NCBI GenBank assembly: GCA_014871385.1
Contig: CM026421.1
Location: 17,467,048-17,531,047, forward strand
DNA from: Ceratodon purpureus
Taxonomy: Eukaryota; Streptophyta; Bryopsida; Pseudoditrichales; Ditrichaceae
Direction: 5' to 3'
DNA: 64,000 nucleotides
This document shows, piece after piece, positions 1 to 64,000 of the stretch; within the stretch, counting starts at the first letter, position 1, and each line of letters begins with the position of its first letter. The translations under genes and the position numbers were made by a program. A model generated the notes under the pieces. It was not told where the DNA came from and did no database searches. It was given only the letters and a program-made list of their open reading frames with translations.

Positions 1-1
1 C

Positions 2-595
2 ACACCCGATGGTCAGGATGACTCACTGGACACTGCAGACTCCGGCTCTCCACGAAAGCTGGCAGAGGCCATTCTGGCACAGAATTCCCCTCGGAGACTG
101 GCAGCGGAGGCCATTCTTCCGGAATCCTCCAGCAGTTGGCTGGCAGACGGTCCCGAAGCGGAGCCCAATGTGGCCACAGACCTGGAGAAGGTCCGGGACG
201 AGCAGATCGAGTTTAACGACTTCGATCTGGGCGTCGAGGATCTGGACAGCTTTGACCCCAAGTTACCCGAAGTGCACAATCTGCCTCGTCTGCTGCGGTC
301 CAACAGCGATTCCAGCACCATGACCGACTCCAGTGCGTTTTCCAAAGACTTGTGGGCGGAGCTGGCGTGCCACATGGCCATTTCAGATGGCAAGTTTGGT
401 TCGGATGTCTCAAATGACAGCACCCTGACTGGCAATATGGACAAGCATGGTGTGCCGATTGAAGATTTGGAGTTGGAGGATATTGCTAACAGTGAAGAGC
501 AGTATATCATGCCTGGTTCCCCCGAGGTTGAGATGCTGGATACTTCGTCTCTGATGCAGAAAAAGCAAGCATGGACGACGTTGCTGCCGGATTAA
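2..595 (+). CDS. 3' end of an unrecognised acidic protein (partial)
   Basis: The frame is open from the window edge to a TAA at 593-595, about 197 residues. It is taken to be the last exon, or part of it, of a gene starting outside the window. The sequence is rich in D, E, S and L and low in aromatic residues, with no predicted membrane segment. It holds a short internal repeat near its start (PRKLAEAIL, then PRRLAAEAIL, about 17 residues apart), an acidic stretch (FDLGVEDLDSFDPKLPEV), a Ser/Thr-rich stretch (LRSNSDSSTMTDSS) and the C-terminal end WTTLLPD. GC content is clearly above the spacer that follows, as expected for coding DNA. I do not recognise the family. It could be the disordered tail of a larger regulatory protein; no function is assigned. 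Confidence 0.6.
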   Translation, partial: TPDGQDDSLDTADSGSPRKLAEAILAQNSPRRLAAEAILPESSSSWLADGPEAEPNVATDLEKVRDEQIEFNDFDLGVEDLDSFDPKLPEVHNLPRLLRSNSDSSTMTDSSAFSKDLWAELACHMAISDGKFGSDVSNDSTLTGNMDKHGVPIEDLELEDIANSEEQYIMPGSPEVEMLDTSSLMQKKQAWTTLLPD

Positions 596-1445
596 TTAAA
601 GCAGCATTGGCATAGCCTCGAGAACAAACTTCATATGTTCATCTGTCTGCAAACGCAAGGTAGCCTGGTTGGCCTGCTTGTGATTCAATCGTTCCCACTG
701 ATTTTGAGCGTCCAAAGATTGATCTAAATTTTTGAGGACATCTTTACGGAGATGTGCACGTTGGGTGGTGTGGTGGACCATTATTGCAAACATTACTCAG
801 CGTGCAGCTTGTAACATATGTACATGTGCAGGTGATGCATGACTAAGTTTGTACAATGTTCCACAACCATTCAACTAAGTGTAATTATGAGTTTTTCTCT
901 CTAAAGGGTTTGGGTTGGAGTGCAAGGGACTCCATTTTCCAGAGTAATGTAGATTTCAATAGTGGATCCACATGTCTACAAAGTGTTTATAATGGATTTC
1001 ATTTTACAAATACATTCCAGTATCTTATTTGCAACCTTTTCTATTAACTGTTATGTTATCATTTTCAAAACTACTGTTGGATTGAAATTAGTTTTGGAAG
1101 TGATTACATGTACTTATGCATTGTTCTTAGGTATAATTTTTGCATTATGTGGTATTTGAATTTATGTTCAACTTATGGAGTAATCAATCATTTACATCAG
1201 TATATATTATAATGATGCTTAAGTTGAAATGTGGAGAATTTTAAATAGGTTGAGCCTTTCATTGAAATTCTCTATCAGGAGGCATTATCAAATGTGTGTT
1301 TTTGTTCTTGTGTACTTTTTTTTGAATCATATTGTGAATGATATGTTTTATTTCTTTTTGTTCTTAGTCCATGATTTGAGCGGCTTCAAAGCATTTGAAT
1401 CAAAAGTATCATATAATAAATAGTAGCAGAATAAAAAGTATTATG
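596..1445. other. Downstream flank of the first gene, AT-rich
   Basis: Probably the 3' UTR for the first few hundred bases, then AT-rich spacer. Only short chance open frames are present. No conserved structure was seen. Confidence 0.5.
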
Positions 1446-1447
1446 TA

Positions 1448-1847
1448 CTCCCTCCGTCCCAAAATGATCTTCCTGTTTGATAAAATGATCTAGATTAAGG
1501 TTGAAAATGACAACTTTGAAATCATTTTCGAGCTAGAAGTAGAGTTTAGTGCACTCTTATATTCCTGAAAATTTGAGTTTAAAAATCCTTTTTAAAGTGT
1601 AGGTTTGGAGCATTGAAAAGTGGGATTTTTTGGCCATTTTTGAAGAGCACTGGTAGCTTCTCATTTCCTTAGCTCCCTTGGTTCTTCTCGGAACATACAT
1701 CCATATTATCCAAATGTTCATCCAAAATATTCCAATTTCCATCCAAAATTCTAGAAATCATCCAATAATTTTCATCCATCCACCAGGAAGAACATTTTGG
1801 GACAAGAAATGCAAGCCAACAGGAAGATCATTTTGGGACAGAGGGAG
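1448..1847. mobile_element. Stowaway-type MITE (Tc1/mariner), about 400 bp
   Basis: The left end reads CTCCCTCCGTCCCAAAATGA. The right end is its near-perfect inverse, ending in TCATTTTGGGACAGAGGGAG. The TA dinucleotide at 1446-1447 and 1848-1849 is the target duplication. This is the classical Stowaway terminus. There is no transposase frame, so it is non-autonomous. Near the right end (about 1783-1847) the terminal segment is duplicated: two direct copies of a CAGGAAGA(T)CATTTTGGGACA-like string about 35 bp apart, suggesting an internal tandem duplication or a nested terminus. Confidence 0.85.
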
Positions 1848-1849
1848 TA

Positions 1850-4800
1850 ATAAATTGTAACATTTAAAGTGACATTACAAGAAAGCAAAAATTATTTTAA
1901 ATTCAAAAAATACTTGATAGACAACATTTATGCATTTTATTTGGTATACATAAAGGGTACAAAATCAACATCCATCAACCTTTCAACGGGTTGTAAAAAA
2001 TGATTGATATCTATCATCATTTAGTACAGCCAATAAAATGTACGACTACACACTTTCAGTTAAAAAGTACTATTTTTGTGAAAGTGGATATGTATCTTAG
2101 ATTGGACAAGGACTAGGTTGCAACTCATCAACCCAACATTGATTGATATCTATCATCATCTAGCATAGACAATAAATTGTATAATCACACACTTTCAATT
2201 AAAAAATACTACTTTTGCAAAAGTAGATATCTATCTTTGATTAGACAATGACAACACACTTTCAATTAAAAAGTATTATTCTTGTCAAACTGGATATGAT
2301 TGGACAACGACTAGGTTGCGAGTATTCATCAGCCCAACATTGGTTGAATTGCGAAGTAGATTTTTTGATAGAAATATATAGCTACAGACATCATATGCAT
2401 CACCAAAACGCTAGAAAAGCGTTTTACAAGTTGGTTGAATATACTCCACGGCCCTAAAGATGCTGCAGCCTACACAACCAACATGGTCTAGTTAGACGTG
2501 ATCCTAAAGATGTTGCAGTCTCGACAAGCAACAAGATCTAATAACACTGGTCAGTGTAAAACGTGATCTATAAGTACATGTATTGGTCAACATCACATAG
2601 CACCAAAAAGTTGAAGAAGCCCTTTACAAGTTGATCAAACATAGCATAGAGCCTAAAGGTATCGCATTCTTGACAACAACAATATCTAACAGTTTGTCAA
2701 TATATTGTACAATCTACAAATATATAGAGGTTACGTTACATATTTGATCTACTATATTAATCTAATATCAATGTACATTGGATAAGTCAAGAAATTCTTC
2801 TTTTAAAGATAAAAAGACTTTGTGGAAATTCCACAGGAATCCCTTATGTTTAAGTCATCCAACTTGCATTTTAATAATATTTTATCATTCATTCTTTAGT
2901 TTTAGAGATCCAATGCATACTATTTCTAGTTATCATTGTTAAAAGAATTAACTTTCTTTTGTTTAAATCAAATTGGGGTTTTTGAAAGCTCAAGTTATTA
3001 TATATGGTTATCAACATTTGTCAAATGACACAAACAAAGAGCAAGATGTTGTTATATGTAAGTTTGTAACTTTGAAAAAGATTAGACATATTTGTAAATT
3101 AAATATGGTATTTGCCTTAAAGATTTGAAATTCAATACATAACCAAATTTTAAACTCCATCATATAAACGATAATATTCATAGTTCCGGTAATATGGTTG
3201 TATTTACTTAATTTTGGCTTATTGAAGTATATATGACCATATTCACTATATTGAAATTTTTCACTAATTTTGTGATATAATGTTTATTATTGGAAATATC
3301 AACTAGTATATTAAAATGAGCATGAATCAAGAAATTTTGTAAATCTTGAATTCTTTGTAGATTGTGAACATCATATTGAGATCCTATATATTGTAAGATT
3401 TTTTGTTTGATAATTCATAAAAAAAAAAAAAAACAATTTCAGCAATTTCAATTAAATTTTCTCACCGTTCTAGCAAATCTAGATGTCAATGTGAGGACCA
3501 TGCTGTCATTATAATTAAGAATAAAATAATAGTAAATGAACATTTGTTGGAGACACTTAATTTGTGCAATTTTGACACACTCATTACTTACTATAGTCCA
3601 AAAGAAGATAGTATGGTGAAAAAAATATTGAAAATTTAAACTAAATATAACATTCATACTTACTCGCATTTGCCTTCTCCCTACACTCTTTGCTTCAATA
3701 CTCATGGTATCAAAGTCAAATACGAGATTCCTTAAAGCGGAAAAGTAGAGTTACTCAATGTTATTTTATTTAGAGTTAAAAGAAACTTGACTACTCTTGT
3801 GATTGGAACGGAGACCGAATAGCTAAAAATGATACTCCGGTACATGCCATTACCGCTTTATATACATATATCCCGATTTAACAAATAATTGAGCTCCATC
3901 TCACATACTCCTTCATCCTCCCAAATTTTCCTCCCAAATTCTCACATATACATTTACTTCCACTCTCATTCCGCTCACACCAATCTACAAAAGCTTAACT
4001 AACAGTTGTAAAAACTAAAAGGAAAAAAAAAAAAAAAAAAAAAAAGAACAAAGAAGAAAAAAAGAAAAAAAGAAAACTACATTCCACTTAGTCTACTGAC
4101 TGAGCAACAGAAGATAAGTTATAAAGAAAAGGCCATGATGATCATGATCATGATCATTGATCCTCCGCATCAAGTGAAGTGCCTGTGTTTGAGTTTGTGT
4201 TTGCTTTGGTCTACTCTCGCTTCTCTTGGCTCCATCTTGGAGCCGACCCATCTCATGTAACTTAGTATCGTATAACTTATGATCAGATGCTGCTTCACGC
4301 AAGCTCTCATCCTGGCTCATGACTGATCGATCTCTCTCTTCTCTTCTCGTCTCTTCTCTTCCCAGGCACAGGCACAGATTCCATTCCATATCATATCATA
4401 CCACATCATTTCATATCATTCCATTCGAGAGGTAACTTAACTTAGCGTAAGTTAGATCACACAATCGGAAGGGAAGGGAAGGGAAGCGTGTGGGTTGCAA
4501 ATTAGGGTTCAACCCACACTAGTGAAGATGAGTGAGGGATGCTAGTAACGAAACTCAGTTGGGGTGAAGTGAAGTTGCATCAAGGCAGGCACAGGCACAG
4601 GCACAGGACAAGTTGTGGATCCAGGCTGCACCGGAAGAGCTCACTGCACTGCACTGCCCATGACCAACTTGTCCTTCGGCTGGTTGCACCCAATCCAGGT
4701 GTAGTTAGTCAGTGACTGAGTGGTTCGTAGTTTAGGGTTTTTCAGATCGGGGCTTGGATTTGAGGTTGGCAGGCAGTCGGGGAAGAGGAAGAGGAAGATG

Positions 4801-4866
4801 GATTTGTGGGTGAGTTTCTCATACCCAGGTTTCGTTTTTTTTTTTTTTTTTTTTCTGTGTTTTTGT

Positions 4867-4906
<40 letters not shown>

Positions 4907-4972
4907 CTTATGGTTTTGGGCAACCTGTGATGTGATGATATGATCTGGCAGCGAGGTACCAGCGAGCGGGCG
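1850..4972. other. Spacer and p115 5' flank: degenerate repeats, homopolymer tracts
   Basis: AT-rich. Degenerate tandem repeats lie at about 2000-2680. A poly(A) tract lies at about 4022-4046. From about 4380 the composition becomes less AT-rich, which fits the promoter and 5' UTR of the p115 gene; it contains GGCACA repeats near 4580-4610 and two poly(T) tracts at about 4837-4853 and 4868-4906. No gene was recognised between 1850 and 4972. Confidence 0.5.
2000..2680. repeat. Degenerate tandem repeats (about 110-190 bp units)
   Basis: The string TTGATATCTATCATCAT recurs at about 2002 and 2142. CACACTTTCA(A/G)TTAAAAA recurs at about 2050, 2188 and 2255. GGACAA(C/G)GACTAGGTTGC recurs at about 2105 and 2303. 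A second repeat around 2385-2680 shares TTTACAAGTTG(G/A)T and CCTAAAG(A/G)T segments. Units are diverged and partly deleted, so this is an old satellite-like array or a tandemly duplicated transposon fragment. Confidence 0.6.
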
Positions 4973-7900
4973 ATGGCGTTCAAGTTGGGATCTTTGAACC
5001 TCAACGCAGTGGCTCAGGTAATGTGAAGATTTGGGGTTTTTTTTATTGGATTATGTCACCTTAGGTTTATGGGTAGCTTGTGAGATTCCTTTTAAAAAGA
5101 TAAAATTCAGTGCAGTTTTTTATTTTTTATTTTTTTCAATTTTGTTCAGCTTCTGGTTTGGAATTCATTCATGCCTTTGTAGTTTTTGATGACAGTGGCT
5201 GTGGCAGCATGATAGAGATTGAAGTGTAAATGAAAAACGGAACTTTTTGAATTCAGAGGGTGGATAGATTGTCAATATCATTGGCTTCCGGGAGTGTAAC
5301 GTGTTATGTGAATGTGTGGGTTTTTTGTTGTTGTAGGGAGTAGGCGGGCTGGTGTTTGGAACCAGTAATTATGGTCGGGACGAAGATGATGGGTAAGGAG
5401 TGCGAAATTTTATCTCCCTTTCCAGAATCTATGTCTTTGGTGATGTTGTATTACTGAATTTGCAGGTAAGGATTCGAGCGTGGTTTAGGAGGCAGGGAGT
5501 GTGACTGACAATGGAGAGTGTACGCATGAGTGCAGGGGAGTGGAGGATCTCTTGGAGCGGATTAGCAATGGCAAGCTTGCTGACGATCGACGTAGTGCTA
5601 TGCAAGAGCTTGAGGCCGCCGTAGCAGAGAATCGAGCTGCGAAACTTGCATTTGGAGCAATGGGTAAATAAATATATCTATATCTGTCTGCTACATGAAA
5701 ATGTTTCCAGTGCTGGAATTTCTTTGTTGTTTAGGGTACACTCTCAGCAATGCCTTTTGGAATTTATTAGATGCATGGGACTGTTTCAGGTGAATGCTGC
5801 TTTGCTGAAGACCCTTTCTGTGTAAACAGGGTTTCCTATTCTTATGGCGGTTTTCAGAGAGGAGCGTCAAGACTTAGAAATGGTGAGCTCGGAAACTTCT
5901 GTAATTGTGTTTAATGTGACGAGTTATGGGTTTCTGTAGTTCAATCTGAATGTTTGTTTCTGCTCTGCTTGTCGATCAACTCGGCCCCTCCCTTTTGCAA
6001 TTGGGGGATTGTCACTATTGCTTACGTACTTCTTTTTCTAACATTAACTTGAGATGTGATTTTCAAGATATGCCATGGCACGCATCAAGCTGTCAATAAA
6101 CAACTCTTATTTGCTACTTTCAGATCACAAACAGTAGTCTATATTGACCTTGTTTCTTGTCATTGAGTATAAAGTCTATACTGCGGACTTCTGACTACAC
6201 GGTCTTGGAACGGCTCATGTCACTGAGTATAATGTAGTATATATCAGCTTGCTTAGCGGGATCTTTCCACGCAATGGAAGTTCTCTTGTTTACAATTGAG
6301 GTGAATGTTTTTAGGTGAGAGGGGCACTGGAAACAATTCTTCATGCTCTAACAACAGAGGATCCGGGACAAGAGGAATCTGGTCAAGTACAAGCGGGGAA
6401 AGTGAATTCAGAATTGCTTGCACGAGAGCCTGCTAGTATTGCACTTCTGTTGGGCCTTCTGGTATGCACCCAAGTTGCCTCAGGTGGACCACATGTAGTT
6501 TTGAAATCCACGTACAGCACCTCTTTTTTTCGTTATTGACATGCGTGGAAGAAGATTTGGCATGACGAACTTAAGCTCTTCTTTGTGCAGGATGAACCCG
6601 ACTTCTATGTGCGTTATCATACACTACAACTTTTGACTGCCTTGCTCACGAATTGCCCTACAAGGTGTGCATAGACTCGAGCCTGAACGGTTTTTAAGCA
6701 GTGCATATTGCACAAGTTTGTAATCATATAGGTGTACTTTATTTATTATCTATTGCAGCACTTCTACTTGGTGATGTAATGTGGTATTGGTGTGGTGTTC
6801 TTTTACTTCTTCCTCTTTAGCAGTCGATCTTAGTAGGTGTATGAATTATTGATGGGTGAAATGTGGCGAAGGCTGCAGGATATGATACTTTCTATACCTC
6901 AGGGTATCACTCGGCTAATGGACATGCTTGCTGAGCGTGAGGTATGGTCCTCTAACCTAACTTTGTTCGCTTGCATCAGAAGTAAGCCAGTTGCTCCTGC
7001 AGGTTACTGCTCTAGTCTTATCAGTTCGTAGTTCCTAGTGAATGTGAGTCCAGAATCGACACCTGTTTTCACAGTGCCTATCCTACTTGGTCTTCTGAAG
7101 ACGATATTGTAGGGTGTCCCAGTGATAGTGACAAACAAAGAAGATTATCGTTCCAATTACCGAATCTTGTGTTGGATATGAAGAGACATCTGAGGGACAC
7201 CCTGATATTGTCGCTTAATAGCAGTGAAAATCTTTGTCTTTCTCTCTGGAGATAGTATTCAGTCAGTCAATATTCACGTTATTGGGTACCGTTAGGTCTT
7301 CACTTGGCCTACTCGTCTGTACCTACATCTGTTCATCAATGACATCTCATGTGCGTGCTAAATTATTTTGCTCTGACCATAGGGTTCTTTTTAAATCCGC
7401 AGAGAATGTGGTACACTGTTAAATTTGTTAGTCACTGCTGTGATTACATCTTGTTTTTCTTTTTTGTGCTGTAGGTTATACGTAATGAAGCATTGATTGT
7501 ACTGGCATATCTCACTCGGTCTGCAGAGGTATGTCACTTCATGCGGTAGTTTTTTTCAAGTTGTATTCTGCAGTATGCACTCTCGTACTGTTTGCGGTTG
7601 AAATATGAATGTGAGGTTCGTGGTTGTGATCTGTTCATAGTCGACTTTATCTTGAGGCCTACAATATCATGTACTCCATAATGTCAAATGTTCGAACAGA
7701 TTCACACTTGGAAATTTCTCTAGTCAGTAAGATTTGCACATCTCTTGCAAAACTGGTTCGCAATGTCTGATCTTGGAATCGGCTGAGTACGTACAGGAAA
7801 TTCAAAAGATAGTGGTGTTTGAAGGTGCTTTTGATCGCTTATTCAATATAATCAGAGAGGAAGGAGGCTGTGAAGGAGGCATCATTGTGCAGGTACACCA

Positions 7901-10900
7901 AAGTCTCTTTTGAGGTCGTTAAGAACGGCAATTGTTTTACTTTTGGAATTTTAGATATAATTTGTATTTTTGTTCTCTTGTGTGGTTTGATCATTGAGCA
8001 CTTAATAGCTCTTAATTCCCATTTTATATTTCAGGACTGTTTGGAACTTCTCAACAACCTCCTACGCAGTAATCCTTCCAACCAGGTCAGCGTTGTTACC
8101 ATGCTGTTTTTTTTTTTTCCTTTTGTTGGAATTCTCTTGTTGGTTGCTGATGGATAGGACTTCTGTCGTATCAACAGCACTATGTGTTGTGGTCTAAATG
8201 TGTAAGTGATAGATTGAGTCCAAAAAATATTTCGAACTTATTTTAGGTGGGTTGCAGATTTTCTTAAGGGAAACTTTAGGGCTGCAATACATTTGTCAAC
8301 TTCTAAAGTTGCGGAAGGTGAGTGCAGATAGTATCACGCAACAGAAGGTAATTCTCACATACCTTAGACATCAGTTTTGTTGAACCGAGCGCATGATAAA
8401 CTTTCATCACATATGCTAGACTTTCGATTCGTCTCACTGTCAAACTATTGGCTTGTCAGTGGTTAATGTTGCTAAACAAGCACGCCAAGGTTGCTGATCA
8501 CGGATGGTTGCGTGAAGATTGAAAATTCTCAAGAGAATGACACTAATGTACTGTTGGGGTGGGGTTTGAGGGGACAGTCAATTAATTTGCTATGTGTATT
8601 GGAGACTGTGGCGCTTTTACTGGCGGGAGGTCCTGATGCAAAGCCAGGAAAAGATGCAAATATTGTAGCTAATCAAACACTCTTTTCTCAGGTACTTCTT
8701 AAACCAACGCCTTTGAATCATACGTCTTAAAATCAGATTGAAAGGCACGGATCCATGAAATTAAATGGACTGCAGAAGCCTATCATACTCCTTTAGGACA
8801 AATTTGCTGGGGAACACTAGAATGCTTTATGTGATTTTGATGACTGACCTGTTTGTTTGTATTGGTTCCAGAACAAGCTTTTGGACATTCTGCTTGCTCT
8901 CTCTGTAGAAGGACTGGTGTCAGCTGTTGCTATCCGTTGCTCGGTATGCAAAGTATTTGAATATTTTCATACTATGATATGTCACTGGTACTTTCGTTGG
9001 ATGGTTTAGTCCAAGGTAACAGAGGTCCGCAGGTCAAGCAGCAGGACATACAGAGATAATGAGAGCTAGAGTTTTGTTCTTTACTGACTAAAAGTGTTGT
9101 ATCTTGGTTGTTTTGCAGGCACTCAGATGCATTGGTGATCTAGTAGTGGGACACCCTGCAAATCGGGATATTCTTGGTAGTAAAACTATTGGAGAGGAGC
9201 CGGACACAGAGCCAGCATTAAACTGTGTTTTGAAAGCTTTACTAAACGCCACAAATTTGAGCGAGTGTATCGCAGCTGAATATGTTGTGAAGTGCTACTG
9301 TGAGGTGTTCTTCTTGATCACATCAACTTTAATGGCCATTTGTTCAATTTTCGGTCACATATGTCTTTTTTTTAAAACGGCCGTAAGGCCCTTCTGTTGT
9401 GCCTACTTGTCCTCAGCTTTTAACGGCACGTGGTGTTATTGTGGCTTTCTTTAGAGTTCTGTTTAAGCTTCAGAAATGCAGTGTTCGGTTGTGTTTGAAC
9501 GATGGGATCTTTGGTTGCAGGGGAATCCAGACGGGCAGACCATGCTGGCGTCCACCTTAAATCCCATTCCACAATCTATTGCTCAAGGAGATGATCGTTT
9601 GCTGGAAGATGGGAGTCATCCCTCGTTTGGGAGGTTCGTACTGTGAATTTTAGCAATTGCTTTACTGTGATTCGCGCTGAACTACTTTGACGACCTTCTA
9701 TCACTTTCTGACGCCGTGTTACGTAGTGCAGCATGCTTGTGGGGGCTCTTATCTCCAGTGACGGACGAAACGATCTAGAGGTTAGTTCTAATCTTGTTGA
9801 AGCATTGCCTTGGTAGGCCACGACATGTAGGCCATCTTGCATAGAAGTCCGGTCTAGTCTCTCATGCAGGCTGGTTTTTTTTTTTTCTTCAAGTACGATT
9901 TTCCAGTTCAAATAGTAATGCAGATTGTTTCTCTAAATATTGTGTTGTTCAGTTTCTGCTACTTCTGTGCTTTTAGTATGCTGTTCCATTTGTGGAATTC
10001 CTACGTCGCCATCATGTTATCAAGGGGACTTGGTTTTGGCGGATGTTTTTGTTAACCTATTCAGTTTGTAGAGATGCTTATAGAAGTGATGTTTGGGCTG
10101 CTGCAGGCAAGCTGCAGAGCTGCAAGTGTGCTGTCGCATATTTTGAAGGACAATGTTCAGTGCAAAGAGCGGGTATGTGCTCCTTTGCCCTTCACTTCGT
10201 TGTTTTTGTGTACCTTGCAGTACTACGCTGATGAAGGGAATGGTACCATAGAATGTGTAACCAATTAACATTTGAGCCCTCTTTACCAGTTTGTTTGTCG
10301 CAACTGTAATTATGAACTATGTGATCTATGTGATCTATGTTCTGATCTTGCTTCAGTTCTTCATTCTAAACATTTTCGTATTGGTATCAGGTATTGAAGA
10401 TTCCGCTCGAGATCCCTTCTTTCTCCACTTCCTCTCCAGAGCTTTTGATGGCTCGTTGTATGAAATACCTCGCAGCCGCATCACCTGCTGCTGCGTCTAA
10501 TCAGGACAGTCCTGGGACTGTCTGGCTTCAACCAGTGTTCCTGCGCTTGCTGGTCACATGGGTTGTTGAATGTCCACCGGCTGTGACTGCTCTTCTGTTC
10601 GAACCTGCCCACCTCCCCGTCCTGATCGAGCTACTGGGAAGTACTGGATCTACAGCTAGTGTACATGTAGCAGGCCTAGCAGCTGTTTTGCTAGGTGCAT
10701 GTATAATTTTTAACTCTGAGGAAAATTCGAAAGACTCTTCAGCAATCGTTGACCTCATTAGCCAGAGGGTTGGCCTCGCAAGTTTCTTCACAAAGTGGGA
10801 AGACATGGAAAACAGTTCATTGTTTGCTTCTGCTCTGTCGTCGTCTAGGCTTCCGGAAGCTTTAACAAGGTCGACAGCCGCGGCTGCTGCTATAGGTGAT

Positions 10901-11972
10901 GGAATGGTCTCTGTCCCCTTCGATCAGCAGCAGCAGGTTCGGATGTTTGGTGGAAGTTCTAACGAACCGTTGGTCACAACCTTTTATGATGCTGAGTTTG
11001 TTGCGTTCCTTCAACAACTAGGGCCGCTTATAAAGGAGAGAGTAGTAGATTTATTTTCTCGCCCAAAGACTCGAGTTGTTGTGGATTTCAAGGGGTTCGA
11101 GCAAAAGAAAGGAGAGAGTGACACCGAATATATGCATCGCCTGAAGTTGTTGTTGCAAACACAAGCTCTGGAGGTCCAGGTAGGCTTCTGAGAGTCCTAA
11201 TATCTCATCTTTATCTTCTCTGAATTTCATAGTCTCAGCTTCACTTATTGTCTCGTGATAGTGTAATGTCATTTTGTTTTTCACGAATTTCGAGCTCTGG
11301 GGGTCCGACTGTAGATCTATGGTAAGTCTTTATTAATATCTTATTCTGTGTTTCCAGGAACTTCTTGAGAAGAATTCGGCCATTACAAGTGATCTCCTGC
11401 TAAACTCAAAGGCAGAAGGCTTCCAACTTGGGGATGAAAAGTCTCTTGCCTCCACTCTTCGGGAAAGAAATGGGGCAGTAAACAGGGCTGAAGTAGAGGC
11501 GCTAAAGCAGCAACTTGAAGTTACCAAACAGTGGGCAGAAGCAGTTCTTGAAGAGAAGAACGACGTTGAAAAAGAGTACCTTCAATATAAAGAGATTGTT
11601 GCAGAGAGAGAAAATGATTTCAAGGGTCTATCTGACGCATACAACGCTTTGGAACAAGAAAATTCTCGTCTTGAAGACGAAAACAAGACTTTGAGATCAG
11701 CTCTACAAGCTGGTGGAGTGGTTCCTGTGTCGGCCTCTCATGAGGAACTCGAGGCTGCTCGTGAAGAAGGTCGAAAGGAGGCCCAGAAGGAGAGTGAAGG
11801 AGAGCTGAATGACTTGTTAGTGTGTCTCGGCCAAGAGGAAACTAAAGTAGAAAGGTTAAGTGGCCGACTACGAGAACTTGGTGAAGATGTTGACACCTTG
11901 CTTGATGGTATTGGAGACCCGGAGGGAGACGCAGGTGGCGATGATGACGACGACGAAGACGATGACAATTGA
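4973..11972 (+). CDS. p115/Uso1-like vesicle tethering golgin (golgin candidate 6 type), 19 exons
   Basis: Plant homologue of p115/Uso1, a peripheral Golgi tether that captures transport vesicles before SNARE fusion. Coding exons: 4973-5017, 5337-5392, 5536-5663, 5830-5882, 6315-6461, 6591-6664, 6872-6941, 7475-7528, 7797-7892, 8035-8085, 8258-8347, 8578-8691, 8872-8943, 9119-9304, 9521-9633, 9732-9780, 10107-10172, 10391-11179, 11358-11972. They sum to 2868 nt, in frame, giving 955 residues; the Arabidopsis GC6 protein is of similar length (about 910). All introns are GT-AG. The armadillo-like head fills about residues 40-640; landmarks are LLERISNGKLADDRR, QDCLELLNNLLRS and ALRCIGDLVVGHPANRD. 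A coiled coil follows at about 750-910. The conserved block KEAQKESEGELNDLLVCLGQ and a poly-Asp/Glu tail end the protein. The start ATG at 4973 gives MAFKLGSLNLNAVAQ, joining smoothly to GVGGLVFG. Exon-intron joins were set by family similarity; the exon 7 acceptor (6871/6872) is the least certain. Confidence 0.93.
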
Positions 11973-13757
11973 CCCCAAAATCTTCGCTGCTCCTATTGTA
12001 GTGTAGTCGCAAAATCTAATTTGCAAGGATTTGTTATGACAAGTCCGAAATGTAGCTTGTGATTATCAGAAGGAAACATCCTAACTGGGGGTGTTTGCGA
12101 GAAACTGGAGTAACAAGCGTCTGCCTCAACATCATATATCTGGTGTTGGGTACTTTGTACCTTCGTTTTAAACATTCTTTTGTAGTTTCGATTATGATCT
12201 GTATAAAAAGGGCTCATAAAAAGGCCAGTGTAGTAATAACGACGGAATTGACCGGAGGAGGGGCATTCTCATGCGCATGGGTTTTGCGTGGGTGTGGTTT
12301 TTCTCTTCTTGGGTCACACAGTATTGTCTTCGATGGTTCCCTGCTGTAAACAAGTTCACTGCTAATGGAGTTTTACATGTCATATTTTCCGGTGGATTGC
12401 TTCATGTAGATAACACAGAAGACCTATTTATACGAATTGTCTGGTCCTTGTGGTCTGAATTATGGCCTCAATTCTCGGACTGTTCATACTCTGGGATGAC
12501 TGAGTAGTAGTTCCGTGATGGAATGTTGGTTTTCTAGGTAGTGCTACATGCTGACATTACTGTAGTGTGGTGCTCATGAGAAGCAGTCCTTGAACAACAC
12601 CATTTCAGTGTATAGAGTCCCTTGCTTGATGAACTATTTAATCTCTAAACTGGTTCTCTGGGGCTTCCTCCAATGTGCATGTTAGGAGAAGCTTTTTCGT
12701 ACACCGATGCTGCCACAATGTTCCGTTCTTCCCAGATGCAGCTTGCAAGGTCCGGCATTGAAATTCAAGGTCTGTCATGTCTGTCTCACAAAGGAAATCG
12801 AGTCAGGAAAACGAACTCCTGCAGAAAATGAGAATGATAGTTTTCTCTAGATTTCCGATTGCATTTGAAAATTTGAAAACTGAGGAGCCTTTGGTTGGAC
12901 AGATCACAATTACTATTCAGTACTCAAACCAGCAGTGGCGACAGCGAATATGCATTTCCTTAGAAAGTGCCAGAGGGACCACATGAACGCCCCCGGATTA
13001 AAGCCGAAGGTGCCCAATTATATGAGGAGGAGCTACCAAATTCCTACACTCGAATGTGTCCATTACCTGGTTGTCTGAAGATTTTGGCCTATTTTCTATT
13101 TGAAGGATCTGCCAGTCGGATCGTATGGGTAGGACAACTAATCCCAGATTTATGTACATGCCGCCAGGATCGTCATCCTAATAAAAGTAAGTATTATCTG
13201 TCTGTAGGTACACTTCCGAATCCACTGCTGGAGCCTCATGAATCGAGCTCAGAGTCTCAGACTATAGCTGGTTTCACAGTGACCAGAAAAATCATCAAAT
13301 ATGTTCCTACAGTGACCCCTTTGTTTCATCCATCCCCAAAGATTCTCCCTCCTCTTCCCTGAAACTGTAAGAACTTGTCTCCACAACATACAATTCAGTT
13401 TAATTTAACTACAAGCTTTGTGGAGCAGTTAGAGTGCGTGAGCTTTCAGTTTAGCTCCATTTTCCACAGCCGGAGACTAGATCATAGAAAAGTTCGGAAC
13501 ACAGTGCTTAGCACACTCATCAGCAATATGCCAACTTATAAATGATGACTGCTTCTCATGTGGGTGAGAGAGAACTGGGTGATGAGATTGGGATGGACTT
13601 GGTCTTGAGTCCAGAATTATAGGCTGCAAGTTTCCCAAAGCACGTCTCATCTGCATGGGCACGCTTCCAAAGAAATTCATCAAACACACAGTTCGACAAG
13701 TTATCACTAGCAAATTTGGATGGTGACCTACTGATCAAAATGAGCACGCCAATGAAA
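11973..13757. other. p115 3' UTR and following spacer
   Basis: The first few hundred bases are probably the p115 3' UTR. The rest is of intermediate GC content, with two open frames at 12777-12986 and 12967-13362 (+) that resemble no family I know. They have no clear gene structure and are not called as genes. Confidence 0.45.
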
Positions 13758-13845
13758 CACTGTATATGCATTGACCAAACTTGTCTCGAACTCCCACTCT
13801 ACACTGTATATGCATTGACCAGACTTGTCTCGAACTCCCACTCTA
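13758..13845. repeat. Direct tandem duplication, 2 x 44 bp
   Basis: The unit beginning CACTGTATATGCATTGACCA runs 13758-13801 and is repeated at 13802-13845 with one difference (CCAAAC versus CCAGAC). The near identity points to a recent duplication. Confidence 0.9.
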
Positions 13846-14146
13846 CACTATAATAGTGGCAGAATGAATAGAAGGTGTGTGTAATGAAGGGGAGTTTCAA
13901 TATACTAGGGGCCAAGGGCCAAAGGCTAAAGGCTGTGTGATTCCAGCAATTTTATTGGGCTAGAGCTGAAAATTGGTCCGTGGGGTTTCACACTATGGTC
14001 CAAGGGCCGAAGATCTTGAAATTGCCCATGTGGTATCACTTTTTGAGAGTTTTGGCACCGAAAGTCCGGCCTCTTGAAGAGGGTTTGGGTTGAACAAGGA
14101 TAAACACCCAAACTCTTGCCGAGGGGCCGAACTCTTCTTCATTAAT

Positions 14147-15018
14147 CCCCTAAACGGTCATTCTCCTAGAATGGGCGTTTTTGGACTTTGGGCAGGTTCC
14201 TAAATTCAAATTTACTTGAAATTTTTTGAATTCTTTTGTGGAAAAAGGTTTTCTTAAGATGTTTATGGGGATTTTCTATTTTATTTTTTGGATGAAGTGA
14301 GGAAAAGTATGGAATTTTAAAGATTTCAGCCAATCTTTGGGCAGGCTCTGAGCCACTGTGAATGCCGCAATTTCTGCCCAAAACTACCCGAAACTGCCCA
14401 AAACTACCCGAAACTGCCCAAAACTACCCGAAACTGCCCAAATCTGCATAAAGGCAAAACTTTGAAATTCCACCAAAAATTGAGATTTTAGTGTTTTTCA
14501 AAGATAAAAATTCCTATGTATAGAAGAGGCACTAGAGCATGTTTCTACCGCTTGGGTTTTCAATTCAAGAATGTTTCATATGCTATTTTTATTGTAAAAA
14601 ACGGCCTTTGTATGTGAATTTTAGCATACCCTTTGTGGAAATTGATTATTTTCTCAAGGTTCCACACCTTGCATGGGCATGAGATTTTGTGGACATGTAC
14701 CTAACTTAGCAAGGAACAAGAATCTAAAGAGACTCATTCTAATTCTACTCAAAAAAATGGTTTTTTTGGACCTCAAAAGACTGTTGTCCCCTTTTTGCAG
14801 GGTAAAAAAACTTTTTCTTCAACTTTGTATGTTATGATCTCTCAAATGGTAAGGATTGAGAGTGTGAGATTTGGTAGGCATATAGACATAGAAGTTAGAT
14901 ACAAGATCCTATGGTTGGAAATACCAAAATTGGTTCCATTTTTGCACTATCGGGATTGCTTCCAAAAGGAACTATTTGGAGGGAGTTTTGAGCAAAAACA
15001 CCCTTGGACCTTTAGGGG
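14147..15018 (+). mobile_element. TTAA-flanked piggyBac-like non-autonomous element, copy A
   Basis: The left end is CCCCTAAACGG and the right end is the inverse TTTAGGGG. TTAA lies at 15019-15022 on the right. On the left, TTAA at 14142-14145 is separated from the C run by one extra T. Length about 872 bp, with no transposase frame. The internal motif ACAAGATCCTATGGTTG (14901-14917) and the block TTATGATCTCTCAAATGG (about 14832) are shared with the other copies. Closest to copy B: both have GAATGGGCGTTTTTG and a GGGCAGGTTCCTAAA string after the left end. Copy A has a short array of AACTGCCCAAAACTACCCG units at about 14380-14440. Confidence 0.7.
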
Positions 15019-15022
15019 TTAA

Positions 15023-15550
15023 ATATATTCAAAAAATCATCAATTCAATATTTTAATATTTTACGACAACTCTAGAACTTGGCCACTCTGCATTGTTTGG
15101 TCTTCAACAAAATTCTGCCCTTGGGCTGCGTAAAAGCCCCTAACTTATGCCTGCTGAACACTATGCCAGAAGTCTGGACAGTGGAATGGAGTCCCGGTGT
15201 CATTGGGCAAGCCTTGCAGCAACGCTGCATTGAGGCAGAAAATGAGGTGCAACACGAGAGTCCAAACACGAGGTGCCTGGCTGTGGCTCCACAACGTTGA
15301 AAGTTGAAACACACAACTCCAACTTGGGACTGTAACTTAGTAATTACTTGTGCTCTAAATTTTGGAACCATGATACATTGCCTATTCCGCTACAGTGCTG
15401 GCTGACAGAACCAGAGTGGTCAATGATTATTTGGAGACTGTGCATTCACTCTAGAGTAGGCTGCTGCTGGTTTCACACCAAGCGTAGTTCAGTCCTTCAG
15501 CCATCCATTCTGGCAGCAATGAGATGTGAGTTCCTGCTCTTCCAACATGG
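15023..15550. other. Spacer
   Basis: No recognisable gene. Open frames at 15072-15371 and 15348-15734 have no family resemblance and are taken as chance. Confidence 0.4.
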
Positions 15551-15553
15551 TAA

Positions 15554-16367
15554 GGGCCAATTTAGATATGGAGGCCCGGCCAATTCCGATTGCTTGAAAT
15601 TTCTGCCCATTTTTGGGTTGGAGTTGGCTTCAAGTCCCCATTATAATAAGATAATAACGGGGGCCAATGATCCCATATGTAATGGCCTTGGGGCCAAGAA
15701 GCTAGGCAAATCCAATAAATCTATAAAATTTTAGCCCCTTTTTCTCTCCTTTCATTGCCATTTGTATAAGATGAATGAACGAAGACAGAAGATTTTAATG
15801 GTTCTTGTGTTATTCATGGCCGTGCAACATATTATGGAAATAATGCAATATTGCAAGGTTTGATTAAAAGTCTAGGAATCACTACAATCAAAAAAGAATA
15901 TAGCCTCAACCATGTATCTACACTTGCAATCATTTGGCCTCCAAATGGTGCATAAATTGAATATTCAAGCAATGATTTGAGTACAAAAAAAATGAATTAT
16001 GTAGGGTTAATATGAAGGAAGAAGGAAGGAAAGGGTGGATGAGATCTATGCAGGCTTTTCCATGTAACTGTGAGGTGGAGGTCTCAATTCTCCGTGGTTT
16101 CGCAAATGGACTTGATTGGTTGACTGAGAAGTATTATTTTATTGTAAAAGGTTTTTTTGGTCGAATATGTCATTGGCCCTGGGGCCAAGAATTGGCTTTC
16201 CATTCTCGGTGCATCCAATTCACCGAGCTCGAGCCATGAGAGAACTTGCATTTTTTTATTATAATATTCATACCACCAAATTGGCCCAACATCTTAGCCA
16301 ATCACAAGGAAGGATTTCAGCCTTCAAACCGGCTAAATTGGTCCGGCCCTTTGATGTAAGTCGGCCC
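15554..16367. mobile_element. Candidate PIF/Harbinger-like element, about 814 bp
   Basis: The left end GGGCCAATTTAG (15554-15565) follows TAA at 15551-15553. The right end reads CTAAATTGGTCC at 16333-16344 and finishes in GGCCC, followed by TAA at 16368-16370. The 3-bp TAA duplication and GGGCC termini fit the Harbinger/Tourist group. The inside is full of GGCC motifs and has no transposase frame. The right inverted repeat is offset from the end by about 23 bp, so the exact boundary is uncertain. Confidence 0.4.
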
Positions 16368-16370
16368 TAA

Positions 16371-17229
16371 TTTCTTAAAGATTCCAGTCTGGAATTGGAT
16401 AGCCAATTATTTCATGTTGGTGGAATTTATTTATTTATCATTCGATTCAGTAGCTTTTCTTACATATCTGTGGCTAGAAATCATAATTTGGCCCTTAAGG
16501 GATTGAGACAGTTTTCCCGTCAAAATCGTCATTTAATACCTCTTGGTAAAGAAAGCTAATTCATTTGACATTGTAACATCTTTTTTATGAATTCAACTAG
16601 AGGATCTAATAATTAATATTGTAAAAGTATTTCTCTCCAAAATTTAAAATTATAATTAATGTAAAGTACGAGATCTTAGTTCCAAAACTTCTAGGAATAA
16701 CTTATTTTTTATTTTTTCTAAACCTTTGATTTTTTACCTCCAAAATCCACTTGCTTCTTCATGTGCTTGTTTCTTAATTGTGATTGATCATGCATCCCTA
16801 CCCAACCTAAATACGTACAGTAAACCATATTCTTGCTAAGGTGCTTTAACATGCCCACTGAGGACCCAAAATGTAATTTGAATGCCAATGACATTTGACT
16901 TGGATATTTTTGCAATGAGGATGGCAAGAAGCACTATAGTGGCCACAATGATCAAAGAGATCCACTAATTAGTTGTAAGTCACCCGAATGAAAATGTCAA
17001 ATTATTGACTTGATTTTGGAGGTTTGGGATTTTTTCCGGTTCAAAACCTAAATCTTACCTCAATATCACATCAGTATTACCCAGGTTTCACATAAGTAAG
17101 ATACACAAATCATCGAATAATCTTAGTAAGAAGAGGATAATAGCTAGATGACCTCTGGAACTTCCCAAAATTTGGTCCAGAATGTAGGGCGATGAGCACA
17201 ATTCTGGGATATCATTATCATGGTGCCTG
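16371..17229. other. AT-rich spacer
   Basis: No gene, RNA or clear repeat was recognised. Confidence 0.4.
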
Positions 17230-17232
17230 TAA

Positions 17233-17541
17233 GGTAAAACCACCTATTTTCGTGCATTTAAGGATTATGTAAGGAATCTATATTCTTGGGTGATGAAATG
17301 AGTGGGTTACTATTTTTCAGGGATAAGGAATAGGAAAAGACAAGTTTTCCCTATTTTTTTGATATTTTAAAGCACACACATAATTAAGTACAAATTTTCA
17401 AAGCCTTGAGAAGTGGAAACCTATAAGCGGGCACCCTATTTATGTACGCATGAGGCACATGCAAGGAAGGTCATATCTTTATAAAGGCAAGAATCTTAGG
17501 GCACGCCCATGGGGTGGTGCCCGCTTATAGGTGGTTTTACC
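17233..17541. mobile_element. Small Tourist/Harbinger-like MITE with an inner hairpin
   Basis: The termini are a perfect 17-bp inverted repeat: AAGGTAAAACCACCTAT at 17231-17247 and its inverse at 17527-17543. TAA at 17230-17232 and about 17543-17545 may be the target duplication, although the right boundary is off by one base. A second inverted pair lies inside: ACCTATAAGCGGGCACC at 17419-17435 and its inverse at 17516-17532. The right part can therefore fold as a separate hairpin. Non-autonomous. Confidence 0.55.
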
Positions 17542-17545
17542 TTAA

Positions 17546-19791
17546 GCCCAAACTCCTACTTGTATGCAAATGCAATTGAACTAACTTATCTGAAAGGACT
17601 CTGGGGGACAGATCATAGATATAATTGTGCTGGAGACTGAAACACAGTGGCGTCCAGCTCACTTCCCGTGAAGCTAACTTGTAAGTTAGTCTTGGATTGG
17701 AGTGAAGAGTGGACTCAGTGAAAATGCAAAATGTGCTGAAGCCCAGTTTCTGGCAAATGCACAAACAGCAAGCCTGGTGAGTGTTAATGAGGTAAAAGAC
17801 TGTACCCGTACAAAAGAAATCATGTAATCATAGTCTAGCTGGGAATTCTAATTGCAAGCCCAAGTGGAAGCCACATTGTAGGAACAAAGCAGCAAGGCCA
17901 GCAATAATCAAGACCTACCAAGAAAAACTTGTTTTGAAAATTGGCTTGAAGCCAGAATAATGACATTTTTTTTTTTTCATTTTTTTTTTTTGGGACACAA
18001 ATTGGACAAAAATAAATTTCGTCCAAGTATCATATGTGATTCAATATTCATTTTCCAGATATTTGGTTCACTTCATGAATGAAGAATTAGTAACAAAAAT
18101 ATGATTTTGGGGTGAGATAGAAATGGTATTTTAAACTTATTTTTTCCATCTGAATTCACTTTTCTATGTTAATGTGGAATCCTCTTATGGTATTTTCTCT
18201 AAAAATATCTTTGAATGTCCTTCAAATAATACATGTCAAAAATACTATTAGAGCATAAAAATCAAATTCAATTGAAGATGAAGCCTATGAACTTCACATA
18301 CAAATGTAGTCAAAAACTTTGTCCCAAGTCTTCTTCAATCTACTACCAAGATGCAAAGAAAATGTTTCTCCCCTTTTTTTGTTATTTGATTTAGAAATGA
18401 TAATTTTGAAGTGTTTTTGGTGAAAATTGTCAAGCGAATCTTGGTTACAATCTTTTTATTATCCCCTACTCCTTTAAAAAACATAGAAGTTGCCTCTCCT
18501 CTATTTGTATTGGCAAATGGAGTTTAATTTATAAATGGAAGAAGTTGGTTGTTTCCAAACTCAAGTCAAACTACTAACAACCGCCAATAAAAACGAAGGA
18601 CTTTTAATGAAATACCATAAATCTTATACTTGCATTTGATTGAAAGGTGGCTTCTATCCAATTAATTTGTTTCTTTTTTGTTGCCTTCATAATTTTATAA
18701 ATTTTCTGTTTTATATTTTTAGAAATATTTTTGGGCGAACCTACTTGTTACTACGGTACTGAAACTGCAAGCTCCTGTTAAATAATCAGATTCAGCTCAT
18801 TCCTCAGTCCTCATTTCTCATTCCGCAGCCGCACTCTTGACAGTATTGATTAAGTTAGAGTGTTCTCACAGTAACAGTCAAGCATAATTCGCCCTCATGA
18901 CAGAACAGAACAGTATGAGAGTCGTGATCTTCCGGTATCAGGAAGAGCGAGCAAGTTGGAGTGGTCATGTTCATGTCCCCACAGGGATCTGCTAGATCCA
19001 AGGTGATGAAGCCCTGTGTGCACTGTAGAAATATCAGGTAACTTAAATGCCGGTAAACTGCAGTGTTGCCAGACCGTTGAACGCCACGCTCCGGTATCGG
19101 TGATTCGGCGACCATGCTCTCATGGTTACTCGCCTAGCGTTGCACTCTGAGTTGTTTGTCCAGCTCTTCTGACACCCTCCGCACACGGTGCTAGCTTATA
19201 ATGAGGAGCCTCTTCTCTAGCTCAGGCTGCGGGGTCGTAGATTCATAAAATATACATACTTATATGATCGATCACCTGCCTTCGTGGTTTCAATCATGTA
19301 AGTTAGCTCGAGAATTAGATTCATCAAATCTTCGGTACTAGAGGTTGCGGACGTCTTCGAGTGAGTAATATCTAGCTAGCTAGCAAGCAGAGGGCATTTG
19401 CTTCGTTCAGGTGAATCTGTTAATAGTTTCGCTTCACTGTTTAGCTCTCGATCTGGCGGGAGAGATTCAGGTGTTGCAGGAACTGCAGAGGTTTAGCTAG
19501 GCGGCCCGATGAGTTGACGAGGGAGGAAGGAGGTCAGTTGTTGTGGAAGAGAGGTGAGCAGTACTAGCTAGTGAGGATCGATGTGATCGCATGAATGGTG
19601 GATCGAGTGGGAGCGAAGTTGGTTGGTTTCGGCGAACAAACTTGGTGATTTTGTTGTGAAGGTTTGAGGATTTTCCATATGAGAACGCTCGCGAGCAGAG
19701 ACTCTCACGGAGTGGGAGTGGCGGTGAGAGTGGCGTTGCAGCCATCGAAAGGGAGCACTAGGTGCGCCGGCCTTGAGGCCTGGTGATTGTA
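17546..19791. other. Spacer and 5' flank of the EDR2-like gene
   Basis: AT-rich to about 18700, with a T-rich tract at about 17969-17990. GC content then rises, and 18750-19791 probably holds the promoter and 5' UTR of the EDR2-like gene. Open minus-strand frames at 18855-19115 and 19497-19965 have no family resemblance. No promoter elements can be named with confidence. Confidence 0.45.
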
Positions 19792-22700
19792 ATGCTGGAG
19801 ACTTACGAGCCGCTGGAGGGATCGTCCGGTCCACTGTCGCCGTCGTCGCCCCGCGTGAGAGGTGGGGGGCGCAGTGCTTGTGGCGGCATCCCGGGCGCTC
19901 GGTGGCTGAGCAATTCGTTCAGGGAGAAGCGCAGTGGGAGTTTTAGAGTCAGGGCGAACGGGCACAGGGGGAGCAGGAAGCGGGGTTGGGATCAGGTCGT
20001 GGTAGAGGTCGCTCAGTTGGAGAGAGATTCAAGCATGGGTTCCGACATGGAGAGTGATAGGGGAGTCCCCGCGTACGCTGGATGGGTTTATCACGTCGGG
20101 ACGAGCTCCCTGGGCTACCCTTTCTGCAGCGACCGATTTTTGGTCATCAAGGGGAAGTACGTGAGCATGTTCAAGCGCAACCCTGTCGAGTATCCTCGAG
20201 CTGTACGTGCACGCTTCTCGTCTCACACCCTACCCTTCTCTGCTTAGTTCGTCAGAGGAAGCACTTCAAATGCCTGTTCCAAGTGTTTGCCGGGGTTTAG
20301 TAATGCACAGAATTTGTGTTAATGGCGACATTTTGAGTGAGATTAATGTGAATTGCTGCTCGACGATTGAAGTATGTTGTCCAGGCTTCGACGATATATT
20401 GAAATATTCAGAGTGCACGTGGGGAGGTATTTCGTGCTCAAGAAATAATTCACTGCACGAATTTGAGCTAGTTTGGTGACGTGCGGGAGTGTGTAGAAAT
20501 TGAGGATGTGGGCGACTCTACTAAGTCATGTCCTTGTGGGTATCTACACTGCAGATGCCTATGAGAAGCGGAATTGTTGGAACGCATTTGATGGTGGAAG
20601 AGGTGGGCCGCCAAATTTTCAACGGAAGGGTGTGTACCAAATGCCAAGCTCTTGAGTTGTGCAATATTTTATCCTATCTTGTTCATCTTCCAATTGACTT
20701 TGATACAAGATTTATGTATATATCATCAGCAAGCAAAAGTCTTAAAGCTCCTTATCGACTCCAATCAGTCATCAGGCCTCTGGTTGATGACATAGAAATG
20801 AATCTTTGCAGGCATTGTACGTTTTGCGGATTTTCAATCGCCTGGATCACAGCAGACAAGGAGAGGTATTTGTAGAATCGATTGTACAAACTTATTTGCA
20901 GTACATCAATTTTGTCATGCTTTGTAAGAGTTTATCTATAGATAGCATATTGGATTCGCTTGGGCTATTTCGATTTTCAAAAGATTCATAACCATGTGTA
21001 AAGTATGCACGATTTCCTGATTAATTACTGGATATTGCTGAGCAGTTCGCATGCAATACTGCCGAGGAAGTTGACAAGTGGGTATCTGCTTTCAAGCATG
21101 CCAAGGACGAGGTGATTAGTTTCTATCGATTGGCTTGTTTGCTTCAATTCCCTCCCTCGAGCCCTAATTTACTCACTAGGTTAATGTCATGGGAGACTGT
21201 AACAGTTGATAAAAAATTGGAAATTAACTTCTGTTTCTGTTTGTGTCGTCCAGGCTGAATTCTCTAGTGGGCGAATTGGCAGCGGCCGCCGAATCATCAA
21301 CCCCGATGACGAGTAAGTCGATGAGGTTTCGGCTGGTATCTGGGTTGGACAACAGATATGAAATAAATGCATTTTTTTGATAGCCAAGTATTTAATAGAC
21401 CTTTAATAAATCAACGAATACCTATCAGAAACCTGATTATTGATTCTGCACATTTTGACAGGTTTGATATAAACGGGCCCCGCACACATTCAAGGTCGGT
21501 GACAAGAGGCATCGGCAAGCTTATTACAATTGGCAAGGGTAATGTCACATAACTGTGGTTGTTTCCTGCATGATAATTTGACGACTTGCTCTGAGAAAAT
21601 GTCAATGGATTTGACAGAGATTCACTATTAACTCCCAGTGATCACTTTGATATTGTTCACAATGACTGGAGTGTACGCCTAAATCCCATGATGTGTAATG
21701 TCTCTGGAAGCAGGTCCAGGTTCTCTATTGAAACGACCATCGATGGTTCTACCGCAAGAACCCGATTCAGACGGATATTACAATTACCGAGAAGGAGATA
21801 CGTTTGAACAAGCTGACTGGAGATGCTTCTGCACTGTGAATGGTGATATTCCTCTTGTCCTCCTACACGGTTTGAAAGCGTGATTTATTAGATACTCTTC
21901 TCACAGTGAGTTGACGATAAAAATATACGTATACGCCCTTGTAAATTAATTTCAAAGTACTATTGATATGGATCCCTGGATACTTAAGAAGAATATGTAA
22001 TAGACTCTTGATACATTGGTAACAAAAAAGTTGATACAAGACTCTGATATCTGCAATCAAGTTCTCTTGCTTTTGTATGCAGCTCTTCTTGCTTTGGTTT
22101 TGTTTGACTCATGCATTTTCTTGTTGGTTATTCTATGTTGTGATGTCTTCCTTTTAGGACAAGCATCTATACTCATAGTCTCGTTGCTGACGTATTGGTT
22201 ATTTTGTGGTCAAACAGGACTCCGAATCTTTGAAGATATCACAGCCTCCAAGGTCATACAAACTTCCCTCTTAATCTTTTTGCTTTGATCTGTTTTCATG
22301 TCGAAGTTGGGACCTAATTAACTGGGTGCATAGCAGCTGTCTTACACTTGGTACTCGTGGGTTCAGGCTGAGAAAGGCACGATTATGAAGGCGGTTGGTG
22401 TTATTGAAGCGACTCCCGAAACAATTTTTGAGCACATTATGAGCTTGGACAGTACTCTCCGGCATCAGTGAGTCCTTTGATACCATCAAATTTACTCCTG
22501 TCTCAAGGGATGATAGAATGTTCACAGTAACTAGAGTGAAATTTTGATCTTGTATGGCTACAAGAATGCCGACACCAGCAGTGATCCAATAATTTTTGTG
22601 TACGCATTTGAACAAGAACCTCAATTAAGAGGCTGACAGACCACTAGATCTAAGGTAGTTTTCTTGTTCAAGGGTACTTGCATTGCGATCGATCCTCAGT

Positions 22701-25700
22701 TTCTCGTCTTCATTGTTGGTATGTTACAGATGGGATACACTGACCGGAAATTTAGAGCTCATTGAGCAAATCGATGGACATTCGGACATTGTGTATGGCA
22801 CATTTGACCCCAAGTATTTCAAGAGGTCTGAATCTGAATTTTACCTTCTGTGGGTTTTAGTAATACCTAATATGTCCTTAGTACAGTACTAGAAAATTAG
22901 GTGAGAGCTACCATCTCACATATTCTAGGGCCAGTTTCAGGAATTTCTTGAGTTGATTTTTCAACTCTCTGTGCAATGTTAAACTATATCTGGGCCTGAT
23001 TGTCTATTGTGTTGCCAGGACTTGCATCTTGTGCCAGGATATTCAGTACTGAGTGATAGATGTGAAGGCTCGTATTTGGTGTAATCTTTGAGCCTGTGTG
23101 AATCGTGCAGGTTTCATTCTAAACGGGACTTTCTTTTCTCACGGTACTGGAGACGCGACCAGGATGGATCTTACTGTGAGCCCCTTCTCTTAAATTAAGT
23201 ATTCGGTGCTTATGTGGTCTGCACATGTGCTTTTAGAGGATATGTTGTGTACTGCTTTGTTGATTTAGTAAATTTTAATAACTAAAACGATACATTTCTG
23301 ATGGATCTGTGAATGAAGTATTCTGTGGAAGTCTGGAATGTTGGGACTGTGTAGTTGGAAATGATATAGCTATTGGTTGCTATGCTTGTAAACAGGTTTT
23401 GATTAAAACAATTCTTTTTTGGTTGCAGCAATTACACAAGTTTCAACCACTCATAAAAGTCGGCCAGCTAAACCATGCTTTCAACGTATTGATTTAAGTC
23501 GTAAGTTTCGACTTTCAAAACTCTCTTATGTGACAATCTGGTAGGTCACAAGTTTATTCTCTTCGCTCATTTCACTATTAGAAAAAGGGGGTCTAAGCAA
23601 TGTCTAAAAAAAAAATTAGCAATGCCTGGGGGCTGGTTTTCGAAAGAAGCAACACCTGTAACATTGCTTCTTTCGAAAACCAGCCCCCAGGCATTGCTAA
23701 TTTTTTTTTTTAGACATTGCTTAGACCCCCTTTTTCTAGTAGTGTTTATCAAACTAGGTTTATGCCGGGAGGTCTCTCGAAGTCATTAGTTCTTATCGAG
23801 CGAAATTTGCATTGGCATGCAGCTGGTATCTGGGAAATTACACCCTTACCATCTAGGCCTGGTTCTGAAACTCCTCGAGCATTGGTCACACAAGTTGTCG
23901 AGGTGAAGTCCACAGGATGGGGCCGATGGAAGCGAAGTCACTACTCGAAGTTTCACAAGACTATTCCCTATATTTTGCTCTGCCGCATAGCAGGTACGCT
24001 TCTGCCTGCATATTCGAGTTCTTTCGTAGAGGTCTGAAGACTACCACGGATATGATGTTTTACACTATCAAAGTTCGAAGCATGTTAATCCCCTTTGGGC
24101 CTGGTATTTTAGGTTTGAGAGAACTTCTTGGAGCAAGCCCCGAGCTTAGTACTGTGGAAGCCCACGCCAGGAGAAGGCTGAACAAGGAAGTAAAAAAGGC
24201 GCTTGAAACGGCTGACCCAGTGCTGGAGGTAGCAGCGCCAATCTTGATGAAGTCCCCGAAGGAATCAGCTACGCTCGAGTCACATGAAGAGTTTTACGAT
24301 GCAATTATGGCAGATGATTCTGACGAAGAGGAAGACGAATGTGATGAAAATGAAATGGTCGATAAGCATGAGGTAAGCCTCGTGGATATTTTGTTGTCAT
24401 TTTAAGAACCAACTCCATCAGTTGCATTATCAGAACACCAATTGCTTCCAGCGAAAAGTGGACCGTCTCGAGCCATCTGGATATACATATCTCCAGATTC
24501 ATTGACTTCTTTGCATGTATTTTTACAGACAGCAGGCCAGAATTTTAATGGACTTTCCTGGGGTGCAAAGCTCGGTCTGTCCACCAAAGCATTTCCAGGT
24601 AAATCTGCCATTTCAATGCAGTATGAGGTAATACGAGTGGAGAACCATAAATAATAATTGTGGTGAGTCACAGATAGTAACAACATAACCACATTCCATT
24701 TTGCAGCAACCAGAGGCGGCCGCGAGCTTGACTGGAATGCGCCATCCTTGGAATTGGATCCCAACAAGTTCTATTCTTCATTGAGGAGAACTATAAGTGA
24801 CCAAGACTGCAATGGTTGGTCTGATCCTGGAGGAAAAGGATTCATGGTTCGCAGTCAGACCTACAACGAGAACAGTCTCAAGGTTTGTACTAGTCTGGTT
24901 TTCTCTTTTATGAATATGAGTATGAAATTTATTTTATCTCATTTTTTGTTTAAATTGCCACATTGTGCACTCTTTGATATCAGGATATGTCAGATATGTA
25001 TAAATATGACGATTAGCAAGTTGTAATTTCCACTGAAATCTTTTGAGTGGTGATCAGATATCTGGTGGGGAACCTCTTTTGAAGCTGCTGGCGGTGGACT
25101 GGCTGAAGTCAGATCAAAGGATCGACCATATTGCTTTGCAATCTAGCTCTTGTGTACAGGTAAGCTATAGAGTAAAATTACTTGGTACGTGAATTCATGC
25201 TAAAGTTGAGCTTGAACTAGCTTGGTAATGTTTGTTTCTAATATTGATACAAAGTGTAACGATTGCTTATGGCTTGTTCCTGTGTTGTGTATCAGTCACC
25301 AGCAGGGAAGAAAGCACCTTTTATCCTTGTAATCAATCTACAGGTAACGTATTCACAGTACGACTCGTTCTCTTTTGGTGTTGGCATGCTCTTCAACTCT
25401 AGAGTTTTCATTCAGAATTTCGATCTTACACTCAAGTCGTCTATCGGGACTTATAGTATGTGTTCAGCTTTTGTCACCTATGCTGCGGTATTTAACACGA
25501 TGCTGTGTATGAACAGGTTCCTGCTAAGCCGTGTTATAGCCTGGTAATGTACTTTGTTGCTGACAAGCCAATCCAACCAGGATCATTGCTTGATCACTTT
25601 GCAAACGGAGATGATGCATTTCGGAATTCTCGGTTCAAGCTAATTCCCAGCATTGTGGAGGTATTGACATATGGAATGGCGGCTTTTTCAAACGAGTGTA

Positions 25701-26545
25701 TCGTTGTAAACCAGTGTTGAAGTAGACAGAGCTAAGAGCTTGATTTGATAACAATGATCCTCTAAATGATTTTATTTTTTTTAAATTGGAGAAGATTTTT
25801 GAGATTGATGTGTGTGGGAATGCTATGATCGTACAATGCTGTAAATCAGTTGGAGTGTGATGTCTAAGTTACTGATGTGCTTATCATTTTTCAGGGTTAT
25901 TGGATGGTGAAGCGTGCTGTCGGTACGAAAGCTTGCTTACTGGGCAAGGCTGTCACTTGTAATTACTTGCGTAAAGATAACTTCCTTGAGGTACTATTTC
26001 AATCTACTATTTTCTCTTGTTGTGGAAGTTGAACTACAATACAGCTACGCTAATGCTAACCGCTGATGTCCTCTTCTCTACGAGAGATCTCTGATACTGA
26101 GTTTACTTCTCTAATCAACTGAAACATCTTGATTCCAGATTGACGTGGATATTGGGTCATCATCAGTTGCACGGAATGTGGTGGGGTTTGTTTTAGGTTA
26201 TGTAACAAGCGTCGTTGTGGACCTTGCGATTCTTATTGAGGTATTTCTGCCCCACCATTCACTCTTACTTCAACCAACTCTATTTTCTTCTGATAGTTTA
26301 TAATGCTAGCGGCAATGCTCAAAGTAATGATTGCCTTCATGACTTCATTTATGAACTAGTCATTATATGTGAAATCTTTTTGCCCAAGATGGGTACCTGG
26401 CCAAGCTTAGTTCCTCACTTTCAGAACTCGCTTGTCACAGGCTAAAAGCGCACATGAACTTCCAGAGTACTTGTTAGGTACTATGAGGATAAATCGAATT
26501 AAGGTGGAGTCAGCAGTTCAGTTCGATGGAAATGCTCTGAACTGA
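19792..26545 (+). CDS. EDR2-like protein: PH, START and DUF1336 (EDR2_C) domains, 22 exons
   Basis: Homologue of the plant ENHANCED DISEASE RESISTANCE 2-like family: lipid-binding PH-START proteins associated with endomembranes and mitochondria, EDR2 itself being a negative regulator of defence-linked cell death. Coding exons: 19792-20202, 20555-20629, 20812-20865, 21046-21111, 21254-21312, 21462-21538, 21714-21842, 22218-22252, 22367-22467, 22730-22825, 23111-23175, 23429-23500, 23823-23993, 24113-24372, 24529-24598, 24707-24882, 25058-25159, 25296-25343, 25517-25660, 25895-25990, 26139-26240, 26441-26545. They sum to 2514 nt, giving 837 residues. PH domain at about 95-202 (GWVYHVGTSSLGY, DRFLVIKGKYVSMFKR). 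START at about 275-475 (HSKRDFLFSRYWRRDQDGSY, WKRSHYSKFHKTIPY). An acidic linker near 520-557 is followed by DUF1336 at about 585-830 (PFILVINLQVPAKP, GYWMVKRAVGTKACLLGKAV, IDVDIGSSSVARNVVG). ATG 19792 adds about 81 basic, Gly/Ser-rich residues before the usual start; an internal Met at residue 82 would match family length. Confidence 0.93.
23573..23744. mobile_element. CACTA (En/Spm-type) hairpin MITE in intron 12 of the EDR2-like gene
   Basis: The element starts CACTATTAGAAAAAGGGGG and ends in the inverse, CCCCCTTTTTCTAGTAGTG. TTT flanks it at 23570-23572 and 23745-23747, matching the 3-bp duplication of CACTA transposons. The two arms of about 75 bp are almost perfect complements around a short loop, so the 172 bp fold into a near-perfect hairpin. 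It lies inside intron 12 (23501-23822), in no exon, and leaves the splice sites intact. The arms' near identity suggests recent insertion or strong constraint. Confidence 0.9.
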
Positions 26546-26945
26546 CCGACCATCAAACCCAAATTTTTCAACAGTAGGAAAATAAAGGTAGAAGAAACTC
26601 GTCTTTAAGACACTGTAGTCATCTGTACAATAGTCGATATTCTTGACATTCAACCATTTTGAACAGCTCTTTTTTTGTAGCATTCTTCGATTCAGGATAC
26701 CGTACTTTAGCGAGAGACTCCTGATCTTCGTCACAAGGCTTCTCTATAGATGTATCTGATTTGGAAACCTTCGCCTGATATCCACAAGCCACAATTTGGC
26801 ATGGTATCAGCTCCTCTACAGAAGTGAAATAAACCATATTCCTCATTTCAATTTTGATGTGCACTTTTGCACGGCCTCGAAGTACAATAGAGTCGTCTGT
26901 ATTTTCATCACAAGGATAGCCACCGGTCAAAGTGTAGGCAATGCA
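26546..26945. other. EDR2-like 3' flank with an unassigned minus-strand frame
   Basis: The EDR2-like 3' UTR should lie here. On the minus strand 26619-26930 encodes an open frame of about 103 residues (landmarks VEELIPCQIVACGYQAKV and ATKKELFKMVECQEYRLLY) that continues in a second frame below it. Composition looks protein-like, but no family is recognised. It may be a fragment of a retroposed or transposon gene; no call is made. Confidence 0.3.
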
Positions 26946-29900
26946 ACCAGGTTAACGGCTCTAAGATGAATTTCTGAAATTGATGATTATTACGGTGAAA
27001 CAAAATTTTCTGTGTTTACTTTGTTTATCTCTAGTTTACTTCTCATTTGTAATTTAAGAAAACTTATACTTTCATTAAAAATATGTTTACAATACAAAGG
27101 ACTGAGAACATACTTTTCCTCTTGTATAGAATTTTCAAATCATTCATTTTCAAGCACGGTAAGTTTGGCAAACATCGGTTTAGCAACTACAAATTCAAGA
27201 GATTCTCTTGTACAAGCAGAAGAACTACTTGAGAAAATGTGGATCCTCAGAGTCTTACGTTAAAGGTAGGCTTTATCTTGGTATACAAGTTGAATGTTCA
27301 GCCGGATTCAGTTTTCCTGAGTAATCCGAGAGTCCTCGAGTGTTGAGTCCGATGGCAGACCATTTTGTCCACCTGTTGTAGGATGGAGCAACACAGTGAC
27401 CATGATCTGAGAACCTGTCCTTCCTCACTCATGAAGTGTCGCCCTTCACTCACGGAGAATGTGGAAAAGCTCACTTTTTCTTGTTTTTTGTGACTCTAAT
27501 CACTCATCCACTTGCTAAGATACTTGAAATAGTAAGTGGGGAGGGACATGGTTGCTAGTAATGAAAAAGAGAAACTAAGTAAACAGTAATTGCAGCATGT
27601 GTAGGATTGATGTCGACATTGCATTGTTTTGAAACCTCTTATGCGCTTACAGACTCTGCATCTACAATTGGAACAAGTTTTTCCATTTCAGTATCTTTTT
27701 ATTTGATCAAAATGAATAAATTAAAGAAACTTTGGAGGTTTTAAACAAAAATAATATAATCAGTGTGTCCAAAAAGTGAAACCCAAGCATACCATTGCCC
27801 ACTAAATTGATGGACCCAAAGAAAGAGTCACGAGTTAAGGGTATATTGGTATAGTATAAGGCAAAAGAAGAGTTTGCTTTGTGCTAATCACGGGGTGTTA
27901 GAGATCAACATGATCTACACTTGTTCTTGCAATGTGTAATATGTGCTCTGTTTCGAGGTTCTGGGTGTGGGCTCTTTGTCCGGATCACCATATTTATTAC
28001 ATTGACTAGTCCATTTTACACTGGCCGCCATACTAATTTAATAAAGGGAGAGAACAAACTCAAAGTCACACTATTTGAGCAGCCAATATAAACAAGATTG
28101 GCCATTTTAATGAATATGGCGTTCAAAGTAATTCCGGCTTTGTGATTTTATCAAATGTTTTTTGTCAAGCTTTGGGTGCTCACGATTAGTTGTAGATTTA
28201 ATGTGATGCCATAGAGGTAATGGGATCTGGAACGGGTGTTATATACAATGTAGAATCTATGAGATACACCTTTAGATCATAAGATTGATAAAAACAGCTG
28301 TTGTGCTAATTCCAAGGGAAGTCTTATTAAGATAATAGCACCAGAAACTAACATTGTGGAGTCCTTCTGCTCTTTAGATTGCACAACTGGTTTGAAACGC
28401 ATACACAAAAATTGGATAATTATAAAGAATATGGAGCAAAAGAAATTCAAAAAAATTGGACTTGTATTGAATTTTCTTGAATTTTTTGTGAATTTTCAAA
28501 GGTCTACAATTTATGGTTCTTGTAAATGATACTATAAGGCCATCTTAACCATTTGTAGGTGCATAAAAAAACTAGAAGAAATTGTCTTTGTTTGTGTTTC
28601 TTCTATATTGGTTTGATCTACTTCTTGTTGGTGCATCTAGGTTTAGTAGTTGGTAATGCAAAGGTAGTGGTTTACCTACCTTATTGTTGATATTGATTTA
28701 TTAAATAAAGGAGAAAGTAAACTTCCATGTTTTGCTTATCAAGATTGTTTTTTCCTAGTGTCATAAATAAAAATGCCACAATCTTGTAAAGTTCTATCAT
28801 ATTTCCAACAATGACCCTTTAGTTTGCATTCTTTATGTAATGGAAATATAGAAGGTGTTTTACAAAACACCTCATAGAAAATATTATTGTGTTTTCATAT
28901 TTTACTAAATATATTCACCTAAGCAAAAGTGCTCTAAACGTGTTGCCTTGTAACCACAATGTCAAGGGAAATGGATTTTAAACTTTGGCCTTCAATGTGA
29001 AGGTTAAGACGCTAAACTTTGGACGCTCTTGCAATTTAATTGTAGAAGTGAACCTTTAAACACCAAATGAAGCAAATTTAGGTTAATTCATCTTAGAGCA
29101 AATTGGACATGTTTTACACAAACTCATTATAGACATTGATGAATGTAAGTGCAACTTAGATATCATTGGTCATTGCTTCAAGGAATCACATACGGCCATC
29201 ATTCAATCTACATATTTCATATATTTGTACAAGAGAGATTAGATGCATGCTTCTGTTGTGTATAATAATTTCAAGTAAACATTACTACTGGCATGTAAAA
29301 GGGGCTATAGAAGTAGAAGTATTTAAATAGAAGCATCAATAACTGGGTAAGACCAACTTATGAGCCTAGATGCACCAATAATTAGGAGTAACATAAATTA
29401 ACAAGTGGCAACATTGAAAAAACTCAAATCCACACAAATTGTCCATATTCTCAACGATTGCCCAACCTTTATGTATTTTTTTCACACAAAATCTGTCATT
29501 CAACCACTGAAAAGGCTCCATAAGAGCCAGTTTCTAGTTTCCGATGTTGATACCATAGTGTATCAAAGAGTTGATACATATAAATAATCCATCCATTTGA
29601 CTTATTTAGGTAATCAATTAAGTTCATCCTATATCATTTTTTAAATATACAAATGTCAAGTAGTTCCAAAAAAATGATTCTATTACCATTTTGTATGATT
29701 AATTGTTTCATAAATCATTAATGAAGTAATTTAGACAAAGAGAAATTTATTCATTCATCCTAAACACCAAAATCTTCACGACTGCAAATAAAAATTAATT
29801 AAATGGTTTGAAATTCATTCCTATTCTTTTTTTTGAAAAGTGAATCATATCTTACAAATAGTATGTTTTATATTTATACATGGCATAGATGACACAAGAA

Positions 29901-30850
29901 AATAAAAATAAATAAAAAATCAATACTTATGCTTATTAATCCATAAAATAATTTGACCATTCCTCACCGAAATCACTCTAAAACTACAATTCCTAAAGAA
30001 TGAACTTTGATTGTAGCAACGGGTAGTAGTAAACAATACCACAACTTGGGTTATACAGTGATCATTTAGACATCATCTATTCAGTCAAATCTAGATGAAA
30101 GTGTATCTTTACAGAACAACTAGTAGAATTGGTAGTATTTAAAAAAGAGGCATGTATAAGGAAGGTGAGTACCTTTGTGCACAAGATATAATTCCATTAT
30201 AGTAATAAAATCTACAACAAAGTTGTGTTTTTATGGATGAAAGGGATCTCCATTAACAAAAAAGAAATTCTAGGATTATGATTGTTGTGCAAAAATTCAT
30301 CGCAAAATACCATCCAAGCAGAAGATATCCACTCTTAAACAAGGGTTTACTAGTCCAATAAACCATTCAGTTAAAGTAGCGGTTAGGGCTATCTCTGGTT
30401 GCTAATTAGGGCTGCGGCTGAAATTCAAGAAGTATATGAGGACTTTTAGCCCTTGTTAGTGGTTTCTTCTCATATATGTTTCCGATTGTATGTGTGTAAT
30501 AGAGGCACTTTAGTGTGTAGAAATATTAGTGGTTTCTGCATAGGTCAAAGAGAAAATACTACACACCAAGTCATAGCAATTTGTTGTTCCATGGAGGATT
30601 ATAGTACATTTTGGATACCTTTGGAGCTAAGAAGCAAAATCATCATACTTGTGTGTAAATCTAGTGTTGGGTGTATTTTCTTGGTCTGATTAGAAATGTG
30701 GAATTTTTAGAGATTGAGATTTTAAGTGATAGGTGCTATATATCAAGTCTTATCTTACGTAGGTTTGTATTAGATCTGTAGAGATTAGATGAAACCCGTC
30801 CTTAATTTAAGTTTTTGTGCTTCGAGATAGTTGTAGTTTGAGGAAAAGAC
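26946..30850. other. AT-rich spacer
   Basis: Only short chance frames. One short protein-like stretch, SNHSFSSTVSLANIGLATTN at about 27137-27195 (+), is unassigned. No RNA gene or clear mobile-element boundaries were recognised. Confidence 0.4.
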
Positions 30851-30853
30851 CAG

Positions 30854-31146
30854 GATAATGGTAATGGTAGTGTCATAATCTAGAGTGGATAAGATAAGAC
30901 ACTTATAAGAAAGATTCTCAGGAGAGACAATTCCTAGGATAATGGTAGTGTCAGGAAAAGACGAGGATAATGGTAGTATCAAGAAAGGACCATGATAATG
31001 GTAGTGTTATAGTCTAGAGTAGATAAGACATGACACTTATGGGAAGGCTTTGAAGGTCAAACAATTCTCAAGATAATGGTAGTGTCATAGTCTAGAGTGG
31101 ACAAGACATGACACTTTCAGGAAGGATTTGAAGGGCAAACAATCCC
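30854..31146. repeat. Tandem repeat block built on GATAATGGTAGTGTCA
   Basis: Five units start with (G/A)GATAATGGTAGTGTCA-like strings at about 30854, 30938, 30965, 30992 and 31070. Three are about 75-85 bp long and share CTAGAGT(G/A)GA(T/C)AAGA and GACACTT strings. Two are about 27 bp and look like internally deleted units. This is a higher-order tandem array. Confidence 0.8.
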
Positions 31147-31379
31147 TATCCTCTTCAGCGCAGGAAAACATCTTTTTCACATCCTCTCACAAAGGAATCA
31201 CATGTACATCATATTCTCTTCAGTTTGGGTTGCATATGTGAGAGGCATTAATGAAAAAACAATAAATCATTCTTCAATTTAGTCATCAAATTGAGTTACT
31301 TTCATTCAATCTGCAAATGCAAGAAATCCATAGGACATACTATGATTCAAAAACTTCAACATTGTTTAGAAGTCCGCTA

Positions 31380-31482
31380 TGTTTGTTTTGTCTTGGACCT
31401 CAGTCCAAAGAGGGTTGTTTCTCATCCCGTGCAATGAAATTTTGTTCATTTGCTTTTAATAAAAATAAATAAATAATTATTT
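31380..31482 (+). mobile_element. Non-LTR retroposon 3' tail, plus orientation
   Basis: GCAATGAAATTTTGTTCATT at about 31431 is followed by an A-rich (AAATA)n tail. The same ending recurs at 44261-44311 and, inverted, at several other sites in the window. Preceding sequence (AGAGGGTTGTTTCTCATCCC) resembles the 3' UTR of plant LINE/SINE elements. It is 5'-truncated and no coding part was found. Confidence 0.5.
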
Positions 31483-31638
31483 TTAAAACTTCAACATTGA
31501 TTGTGAATAACAGTTTTTACTTTAAAACGATAAAAAATACAAAATAAGACATTGTTAGCTTACAATATGCATTGTACTGTGCCAATTCATTATACAATTT
31601 CATTTTTTTCAATAATTTTTTTTAATATATATTATTAA

Positions 31639-32567
31639 CCCCTAACTATCCTTAAAACCCAAAATGGGTTTTTGCGAATTCGGGCAGCCTAGCTGGGGAG
31701 GTTAAAAGTAATATTTTTTTTCAAGATTTTTACTGGATGCTCCCTTTATGGTAAGGTCTATGTAGTAAAAACTTTGAAGCCAAATTCCAATTTTAGAACC
31801 TTCATCTAGAAATTTTAGGTTTCAAGTCGAAAACGGGCAGTCTAAAATTAGGTCTTTTTAAAAAAACAAAAATTGAAATATTTTCATAACCAAATCAATA
31901 ATCAAGTTCCATAGTGACCCAAGTCAAAAAGTTTACCAATTTTACAAGGGCAGCCTCCAAAACTTACAAAGACAAGCTTCACGGTTTTTAGTAATTTTCG
32001 AATTTTTCCTTAAAAAATTTGTCAAAATTCGAGATTTTTGAATTTTTTAAAAATTATTTTTCCTATAAATCAAAAATTTATAAAGGTACCTACTCACCGT
32101 TCACTTTTTCTTAAGCTCACAAATTGTTTTTGTAATGCATGTTTTACTATTTTGTCAATTTTATACCTTCTTATGGAAAATAATTTTTATGAAGGTCTAA
32201 AAAGTGTTTTTTTGGCCTAAAATTTTGCATGTGCATACCTAACCTAGTTAGCTACATGGAAAAAAATATGACCAAAATTTTTGAAATGATAATCATTAAG
32301 TCTCCCTTTTGCCCATTTGCACCATGCCTCTCGGCCAAGGCCCAAAAAAATATCTGCTGAAACTTTGAACACTACGATCTCACTAATGAAAAACATCCAA
32401 CGGTTGAAATTTGGATCAGTTCTTCCAAGCAAGGTTAGGTACAAGATCTTACGGTTGAAATTCCAAAAAAAGTTTAAAAATTTGTTTCATATCCTCGGGA
32501 GGGCATAGTGGTAAAAAATCGCAGTTTTGAGGATTCAAGCTTTCAAAAACACAAGGAAATTTAGGGG
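31639..32567 (+). mobile_element. TTAA-flanked piggyBac-like non-autonomous element, copy C
   Basis: TTAA at 31635-31638 precedes CCCCTAACTATCCTT. At the right end TTTAGGGG is followed by TTAA at 32568-32571. Length 929 bp. The internal motif ACAAGATCTTACGGTTG lies at 32441-32457. Copy C is highly similar to copy D (50104-51027), which lies in the opposite orientation; both contain the same small frame (32317-32508 here). No transposase is present. Confidence 0.8.
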
Positions 32568-32571
32568 TTAA

Positions 32572-33563
32572 AAATAATAACATCAATATCATAAGTAATT
32601 TTAATATTATTGATATGTATATGTAGTATGGATGTGTATGTAAGAAATACAAAACCAACTTCATCAGTTCCATTTTTAAACTAAATTATTACCACTAAAT
32701 TATTATAATCATTTTAACAATAAAAACAAGATATTAAAGAGTTGTTTGATTGCTAAACCTATAATAATATTCAAAACTTACTCAAATGTTGCTTGTGACA
32801 TGTGTATCTTGCAGTGATTGACATGGTCCTTTCAATGAGCTTAATATCAAATACTAATTCTTAGTATTGAAATACGTAGAGTTAAAACTGATTCAGAATT
32901 TTGATGATTAAAGCTACTGGTCGAGAATATAGGTGTTCCGAACGATGGGGGATTCAAATGAGTCAATGTATTAGGTCTCTTGTAACTGTCTTATATACCA
33001 AAGTTCTGGTTCTTGACCATCACATGCTGACTGTAGTTTCACTTCTTGTGAAGTTCTCTCAAACCCTAAATACTAGAGCAGTTTAGTATCGTGATAACAA
33101 GCTATATAATGATAACTATGATTTTAAGTAGCAAACCAAACTAATTTCCGTCCCAACGAACCATCCTACAAACTGGCTGGACAATGTTTCATTTTAAGAG
33201 CATGTCTCAGTGATTAAGAACTATGCCCATATGTATTACACAAATGAAGTCCATGATTCAACATGTACACACAAAATAGTTGAATCATTGTTTGTGCATC
33301 GTTATCACTAGTCACAAAGTTTGTGATACGCTACAAACAACGTCCTGGAGTTCAAACTTGAAGACACTGTAATAGTCACAAAACGACCTGCAACAGTCCC
33401 TCTACTTAACTTCCTTGGGCTGTCCTGCAACATTATGAACAAGCCTCCATAGGTGACCCAAAGTCATCAAGTCAAGCGATAATAATAGAGACGCAGGTCC
33501 ACAACTGAATAGTGCCGGTATTATCGAGCATCCTTAGTAGTATCATATAAAATCGAAATAGAG
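32572..33563. other. Spacer and ARF 3' flank
   Basis: AT-rich to about 33150, then likely the 3' UTR of the minus-strand ARF gene (33563 downward). Nothing else was recognised. Confidence 0.4.
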
Positions 33564-36500
33564 CTATGATCGCACTGCACTCCCATTGCTTGCTTCAGGT
33601 AGGATTGTAAGTCGTCTGACTGCTGTGACAAAGCTCCTGCCAATTTCAACATAAGCACTAGTTACTATGATGCACAGCTGGTAGAGCCTCTATGGACAAG
33701 GAAAAACACGGAAGAGTTGCAGACTATATTAGGACGCACCTAAATAGGTGAAATACATCACCCACCTGAAATGAATACAACTCAACACATTGTCTCTCAG
33801 GAACCTCTACCTTCCACCCAATTCATATTGACTATGCTTGTCCTGAACAATGGTACACCTGTTACTGATGTACAGAAGGAATAGAGTTATCTTTTAAATG
33901 TACCTGTAAGGTTCAGCACCAACGTGCTTCGTAGAGCCCTCAGCATTCTGATATACCAGCCGGTTCTTGAAATCGGGAATAGGAACACTAAACATAGCTG
34001 CCAGACGGTCATAAATTTCATCGTAAGAGTTGAAGTTGGAAAGGTCCAGGGTTCTTCCTACTTCATCACCCTCTTTGAACACTTTGCAATGATGAAGTGG
34101 TTCATTCAAACCTTTCTCCCTGTCAGTACCTTGGTCTTTGAACCACTTCAAACTGCCGACCTCGCTCCCAATCGAAAGGTCAGACCAATGTCCACTGTCA
34201 TTCTGTCGGTACCGTGACATAGCTCCATCCCCCGTCACTCCAGATGCACCATTGTGGCCTGACTGAAACCTTCTCATCCTGTCCTTGTTCTCTAATGTGT
34301 TGTCTGAGGATGAGTTACTAGTGGTCGAAACCCGCAGGCCATCGTGAAGAAGGGGTCCATCTGATGAGCTGTTTCCAGATGTAACACACTGCTGCTGCGG
34401 TTTAGAGTTGCTGGTGGGATCAATGGACTGGCCGAATAGAAAAAACGAAGTAGAGGTGGTCTTGGTAGCAGTGTTCTCTCCCTGGGAATTGCCAGCCGGC
34501 ATGAAACCCAATGTGTGACTGCTGACAGAGTGCTGTGAGCGGTGCTGTCCATTAGTCAGAAGAGAGAAGTGGTGGTTGTTACCAGAAGGTGTGTCGCTCA
34601 AGAGGTTCCGAGCAGGAGGAACCTGCTCGTTGTAGTAGTTATCGCTAGGATACTCTCGAGGATGTTTGTAATTACTGTTCCGGAAATCCATGGTTAGAAG
34701 CCCGTTAAAGCGATCATGCCTGGCTCCCTGCATGCCTGCAGAGACGTCGTCTAAGAGTGCAGGGCCCCCCCATGGGGCGGGCAACTGTCCCGTAAAGGTG
34801 CTGGAGCCTGCCAAAGGCAGGCCAAGCAACCCAGGTGGCTGCAGCTGCAGTTCCTGAGGCTGCACAGCACGCAGTTTCTTTTTGGGTAAAGAGAAGGGGG
34901 GCAACTGCATAGGCAGGGTGGCAACGAGCTCCACCTGCCAGGGACTCACACGACTCACACCCTGCAGTAGGTCTGGCTCGTCCCATGTAACCTGCAATTA
35001 CAACCATTAGGTTAGTACTCGGGTTCAAAGATGCAAGGAAGCATGTATGATGCAACAGTAGCCCAAGGCTGTTGATATCCAAACTTCCAGTTGAGCTCAG
35101 AAGGTGGTAACGTGATAAGCATACCTGTAAAACGCGCCATGGAGAATTTGGCCAAAGGAGGGGATCAGCTGGCTGAACTGCTGCAATTGTTCCCATAAAC
35201 CAACTGATCCTGGAAGAGTCCTCTGTCTCAAACGCCATCTTGAAACGCATACCTGCGTACCATGTGTGATCTAGGGCTTGCTTCACCAAAGCAGCTTTCA
35301 CACAGAACTCTGCTGTGCTAGCACGTGGGTAATACACAACCTCAAACGGCTTCCCAGCCACAGCAAGCGAAGCAGCCTCTAGAACAGATTTCGCAGTGAC
35401 GCGGGCACGATTACGTGCAAAGCTACTCGTTGTTGATGGACCCTGACTGCCAGATCGAATCCCATTATTTAACCCACCATGGCCATTGTCGCCAACTCCA
35501 CCAAAAAAATCTGAAAAACTCTCCGTACCCTTGACCTCCCAACGTGAGGCCCGCATAGCTGAAGTTGCACTTGCTGACGAGTGCCAGGTGGAGGTATCCC
35601 CACCGCTGGTACCCCGCATTGAACGTCGTACACCAACACAGAGCTCCCCCGAAGCACTGCGCAGGAACACAATTGCATCTCCAGCCACTAGCTTCTTCTG
35701 ATTGACAAAAGTGCTCCATCCGGTAGTCAAGAGATGTCGCCTTGGGGTCCCCCTGTGCACGCAACCAGATGTAAGCACCTTCGTCATTGTTAACGAAGTA
35801 AAGAGTTAGAAGACAAAGCATGTAGGCACAGCATGGAGATGACAAACTTCATGCATAGAAGTTTAAGTCATACCTGTAGATGTGCCGAAACTTCCAGACA
35901 TCTCCGTGAACATCCTTCGCCAAAACAGTTTGAACAGGAGGATCCGTGGAGTAATCGAGTGGGGGAAAGATGGTTTCAGCACAGTAACGGGGAACAGAAA
36001 ACCCACCCCCATTGTTTGCATCACTCTGCGTGAGCGTCTTGGCGAAGGAGGCTGGTTTTTCTGGCGGGGGCGAAGGGGGAGAATCGTCCAAGAGATCATT
36101 AGAGAAAGGAAGACCCTCCGGCTGCAGGCGCATTCGTGCAAACACCTCATCGGTTTCCGTATCAGCTAGAAAATTGACTGAAACGACCCGACACGGTATT
36201 GTTCCCAATGGACCCAATGTTCCTGGAAAATCAGGAGTAGTAGCAGCTTGTTCTGCATGTCCTTGAGGAAAGTATATAACCTTGGCTCCCACCGGCGGGA
36301 GTTGGACCATACCACCCGCACAGGCATGCCAGAGCTGTGCATCAAGACGTCCCATACTCTCTCCCCCTCCGATGCCTCTATCCCGACCTCCAGTATCATC
36401 GTGCTTTTCCATTTTGACACTCATCGATAACCGAGGGCCTGGCCCGGGCATTCCAAACCAGGACACGGGAAATTGTGGAGGCGCAATCGCGACTGATTTT

Positions 36501-36586
36501 AAGTTTAGTCGAAAATGTTGCAGCGCGTCTTTATGATCTGTGACGGACTCTGCAACAGTCACAGCTGCCGCAGCACTAGAAAGCAT
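33564..36586 (-). CDS. Class-C auxin response factor (ARF10/16/17 type), miR160-targeted
   Basis: Nuclear transcription factor binding auxin-response elements; class-C ARFs act mainly as repressors. Exons in transcript order: 36586-35874, 35752-35125, 34991-33904, 33636-33564. Together 2502 nt, giving 833 residues, with all introns GT-AG. An in-frame stop shortly upstream supports the ATG at 36586, although MSVKMEK (residue 55) is an alternative start. The dimerisation core lies around residues 77-170 (LDAQLWHACAGGMVQLPPVG). B3 DNA-binding domain at about 181-285, with FAKTLTQSDANNGGGFSVPR and RGTPRRHLLTTGWSTFVNQK. ARF ancillary domain at about 355-465. The middle region has FFLFGQSI, typical of class C. 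The PB1 domain at about 735-825 opens with CKVFKEGDEVGRTLDLS. The short last exon encodes the end of PB1 (SFVTAVRRLTILPEAS). Reading through the last intron would stop two codons later and truncate PB1. The acidic face of PB1 is eroded. Confidence 0.94.
34717..34737 (-). promoter_or_regulatory. miR160 target site in the ARF transcript
   Basis: On the plus strand these 21 bases match miR160 (UGCCUGGCUCCCUGUAUGCC...) except for one T/C difference, which becomes a G:U wobble in the target, and the last base. The mRNA site lies in exon 3 and encodes the conserved peptide AGMQGARHD near residues 532-539, its usual location in ARF10/16/17-type genes. Slicing here is expected between bases pairing miRNA positions 10 and 11. 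Confidence 0.95.
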
Positions 36587-39500
36587 AGATGTTGAACAGG
36601 CTTGTCATAGTGACATACTGCCAAGTTTGCTCGTCTGTTTTCAATAATACTCGCACCCGCTTAAACATGCAAGTTCTGAGCCACCCCGCGCGAGCATCCA
36701 CCAACTGGCTCGCTCAAAACTCTGCACTAAGACAAGAAACAACGTCATCAGATTGAAAATACGACACACAACAGCGAAGACCAAACGCTTTCTAGCAAAT
36801 TCTCAGAGGGATGTCTGCTTCATTTTGCTGCATTCAGCTCATGTGTCTCGGCCTATGAACATGTAGCTGCACACGTTGGACTTCACGTCCGTACTGAGAT
36901 AGCAGGGCCGCAGCATCAAAATCGGCAATTAATTCTCCACCTACGTAGCTACATCGATCACTTCAATTTATGGAAGTGATCGCACCACCCAGACTATAAT
37001 CCCACAACCCTTCATCTCTTCTCATCATGACTTGAGTATTTCCTCTTGAAAACAACAAGATCTCACATCAACGGCCTGCTATTCGGCATCCTCGGTTCCA
37101 GCCCAATACTTCACCAGACAAGGCGCCATTATCTGCGTTATGAGATAATCTCGACAAGCATTGAAGCACTGACGAGACAACGAGGACTAGCCCAGCAATT
37201 GGCAGATACTCTGTAATTATTCAATACGATTGTGTGGGCAAATGCGAGGCGTACAAAGCGTTTACCCTAGTCATCCGTCTAGAGTCTCGCCTTACCACCT
37301 GGAACTTCATTGTCGCCTACTGTCTAACCAAACGAGTGATCTAATACAACCACATAGTGTCACCAAACTAATATCGAAAACAAATGGATACAAGATCAAA
37401 GCCTTAAAACAATCACAAGGCATCCAAACAAGAAGGCCAGAGCTAACACAATGAAACTAAGCATCTGACAGGTGTGCGGCATATACATGCAGAACATGAA
37501 AGCAAGAAAGACCCAAAATAATCCCCTTCCAAGTGTTCAGAGGACTAACACCAAACATCGTGTAAGACTTTAAGACTCAAATTTCATATCTAATTGCAGG
37601 AAGTTGAAGCTGGTCTGGATGAAAACCTAGATAACTAAGAAGTTATGTGGGCTGATAGGTGATTCCAAATCACAAAGTCCGAACTGCAGAGTTGACAACG
37701 ACCACGTCTCGAGACTACCGTACATAAGGATCGGTCAATTGAGCTTAGAGTTGAATCAAAAAAAGTTGAACTTAGAGTAGACTGCAGGATCTCTCTGTAG
37801 ATCACAAACATCGAAAGACATCTGACATCGCTATCGATGTCAGGTACAACGTGCAAAAGGTCGTGGCATCGCCGACGACTCCAGTAGCAGTAGCACCAGA
37901 AGAGGTCATGTGTGTTGACTCATTAGCAAGAGTCGGCTGGTAAGAAATTGAAATGTAAGACAAGGACAGTGATAAGTAGCGGATCTTGCAGGAGCTCACC
38001 AGACGCGAATCACAGATCAGATGCGCGCACACACACCCACCGACCTGAAGCTCTCTTTGATGTTTGCATGAAGTGTCGAGATCCTGAACCATAGAAGCGT
38101 GCACGGCGAGCCAGCTCGCTCCTTGCCCACCCACAGTCTCCTCCTCGTAATGGTTCCCACTTCCTCCCCAAAAGACAATTGTGACCACACGAGACAGCTC
38201 GACGAAGTACAAGACACAGAATACGGAGACAAGAGAGTGGACCCCCGCGATAAACGAGTCTTCCTAACGCTGGCAGAGCTGGACCGGAGTACAGTCCCGG
38301 ACCCAACCCTAGAAAGGCAAATGTACACGCACCCCGACCGCCTCACCCAAATCATGCAGATGAGAACGACAAACAGAAGCAGACAAGGGGAACAGTGTCC
38401 TGGACACGGCAAGAACCTCAAAGAGCGCCACAACACACGTAGATGCGAATGACACAGTGTAGGTCGGCCCAATTCAGAGACCTAGTCCCCAGGCGCTCAC
38501 CCCACACCCCAGCTTCACACAGTATCCGACCCTTCCACCCCCCACGCTCCTCCTCCCCCCACACCAACACACACACATGCACAAACAAACCCACACACAC
38601 ACACACACACTACAACAACAACAACCTCAACCCCAATGGCTCCCCCTTACCACCCCTCCCCCATCACCAACCTCGACACAAACTCCAAGACCTCCCAATT
38701 CCCGGCACGCACGACCTCACCGATTCGAGAAACAACCGACTCAACACCTCACCTCTCAACACCCTGAACTTCCAAATCCCAACTCACATAACACCACACA
38801 TCACACCACATCACATCACACACCCCCACCCCCACTAGACTGATGACACCCTCCTTGTCAACTTATCCCTACCAGTCGAGTCCTGGTCTCCCCACACCTG
38901 GCCCGAGATCGAATACTCATCTACACTCACACACACCCCCAAAACTCCCACCTTGGACAGACAGACACACAACACTCACAACTTGCCCCCACAGAACTCC
39001 CCCTTCACTGCAAGTCCCTCCTCAAAGTGAGCCTCCTCCACCATGAGAGCTCCTGATTTCACACAGCCCATAGTACATAGTAGCCCAGCTTCTCTTCATC
39101 CCCTTCCTCCCTCCCTCCCCCTGTCTACACTATGATACTACTACTACTACTCTCCTCATGATGGTGCTGCCTGGGATGGATGGGATGGCGGCCATGTGGG
39201 GTCCTCCTCCCTCCCTCCCTTCCTCCAACTTACTGTCCTAGTAGTAGTCGTCTTCAACCTTCACAGAACTCGAGACAAGACTCGACCTCCCTCCCTCACT
39301 CACTCACTCATAAAGAAAGAAAGAAAGAAAGCAACAAACAAACAGGGAGCTGGTTCAGTGCTACGAATACTACTACTACTATGCTAGTGTATGATGATGA
39401 TGATGATGGTTGGGAGGAGTGGGCTCTGTCCGTCCCTGTTGTGCTGTCCCGGCCCTGGCACCCCCTGCATTCCTCTTCTCCCACACCCTACAGTCCTGTT

Positions 39501-39900
39501 GATGTACTCCACTCCCCCTTCCTTCCCTACTTACTGTGAAACCTTAGCAGGGGCACAGGCACAGGCACAGGCACAGAGAGAACAGGAGCAGCCTAGCCTG
39601 CAATGGGCGCAACATCCCCACATGACACATAACATCCCCATCAACCTGCGGAGTCGTCTGCCTCTGCCAGCCTGCCTGCCTTCTACGACAGTACAACGAC
39701 ACCACCATGGTTTGGTTTGGTTTGGTCCTATGACCGTGGTTCTGGGTTTGGGTTTGGGGGCCTGTTACCGTGGCGGCGGGTGAGCCTCTCATGGGATGGG
39801 ACGGTAGTGGGAGTGGGCTACGAAGTGGGGAGGGGAAGGTAGGGAGCTTGGTCACCTGATCTTTCCACCAACAAGCGTTTGAGTTCATCAATCGGAGTGT
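36587..39900 (-). promoter_or_regulatory. ARF leader/promoter region, GC- and microsatellite-rich
   Basis: Upstream of the ARF start codon. From about 37900 to 39800 GC content rises and simple repeats crowd together: (CA)n at about 38593-38610; CCCTCC and TCC runs near 39105-39225; (TAC)n near 39135; AAAG repeats near 39316-39332; (ACT)n near 39366; (GAT)n near 39391-39405; GGCACA repeats at 39551-39578; a GGTTT run near 39713. Overlapping open frames of 90-150 codons lie on both strands (such as 37802-38212 and 38017-38472, minus) but resemble no family; some could be upstream ORFs of a long ARF leader. Transcription start and leader introns cannot be placed from sequence. Confidence 0.4.
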
Positions 39901-40200
39901 GGTTGTCATAGCCGCCGGTTCCCTTCAGGTTGTTGGCAAAAACTTATTACCCTCCCATCCCGGTTTGAATTCCCCCTTTATGGTCCCATGGTGGATGTTT
40001 TTTTGCAAGTGGGTTGTGTTTGGAAAGGTGTGGAAAAGGGGTGTGGAAAAGGGGTGTGGAATTTGGGTGAATATCTGTGTTTGGAATTGGATGTTTGAGG
40101 TTAATAGTGAAGGTGTGAATTAAAAGGGGTGGGAATGACCAACATTGTGTCTCGAAAAAGTTTTGTACAATGTGCCTTGAAAAAAAGGGGAGGATGAGAT
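39901..40200. other. G/T-rich spacer
   Basis: G/T-rich, with GTGTGGAAAAGGGGTGTGGA-like direct repeats. It leads into the tandem block that follows. Confidence 0.4.
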
Positions 40201-40560
40201 TTAGAACTCGGTTTGGGGTTGATAGTGAAGGTGAGATTGAAGTAGTATGAAAAGGAGTGGGAATTTGGATGAATGTTTGTGTTTGGAGTTTGAGATTTGG
40301 AACTTGGTTTGGGGTTAATTGTTTGAAGGTGTGATTGAAGTGGTGTGTGAGCTGGAGGGGGAGGAGGAGGAGGTGGTCGGATTTGGGATTAATTCTATAT
40401 GCAAAGGTGTGAAAAGGGGTGGAGATTTTGGAATTATGGTGAATATCTGAGTTTGGAGTTTGAGATTTGGAGCTCTGTTTGGGGTTAATTTCAGGTTTGA
40501 TTGAAGTGGGGTGTGAGCTGGAAATGGTCGGATTTGGGGTTGATTCTATATGCTGTTTGG
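40200..40560. repeat. Tandem repeat block (about 120-170 bp units)
   Basis: TTTGGAGTTTGAGATTTGGA recurs at about 40281 and 40452. GGTTTGGGGTTGATAG/GGTTTGGGGTTAATT recurs at about 40210, 40307 and 40480. TCGGATTTGGG(A/G)TT(A/G)ATTCTA recurs at about 40378 and 40528. Two to three diverged units. Confidence 0.65.
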
Positions 40561-43000
40561 GTTGTGTTGTGTTAGATCTTGAAGGGAGTAATTAACTTAC
40601 TGTACTTTGTTTTGGATGATATACTGGCTGGGTAGAATGAAATCTGGGTTGTGTGCAGAGTTAATGATTCTTGATGGGATATGTGTTCTTGGGATGCTGG
40701 GTTGTAATTTGGTCTACTGTGGAAATATACTCCGTGTCCTAATCCAAGCTCCCACTCTTACATTAATATAGTATCCAGATTGACCCATTTCCACTGAGTA
40801 GCACTTATTGTGCTTTGAGCAGCCCTAATCTTCTGCTTAGTGTAAATCACTACAGTCTAATTTATTGCCTCCATTGATACAGTCCTGTACTGTTTAACAA
40901 TACAGGGATAACACGCCGTGGCCACACAACAAGGCTGCCACCTCACAGACGAATGTCCACATAACAGGGTTGCCCCTTAACAGGCGAATGTTTCATCATT
41001 TTATTTGGGAAACTAGATTCCCTTCTTCAAAACAAAAGTGATCAAGCCAAGTGTCAAAATTATGAAGTTGAAAGAACTACTTATGGAAGTCACCAACTGG
41101 TCATTCTTTGCAGTAATAATGTTTATTGTCTAAAAAAATTGTAATTTTTTTTTAAATAATAATAATTTTTAAAATAAACCATTGTTCTCTATAAGAATAT
41201 TATTCTTATGACAAGTCAAACTATTATTGTATTATTATATTTTGTACCAACTACACAAGTTTTAGGTTCCAAAAAATCTACATCTAAAATATAAATATGA
41301 AGTTGAAAGTGGTTAGTTGATTTTTAATTTTTCTAGGAATAGGAAGAGAAAGACAAAAATAAATATATAAATAAATGTCCATTTTTGTCAAAAAGAAGAA
41401 AAAATTTGGTCTTTGAAGGAGATTGATCTGAATGAAGTGTAAGTTTGTTTCACCTCTAGATCTATGTCCACCGGACAGAAAAATAAAAGTAAAAAACTAC
41501 TCCCTTTTTTCGAGAATAGACACTCTAGTCACAAGTAATAAATAAAACTAATTCAGACAAGGATTAACTGATATAAGGTTTGTTTTGTGCGGAAGTTTAA
41601 ACGCCAAGCCATGAGCTCTATGTTGGAGTGTTTATCTCACATGACTAGTCCAAGTTTTAACCTAGTCGACTCGTTTTAACAAATGTGGAGAATGTAGTGG
41701 CATGGCACAGCTGAGTGAGCAATCAAAGATACCAAAGGAGTTGTATCAACCAACAACCCACCATATGCATGACAAGAGACATTACACTTGTTGCCAACAT
41801 TCAATAAAGTAGTTTCCGCTACTAATTTTTTTTTAATTTTAAGTATAAGGGTCTTGTATTTGAGGTGGTGATATACCTAGTTTTCTAGAGGTGTTGTAGA
41901 GGTGATTTATAGTCTTTTTTTATGGAGGAAGATAGACATGGCACATTGTATGGTATTAATGTTCTTAAATGCATTTTAAATGGTTGGTGAAAAAGGCAAT
42001 TTAAATTTGTATTCAAATTATTTCATTGATGTCTAGCGCTCGTTGTTATAATGATAAGAGGATCAATATTTTTGTCCCCAACAGCAATATTTTCTATTGG
42101 TTGTATCTATTTGTTCATTTTAGCTTCGAGTGTTTCTAGTAAAATTTGTCATTACAATATGTAAATTCAATGAATTGTTTAGTAAGATTTTGATCAATAT
42201 TTGTGGGTGGTTCATTTTGATATGGTAATCTTTGGATTTTGCATGTGCAAGGCAATAACCAATTATGAACGGTGTTTTTCCATATTGTTTTGTTATGTCT
42301 TTTGATGTGAAGTGAGTGTGTATGTTGTTGCCTACATGTGAGTAATACGTCTAGCCATGTATTACTTTAACATGAATTACAAATAGGGCATGTAATGGAG
42401 GAATATCTGAGCCTATTAAAGAAGGCTTGTTTTTTTGGCATAGCCCATATTTCATTATATCAAAATATATTGAAGTAGATAAAATGTATATTGAATCAAA
42501 ATGGTGTATAATGAAGATCTGAAAATTTTCAAACGACACTTAAGCAATCTTTTTGTGTAATAGAAAGGATTGTGTATTGCTAAAAAGGGACATAAATTAG
42601 GTTTCATTTAAAGTTCTATATGGAATTAACTCCTATAGTGAGGAATGGAAGCAATGACACTATTTGTTTGTAATACATACATATGTTTCTAATAAACAAT
42701 CAATGAATGTCATAATTGGGCAATATCATGTATTTAGGATAACTTTTATATCATTTTCATATATTTTACGTTTTTGTAGATTATTATTTTTTAATGGAAG
42801 ATAATACAATTTTTGAAAAATCAATGATTTTATACTTTTTGAATTTTAAATATGTGTATGTGAATCTTGGTTAATCTTTGAACTTGTGATGTCAATGTTA
42901 TTATTTTTTTGTTGACACAAGAGATACAAAAGTCCCATTGCAAAACGGGCAATTAACATCCGTGCCATTTTCTGTTTTAAAATCATTATTGCGTCTCATA
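40561..43000. other. AT-rich spacer
   Basis: No gene recognised. ACTCCCTTTTTTCGAGAATA at about 41500 resembles a Stowaway terminus, but no inverted partner was found. A retroposon-like inverted tail (TTTTTTTGTTGACACAAGAG, then CCCATTGCAAAA) lies at about 42904-42945. Confidence 0.4.
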
Positions 43001-43009
43001 CTAATGAAG

Positions 43010-44311
43010 AAGAAAATGTGTGTAATAAATACAAGCCTTTTTCAGATAGTGAGGACCAAGACCTTGAGCTAATTATGAGGACCTCATTTGAGTGGGATCC
43101 ATCCACCACAGTAGATAGACAGAGTATCAAAATTCCCAAAGTGCCCATACCCATATTCTCAGTAGGCCCAAGATCTTGCATGTTGTATAGAGTAGACATG
43201 GAGGAAGGTATGCAGAAGCTAGCCAACTGATCAGACACATTTAAAAGGGTGACGGTTGCACAAATTGACAAGCATCAATCATCCAAGGCTAAGTACTTTC
43301 TTTACTATGGTATCTCAGAACAGTTAATAGGTATAGATCCAACATTGTGGAAATGGACATGTGGTACTACATTTACCATGTACAATTCTAAGAAAAGAAG
43401 GGAGATGTTATCCAATACGGAGACTCTCAACATATCAATTTAGGATAAATGGAAATATGAGGAGAACATTTCATTTGTCCCACATTCGAAAGAGGTTTGG
43501 AAGGCCAATAGGAGCACGAAGGAGGCAGGGTTCATGTGGTCAATTTGGCATTAAGCAGTAGCCACTAATTCATGGAGAGGTAAGTATAATCCAAACATTG
43601 ATAAATCATACCAGATTTGATCACTCAAGCCTGAGGAGTCATATATTCTCTATTTCTATGACTGCATCAATGCTAAGGAGGTATGAAACTACTGCTTCTA
43701 TTTAATGCACATATTCCAAAAGGGAAGATGTAACATCTTTCCCCCACAAAAGATGACCTTTGCATAGTGCATATTTGGTCATGGTCATGCTGTAAGATTT
43801 AGACGCTTAAGATTTGTGAAGTTATGGTCATGGCTGAGAGGGGTGGGTTTGTAGACAATTTGGAGAAGTCATAACAGCTAGGTGTTTGAGGGTGCAAGAT
43901 GGAGGTCTACTCAAATCAGGCAATTCATTTAGGAATCAATGTTGGATTATAGAAGGATTGACTGGAGACGCACCCTGGAAGCAGTTAATAGAGCACAGTC
44001 AGAAGCACAGATTCAAAGTACACTTAGAGCATTTGACTCTAAATGGCTAAATAGACATATATTTGGTCACAAAATAGATCTTACTGTCAGATGGAAACTA
44101 ATCATTCCAGGTGGTATAATTCCTAAGTGACTGTGATGTTTCTTTTTTAGATGGTTAAGAAGTCAGAATTCTCTCGTGATGTTTCCTTATTACATGGTTC
44201 AAAAGTCAGAAGTCGTCGCCCTGGACATTTGTCTGATGAGGGTTGTACTTTAAATTCTTTGCAATGAAATTCGTTCATTTGCTCAAAATAAATAAATAAA
44301 TAAAAATAAAA
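43010..44311 (+). pseudogene. Unassigned protein-like remnant ending in a retroposon tail
   Basis: Plus-strand frames at 43018-43230, 43249-43443, 43361-43561 and 43939-44130 look protein-like (landmarks KIPKVPIPIFSVGPRSCMLY, IDKHQSSKAKYFLYYGISEQ, RTLEAVNRAQSEAQIQSTLR) but are broken by stops and frame changes. The block ends at 44261-44311 with GCAATGAAATTCGTTCATTT and an (AAAT)n tail, the same ending as 31431-31482. It is probably a decayed non-LTR retrotransposon or retroposed gene. No reverse-transcriptase motif was seen, so the coding origin stays open. Confidence 0.4.
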
Positions 44312-46221
44312 TTTTGTGCATTTATTATTTGAAGAGTGGATTTCGTCCATGTTTCTGCCGAAAACATATAATCAAATTCCAACACGGAAAAAGAGGAAGA
44401 TAGACACATAATTCCTGTGCAGATGAAGCTTTGGCTGCCTTCAATTTCACCTCAAAGTGAATATTTGAATGTGTCCGAAAATCAGTATTTATAAATTCTG
44501 GGAGTCCGCAGCCTGGATAGATTCCGGAACTGATGCTTTACAAAAACATATATTGTAATAATACACTGATTCTACTTACCCAGAAAGTCAAAGTGGGTAA
44601 GAATGTTTCTACGAGCAGATTGGGTGCAGCCAATCTGTTTCCAAACCTGTTTTAGATTCTCTTTATAAACAACAAATGAAACATTGTGTTGCGTCAATTA
44701 GTGTTCATGCTATTCTCTACAATGTACCCACTGGAAAGATATCGGTGTATATAATGTGGTCAACACTATTAACCAAAACAGTATGGCAAGTTAATATTAC
44801 ATATGGGTTTGGATGGTGGTCTAGCAGGTCATTCCAAATTGGAAAAGTGAGTGTTATTATAAGAAATGCACAGTGTTAAGTGGAGTGCTACACAGGCAAT
44901 GCCAAGTTTGAGGTGTGTGCATTTCATCAAATTATGGCAATTTGAATCGTTTTTATGAGTGCCCAGGCCCAGGTTTCTCTCCACAGGTTTACAGGTCCAT
45001 ATGCCAGCATCGTTTTCATCTCATCGCCCGGTTTGCGGCAATGTTTTCTGGACATATTCACCACTTGTCTTTCCTTTTTTGGACACCTACGCCACTAGAG
45101 GCTCTGACCCTGGGCTACAGTTTAAAACAACATAAAATAAAAACATATCTTGTTAATAAATGGATGAAATTCTAATATATGCGGATCATGAAATTTAATT
45201 ATATAAATGGATGGAATAGTTTGTAGCCATATTGTATAGAATTGAATATTGAATGTCGCTTAAATACCTCTTACCTCGGATAAAACCTCCCCGCCGATAA
45301 GCCTCATGGGCTCTTAAACTAGTAGTCCCCCACTTACTCCCGAGGTTACCTCCCCCTTTCTAACTTTGTAGTTAAAATATCTTGATCTACTGCTCTAATT
45401 CCTTGAGAGCTCCAAGAGAGGTGGAGAGACCTCACATGAATAGGGTTCCAAATGGTGCAGAGTTTGTTCTCGCCTTATATACCCGGACACCCGGTTTAAC
45501 GATGAAGGCTCCTCAACCAAGGTTTCTATTGGATGAGGCAAAAAGCCCCTTATAAACATTTTGTTGATTAAAAAAAGTTAATCTTAATTTTTTTTAAATA
45601 AAAAAAACTATCTAAAATTAATTATATGGATCCCCTCAAACTTATTTGGGGTCTTTGGTTCCATTAAAAATATAAAAATTACTGAAAAGGGAGCGCATGC
45701 CTTCTAAAATTAAAATCCAGGTGGAAAAAGGTCCGGCTAATCAGTAAGACGAAGGCAAGGTTTATTGTTTGGAATCGAAGCCAATAAACAAGCCATCATG
45801 GACTTACAAATATATCCACTACAAATTTCGGGTGTTTTTTCTCCACATGATTTATTTTTTTCAAAAACATTTGACACGAGTAAAGAATACTGTTATTGAA
45901 GCATTACTGTTACTTTTGCGCTTTTCCCTAGTAGATTTGTACATCTTTTAAATAAAAATTACTGATTTTTTAATATTAAAATCCATTATTTCTTACTAGA
46001 TAAATAGCATAAATTTCCAATAGTCTGTTTGCTAAACATTTGTTTCTACTTCGTGTTGTTGTCAAATTATGTAAATTGCTCCAAGTAATGTAGCCCGCAG
46101 TAAGTAGAATTGAAAGTGTACCACTATACAATCTCTTATTACATTCCTTCTACAAAATCTATGTCAACATCGTGCTAAGAAGAAGATATCTTAAGCTAAT
46201 CATACTAAATAGACTTACTTG
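44312..46221. other. Spacer
   Basis: No gene recognised. A GC-richer block at about 45250-45520 differs from its surroundings but has no recognised termini or frames. Confidence 0.4.
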
Positions 46222-46225
46222 TTTG

Positions 46226-47405
46226 ATTCTAAAGGTTCTTGTTGTTTTTAAAGCTAAAACTGCAAAAAATAGACTTTTGCTAATAAGAACCTATTTATTT
46301 CTAAAATTAGACATTAAATTGAATATATAACCGTAGGATCTTGTACCTACATTGTCTAAAAAAATGTATACCAAAGTAGAGCTCATTCTACTATACAATT
46401 TGCAAAGTTTTAAGGTTTAAAGTCATTGTGAAAGTTTTTTTAACATTGCCCTAGCATGATACTTCACCTCTGATGCCCAAAAAGTATACATTACAAACAC
46501 ATTTGATCCATAGAGAGTCATCAATTGCTCTAGGTGTGGAAGTTAAGTATACGCTCACAAAACATGAGCCTCATTCGGGCTTGGAAAGGGGAAAAATGTT
46601 TGATTTTGTAAAAGTGGATGTGCTAAAAATACCTTATATTCTCCAAATTAAAAATATCAAAAGGGTAATCTAATTTTTTTTTAATTAAAACAAACGGTAG
46701 ATGTGTTTATGGCAATGAGGGAAACAACTACATAAAATTTGAATGCAATAGAGTAAAACTCAATTTTTTAGAATTATTTGAAATGTAAATGGTATTTTTC
46801 CCTTCCATTTTGAGGGACAGTATTGGTAATAGGGGGCCATGTGGATGGGCCCCTACCACGCCATAAATATTGAATGAGATGTGTTAAGTCTGAATGAAAA
46901 ATCAAGATTGGATTAATTTTTTTATGTGAATAGATAAGTATTTTAAATGTAAATTGAGTTATAGATGATATAGTATCATTTGGATAAAAATAATACAAGA
47001 ATGAAGGCAACGCATATAGTTGGAAACGGTTGATTAGATACTATATGTCTATCGGATGAAAAATGTCATCAATGTATATGGATGAAAAAATATTGGACCC
47101 ATTATTTTGCAAGTGCCCACCCTTTGAAATTTAGTCTTATCATCATATGCTCCTTTAAATGACAAGCATCTTGGGTAAAATTTGGGAGATTGTGATTGAT
47201 TATTGGTTGTCCAAATTTAAAGCAGATTATTTTAAAATTTATAACTTTTGCATCGTAGGTCCAAATGCTTTGAAATTTGTATAGAAAACTGTCGTTGAAA
47301 GCTATATGTATTATAAATTTTAGGAGATAATCAAATTATGGAACCTTAGAGTAGCCTTGTGCAGAAGTGCTACGTTCACAATGTGCTCTCAAAGACATTT
47401 AGATG
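46226..47405 (-). mobile_element. TTAA-type element, decayed copy G
   Basis: Internal sequence aligns with copy F over about 1.1 kb. Shared strings include TTGTGAAAGTTTTTTTAACATTGCCC against TGTAAAAGTTTTTTTGACATTGCCC, and GAGCCTCAT(T/A)CG(G/A)GCTTGGAAAGG. The ends are eroded: TTTGATTCTAAAGG on the left where F has TTAACCTCTAAAGG, and CATTTAGATGTTAA on the right where F has CTTTAGGGGTTAA. The internal motif in inverse form lies at 46329-46346. This is the oldest-looking member of the family here. Confidence 0.65.
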
Positions 47406-47409
47406 TTAA

Positions 47410-49843
47410 ATAAATGGAAATGCAAATTCAATTCCAAAACCGTTTGATATAAGAAATGACATAAAATTTTGATTCTATATCCTTGTGATTTGTGCAAAAT
47501 TAGACTTCACTTTTAAAATATCATTGTCATGGCATTTATCTTGTTATTTGTCTTGGATTTTGAACTATCAAACAACCTTCACAAATTTTTGAATACAATG
47601 CAATATTGTTTCTTAAACCTTGTCGCTGCATATAATGTAGCTATCATCAATAGAGGTCTTGGTTCTTGCATATTAAACAATTGTTATTATTTATTTACCT
47701 CAAGATGCCTAGAACATGCTCGTTTAGTTCTTAAATATTACATATATTTCAATGTTTTGTCCAATGCAATTTATATCTTGCAGAGATAATTTCAATTTAG
47801 TTCTTCATTGTTATATGTGAAAGTTAACAACTATTTTGAAGATATATCTTTTTTAGTATGAAAAATGTTTCATTGTTCTATTCAATTATGTCGACTTGTA
47901 TTTTTTGTGATCTCATTGTAAATGCTCTATTTTGTTACAGTAGAGAAGGATATTAATATTTTGACGGCGCTTGATTTACATAACTCTTAATGATTTGTAT
48001 CCCAATGATTTGTTGACTACATCATTCTCTCTTCTATCCTAGACTTCTCAAGCAATTTTTTGAAAGGAATGGAACATCATTTTAAGCTTAAAGGTAGTTT
48101 AAACATTTATCTAAAATTGAAATTATAGTATATGTTCAGACTTTTGAAAAGCCCAAATGTGAACAGTTGTCCTTAAGAGATTAATGAAATTTCCTATCAT
48201 AGGCTTTTGTTTTCTCTAGAAAGTTGACGAATTATCTTTATGAAATACGTTGCCGTAGGGGTATCCATGTCATCTTTTCATCCATGCTTGAAGTTTTCCA
48301 CTAAAAATGTCTTGGTCATAATATAAACCCCGACCAAACAAAAGTCTCACTTGCCAATTACATAGCTCCATTTTCCAAGAATTCGTGACCTGTGGACTTC
48401 TCCAGCAAAGTGGAAACAGGTTCTAAGTACCACCAGGTATGCTCTCTGATAAAGGAGGTGGTTCCTCTCAGTGCCCTAAGTTTTTGTTAGAAGTGCTAGC
48501 AGATTTCTTTATAAAAAACATTGGGCTATATTGCACTTAGGTAGAACAGAAAATTATGCTGCATCTGGAGCTGCCAAATCAAATTTAAAATACTAATGGA
48601 CCCATGATCCATCATGTTTTCAATCTGTTGGAGGCTTTTAAGGACAAAAAGACAAGAGAGTGCAATATCAATAACTTGCTTGTGACTTGCTTCTGATTCA
48701 ATGCATGATGTTGTTTCTTGTCCCATGACCATTAAAACCAAAGGTTGGTGTTGGAACAGGCACAGCATGATTTACTAATGTCAGCCGACTTGCGATTCAT
48801 CATTGCACATGAGATGAACGATACTGGTTTTACTTATATCCAGCACCATCACCTGTTACATTGGTCTTTCATCATAACTTAAATCGCAAATGTTTGAGTA
48901 CATTAACGTGTATATACCGTATCTCTCACAAGGGTAACAGCATATTATCACGTAAGTTAGAATCACCTTAAAAGTCACCGGCAGAGACTAAATCCAGTGA
49001 CAATATGAGTAGCAATCCCATTTGTTCTACTGGAAAGAGTTTGTGTGCAAAAGAAGCTACATGGGACTAATTCAATGCAGACTGAGTCTTTGTCCGCAAA
49101 AGAAACAAAGTTTGGGTCCAGCCCCAGTTTTGGATGCCGGAATACATTTTGTTGTGATTACAACATGGGCCCAACAAAAAGAACTTACCGAGAAGTCATG
49201 TTGTCAAAAGAATGTGTGACCAGGTAAACACCTAGGGAGCTGCGGAAGCAAGGCGGAACTGTAGTCATGCAGGCTGCCTATAAACTGGGAGATGTCTGAA
49301 AAGCATCATCTGCTGTGATACTAGCACACTGTCATCCACCAGCAGCCTGCAGAAAATTCATCAATACTGCATAAATTATGTATCTTTGCCACACTTGATG
49401 GCCAAACATTTGACAATTCAACTTATCCTGTAGAAAAGAAATGGTGGATTCACCCAGTTTTTCCTGCTTGAACATGTTGGCTTTTGAATTCACCCCAGTT
49501 GCCTGTCTGAAAGTTGATAATGATTGAAATAACATAATAATACTCTCTGGATGCTGTACTAAAGTGATAAGGCAACATTTGTTTTAATTCCTGAACGGAG
49601 ACAGCATGTAGTGCAAGTGTCGCGAGCTAAGTTGGATCATCTATGGAATAAGCTGGGTAGGACCGCTGGATCTATTGGGTTTCCAATTTGGACAAAAATC
49701 TAGACCGTAAAACCTACAAGGTAGAGGATAGAAAATTATTGTGTACATGAGGAACCTACAAATTTTGGGAAATATGTAGTTTGAAATCATAAATCTCATG
49801 AACATGTCTTTTTAGAGCTCTTCCAATTAGAAATTTAAATACA

Positions 49844-49845
<2 letters not shown>
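47410..49845. other. AT-rich spacer
   Basis: No gene or RNA was recognised. Open frames are short and of low complexity. Confidence 0.4.

Positions 49846-49905
<60 letters not shown>
49846..49905. repeat. (AT)n microsatellite, about 60 bp
   Basis: An uninterrupted TA dinucleotide run, followed by a TTA/TATTT-rich stretch. It can fold on itself and is likely to vary in length. Confidence 0.95.
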
Positions 49906-49912
<7 letters not shown>

Positions 49913-50010
49913 ATTATTATTTTCTATTTTTTATTTCTATTTTATTTTGAGTCAAATGGTGTGCAAAAATCCATTGCCAAGGAAAAGTACATACAAAATA
50001 TTTTGAAAAG
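49906..50010 (-). mobile_element. Inverted retroposon tail
   Basis: T-rich tract, then TTTTGAGTCAAATGGTGTGCAAAAATCCATTGCCAA. This is the inverse of the GCAATGG...CATTTG...A-tail ending seen at 31431 and 44261. Only the last part of the element is present. Confidence 0.45.
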
Positions 50011-50103
50011 GACTTTGGTCTTTTAGTCAAAGTGGAATAAGTTTGTATGTGACTATAACAATAAAATAAGTATATGAATGTCAACAATGGGGTACCGAGT
50101 TAA

Positions 50104-51027
50104 CCCCTAAATTTCCTTGTGTTTTTGAGAGCTTGAATCCTCAAAACTGCGATTTTTTACCACTATGCCCTCCCGAGAATATGAAACAAACTTTTTAACC
50201 TTTTTTGGAAATTCAACCGTAAGATCTTGTACCTAACCCTACTTGGAAGAATTGATCCAAATTCCAACCGTTGGATGTTTTTCATTAGTGAGATCGTAGT
50301 GTTCAAAGTTTCAGCAGATGATTTTTTGGGCCTTGGCCGAGAGGCATGGTGCAAATGGGCCTAAGGGAGACTTGATGATTATTACTTCAAACATTTTGGT
50401 CACATTTTTTTCCATGTAGCTAACTAAGTTAGGTATGCTCATGCAAAATTTTAGGCCAAAAAAACGCTTTTTAGACCTTCATAAAAATTATTTTCTATAA
50501 GAAGGTATAAAATTGACAAAATAGTAAAACATGCATTTCAAAAATAATTTGTAAGCTAAATAAAAAGTGAACAGTGAGTAGGTACCTTTATAAATTTTTG
50601 ATTTTCAGAAAAAATAATTTTTAAAAAATTCAAAAATCTCGAATTTTGACAAATTTTTTTAAAAAAAATTTAAAAATTACTAAAAACTTTGAAGCTTGTC
50701 TTTGTAAGTTTTGGAGGCTGCCCTTGTAAAATTGGTAAACTTTTTGACTTGGGTCACTATGGAATTTGAGTAGTGATTTGGTTATGAACATATTTCAAAT
50801 TTTTTTTAAAAGACCTAATTTTAGACTGCCCGTTTTGGACTTGAAACCTAAAATTTCTAGATGAAGGTTCTAAAATTGGAATTTGGCTTCAAATTTTTTA
50901 CTACATAGACTTTTCTGTAAAGGGAGTTTCCAGTAAAAATCTTGAAAAAAAATAATACTTTTAACCTCCCCATCTAGGCTGCCCGAAATAGCCAAAACCC
51001 ATTTTGGGTTTTAAGGATAGTTAGGGG
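50104..51027 (-). mobile_element. TTAA-flanked piggyBac-like non-autonomous element, copy D
   Basis: TTAA at 50100-50103 and 51028-51031 flanks CCCCTAAATTTCCTTG and the inverse-type end GGATAGTTAGGGG. It is an inverted close relative of copy C, about 18 kb away, of almost equal length (924 versus 929 bp). The internal motif in inverse form lies at 50214-50230. The shared small frame is at 50163-50354 (-). Confidence 0.8.
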
Positions 51028-51031
51028 TTAA

Positions 51032-51729
51032 AAACCTCTCAATTTATTTCAAATTAAGCTTGAATGTAATATTTTTTATAATATTTATTAGAGTTTTTTG
51101 AAAAGTCTCTATGTGTTTTAGAATGTTTGTGTACTTAGCTTCATTTTGCTTCACCGAACAATTTCTTCTACAACTAATTAGTATAACAATCTTAGAAAAT
51201 TTGATATTTTTTTCCTCTCTAATGTGCCATTTTTTTTTTGGTGGAAAGTGGTGATCGTTCATTAGTACAAAAAACCACTTGTACTCAGTAATAAACCGGG
51301 GAAGAAAAAGAAAAATACATCAATCTAGGTTCCAAATGAGGGGCCTCTGTTCATAGCAAGGGCCGGGTAAACTGCCATTGTGGAGAATGGAGGCTGCCTA
51401 TGCATAAAACCTCCTTACTACATCAAGCTGAAACAATATCTTATTCAAAATTTGGACTTTCGCCTATGGCCATAGTTTTTCTAGTTGTTAAGAATAAGCG
51501 ATCTATAGGCCATGCTAGCACATCAACTAATTTTTACATGAAAAGGAAAAAAGAAAGTTCACACGCTTTCAAAATCACAATAAATCAACCTCTACAAGTC
51601 TTATTAAATAAACTACTTTAGATCAATTATGATTTTTCTATGATATGTTGTGTAAAGTAACAACGATATTTGTGCCCAACAATACATGCTACAGTAGTTT
51701 GTATTAGGAAGAAGGCAATAGAAATATCC
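51032..51729. other. AT-rich spacer
   Basis: Contains a T tract followed by GGTGGAAAGTGGTGATCGTTC (about 51230-51260), which may be another inverted retroposon tail. No gene recognised. Confidence 0.35.
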
Positions 51730-51733
51730 TTAA

Positions 51734-52584
51734 CCCCTAAACGGCCATTGTCCTAGAATGGGCGTTTTTGAAATTTGGGCAGGTTCCTAAAAATTCAAAT
51801 TTACTTGAAATTTTTTGAAATTTTTTGTGGAAAAAGGTTTTTCCAAGAGGTTTATATAGATATTTTTTTTTTTTTTTTTTTGGATGAAGTGAGAAAAAGT
51901 TATGCTCCTCTGAGCATAAAACGCCCTTCCACGGGCAGGCTCTCAGCCACTGTGAATGCAGCAATTTCTGCCCGAAACTGCCCGAAACTGCCCAAAACTG
52001 CCCAAATCTGCCTAAAGATGAAACTTTGAAATTCCTCCAAAAATTGAGATTTAGATATTTTTCAAAAATAAAAATTTTTATGTATAGAGAAAGTAGTAGA
52101 GCATGTTCCCACTGTTCGGATTTTTAATCCAAATTTTTTTCATATGCTATTTTTATTGTCAAAAAACGGCCTTTGTTTGTGAATTTCAGTATACCCCCTA
52201 GCGGAAAATGATTTATTTGGCAATCTTCCCCACCTTTTCAATACAAATTTTTTAGCACAATTAGTTAACTCAGTCTTCTTTGACGTGCATCAAAACCCCC
52301 AAATTCTATAATGCAAAAAAATGGTTTTTTGGGCCTTCAAAACTCTGCTGATCCCTTTTTGCGCAGGGAAAAAAAACTTGTTTTTCAACTTTGAACGTTA
52401 TGATCTTGCAATTGGTAAGGAATCAGTGTGTAAGATTTCGTGCACATGTAGACATAGAAGTTAGCTACAAGATCTTACAGTTAGATGTACTAATTAAGAC
52501 CCCAAGTTTGCAAAATCCACCTTGCTTTGAAGAGGGGCTGTTTTCAGGCAGTTTTGATGAAAAACACTCTTGGCCGTTTAGGGG
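51734..52584 (+). mobile_element. TTAA-flanked piggyBac-like non-autonomous element, copy B
   Basis: TTAA at 51730-51733 precedes CCCCTAAACGGCC. The right end is its exact inverse, GGCCGTTTAGGGG, followed by TTAA at 52585-52588. Length 851 bp, with 13-bp perfect terminal repeats, the cleanest of the family. The internal motif (ACAAGATCTTACAGTTAG) lies at 52467-52484. Same subfamily as copy A: both carry the GGGCGTTTTTG and AACTGCCC repeat strings. Confidence 0.85.
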
Positions 52585-52588
52585 TTAA

Positions 52589-54287
52589 AATCTACCTTTA
52601 TACTATGAATTATGCCTACTTATGTTTTCTCCTATCATAATTTTTTCCTTCTGAATAGTAATCAGAATGACACCAAAACTGGTTTAGGCTTCAGTTAAAA
52701 AACTACGATTTTTTTGACACATCTAATAATGACTAAATGTATAAATCATCTAATTATTCTTCTTCTATTACATGAATAAGAGTAAAGAAAGGCAACAATA
52801 TTCTTCATATAAAAATAGGAGCTTGGCCATTCATTGATACAATGCCTACCACATAGTCTACACAACTATTGTAGTCTAAGTTAATTTATTTTTTTTAAAA
52901 GAAGAAAAATAGAAGAAAAAGAAAAAGAAAAATAGAAGAAGATTCTCTCCATCGACGTAAGTGTTGTAATTTAAAAAATTCTTGTTTCAAGTAAAAAATA
53001 GATGAACGGTTATGGAGTCCGTAATCCCCTGTTTTGTTGGCAATTATAGAGCTCTTTGCGAATCGAGGGAGTAGTCAATTTCTTTTTACTCCGGAAACAA
53101 AAACAGTGAGATAATTTTGGCGTTGAGCGCGGATGGGCGCACAAACTTCCAAGTTTGTTTTTTTTGTCAAGTGGTGAACGTTCCTTTGCAAAAGAAGATA
53201 CACCACTGCAAAGACCAGGCTTGGTGAGCCGAGCCGGCGATGAAGATCAAACTTCCAGTTTAACCGTGGCTTTCAATTCATGGTGAATCAGATGTTCAAT
53301 ACTGTAATGTTAACAAAGGAACCCAGTTGGAACTTGGAAGAAGCGCCCCTATGACCGTACCCTAAGCAGTAAGTTCAGGCACCTTAGCATAGCTGCGCTG
53401 TAGCCAACCATTGGAGTTTGGGCAAATCTTTTGCACACAGTCATGCCTCGGGATTCACAAACTTTGCAAATATGTTTTATTCTAATTTCTCAGGCGTTAC
53501 GATATGCTCTGTACTAGTGCCAAACAGGAAGATAACTTTCATTGGCATTTAAAATTATATAAAAACATAAAAATTGGAAGATAAGCCTTACCAATGATGT
53601 CACTTCTCCAAAAATAAAAATAAAAAGGTTAAAATAGTGAAATTCAGATAGCTGATTTCCAGTTATTACTTTTTACTGGGATAGGTGACTAGCCCACAGT
53701 TGTGCCGAGATTTGGGCAGCTAGCTCTTGCTGAGAAAGGTAAAGATAAGGGTAAGTGGGCACTGGTGGTTTTTGGGATTTGACTTGGGGGTCTTTGCATT
53801 GCAGAGTCTCGGACATTCTGTCAGCCATTCATGTCTGTCTGTCCATACATGATACTGCACCCAGTTGCCTTTGCAATTATGGCCTCCTATCTTTGGCATT
53901 CCCACACAGCACTCTCCGCTTCTATTTCCAGGCCCCCTCCGTCCCTCCCTCCCTCCCTTCCTCCCTCCTCTACGGTGACCTGGGCACCCCCCTTGAACGG
54001 TGCCTCATTTGGTTCCCACGGAACAACTTCCTCATGCTATTATTTGTGCCTCCAACGAAAAACCAGAAGAAAAGGAGAAGAAAGAGAGGACTTTCTCATG
54101 CTTTTTCTTTTTGATGTTTTGACATCAGGGAAACTGTTACTGGTTTACTGCGTGAAAAGCTAAGTGACATTCCTTATGTTTGTCATTGATGACGGTTGAC
54201 AGTTTTTGTTCAATTTTGTACAATGGGTTTTGGTTAAACCGGCATTGTGTCACCAATGCTTGGAGATAGGAGAGCTATCCTGGAAGA
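52589..54287. other. Spacer, with a GC-richer block at about 53690-54160
   Basis: An inverted retroposon-like tail lies at about 53156-53200 (TTTTTTTTGTCAAGTGGTGA, then CCTTTGCAAAAGAAG). The 53690-54160 block has CCCTCC runs near 53935-53970 and open plus-strand frames of 110-119 codons that resemble no family. It may be a promoter-like island or a gene fragment; not called. Confidence 0.4.
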
Positions 54288-54454
54288 TTTTTTATTTTTT
54301 AAATTTATTTTTTGACACATGGTGAAAATTCCATTGCAAAAGAAGCAAAATACAACACCGCTGCCAAACGAAGCAAGGACAACCCATTGGCAACTGCACT
54401 TTTTGATTTTTTAAATACATGATAATATCAACATCCAAAAATCGGCGTGCTTAA

Positions 54455-55577
54455 CCTCTAAAGGCCCTTGGTGTTTTTGGAGCCAAACTACCAAAACATA
54501 TCATTATTGATAGAAACCTAATTTCCAAATTTAGTATTAAATTTGAATATGTAATTGTAGGATCTTATACATACTAATTTTGAAGACAATCCGCCATACA
54601 GATTGCGAGATTATAACGTTTGAAGTAAATGTAAAAGTTTTTTTGACATTGCCCCTAGAATATACCAAAGTTTTGATGCCCAAAAACTATATTTTGCAAA
54701 GAAATTTTATCCATAGAGGATCATGAACTCCTTTAGGTATGGAAATTAGGTATAAGCTGATAAATTTTGAGCCTCATACGAGCTTGGAAAGGAGAAAAAA
54801 ATCCCTGATTTTGTTAAAAGGGATGCGTTGAAATTCCCTTACATTCTTCAAAATCAAAACTACTTAAAAGGTAGTCTAAAAATGTCCTATTGGAAATCTT
54901 AACAATAGACATGTTGAAGTCAATAAAGAAAATAACTACAAAAAATTCAATGCAATTGGAGTAGATCTTAAATTTATAGAATTTTTAAAAGTGTAAATAG
55001 TATGTTTCTCTTTTATTTCAAAGGGCATTTTTGGTAAAAGTGTGTCTTGTGAATGGACCGTCAAAGATACAAGGTGAAATTTATTAAGTTTGGATGACAA
55101 ATGAAGATTGAATGAAATAATTTATATAGATGAAAAATAGATTTTGGGTGATAGTTGTCATTTGGATGAAAAAATCAGCAACTTCTTTAGATAGAAATGG
55201 TTAGTTAGATGAAATTTTTATATGGGATGAAAACCGTCAGAAATGTGTATGGGTGAAAAAATATTGAGCCCATCATTTTGCAAGTGGCCACCCTTCAAAA
55301 TTTTGAATTGTGACTTTTTGCCCTTGTGAATGACGGGCAACTTAGGCAAAAAATGGGAGCTTTTGATTGGTTATTGGCTGCTGAGATTTTGAGCAGATTC
55401 TTCCAAAATTCATAACTTTTGCATCGTAACTCCAACTGCTTTGAAATTTGCGCCATTGGAAAGCTACCGTTGAAAGCTACATAGTCTAAAAATTCAAAAA
55501 AATAATAAAACTCTAAAACCTTAGAATAGCCTACTGGGAAGTGTTGCTACTCAATTCGAGTTAAGGGCCTTTAGGGG
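54455..55577 (-). mobile_element. TTAA-flanked piggyBac-like non-autonomous element, copy F, inserted in a LINE
   Basis: TTAA at 54451-54454 precedes CCTCTAAAGGCCC. The right end GGGCCTTTAGGGG is followed by TTAA at 55578-55581. Length 1123 bp. The internal motif in inverse form lies at 54553-54570. It separates the LINE tail (54288-54450) from the LINE body (from about 55590), so it is the younger insertion. Related to copy G. Confidence 0.8.
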
Positions 55578-57528
55578 TTAACAATCTAATTACCAAAAGA
55601 TGCCCCGACATGAGCAAAGGTGATTCCATTGAATTTGACCCCTCTGGATTGTATAGGAGTGACACTGTTGGCCCATTGGGTCTCAAAGTCCAAACAAATG
55701 CAGAGCTTAGCTGAAGCACATGAACTCAAGAACATATGAGTGCGATGCCACGTCATCCGTGCCATATCTACATCTACGTCCGATATAAGCCGTTCTAATA
55801 GCTCTATAAGCTAGTAAACATTGGTGAAGACCCGGGCGTTTTGGTAAAGCCACATGACCCGGAGCACACTTTCGCTAATAAAGGACCAAGTTGGCTAGGA
55901 GGCTCGCAACTCGTCTAGGAGAGCAGTCCCGATAAAACCCTATTTTCAGAAAAGGGATTATTGGGGAGATGTGGAGAGATAGATACTCGAGATATGGTAA
56001 AGGATGGTGGTGGCGAAGGTCCATGCTTGGCTGGCCGCATCGCATTCGAAGAATGCATGGACTAAGGATTTTGAGACCACCATGTTGCAATAGGTACAAA
56101 GATGAGACGTGTGAGTGAAGCCCATGTGCCTACATTGATTGACGTCCAGTGCCCAATGATATAAGCTCCAAAAAAAAAGGCGGCCTCCTTGCGTGGTAGA
56201 GCGGGTCCCATACCTTGGACGAGTTTGGACTGAATGTTGCAGATACTAAACTGATCCACTTGGTACTCATCGGTAACATCATGGAGGTCCAAAGCCTCTT
56301 CTAGCGGCGGCCATGTTTGCTTGTATACTCAAATAACTGAGGCCAAAATTAGCAGCCAAGATCAAAAGTTAAACGGTAAACGTCAAGTAGGTATTTGAGG
56401 AGCTCTGGGTTCCTCGAGGCAATCTCTGAGTGAAGTGCGATAATATAGATGCCCATGATAGGGCTAGTTGTCGGTGGTTGAGGCGGGAAGAGGAAGCATA
56501 GTTTGGGACTAGGAGCCGACCATGAATACAACTTGGTTGGCGGGGATGAGGAGATCCTCAATAGGCCTTGCAAGCTAGGGCTGGAACGCTAGAGTAGTCT
56601 GGAACACTATTGTGGGTCAGCCAAGGCATCTCCGATAAACAATACCACCTATTTGCCACTGGTAGATTGGAGGTCGGTGGCATGGCCTAGAGCCACCCTA
56701 TCTGCCAAGGTCTAGACTTGGAACAACTCAGTTTGACGACGCTCCTTGTCGTAGAGGCCATAGCGGCATTATAATTTTGACTTTGACTTAAGCCAAATTA
56801 CTACTGAAGAAATGTGTGGTCCACTAGAGGTGGGTGTTTTAAATTTCCTCAAATGTCATAGGAGGAGTTGCATCAATGAAGAGGCTGAGTACTTGCCACG
56901 CTTGGAGTAAGCGGTTTTAGAGGTTTGAGCTATGGGACCAATGAACCGGGCAAGTTAGGCCCATAGCAAACTATGGGTCCATGACTCAGATCCTCGGGGG
57001 CAAATACTAGCGGACCGGCTACACAACAAGAGATGAAGTAGAGATGTGTCTGACACCAGCGCCTTAATATTCGATTTATCTATAAGAGCCGTTATAGCTT
57101 TAGTCGGGTCTACAATGCCGAGAGCCTCTATGACTTTATCTGTATAGCAATCATTCTATCTAACGCTGGCTTTAACATTCTCTTTAGTCCCGGCCAGCGG
57201 GTATTTCCAAATGGATGGCCAAATAGATTTCAAAACTTGAATAGAGCCCTCCTGAATACTGAGGAAGTACTAGAGTATGGAGAGGAGTATTGAATTAATA
57301 ACCACCGCTCATACTACAATAGACATGTGAAGGGTCGTCTAGTATTTGAGCTTTGCCTTGATCTTGGCCGCTAAGAATGAATCAACATGAGTGGTTGTAG
57401 GGGAGACCTTCAAGGAGGTCTGATGCAGCTTCGACAAGGCTTGAGGAGAGGCAACTGTGCACCCAAAAAGGCCCAACCAATGGGGATGGAGCCCTACCAA
57501 ACTAGTAAATCCCGCACTTGCTATAATT

Positions 57529-59429
57529 CACTATAAGAATCCCGCGTTTTAGGTGACATCCCGAATCATGTCTAAAAAAATAAGTGGACGTTGTAAAGGA
57601 TGTTGTGCAGACATGAGAACATCTAAGACGCAGCAAAAACAAATGCAAACATCCGAAAAAACATGCAGACATCTCCGTAGCACGCGCATCTCCGGGTGAT
57701 TTTGAGGGGCAGTGAAGTATGCAACGTGGACGCCACGTCGACGACACATCAGCAAAGTTTTTTCCGGGCAGTGCCACATGGGAGGAGGATGTCATCTCTG
57801 CCATGGTGACGTAGCGGACCACGTGGACCCGCCATTTTCTGACGTGGCGGCGCAAAATTCTGACGTGTCAGCCGCGAAGAAGTGACGTGGTTTGCCACGT
57901 AAGCATAGTTTCGGGTGATTTTTGAGTTAGAACTGCGTTACTGTAGACGTCATTGAGGACATCACCGTGGTTTTTGAGACGTCTTTGTGGTGACAACGTG
58001 ATGTCCACGTCGATGTCTGTGCGGACGTAAACTGTGTCCGACATTTGTTATAGTGGACATCCCCATGCTGTAGAATTTGCTATGCTTGACATGGCCATGT
58101 CAATGTGTACGTGATGTGTGGAAGGGTATTTTTGCAAAGATGAATGTGTTTTGGTAGACATGAAGGTGTTTTGTAGACATGAGGGTGTTCTTTGTAGACA
58201 TGCGAGTGTTTTTGCAGACATGAAGGTGTCTTTGTATCCACAAAGGTGTTTCGATAGCCGTGATGGTGGCATTTGATCACAAGAAAACTAAGGAAAGAAG
58301 ATCACATGAAGAAAGGAACAAGGGAGGAAAGGAGACAAGAAGAAGATGGAGAACAAGAATGAAGTTAAGAGAACCCCCCAGATTTTTTTGAAGTACCTTT
58401 CAATTTTTAGGTTGCCATCTCTCCATTCTAGCTTGGATTGAGGCGTGCCTTAGCTTTTTGGAAAGCTAAGTTGATTGTGCATCTACCCTCAAAATCTCAA
58501 AAGCATAGGATCAAAATCCTCGGACTGATTGCTAAAAATCCGAGACCCTTCCTCCAGCTGCACTCCTTTGACAACCCCAACTTTGGGAGGCAATATCTCA
58601 CTACCTATAAATCGGAATTGGACGTGCTAACTACCATTGGAAACCCCTACAAGAGATCTACAACTATGATGAATCTCACTCTACTTGGAGAAGAAACAAG
58701 GGACGGATAGGGAAAACAATGGGAGACAGTCCATGGAGGAGGAAGAAAACACCAAAAGCTTGAAAACAAGCTCTCAAATACAAGGTGAGAAGCCGCCGAA
58801 GTGGCGGCTCACCCTAACCCTACCAAGGCTGAAAACCCTAACCTAAAGCCTTGATGGATGAATGTTGCCACCAATGAATGAAAAATGGATTATTGAACAT
58901 CACCATGTCTCGACAGATGTCTGTGTCGACATCTTTCGAGACATGCGGACATCTCCAAAAAAGAAAGAGAGAAGAACTTTGATATTGTAAATTTCATTTA
59001 TGAAGAAAAAATAAAAAAAGATTCTTCAATCCTTCTCGGCCTTTTTTTGCTCCCTTTGCTGACCCTGCCCTTTTGTGGTTTTTTTCACTGTGGGCAGAAA
59101 GTTACCTTGCAGCCCCGTAACTTCGCGCCCATTTTACCGTCCGTCAAAACGAGGTCGTTGTTGACGTGGCAATTACGTGTCTACAAGGATGTCCTCTGCC
59201 ACGTCCCCATAGACGCGGACGTTTTTCCAAACGTCTTTGTGTTTTTAGGATAGCGCGCTCGTGTCTGGTGACGATAAGCCCAGTTTATCTCAAAAAACAA
59301 GTTAACGTCTTCACGTTCCTCAAGACATGAATGACTAACACAGAGACATGAATGACTAACACAGAGACATGAAAAAAACACGACCATGTTTTTGGAGAAC
59401 GTCACCTAAAACGCGGGATTCTTATAGTG
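57529..59429. mobile_element. Non-autonomous CACTA transposon, 1.9 kb, inserted in the LINE
   Basis: Starts CACTATAAGAATCCCGCG and continues TTTTAGGTGAC. It ends in the exact inverse, GTCACCTAAAACGCGGGATT then CTTATAGTG. ATT flanks it on both sides (57526-57528 and 59430-59432), the expected 3-bp duplication. The ends are rich in ACGT/GTGGC motifs, fitting the subterminal repeats of this superfamily. No transposase frame is present. The middle (about 58430-58720) holds a 90-codon plus-strand frame (FWKAKLIVHLPSKSQK) of unknown origin. Arms carry inverted copies of GACGTGGCA-like strings. Confidence 0.9.
58125..58262. repeat. Short tandem array of GTAGACATGAAGGTGTTTT units inside the CACTA element
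   Basis: About five imperfect units of roughly 21-26 bp, each with (A/T)GACATG(A/C)(A/G)(G/A)GTGTTTTTG-like sequence, at about 58135, 58157, 58180, 58205 and 58229. Low-frequency substitutions between units. Confidence 0.75.
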
Positions 59430-59740
59430 ATTGATGGACAATACCGTCGCCATCACAAATATTGTTAGCAAAGCGGAGGCCTTGTCAAGTACCCGAGCTA
59501 TTCCAAAGAGAGAGAAGGTAGTGTTGTCTACAAACTGTGTCAATACCTTCTAGGAAACGCCATCCGGGAGGCAGATGGCACAATGTGAGGCTATAAAGGT
59601 GGCGTATTGGGCAACAATAGCTAGTGCTTCAGTGACCAAAATGTACGGGGCTAAAAAAGAGCCATGTTGCACTCAACAACGGATAGAAAATTCATCCGTA
59701 TATGCCCCATTTAACGAAACTCCATGTTTACTCTCAATAA

Positions 59741-61900
59741 TTCCATGAACTTATTACATAAAATAAGAATAATTGATAAAATAACTCCTATCCCCTTTAA
59801 ATGAGAAATATATTTCTCTAGATACAAACATTGACATCAAGGAAGTTATTGAAATATGGGTCGCTCAAGAATGTAACTACGTCAATCCAAGTTATGTCCA
59901 ATATCATTTTCAAAACAAAAATTATTAAAATCCCTGTGTTTTTTTTGTATTGTTTTGTAGAATTAAAATCAAAACCAATAACATATTTCAATGATCAGCA
60001 TGAGAACAATCATGAATCAAGCCCAGGATTGAGATTCACAAACCTCGAGGTAAGTAGCAAGTTCATGTATCAAATAGGACAATTATCCATGGATCCTATT
60101 ATTAAAAAGCCAAGAGTTAATCGTGGGTAGAAGTGGAAATGGGATTAAGTTTTGAAACCTAACAAAGTTTCATTTTATAATGGGTGCCATACCTTAAGTT
60201 AGTGTGATGAGGCAGAAATCAAGGGGCAATGATGGGTCCTTGGATCAAAAAGGACTAGGAAATTAAATTTAAAATGTTTTTATTTGCAGTCCTTGGATCA
60301 GAAGGGGCTGGAAAATGAGTGCTAAAATTGAATTTCCAGACAGACTCTTTCCTGAGGATCTGGTGGATGTCCTGGCCCTGCCTTTTCAAAGGGCGGATGT
60401 TCTGGATTTGCCTTGTGAATGGGCGGATGTTCTGGATTTTTATTTATTTGGTTATTTTTAAATTTTTTTGAAGCAAATGGTGTATTTATTCCGGATGTTC
60501 TGGATTTGCCTTGTGAAAGGGCGTGCATGCCCAACTTAGTATTCCAAATGTTGGCCTAAGGTACTTATTGTTACTTACCCAAGTTTTTTTAAAGTTTTGT
60601 ACGTTTTAACAGAAATAAATTCGTTGTCCAAATGAATATATAAAATTATTGTAGATGGATGAGCATTTTTGTAGAGCACTGAGGTATCACATGTTTAAAA
60701 TTTTAACCTCTGATGGTGCTTGCTTAGGGATGAAAGTCGTCCTCACGCTTCGTATTATGTTGTTGGTTGGTGTGTTGTTGTGATGATTTGAGAGATTATT
60801 GTGAACTATGGGGCTGCAGAGGTGTTTCCAAAGGAAAATAAGAGACTTTTAAATCTTAGTTTTTATATGAAAATTATAAAGTTCTACTAATGAAGTTATA
60901 CATTTGCAAATATGGAAGTTTTGGATTAAATTCTTCGTGTACTATGGGATGCAATATTTTGGACATTTTTTGAATATTGTGACTAAAAAGTCTCGAGGGA
61001 AAAATGAAATTTTAGTCAAGTTCTAAACACTTGTAAACATAAAATATTTGTAAACTGAAGAAAAAATATAAAGAGAGTGAAAGGAAAAAAACATGTATAA
61101 CCAAAATAAATCTTCATCCTAATTTTTGTTACAAGAAATATAGATGTCAAAGTCAAACCATTCAAGCTATGAAGACAATCATAATACTTTTCAATCTACT
61201 TATTCCTTCACTTGCAATATATGGTATTTTTGGTGTGGTATTCACATTCTGATACAATGTCATCATGACAATTTGTACATGGTTTATAGTTTGTATAATG
61301 ACCTTCAAAAGAACATTCTACTATAAATTAGACAACCCTTCGATCACCATATGACTTTCGGCTAAGCACTACCTACTATAACTATTTGAGCAAGGTTTGT
61401 CATTTTAATTTAAGGTAAATATTTAGACCAAAACTAAAAACATTTATACCATTTAAGTTAAAAACCACTATAGTGACATAAAAAATAAAAGCATGTATAT
61501 TGCGTAAAAAATATAGCAATATTAATTACTAAAGTTTATTAAACACATATTACAAAAAACACTTAAATTTTTAACATTTATGGCACATAGAATCAAAATA
61601 AATTCTAAAATAAAAACTCAATTGTGAAGGGAAGCGGAAGTCTTTTCTGAAGTCTTTGGTGAGAATCTAATCTTGGTGATCAAGGGGGGTCTTCATTGAG
61701 GCTTTCCATCCAATTGCGGGAGGTAGGGCGGGGCGAGCACTAGCAGCTTTCTTTCGATTTGCTTCCTCTATGTTTTATGCCCCATTCCCATAGATATTCT
61801 AAAGTTTCAAATTGTAATGAACTTCTAGGTACTCATGGTATGAAGTTCTGTAGGCCAAGATTTATAACCTAACTATCTGAAAATACATAGAAATTGCACC
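59741..61900. other. AT-rich spacer
   Basis: Apart from the 60.39-60.54 kb repeat with its insertion, only short frames. No gene or RNA recognised. Confidence 0.4.
60390..60539. repeat. GGGCGGATGTTCTGGATTTGCC tandem repeat interrupted by a retroposon tail
   Basis: About 33-bp units at 60392 and 60421. The second unit is split by a 52-bp T-rich insertion (60440-60491) carrying the retroposon ending AAGCAAATGGTGTATTTATT. The 16-bp string CGGATGTTCTGGATTT stands on both sides of the insertion (60424-60439 and 60492-60507). Confidence 0.75.
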
Positions 61901-61904
61901 TTAA

Positions 61905-62831
61905 CCCCTAAACGACCAAGTTGTTTTCTAACCTCCAAAACCAAAAACTGCGATTTTCTACCACCTTGTTGAAATTGAGATACAAGTAAAGTTTCTACTA
62001 TTTTTTTGTACTTCCAGCCGTAGGATCTTAGACTTATTTTCTATCAAAAATACTATGTAAAATTTCAGCTGTTGGATCTTAACCATTTGTGAGATCATAA
62101 CATTCAAAGTTGATGCAAGTTTTTTTTGGGCAGACATAGTCTACTTTGTGCAAAGGGGGACTTGATGATTGTTACCCCAAAAGTTTGGCTCATATTTTTT
62201 TCCATGTAGATAACAAAGTTGAGAACACCCGTGAAAAAATTTAGATACTCATTTGGCTCTTTGAACCTTCATGCAATTTATTTTCCAAAAATAAGTATGA
62301 AAACAATGATTCAAAAGAACCCAGATTTTGTCAATTTTATTTGGTTTTTGGAAAAAACAAACAGTGAGAAGGTACCTTTACAAGTTTTTGAATTACTGGA
62401 AAAAACAAAATTGAAAAATTCATAAATCTCAAATTTGGCAAAATTTGAAAGAAAATAATGGAAAATTACAGAAATCTATGAAGCTTAGCCTTGTAATTTT
62501 TGGAGGCTGCCCTTGAGAAATTGGGAAATGTTTTTACTTGGGTCACTTGGGAATTCTAATATGAATTTGGTTATGGAGTAGCTTTCGAAAAAAAAATTCA
62601 AAAAAAATTCAAAAATAAAAAGTTTCTTTCTACCCGCTCGAATGCTGAAAACTAAAATTTGCATTTAAAACTTCGAAATTTGGAATTTGACTTTGCAATT
62701 TTTCCCACATACACCTTGTAGTATAGGGAACATCCTGTAAAAATCTTAAGTAAAAATATCAAGTTTTACCCCTTTATCTAAGCTGCCCAAAATAGCAAAA
62801 AGCCATTTTGGTGGCCGTGGTCGTTTAGGTG
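61905..62831 (-). mobile_element. TTAA-flanked piggyBac-like non-autonomous element, copy E
   Basis: TTAA at 61901-61904 precedes CCCCTAAACGACC. The right end GGTCGTTTAGGTG is followed by TTAA at 62832-62835; one base in the terminal CCCC has changed. Length 927 bp. The internal motif in inverse form lies at 62015-62030, and the second block (CCATTTGTGAGATCATAAC) at about 62083. Same subfamily as C and D, but more diverged. Confidence 0.8.
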
Positions 62832-62835
62832 TTAA

Positions 62836-63897
62836 CTATAGCATGTTCTATAAAACAAAACCACATCTGCCTGTAGATGGAGGAAAAAAAATTAAATTAA
62901 ATTATTATATATTTAAAAAAAAAAAAAAACCCTCAGATTTCTTATTCCATACAATGCATGTGATAGTACGCAACAAAATGAAGAAGCAAAATTGAAAGAA
63001 TGGCTCCATTCCTTGACGCCATCATTGGGTACATGGAATCATTACCTCTTTACACGAATTTCCCAAATCAAACATTTTCCAAAAAACATTTCAACCCATT
63101 TCCTTGTGTCATTGAGTGAATACTGAAATTGACATTCCCTATGAGGTTCAGCTGGAGGGCAGAATTGGGAGAGGGTACAGGACAGTGCAGAAACGGCTCC
63201 AATTGTGGCAGACCAATACAAGTGCGAGTGCAGACCCGGTGAGGCGTATGAAGGTACCCACAACTTACAGGGTGAAGACTGAAGTGGGATGAAGGGAGGA
63301 CGGATTAGACGCAGATATGGAAGGGGCCCAGGAGGAAGAAGGGGGGGATACAATATAGTACTGGTACTGGGCCATAGTCCGGTGCCAGGGCCGGGCAGTG
63401 GGGCAGGGGGCAGGGTGCGAATATTGAATATTGAATATTGAAAGAGTCGTAATGCGGCATTAGTAGGGACCCCTCCCTCAGTCCTGAGCTGCTGTGAGCC
63501 TGTGTGTGTCCGGCATGCATCGTCTGACAGTCGGGACCGACATTCTCAGAGAAAGCTCTGCCACTGCCTGTACAGGACACTGTACTTACTACTCTGCCTG
63601 CACGAGCCACGGCCCACCAGGTCGCCACTCCCGACCACAACCCCTTTCCTATGCCCCTGCCCACTGCAACTTACCCTCCTACTGCTACTACCTTACTCCC
63701 TTTGCCAATGCCAGGAGCATACCTGCATAGCCTATTCTGGAGCTTTGATCTGCACAATCAATGGTTGCTATAACCGTATGTCACAAGCAAGTTTTTCATG
63801 AAAATTTCAAAAAAACAAAAAAAACATAATTTTTTAAGATGAAAAAACTAAATTATGATAAATTATTTTATGTGATATTTGCCTATATTTTATGTTA
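62836..63897. other. Spacer with a GC-rich block at about 63120-63740
   Basis: The GC-rich block has open frames on both strands (63305-63664 minus, 63502-63801 plus) but no recognised family. It includes three direct GAATATT repeats near 63418-63440. It may be the promoter or first exon of a gene outside the window; no call. Confidence 0.35.
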
Positions 63898-63899
63898 TA

Positions 63900-64000
63900 C
63901 TCCATGTGTCCCATAATGACTTTCTCATAGGTTCTCTAAAATCTACCTCCACATGTAGATTTGAGAGAACCTACAAGAAAGTCATTATGGGACACAGGGA
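63900..64000. mobile_element. Stowaway-type hairpin MITE, cut by the window edge
   Basis: Starts CTCCATGTGTCCCATAATGA after TA at 63898-63899. The inverse (GTCATTATGGGACACAGGGA) runs to the last base. The two arms of about 40 bp pair almost completely around a loop of about 20 bp. The closing base and right TA lie just outside. Confidence 0.8.

Follow-up and report, generated by a model that had tools for sequence, protein, structure and literature searches.

A 64,000-bp stretch of the nuclear genome of the moss Ceratodon purpureus (the window, for short) holds seven elements, A to G, that have C-rich ends and mostly lie between TTAA tetranucleotides. These features recall piggyBac, a cut-and-paste element best known from insects and mainly described from animals. 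The locus raises the question of what these elements are and what would move them in a land plant.

Seven elements in the window

All seven elements listed in an initial annotation of this DNA were recovered at their reported positions. Sequence comparison with BLAST groups them as A/B, C/D/E and F/G. Element A (14147..15018, + strand, 872 bp, classed as non-autonomous piggyBac) and element B (51734..52584, +, 851 bp) are 75% identical. Elements C (31639..32567, +, 929 bp) and D (50104..51027, −, 924 bp) lie in opposite orientation and share 93% identity, and element E (61905..62831, −, 927 bp) is 68% identical to this pair. Elements F (54455..55577, −, 1123 bp) and G (46226..47405, −, 1180 bp) are 70% identical over 1142 aligned bp. 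Between A/B and C/D/E there are short BLAST matches only, and F/G has no BLAST match to the remaining elements of the window. The combined length is 6806 bp, approximately 10.6% of the window, in agreement with the earlier estimate of about 6.8 kb and near a tenth.

Exact TTAA flanks are present on both sides of five of the seven elements (B, C, D, E and F). Element A has TTAA on the right and, as the annotation noted, one extra T on the left (TTAAT followed directly by CCCC). The terminal inverted repeat is short and starts with CC; it occurs exactly as CCCCTAAA at one end or more in six of the seven elements, and in G it is decayed at both ends. The left end of G, at position 46226, reads tttg followed by ATTCTAAAG, with three mismatches to CCCCTAAA and no TTAA, and its right end retains TTAA with two mismatches to the terminal repeat. 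The annotation thus misdescribed the ends of G. We retained G as a family member because of its 70% identity to F and the presence of the internal motif described below.

The window contains five pairs of a left and a right end with the spacing of an element, compared with none in each of 60 random sequences built with the window's base-to-base transitions, which excludes chance. A search for long inverted arms inside elements A–G found none, and the longest stop-free stretch within any of them is 128 codons. The annotation had seen no transposase in the window, and tblastn with eight transposase frames as queries was likewise negative there. Telomere-like CCCTAAA ends were considered as an explanation and set aside after transposase partners turned up.

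Genomic copies and target-site duplication

The genome search with copy B that the annotation proposed was run, together with searches for C and F. For B, 40 full-length or near-full-length places were scored (itself included; 92–100% identity), and the same number for C (also including itself; 94–100%); the 39 other places scored for F are 76–82% identical in the main match. Copies of B differ by 1–5% from their majority sequence. The non-autonomous copies of B and C are similar to one another and probably young.

Besides B itself, 35 of the 39 copies have TTAA on both sides, two have one mutated flank, and two carry matching non-TTAA duplications, CTAG/CTAG and TTAG/TTAG. All 20 copies of C that were fetched have TTAA on both sides. 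An occupied site of the form TTAA-CCCC...GGGG-TTAA and a single-TTAA empty site look identical under duplication of TTAA, TTA, TAA or TA. An empty site with one TTAA is therefore no guide to the duplication length, since all four models agree on what is seen there, and we used the off-target copies instead. Their matching flanks are decisive and show that the duplication is 4 bp long and that TTAA is the target rather than the end of the repeat. The conclusion of the annotation that a TA or TAA duplication is insufficient stands by virtue of these two copies; its own argument, from the TTAA flanks alone, is undiagnostic. It had also proposed that a different duplication would place TTAA within the terminal repeat. 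This is the wrong way round, since matching CTAG/CTAG and TTAG/TTAG duplications mark TTAA as the target. In the empty-site check that it suggested, two related unoccupied sites carry one 4-bp tract each, both diverged, and the sequence of a third is too degenerate for reading. For piggyBac, passages of PMC10813416 record occasional duplications other than TTAA, with TTAG and CTAA among them.

Transposase-bearing partners

The annotation predicted an autonomous partner elsewhere and suggested a search for a DDE_Tnp_1_7 transposase between the same ends. In the same genome, 116 matches to PF13843 (piggyBac, DDE_Tnp_1_7) were scored, all above the cut-off, and both expectations were borne out by two complete TTAA-flanked elements, L062 (5863 bp, with a stop-free frame of 1050 codons) and L063 (5570 bp, 1071 codons). 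Both frames match piggyBac transposase and lie in elements whose left ends resemble those of A and B: the left 189 bp of B and the left 165 bp of A are 82% and 78% identical to L062, respectively, and the left end of L063 is 73% identical to B and also matches A. The interior of B does not match L062 beyond the ends and blocks; thus, B is not a simple deletion derivative of L062. Two further transposase copies, L074 and L080, were compared via their fetched tails only. These tails, downstream of the transposase matches, align with C, D and E at their right ends, down to the final base; the match includes the right 411 bp of C, and the right 371 bp of E, terminus included, are 70–71% identical to them. 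Among the transposase-bearing elements fetched, none has F- or G-type ends, and the tie of F/G to a transposase copy, through ends, motif and short blocks only, is weaker. Together, the 4-bp duplication, the shared ends and the PF13843 partners in the same genome support the piggyBac-like reading of the annotation.

The L062 protein matches Trichoplusia ni piggyBac (PDB entry 6x67; 7e-28) and piggyBat (9c0f; 2.7e-27), and piggyBac and piggyBat are the only PDB matches of the transposase at an E value of 0.01. The aspartates of L062 align with those of 6x67, which we take to be the catalytic ones, and are conserved in all eight aligned transposase frames. Frames of the L062 type have a conserved Cys/His-rich tail; a zf-Tnp_2 match is below the cut-off in all three proteins showing it. 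As judged from codon substitutions, the transposase genes are shown to be under purifying selection, with dN/dS of 0.07–0.11 in the three pairs with unsaturated dS. The main frame has no early start codon, and the gene appears to be spliced; in the L062-type gene the long frame begins with ESFLEAPRR, and GTAAGT is the putative splice donor. Across lineages within the genome, transposase identity is only 36–50%. The predicted structure of the catalytic core has a mean pLDDT of 36 and was not used.

A one-sided subterminal motif

When the elements are oriented, the motif AAGATCYTA is present in all seven, 112–125 bp from one end. With coordinates computed from the measured distances to the element end, it lies 116 bp from the right end in A (14903..14911, +) and B (52469..52477, +), 125 bp from the right or oriented right end in C (32443..32451, +), D (50220..50228, −) and E (62021..62029, −), and 112 and 117 bp from the oriented right end in F (54558..54566, −) and G (46334..46342, −), respectively. 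Every one of the 14 elements examined from one transposase clade has AAGATCYTA or its core GATCYTA, versus 0 of 10 others. A second shared block is strong in A–F (17–19 of 20 bases) and weak in G, L062 and L063 (13–14 of 20), compared with 12 of 20 in the unrelated L060 and L061. As a hypothesis, we propose the AAGATCYTA block as the best candidate for a one-sided subterminal transposase-binding site; alternatively, it could be an RNA-processing signal that lay at the 3' end of a transposase gene and has been retained.

Alternative explanations and proposed mechanism

Plants commonly harbor Tc1/mariner (Stowaway-like) and PIF/Harbinger (Tourist-like) elements, and if such elements, with a TA or TTA/TAA duplication, preferred TTAA targets, their outer bases would merely look duplicated; TTAA-site and empty-site sequences would be the same under either model. 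However, the CTAG/CTAG and TTAG/TTAG copies (2 of 39) duplicate all four bases, which a duplication of 2 or 3 bp would not give, and the partner elements encode piggyBac transposases, so that this origin is extremely improbable. Sola also duplicates 4 bp, and the Kolobok superfamily, whose transposase differs from that of piggyBac, has to be weighed with it. Kolobok likewise duplicates TTAA, but its ends are 5'-RR...YY-3' (passages of PMC9587614) and those of the present elements are 5'-CC...GG-3'. Sola outnumbers PiggyBac in a fern genome table (in the relevant part of PMC6890710), and the literature passages on Sola contain no TTAA rule for its target sites. Against both superfamilies, the transposase between such ends belongs to PF13843 and has the exclusive PDB matches noted above, which leaves an assignment to either with almost no probability.

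It is also very unlikely that the seven elements are unrelated to one another and came to share TTAA and C-rich ends by convergence, whether from several piggyBac lineages or by chance. The sparse BLAST matches between subgroups, the low identity among the transposase lineages of the genome and the weak second block in G would all fit convergence, but every one of the seven carries the motif at 112–125 bp, and among the transposase-bearing elements examined only one clade has this motif.

We therefore hold with high confidence that the seven are non-autonomous piggyBac elements, moved in trans by transposases of one clade of full-length elements in the same nuclear genome. By the known piggyBac mechanism, from which these steps are taken, the transposase would bind the short CCCCTAAA inverted repeats and the one-sided subterminal site, cut at TTAA, and paste the element into a new TTAA. 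A broader proposition, for and against which we see about equal weight, is that this moss has in piggyBac a major DNA transposon, one that has diversified and may still be active. The genome would then hold four or more divergent transposase lineages, with many spliced genes of ~1000 codons still intact, and several non-autonomous subfamilies that are cross-mobilised by one clade and tied to it by a one-sided, fixed-distance motif; this would amount to a native, working piggyBac system in a plant.

Comparison with known systems

A piggyBac system native to a plant, if it has stop-free transposases and young passengers, would make the spread of piggyBac in plants directly testable, and would allow direct tests of the role of one-sided subterminal motifs. 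No account of moss piggyBac elements appears among the papers listed in a literature search. Insect piggyBac has been used in rice for scar-free marker removal and is a suggested option for moss (passages of PMC5505980); in such a host, endogenous transposases could cross-react.

Among seedless land plants, the fern Ceratopteris has PiggyBac-labelled repeats, 1230 copies in the repeat table (the part of PMC6890710 consulted). There, PiggyBac is a class label in a table only, whereas in the moss whole elements are present, along with their stop-free frames, ends and duplications. With the piggyBac superfamily as known from T. ni piggyBac and Myotis piggyBat, the present elements share the TTAA target and 4-bp duplication, short inverted repeats starting with CC, and a DDE_Tnp_1_7 transposase with aligned aspartates and, probably, a Cys/His-rich C-terminal region. 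They differ from both in having a land plant as host, an apparently spliced gene, elements of 5.6–5.9 kb and a one-sided motif at a fixed distance; in addition, the frame of ~1000 codons has a long N-terminal extension, compared with a chain of 594 residues in 6x67. Like animal piggyBac-derived MITEs, the seven window elements are non-coding, exist in many copies and have ends in common with autonomous relatives, but they are longer (0.85–1.2 kb) and have no long inverted arms.

Transposase-bearing partners of the window elements

Seven TTAA-associated repeats in the window, A to G, are cut-and-paste passengers, and full-length partners for A and B are present in the same genome. The initial annotation had proposed looking for a piggyBac transposase between the same ends; two complete TTAA-flanked elements, L062 and L063, have left ends like those of A and B and carry a gene of the PF13843 (DDE_Tnp_1_7, piggyBac transposase) type. 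L062 is 5863 bp long, with TTAA followed by CCCCTAAACGGCCATT at one end and the near-inverse at the other, and has a frame of 1050 codons without a stop; its left end is 82% identical to B over 189 bp and 78% identical to A over 165 bp. L063 measures 5570 bp, with a frame of 1071 codons and a left end 72–73% identical to A and B. The L062 protein matches PF13843 at 1.4e-80 and, among solved structures, T. ni piggyBac at 7e-28 and piggyBat at 2.7e-27. The aspartates of 6x67 that align to L062, which we take to be the catalytic residues, are conserved in 8/8 aligned frames.

A PF13843 profile search of the genome yielded at least 116 matches scored from 998 candidates, all above the cut-off and one of them 40 kb left of the window, and 0 of 14 control genomes were positive. 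About half of the matches have an open frame of at least 900 codons with no stop within the match (hand count). In three pairs with unsaturated dS (0.6–0.8), dN/dS is 0.07–0.11; the remaining L062-type pairs give lower values, yet these are saturated or not computable. The pair L060 and L061, from another lineage, gives 0.45 at a dS of 0.09. In 5/5 L062-type frames examined the long frame is bordered upstream by TGTAG or TGCAG before GA and downstream by AT followed by GTAAGT-like letters, and because both borders are splice-like the gene is probably spliced. The transposases of L062, L063, L051, L054 and L057 share a layout: ESxLEAPRRS at the conserved start, next a stretch that varies in length and in several copies is rich in glycine, and then the catalytic domain.

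Ends and kinship of the seven elements

The positions assigned to all seven elements in the initial annotation were confirmed in the window sequence, and its coverage of about 6.8 kb corresponds to a measured 6806 bp of 64,000. It had also placed TTAA on both sides of six elements, with an extra T on the left of A; exact TTAA flanks C, D, B, F and E on both sides, A has TTAAT on the left, and in G the left TTAA is gone. Its description of the ends was too generous for G, whose left end is three bases off CCCCTAAA. End pairs at the element spacing occur five times in the window versus none in 60 random sequences with the same base-to-base transitions. No long inverted arms were found inside the elements.

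BLAST identities are 75% for A/B, 93% for C/D, 68% for E against C and D, and 70% for F/G, and all seven align once D, E, F and G are reversed, with A, B and C unchanged. A subterminal block, AAGATCYTA (the motif), is present in 7/7 elements; its distance to the right end, in the order A to G, is 116, 116, 125, 125, 125, 112 and 117 bp. Elements A to F also have a second block, resembling ACTTTGAACGTTATGATCTC (17–19 of 20 bases), at 172–206 bp from that end; it is weak in G (13/20 at 198) and likewise in the autonomous L062 and L063 (13 and 14 at 196), against a background score of 12 in the unrelated L060 and L061. Judged by alignment and shared blocks, the seven are one family, with F and G as looser members.

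Linking subgroups to transposase lineages

For 20 of the 116 transposase matches, the 2 kb lying downstream (the tail) was compared with the window elements. Two tails, L074 and L080, match C, D and E across about 370–410 bp to the last base (66–71%; 1e-43 to 1e-57) and, like those three elements, carry the motif at 125 bp from their end; for both loci the tail is the part covered. F and G match transposase elements in ends, motif and short blocks alone (F to L063: 79 bp, 67%, 8e-7). The motif lies at 114–125 bp in 9/20 tails as well as in L062 and L063, and its core alone, GATCYTA, in the matching place in three more tails, L068, L071 and L082. The domain match stops at profile position 347 in these 14 motif- or core-bearing transposases and at 349 in the 10 without the motif (eight tails, L060 and L061); one of those tails, L076, showed no element end. 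This label was spotted after the motif counts had been made, and the Fisher value for the association, 5e-7, exaggerates the significance, since the test counts related elements as if they were independent. Of the first 12 transposase loci obtained, seven are "347" members; they share 78–96% identity with one another, versus 37–50% with the other five, which represent at least three lineages. The clade marked by position 347 is borne out by these identities. A second piggyBac lineage is represented by L060 (on C53) and L061 (on C6), which measure 4.63 kb, have CCCCCTAAC ends, lack the AAGATC motif and are 95% identical to each other.

The relation of partner to passenger is evident from this anatomy; how the reaction runs and what the motif does are inferred. 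Full-length copies would supply the piggyBac transposase, which would recognise the CCCCTAAA ends and probably also a one-sided subterminal site, for which the motif is the candidate; excision would occur at TTAA, followed by integration at another TTAA.

Target-site duplication

At TTAA targets, a duplication of four, three or two bases leaves identical sequence, and the empty site is TTAA under each. The empty-site comparison proposed in the initial annotation is therefore unable to decide the duplication length, but non-TTAA copies can. Further copies of B have TTAA on both sides in 35 of 39 cases; L013 has CTAG on both sides, L018 has TTAG on both sides, and L017 and L046 have one side mutated. 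Because the non-TTAA pairs at L013 and L018 match, they show that all four duplicated bases derive from the target. Base counts around B copies showed no strong preference beyond these four. In 20/20 retrieved copies of C (20 of 39 other places) TTAA is on both sides, and 19/20 keep the exact motif at 125 bp.

For 45 sites (39 B copies and six window elements) the flanks were joined and compared with retrieved genomic sequence. Two related unoccupied places had a single 4-bp tract, TTTA in one and TTTG in the other, one and two bases away from TTAA, respectively. A third candidate, L041 (a B copy) versus the window, was too degenerate to read. The unoccupied places are paralogous rather than allelic, and the support they give is weak.

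Copies and distribution in the genome

The window lies at C1:17467048-17531047 of a 362.5-Mb assembly of 151 contigs; copy counts are lower bounds, the best candidates alone having been scored. B is present at full or almost full length in at least 40 places (92–100%), itself included, and partially in one more (40 of 3280 first-look candidates scored); for C there are at least 40 at 94–100%, itself included (40 of 2356). F has, besides itself, at least 39 other places with a main match of 76–82%, some not full-length (40 of 1065). The 40 B copies diverge by 1–5% from their own majority sequence. Because of these identities and this divergence, B and C look recently amplified and F older. Six 1179-bp relatives of F with equal score, on C2, C8, C39, C51, C54 and C88 (four of them high-numbered contigs), reflect either a recent burst or the copying of a single segment. 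Insertions are nested or clustered around L037, a B copy with C-like sequence on its left and, about 170 bp off, part of another B copy in inverted orientation.

Ceratodon purpureus has a haploid number of 13. The largest chromosome, C6 (110.5 Mb, 30.5% of the assembly), is probably a sex chromosome. It appears to be poor in these elements, with 2/40, 3/40 and 1/40 of the best places scored for B, C and F, versus 12, 12 and 12 expected by length, and 19 of 116 PF13843 matches (hand count, best candidates scored) versus 35. The C. purpureus genome is put at 360 Mb with sex chromosomes above 100 Mb (PMC8000587), and that of strain R40 at 358 Mb (PMC13120521).

Host and relation to known elements

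The genes of the window are of plant type: an auxin response factor gene, in pieces, at 33894-36586 on the minus strand (B3 and ARF_AD above the cut-off; the remainder of ARF_AD and AUX_IAA below), and, at 10394-11191 on the plus strand, an exon encoding part of a Uso1/p115-like vesicle tethering protein. Unusual cut-and-paste transposons in C. purpureus are reportedly discussed by Carey et al. 2021, and some record of this element type may therefore exist already. Literature searches, going by their listings, turned up no account of moss piggyBac, and a moss genome paper containing the word has it in the sense of "piggybacking" (PMC10619864). PiggyBac repeats appear in a fern repeat table (PMC6890710) and plants are named among piggyBac hosts (PMC10813416). 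The moss piggyBac elements belong to a known superfamily; what is unusual is the host.
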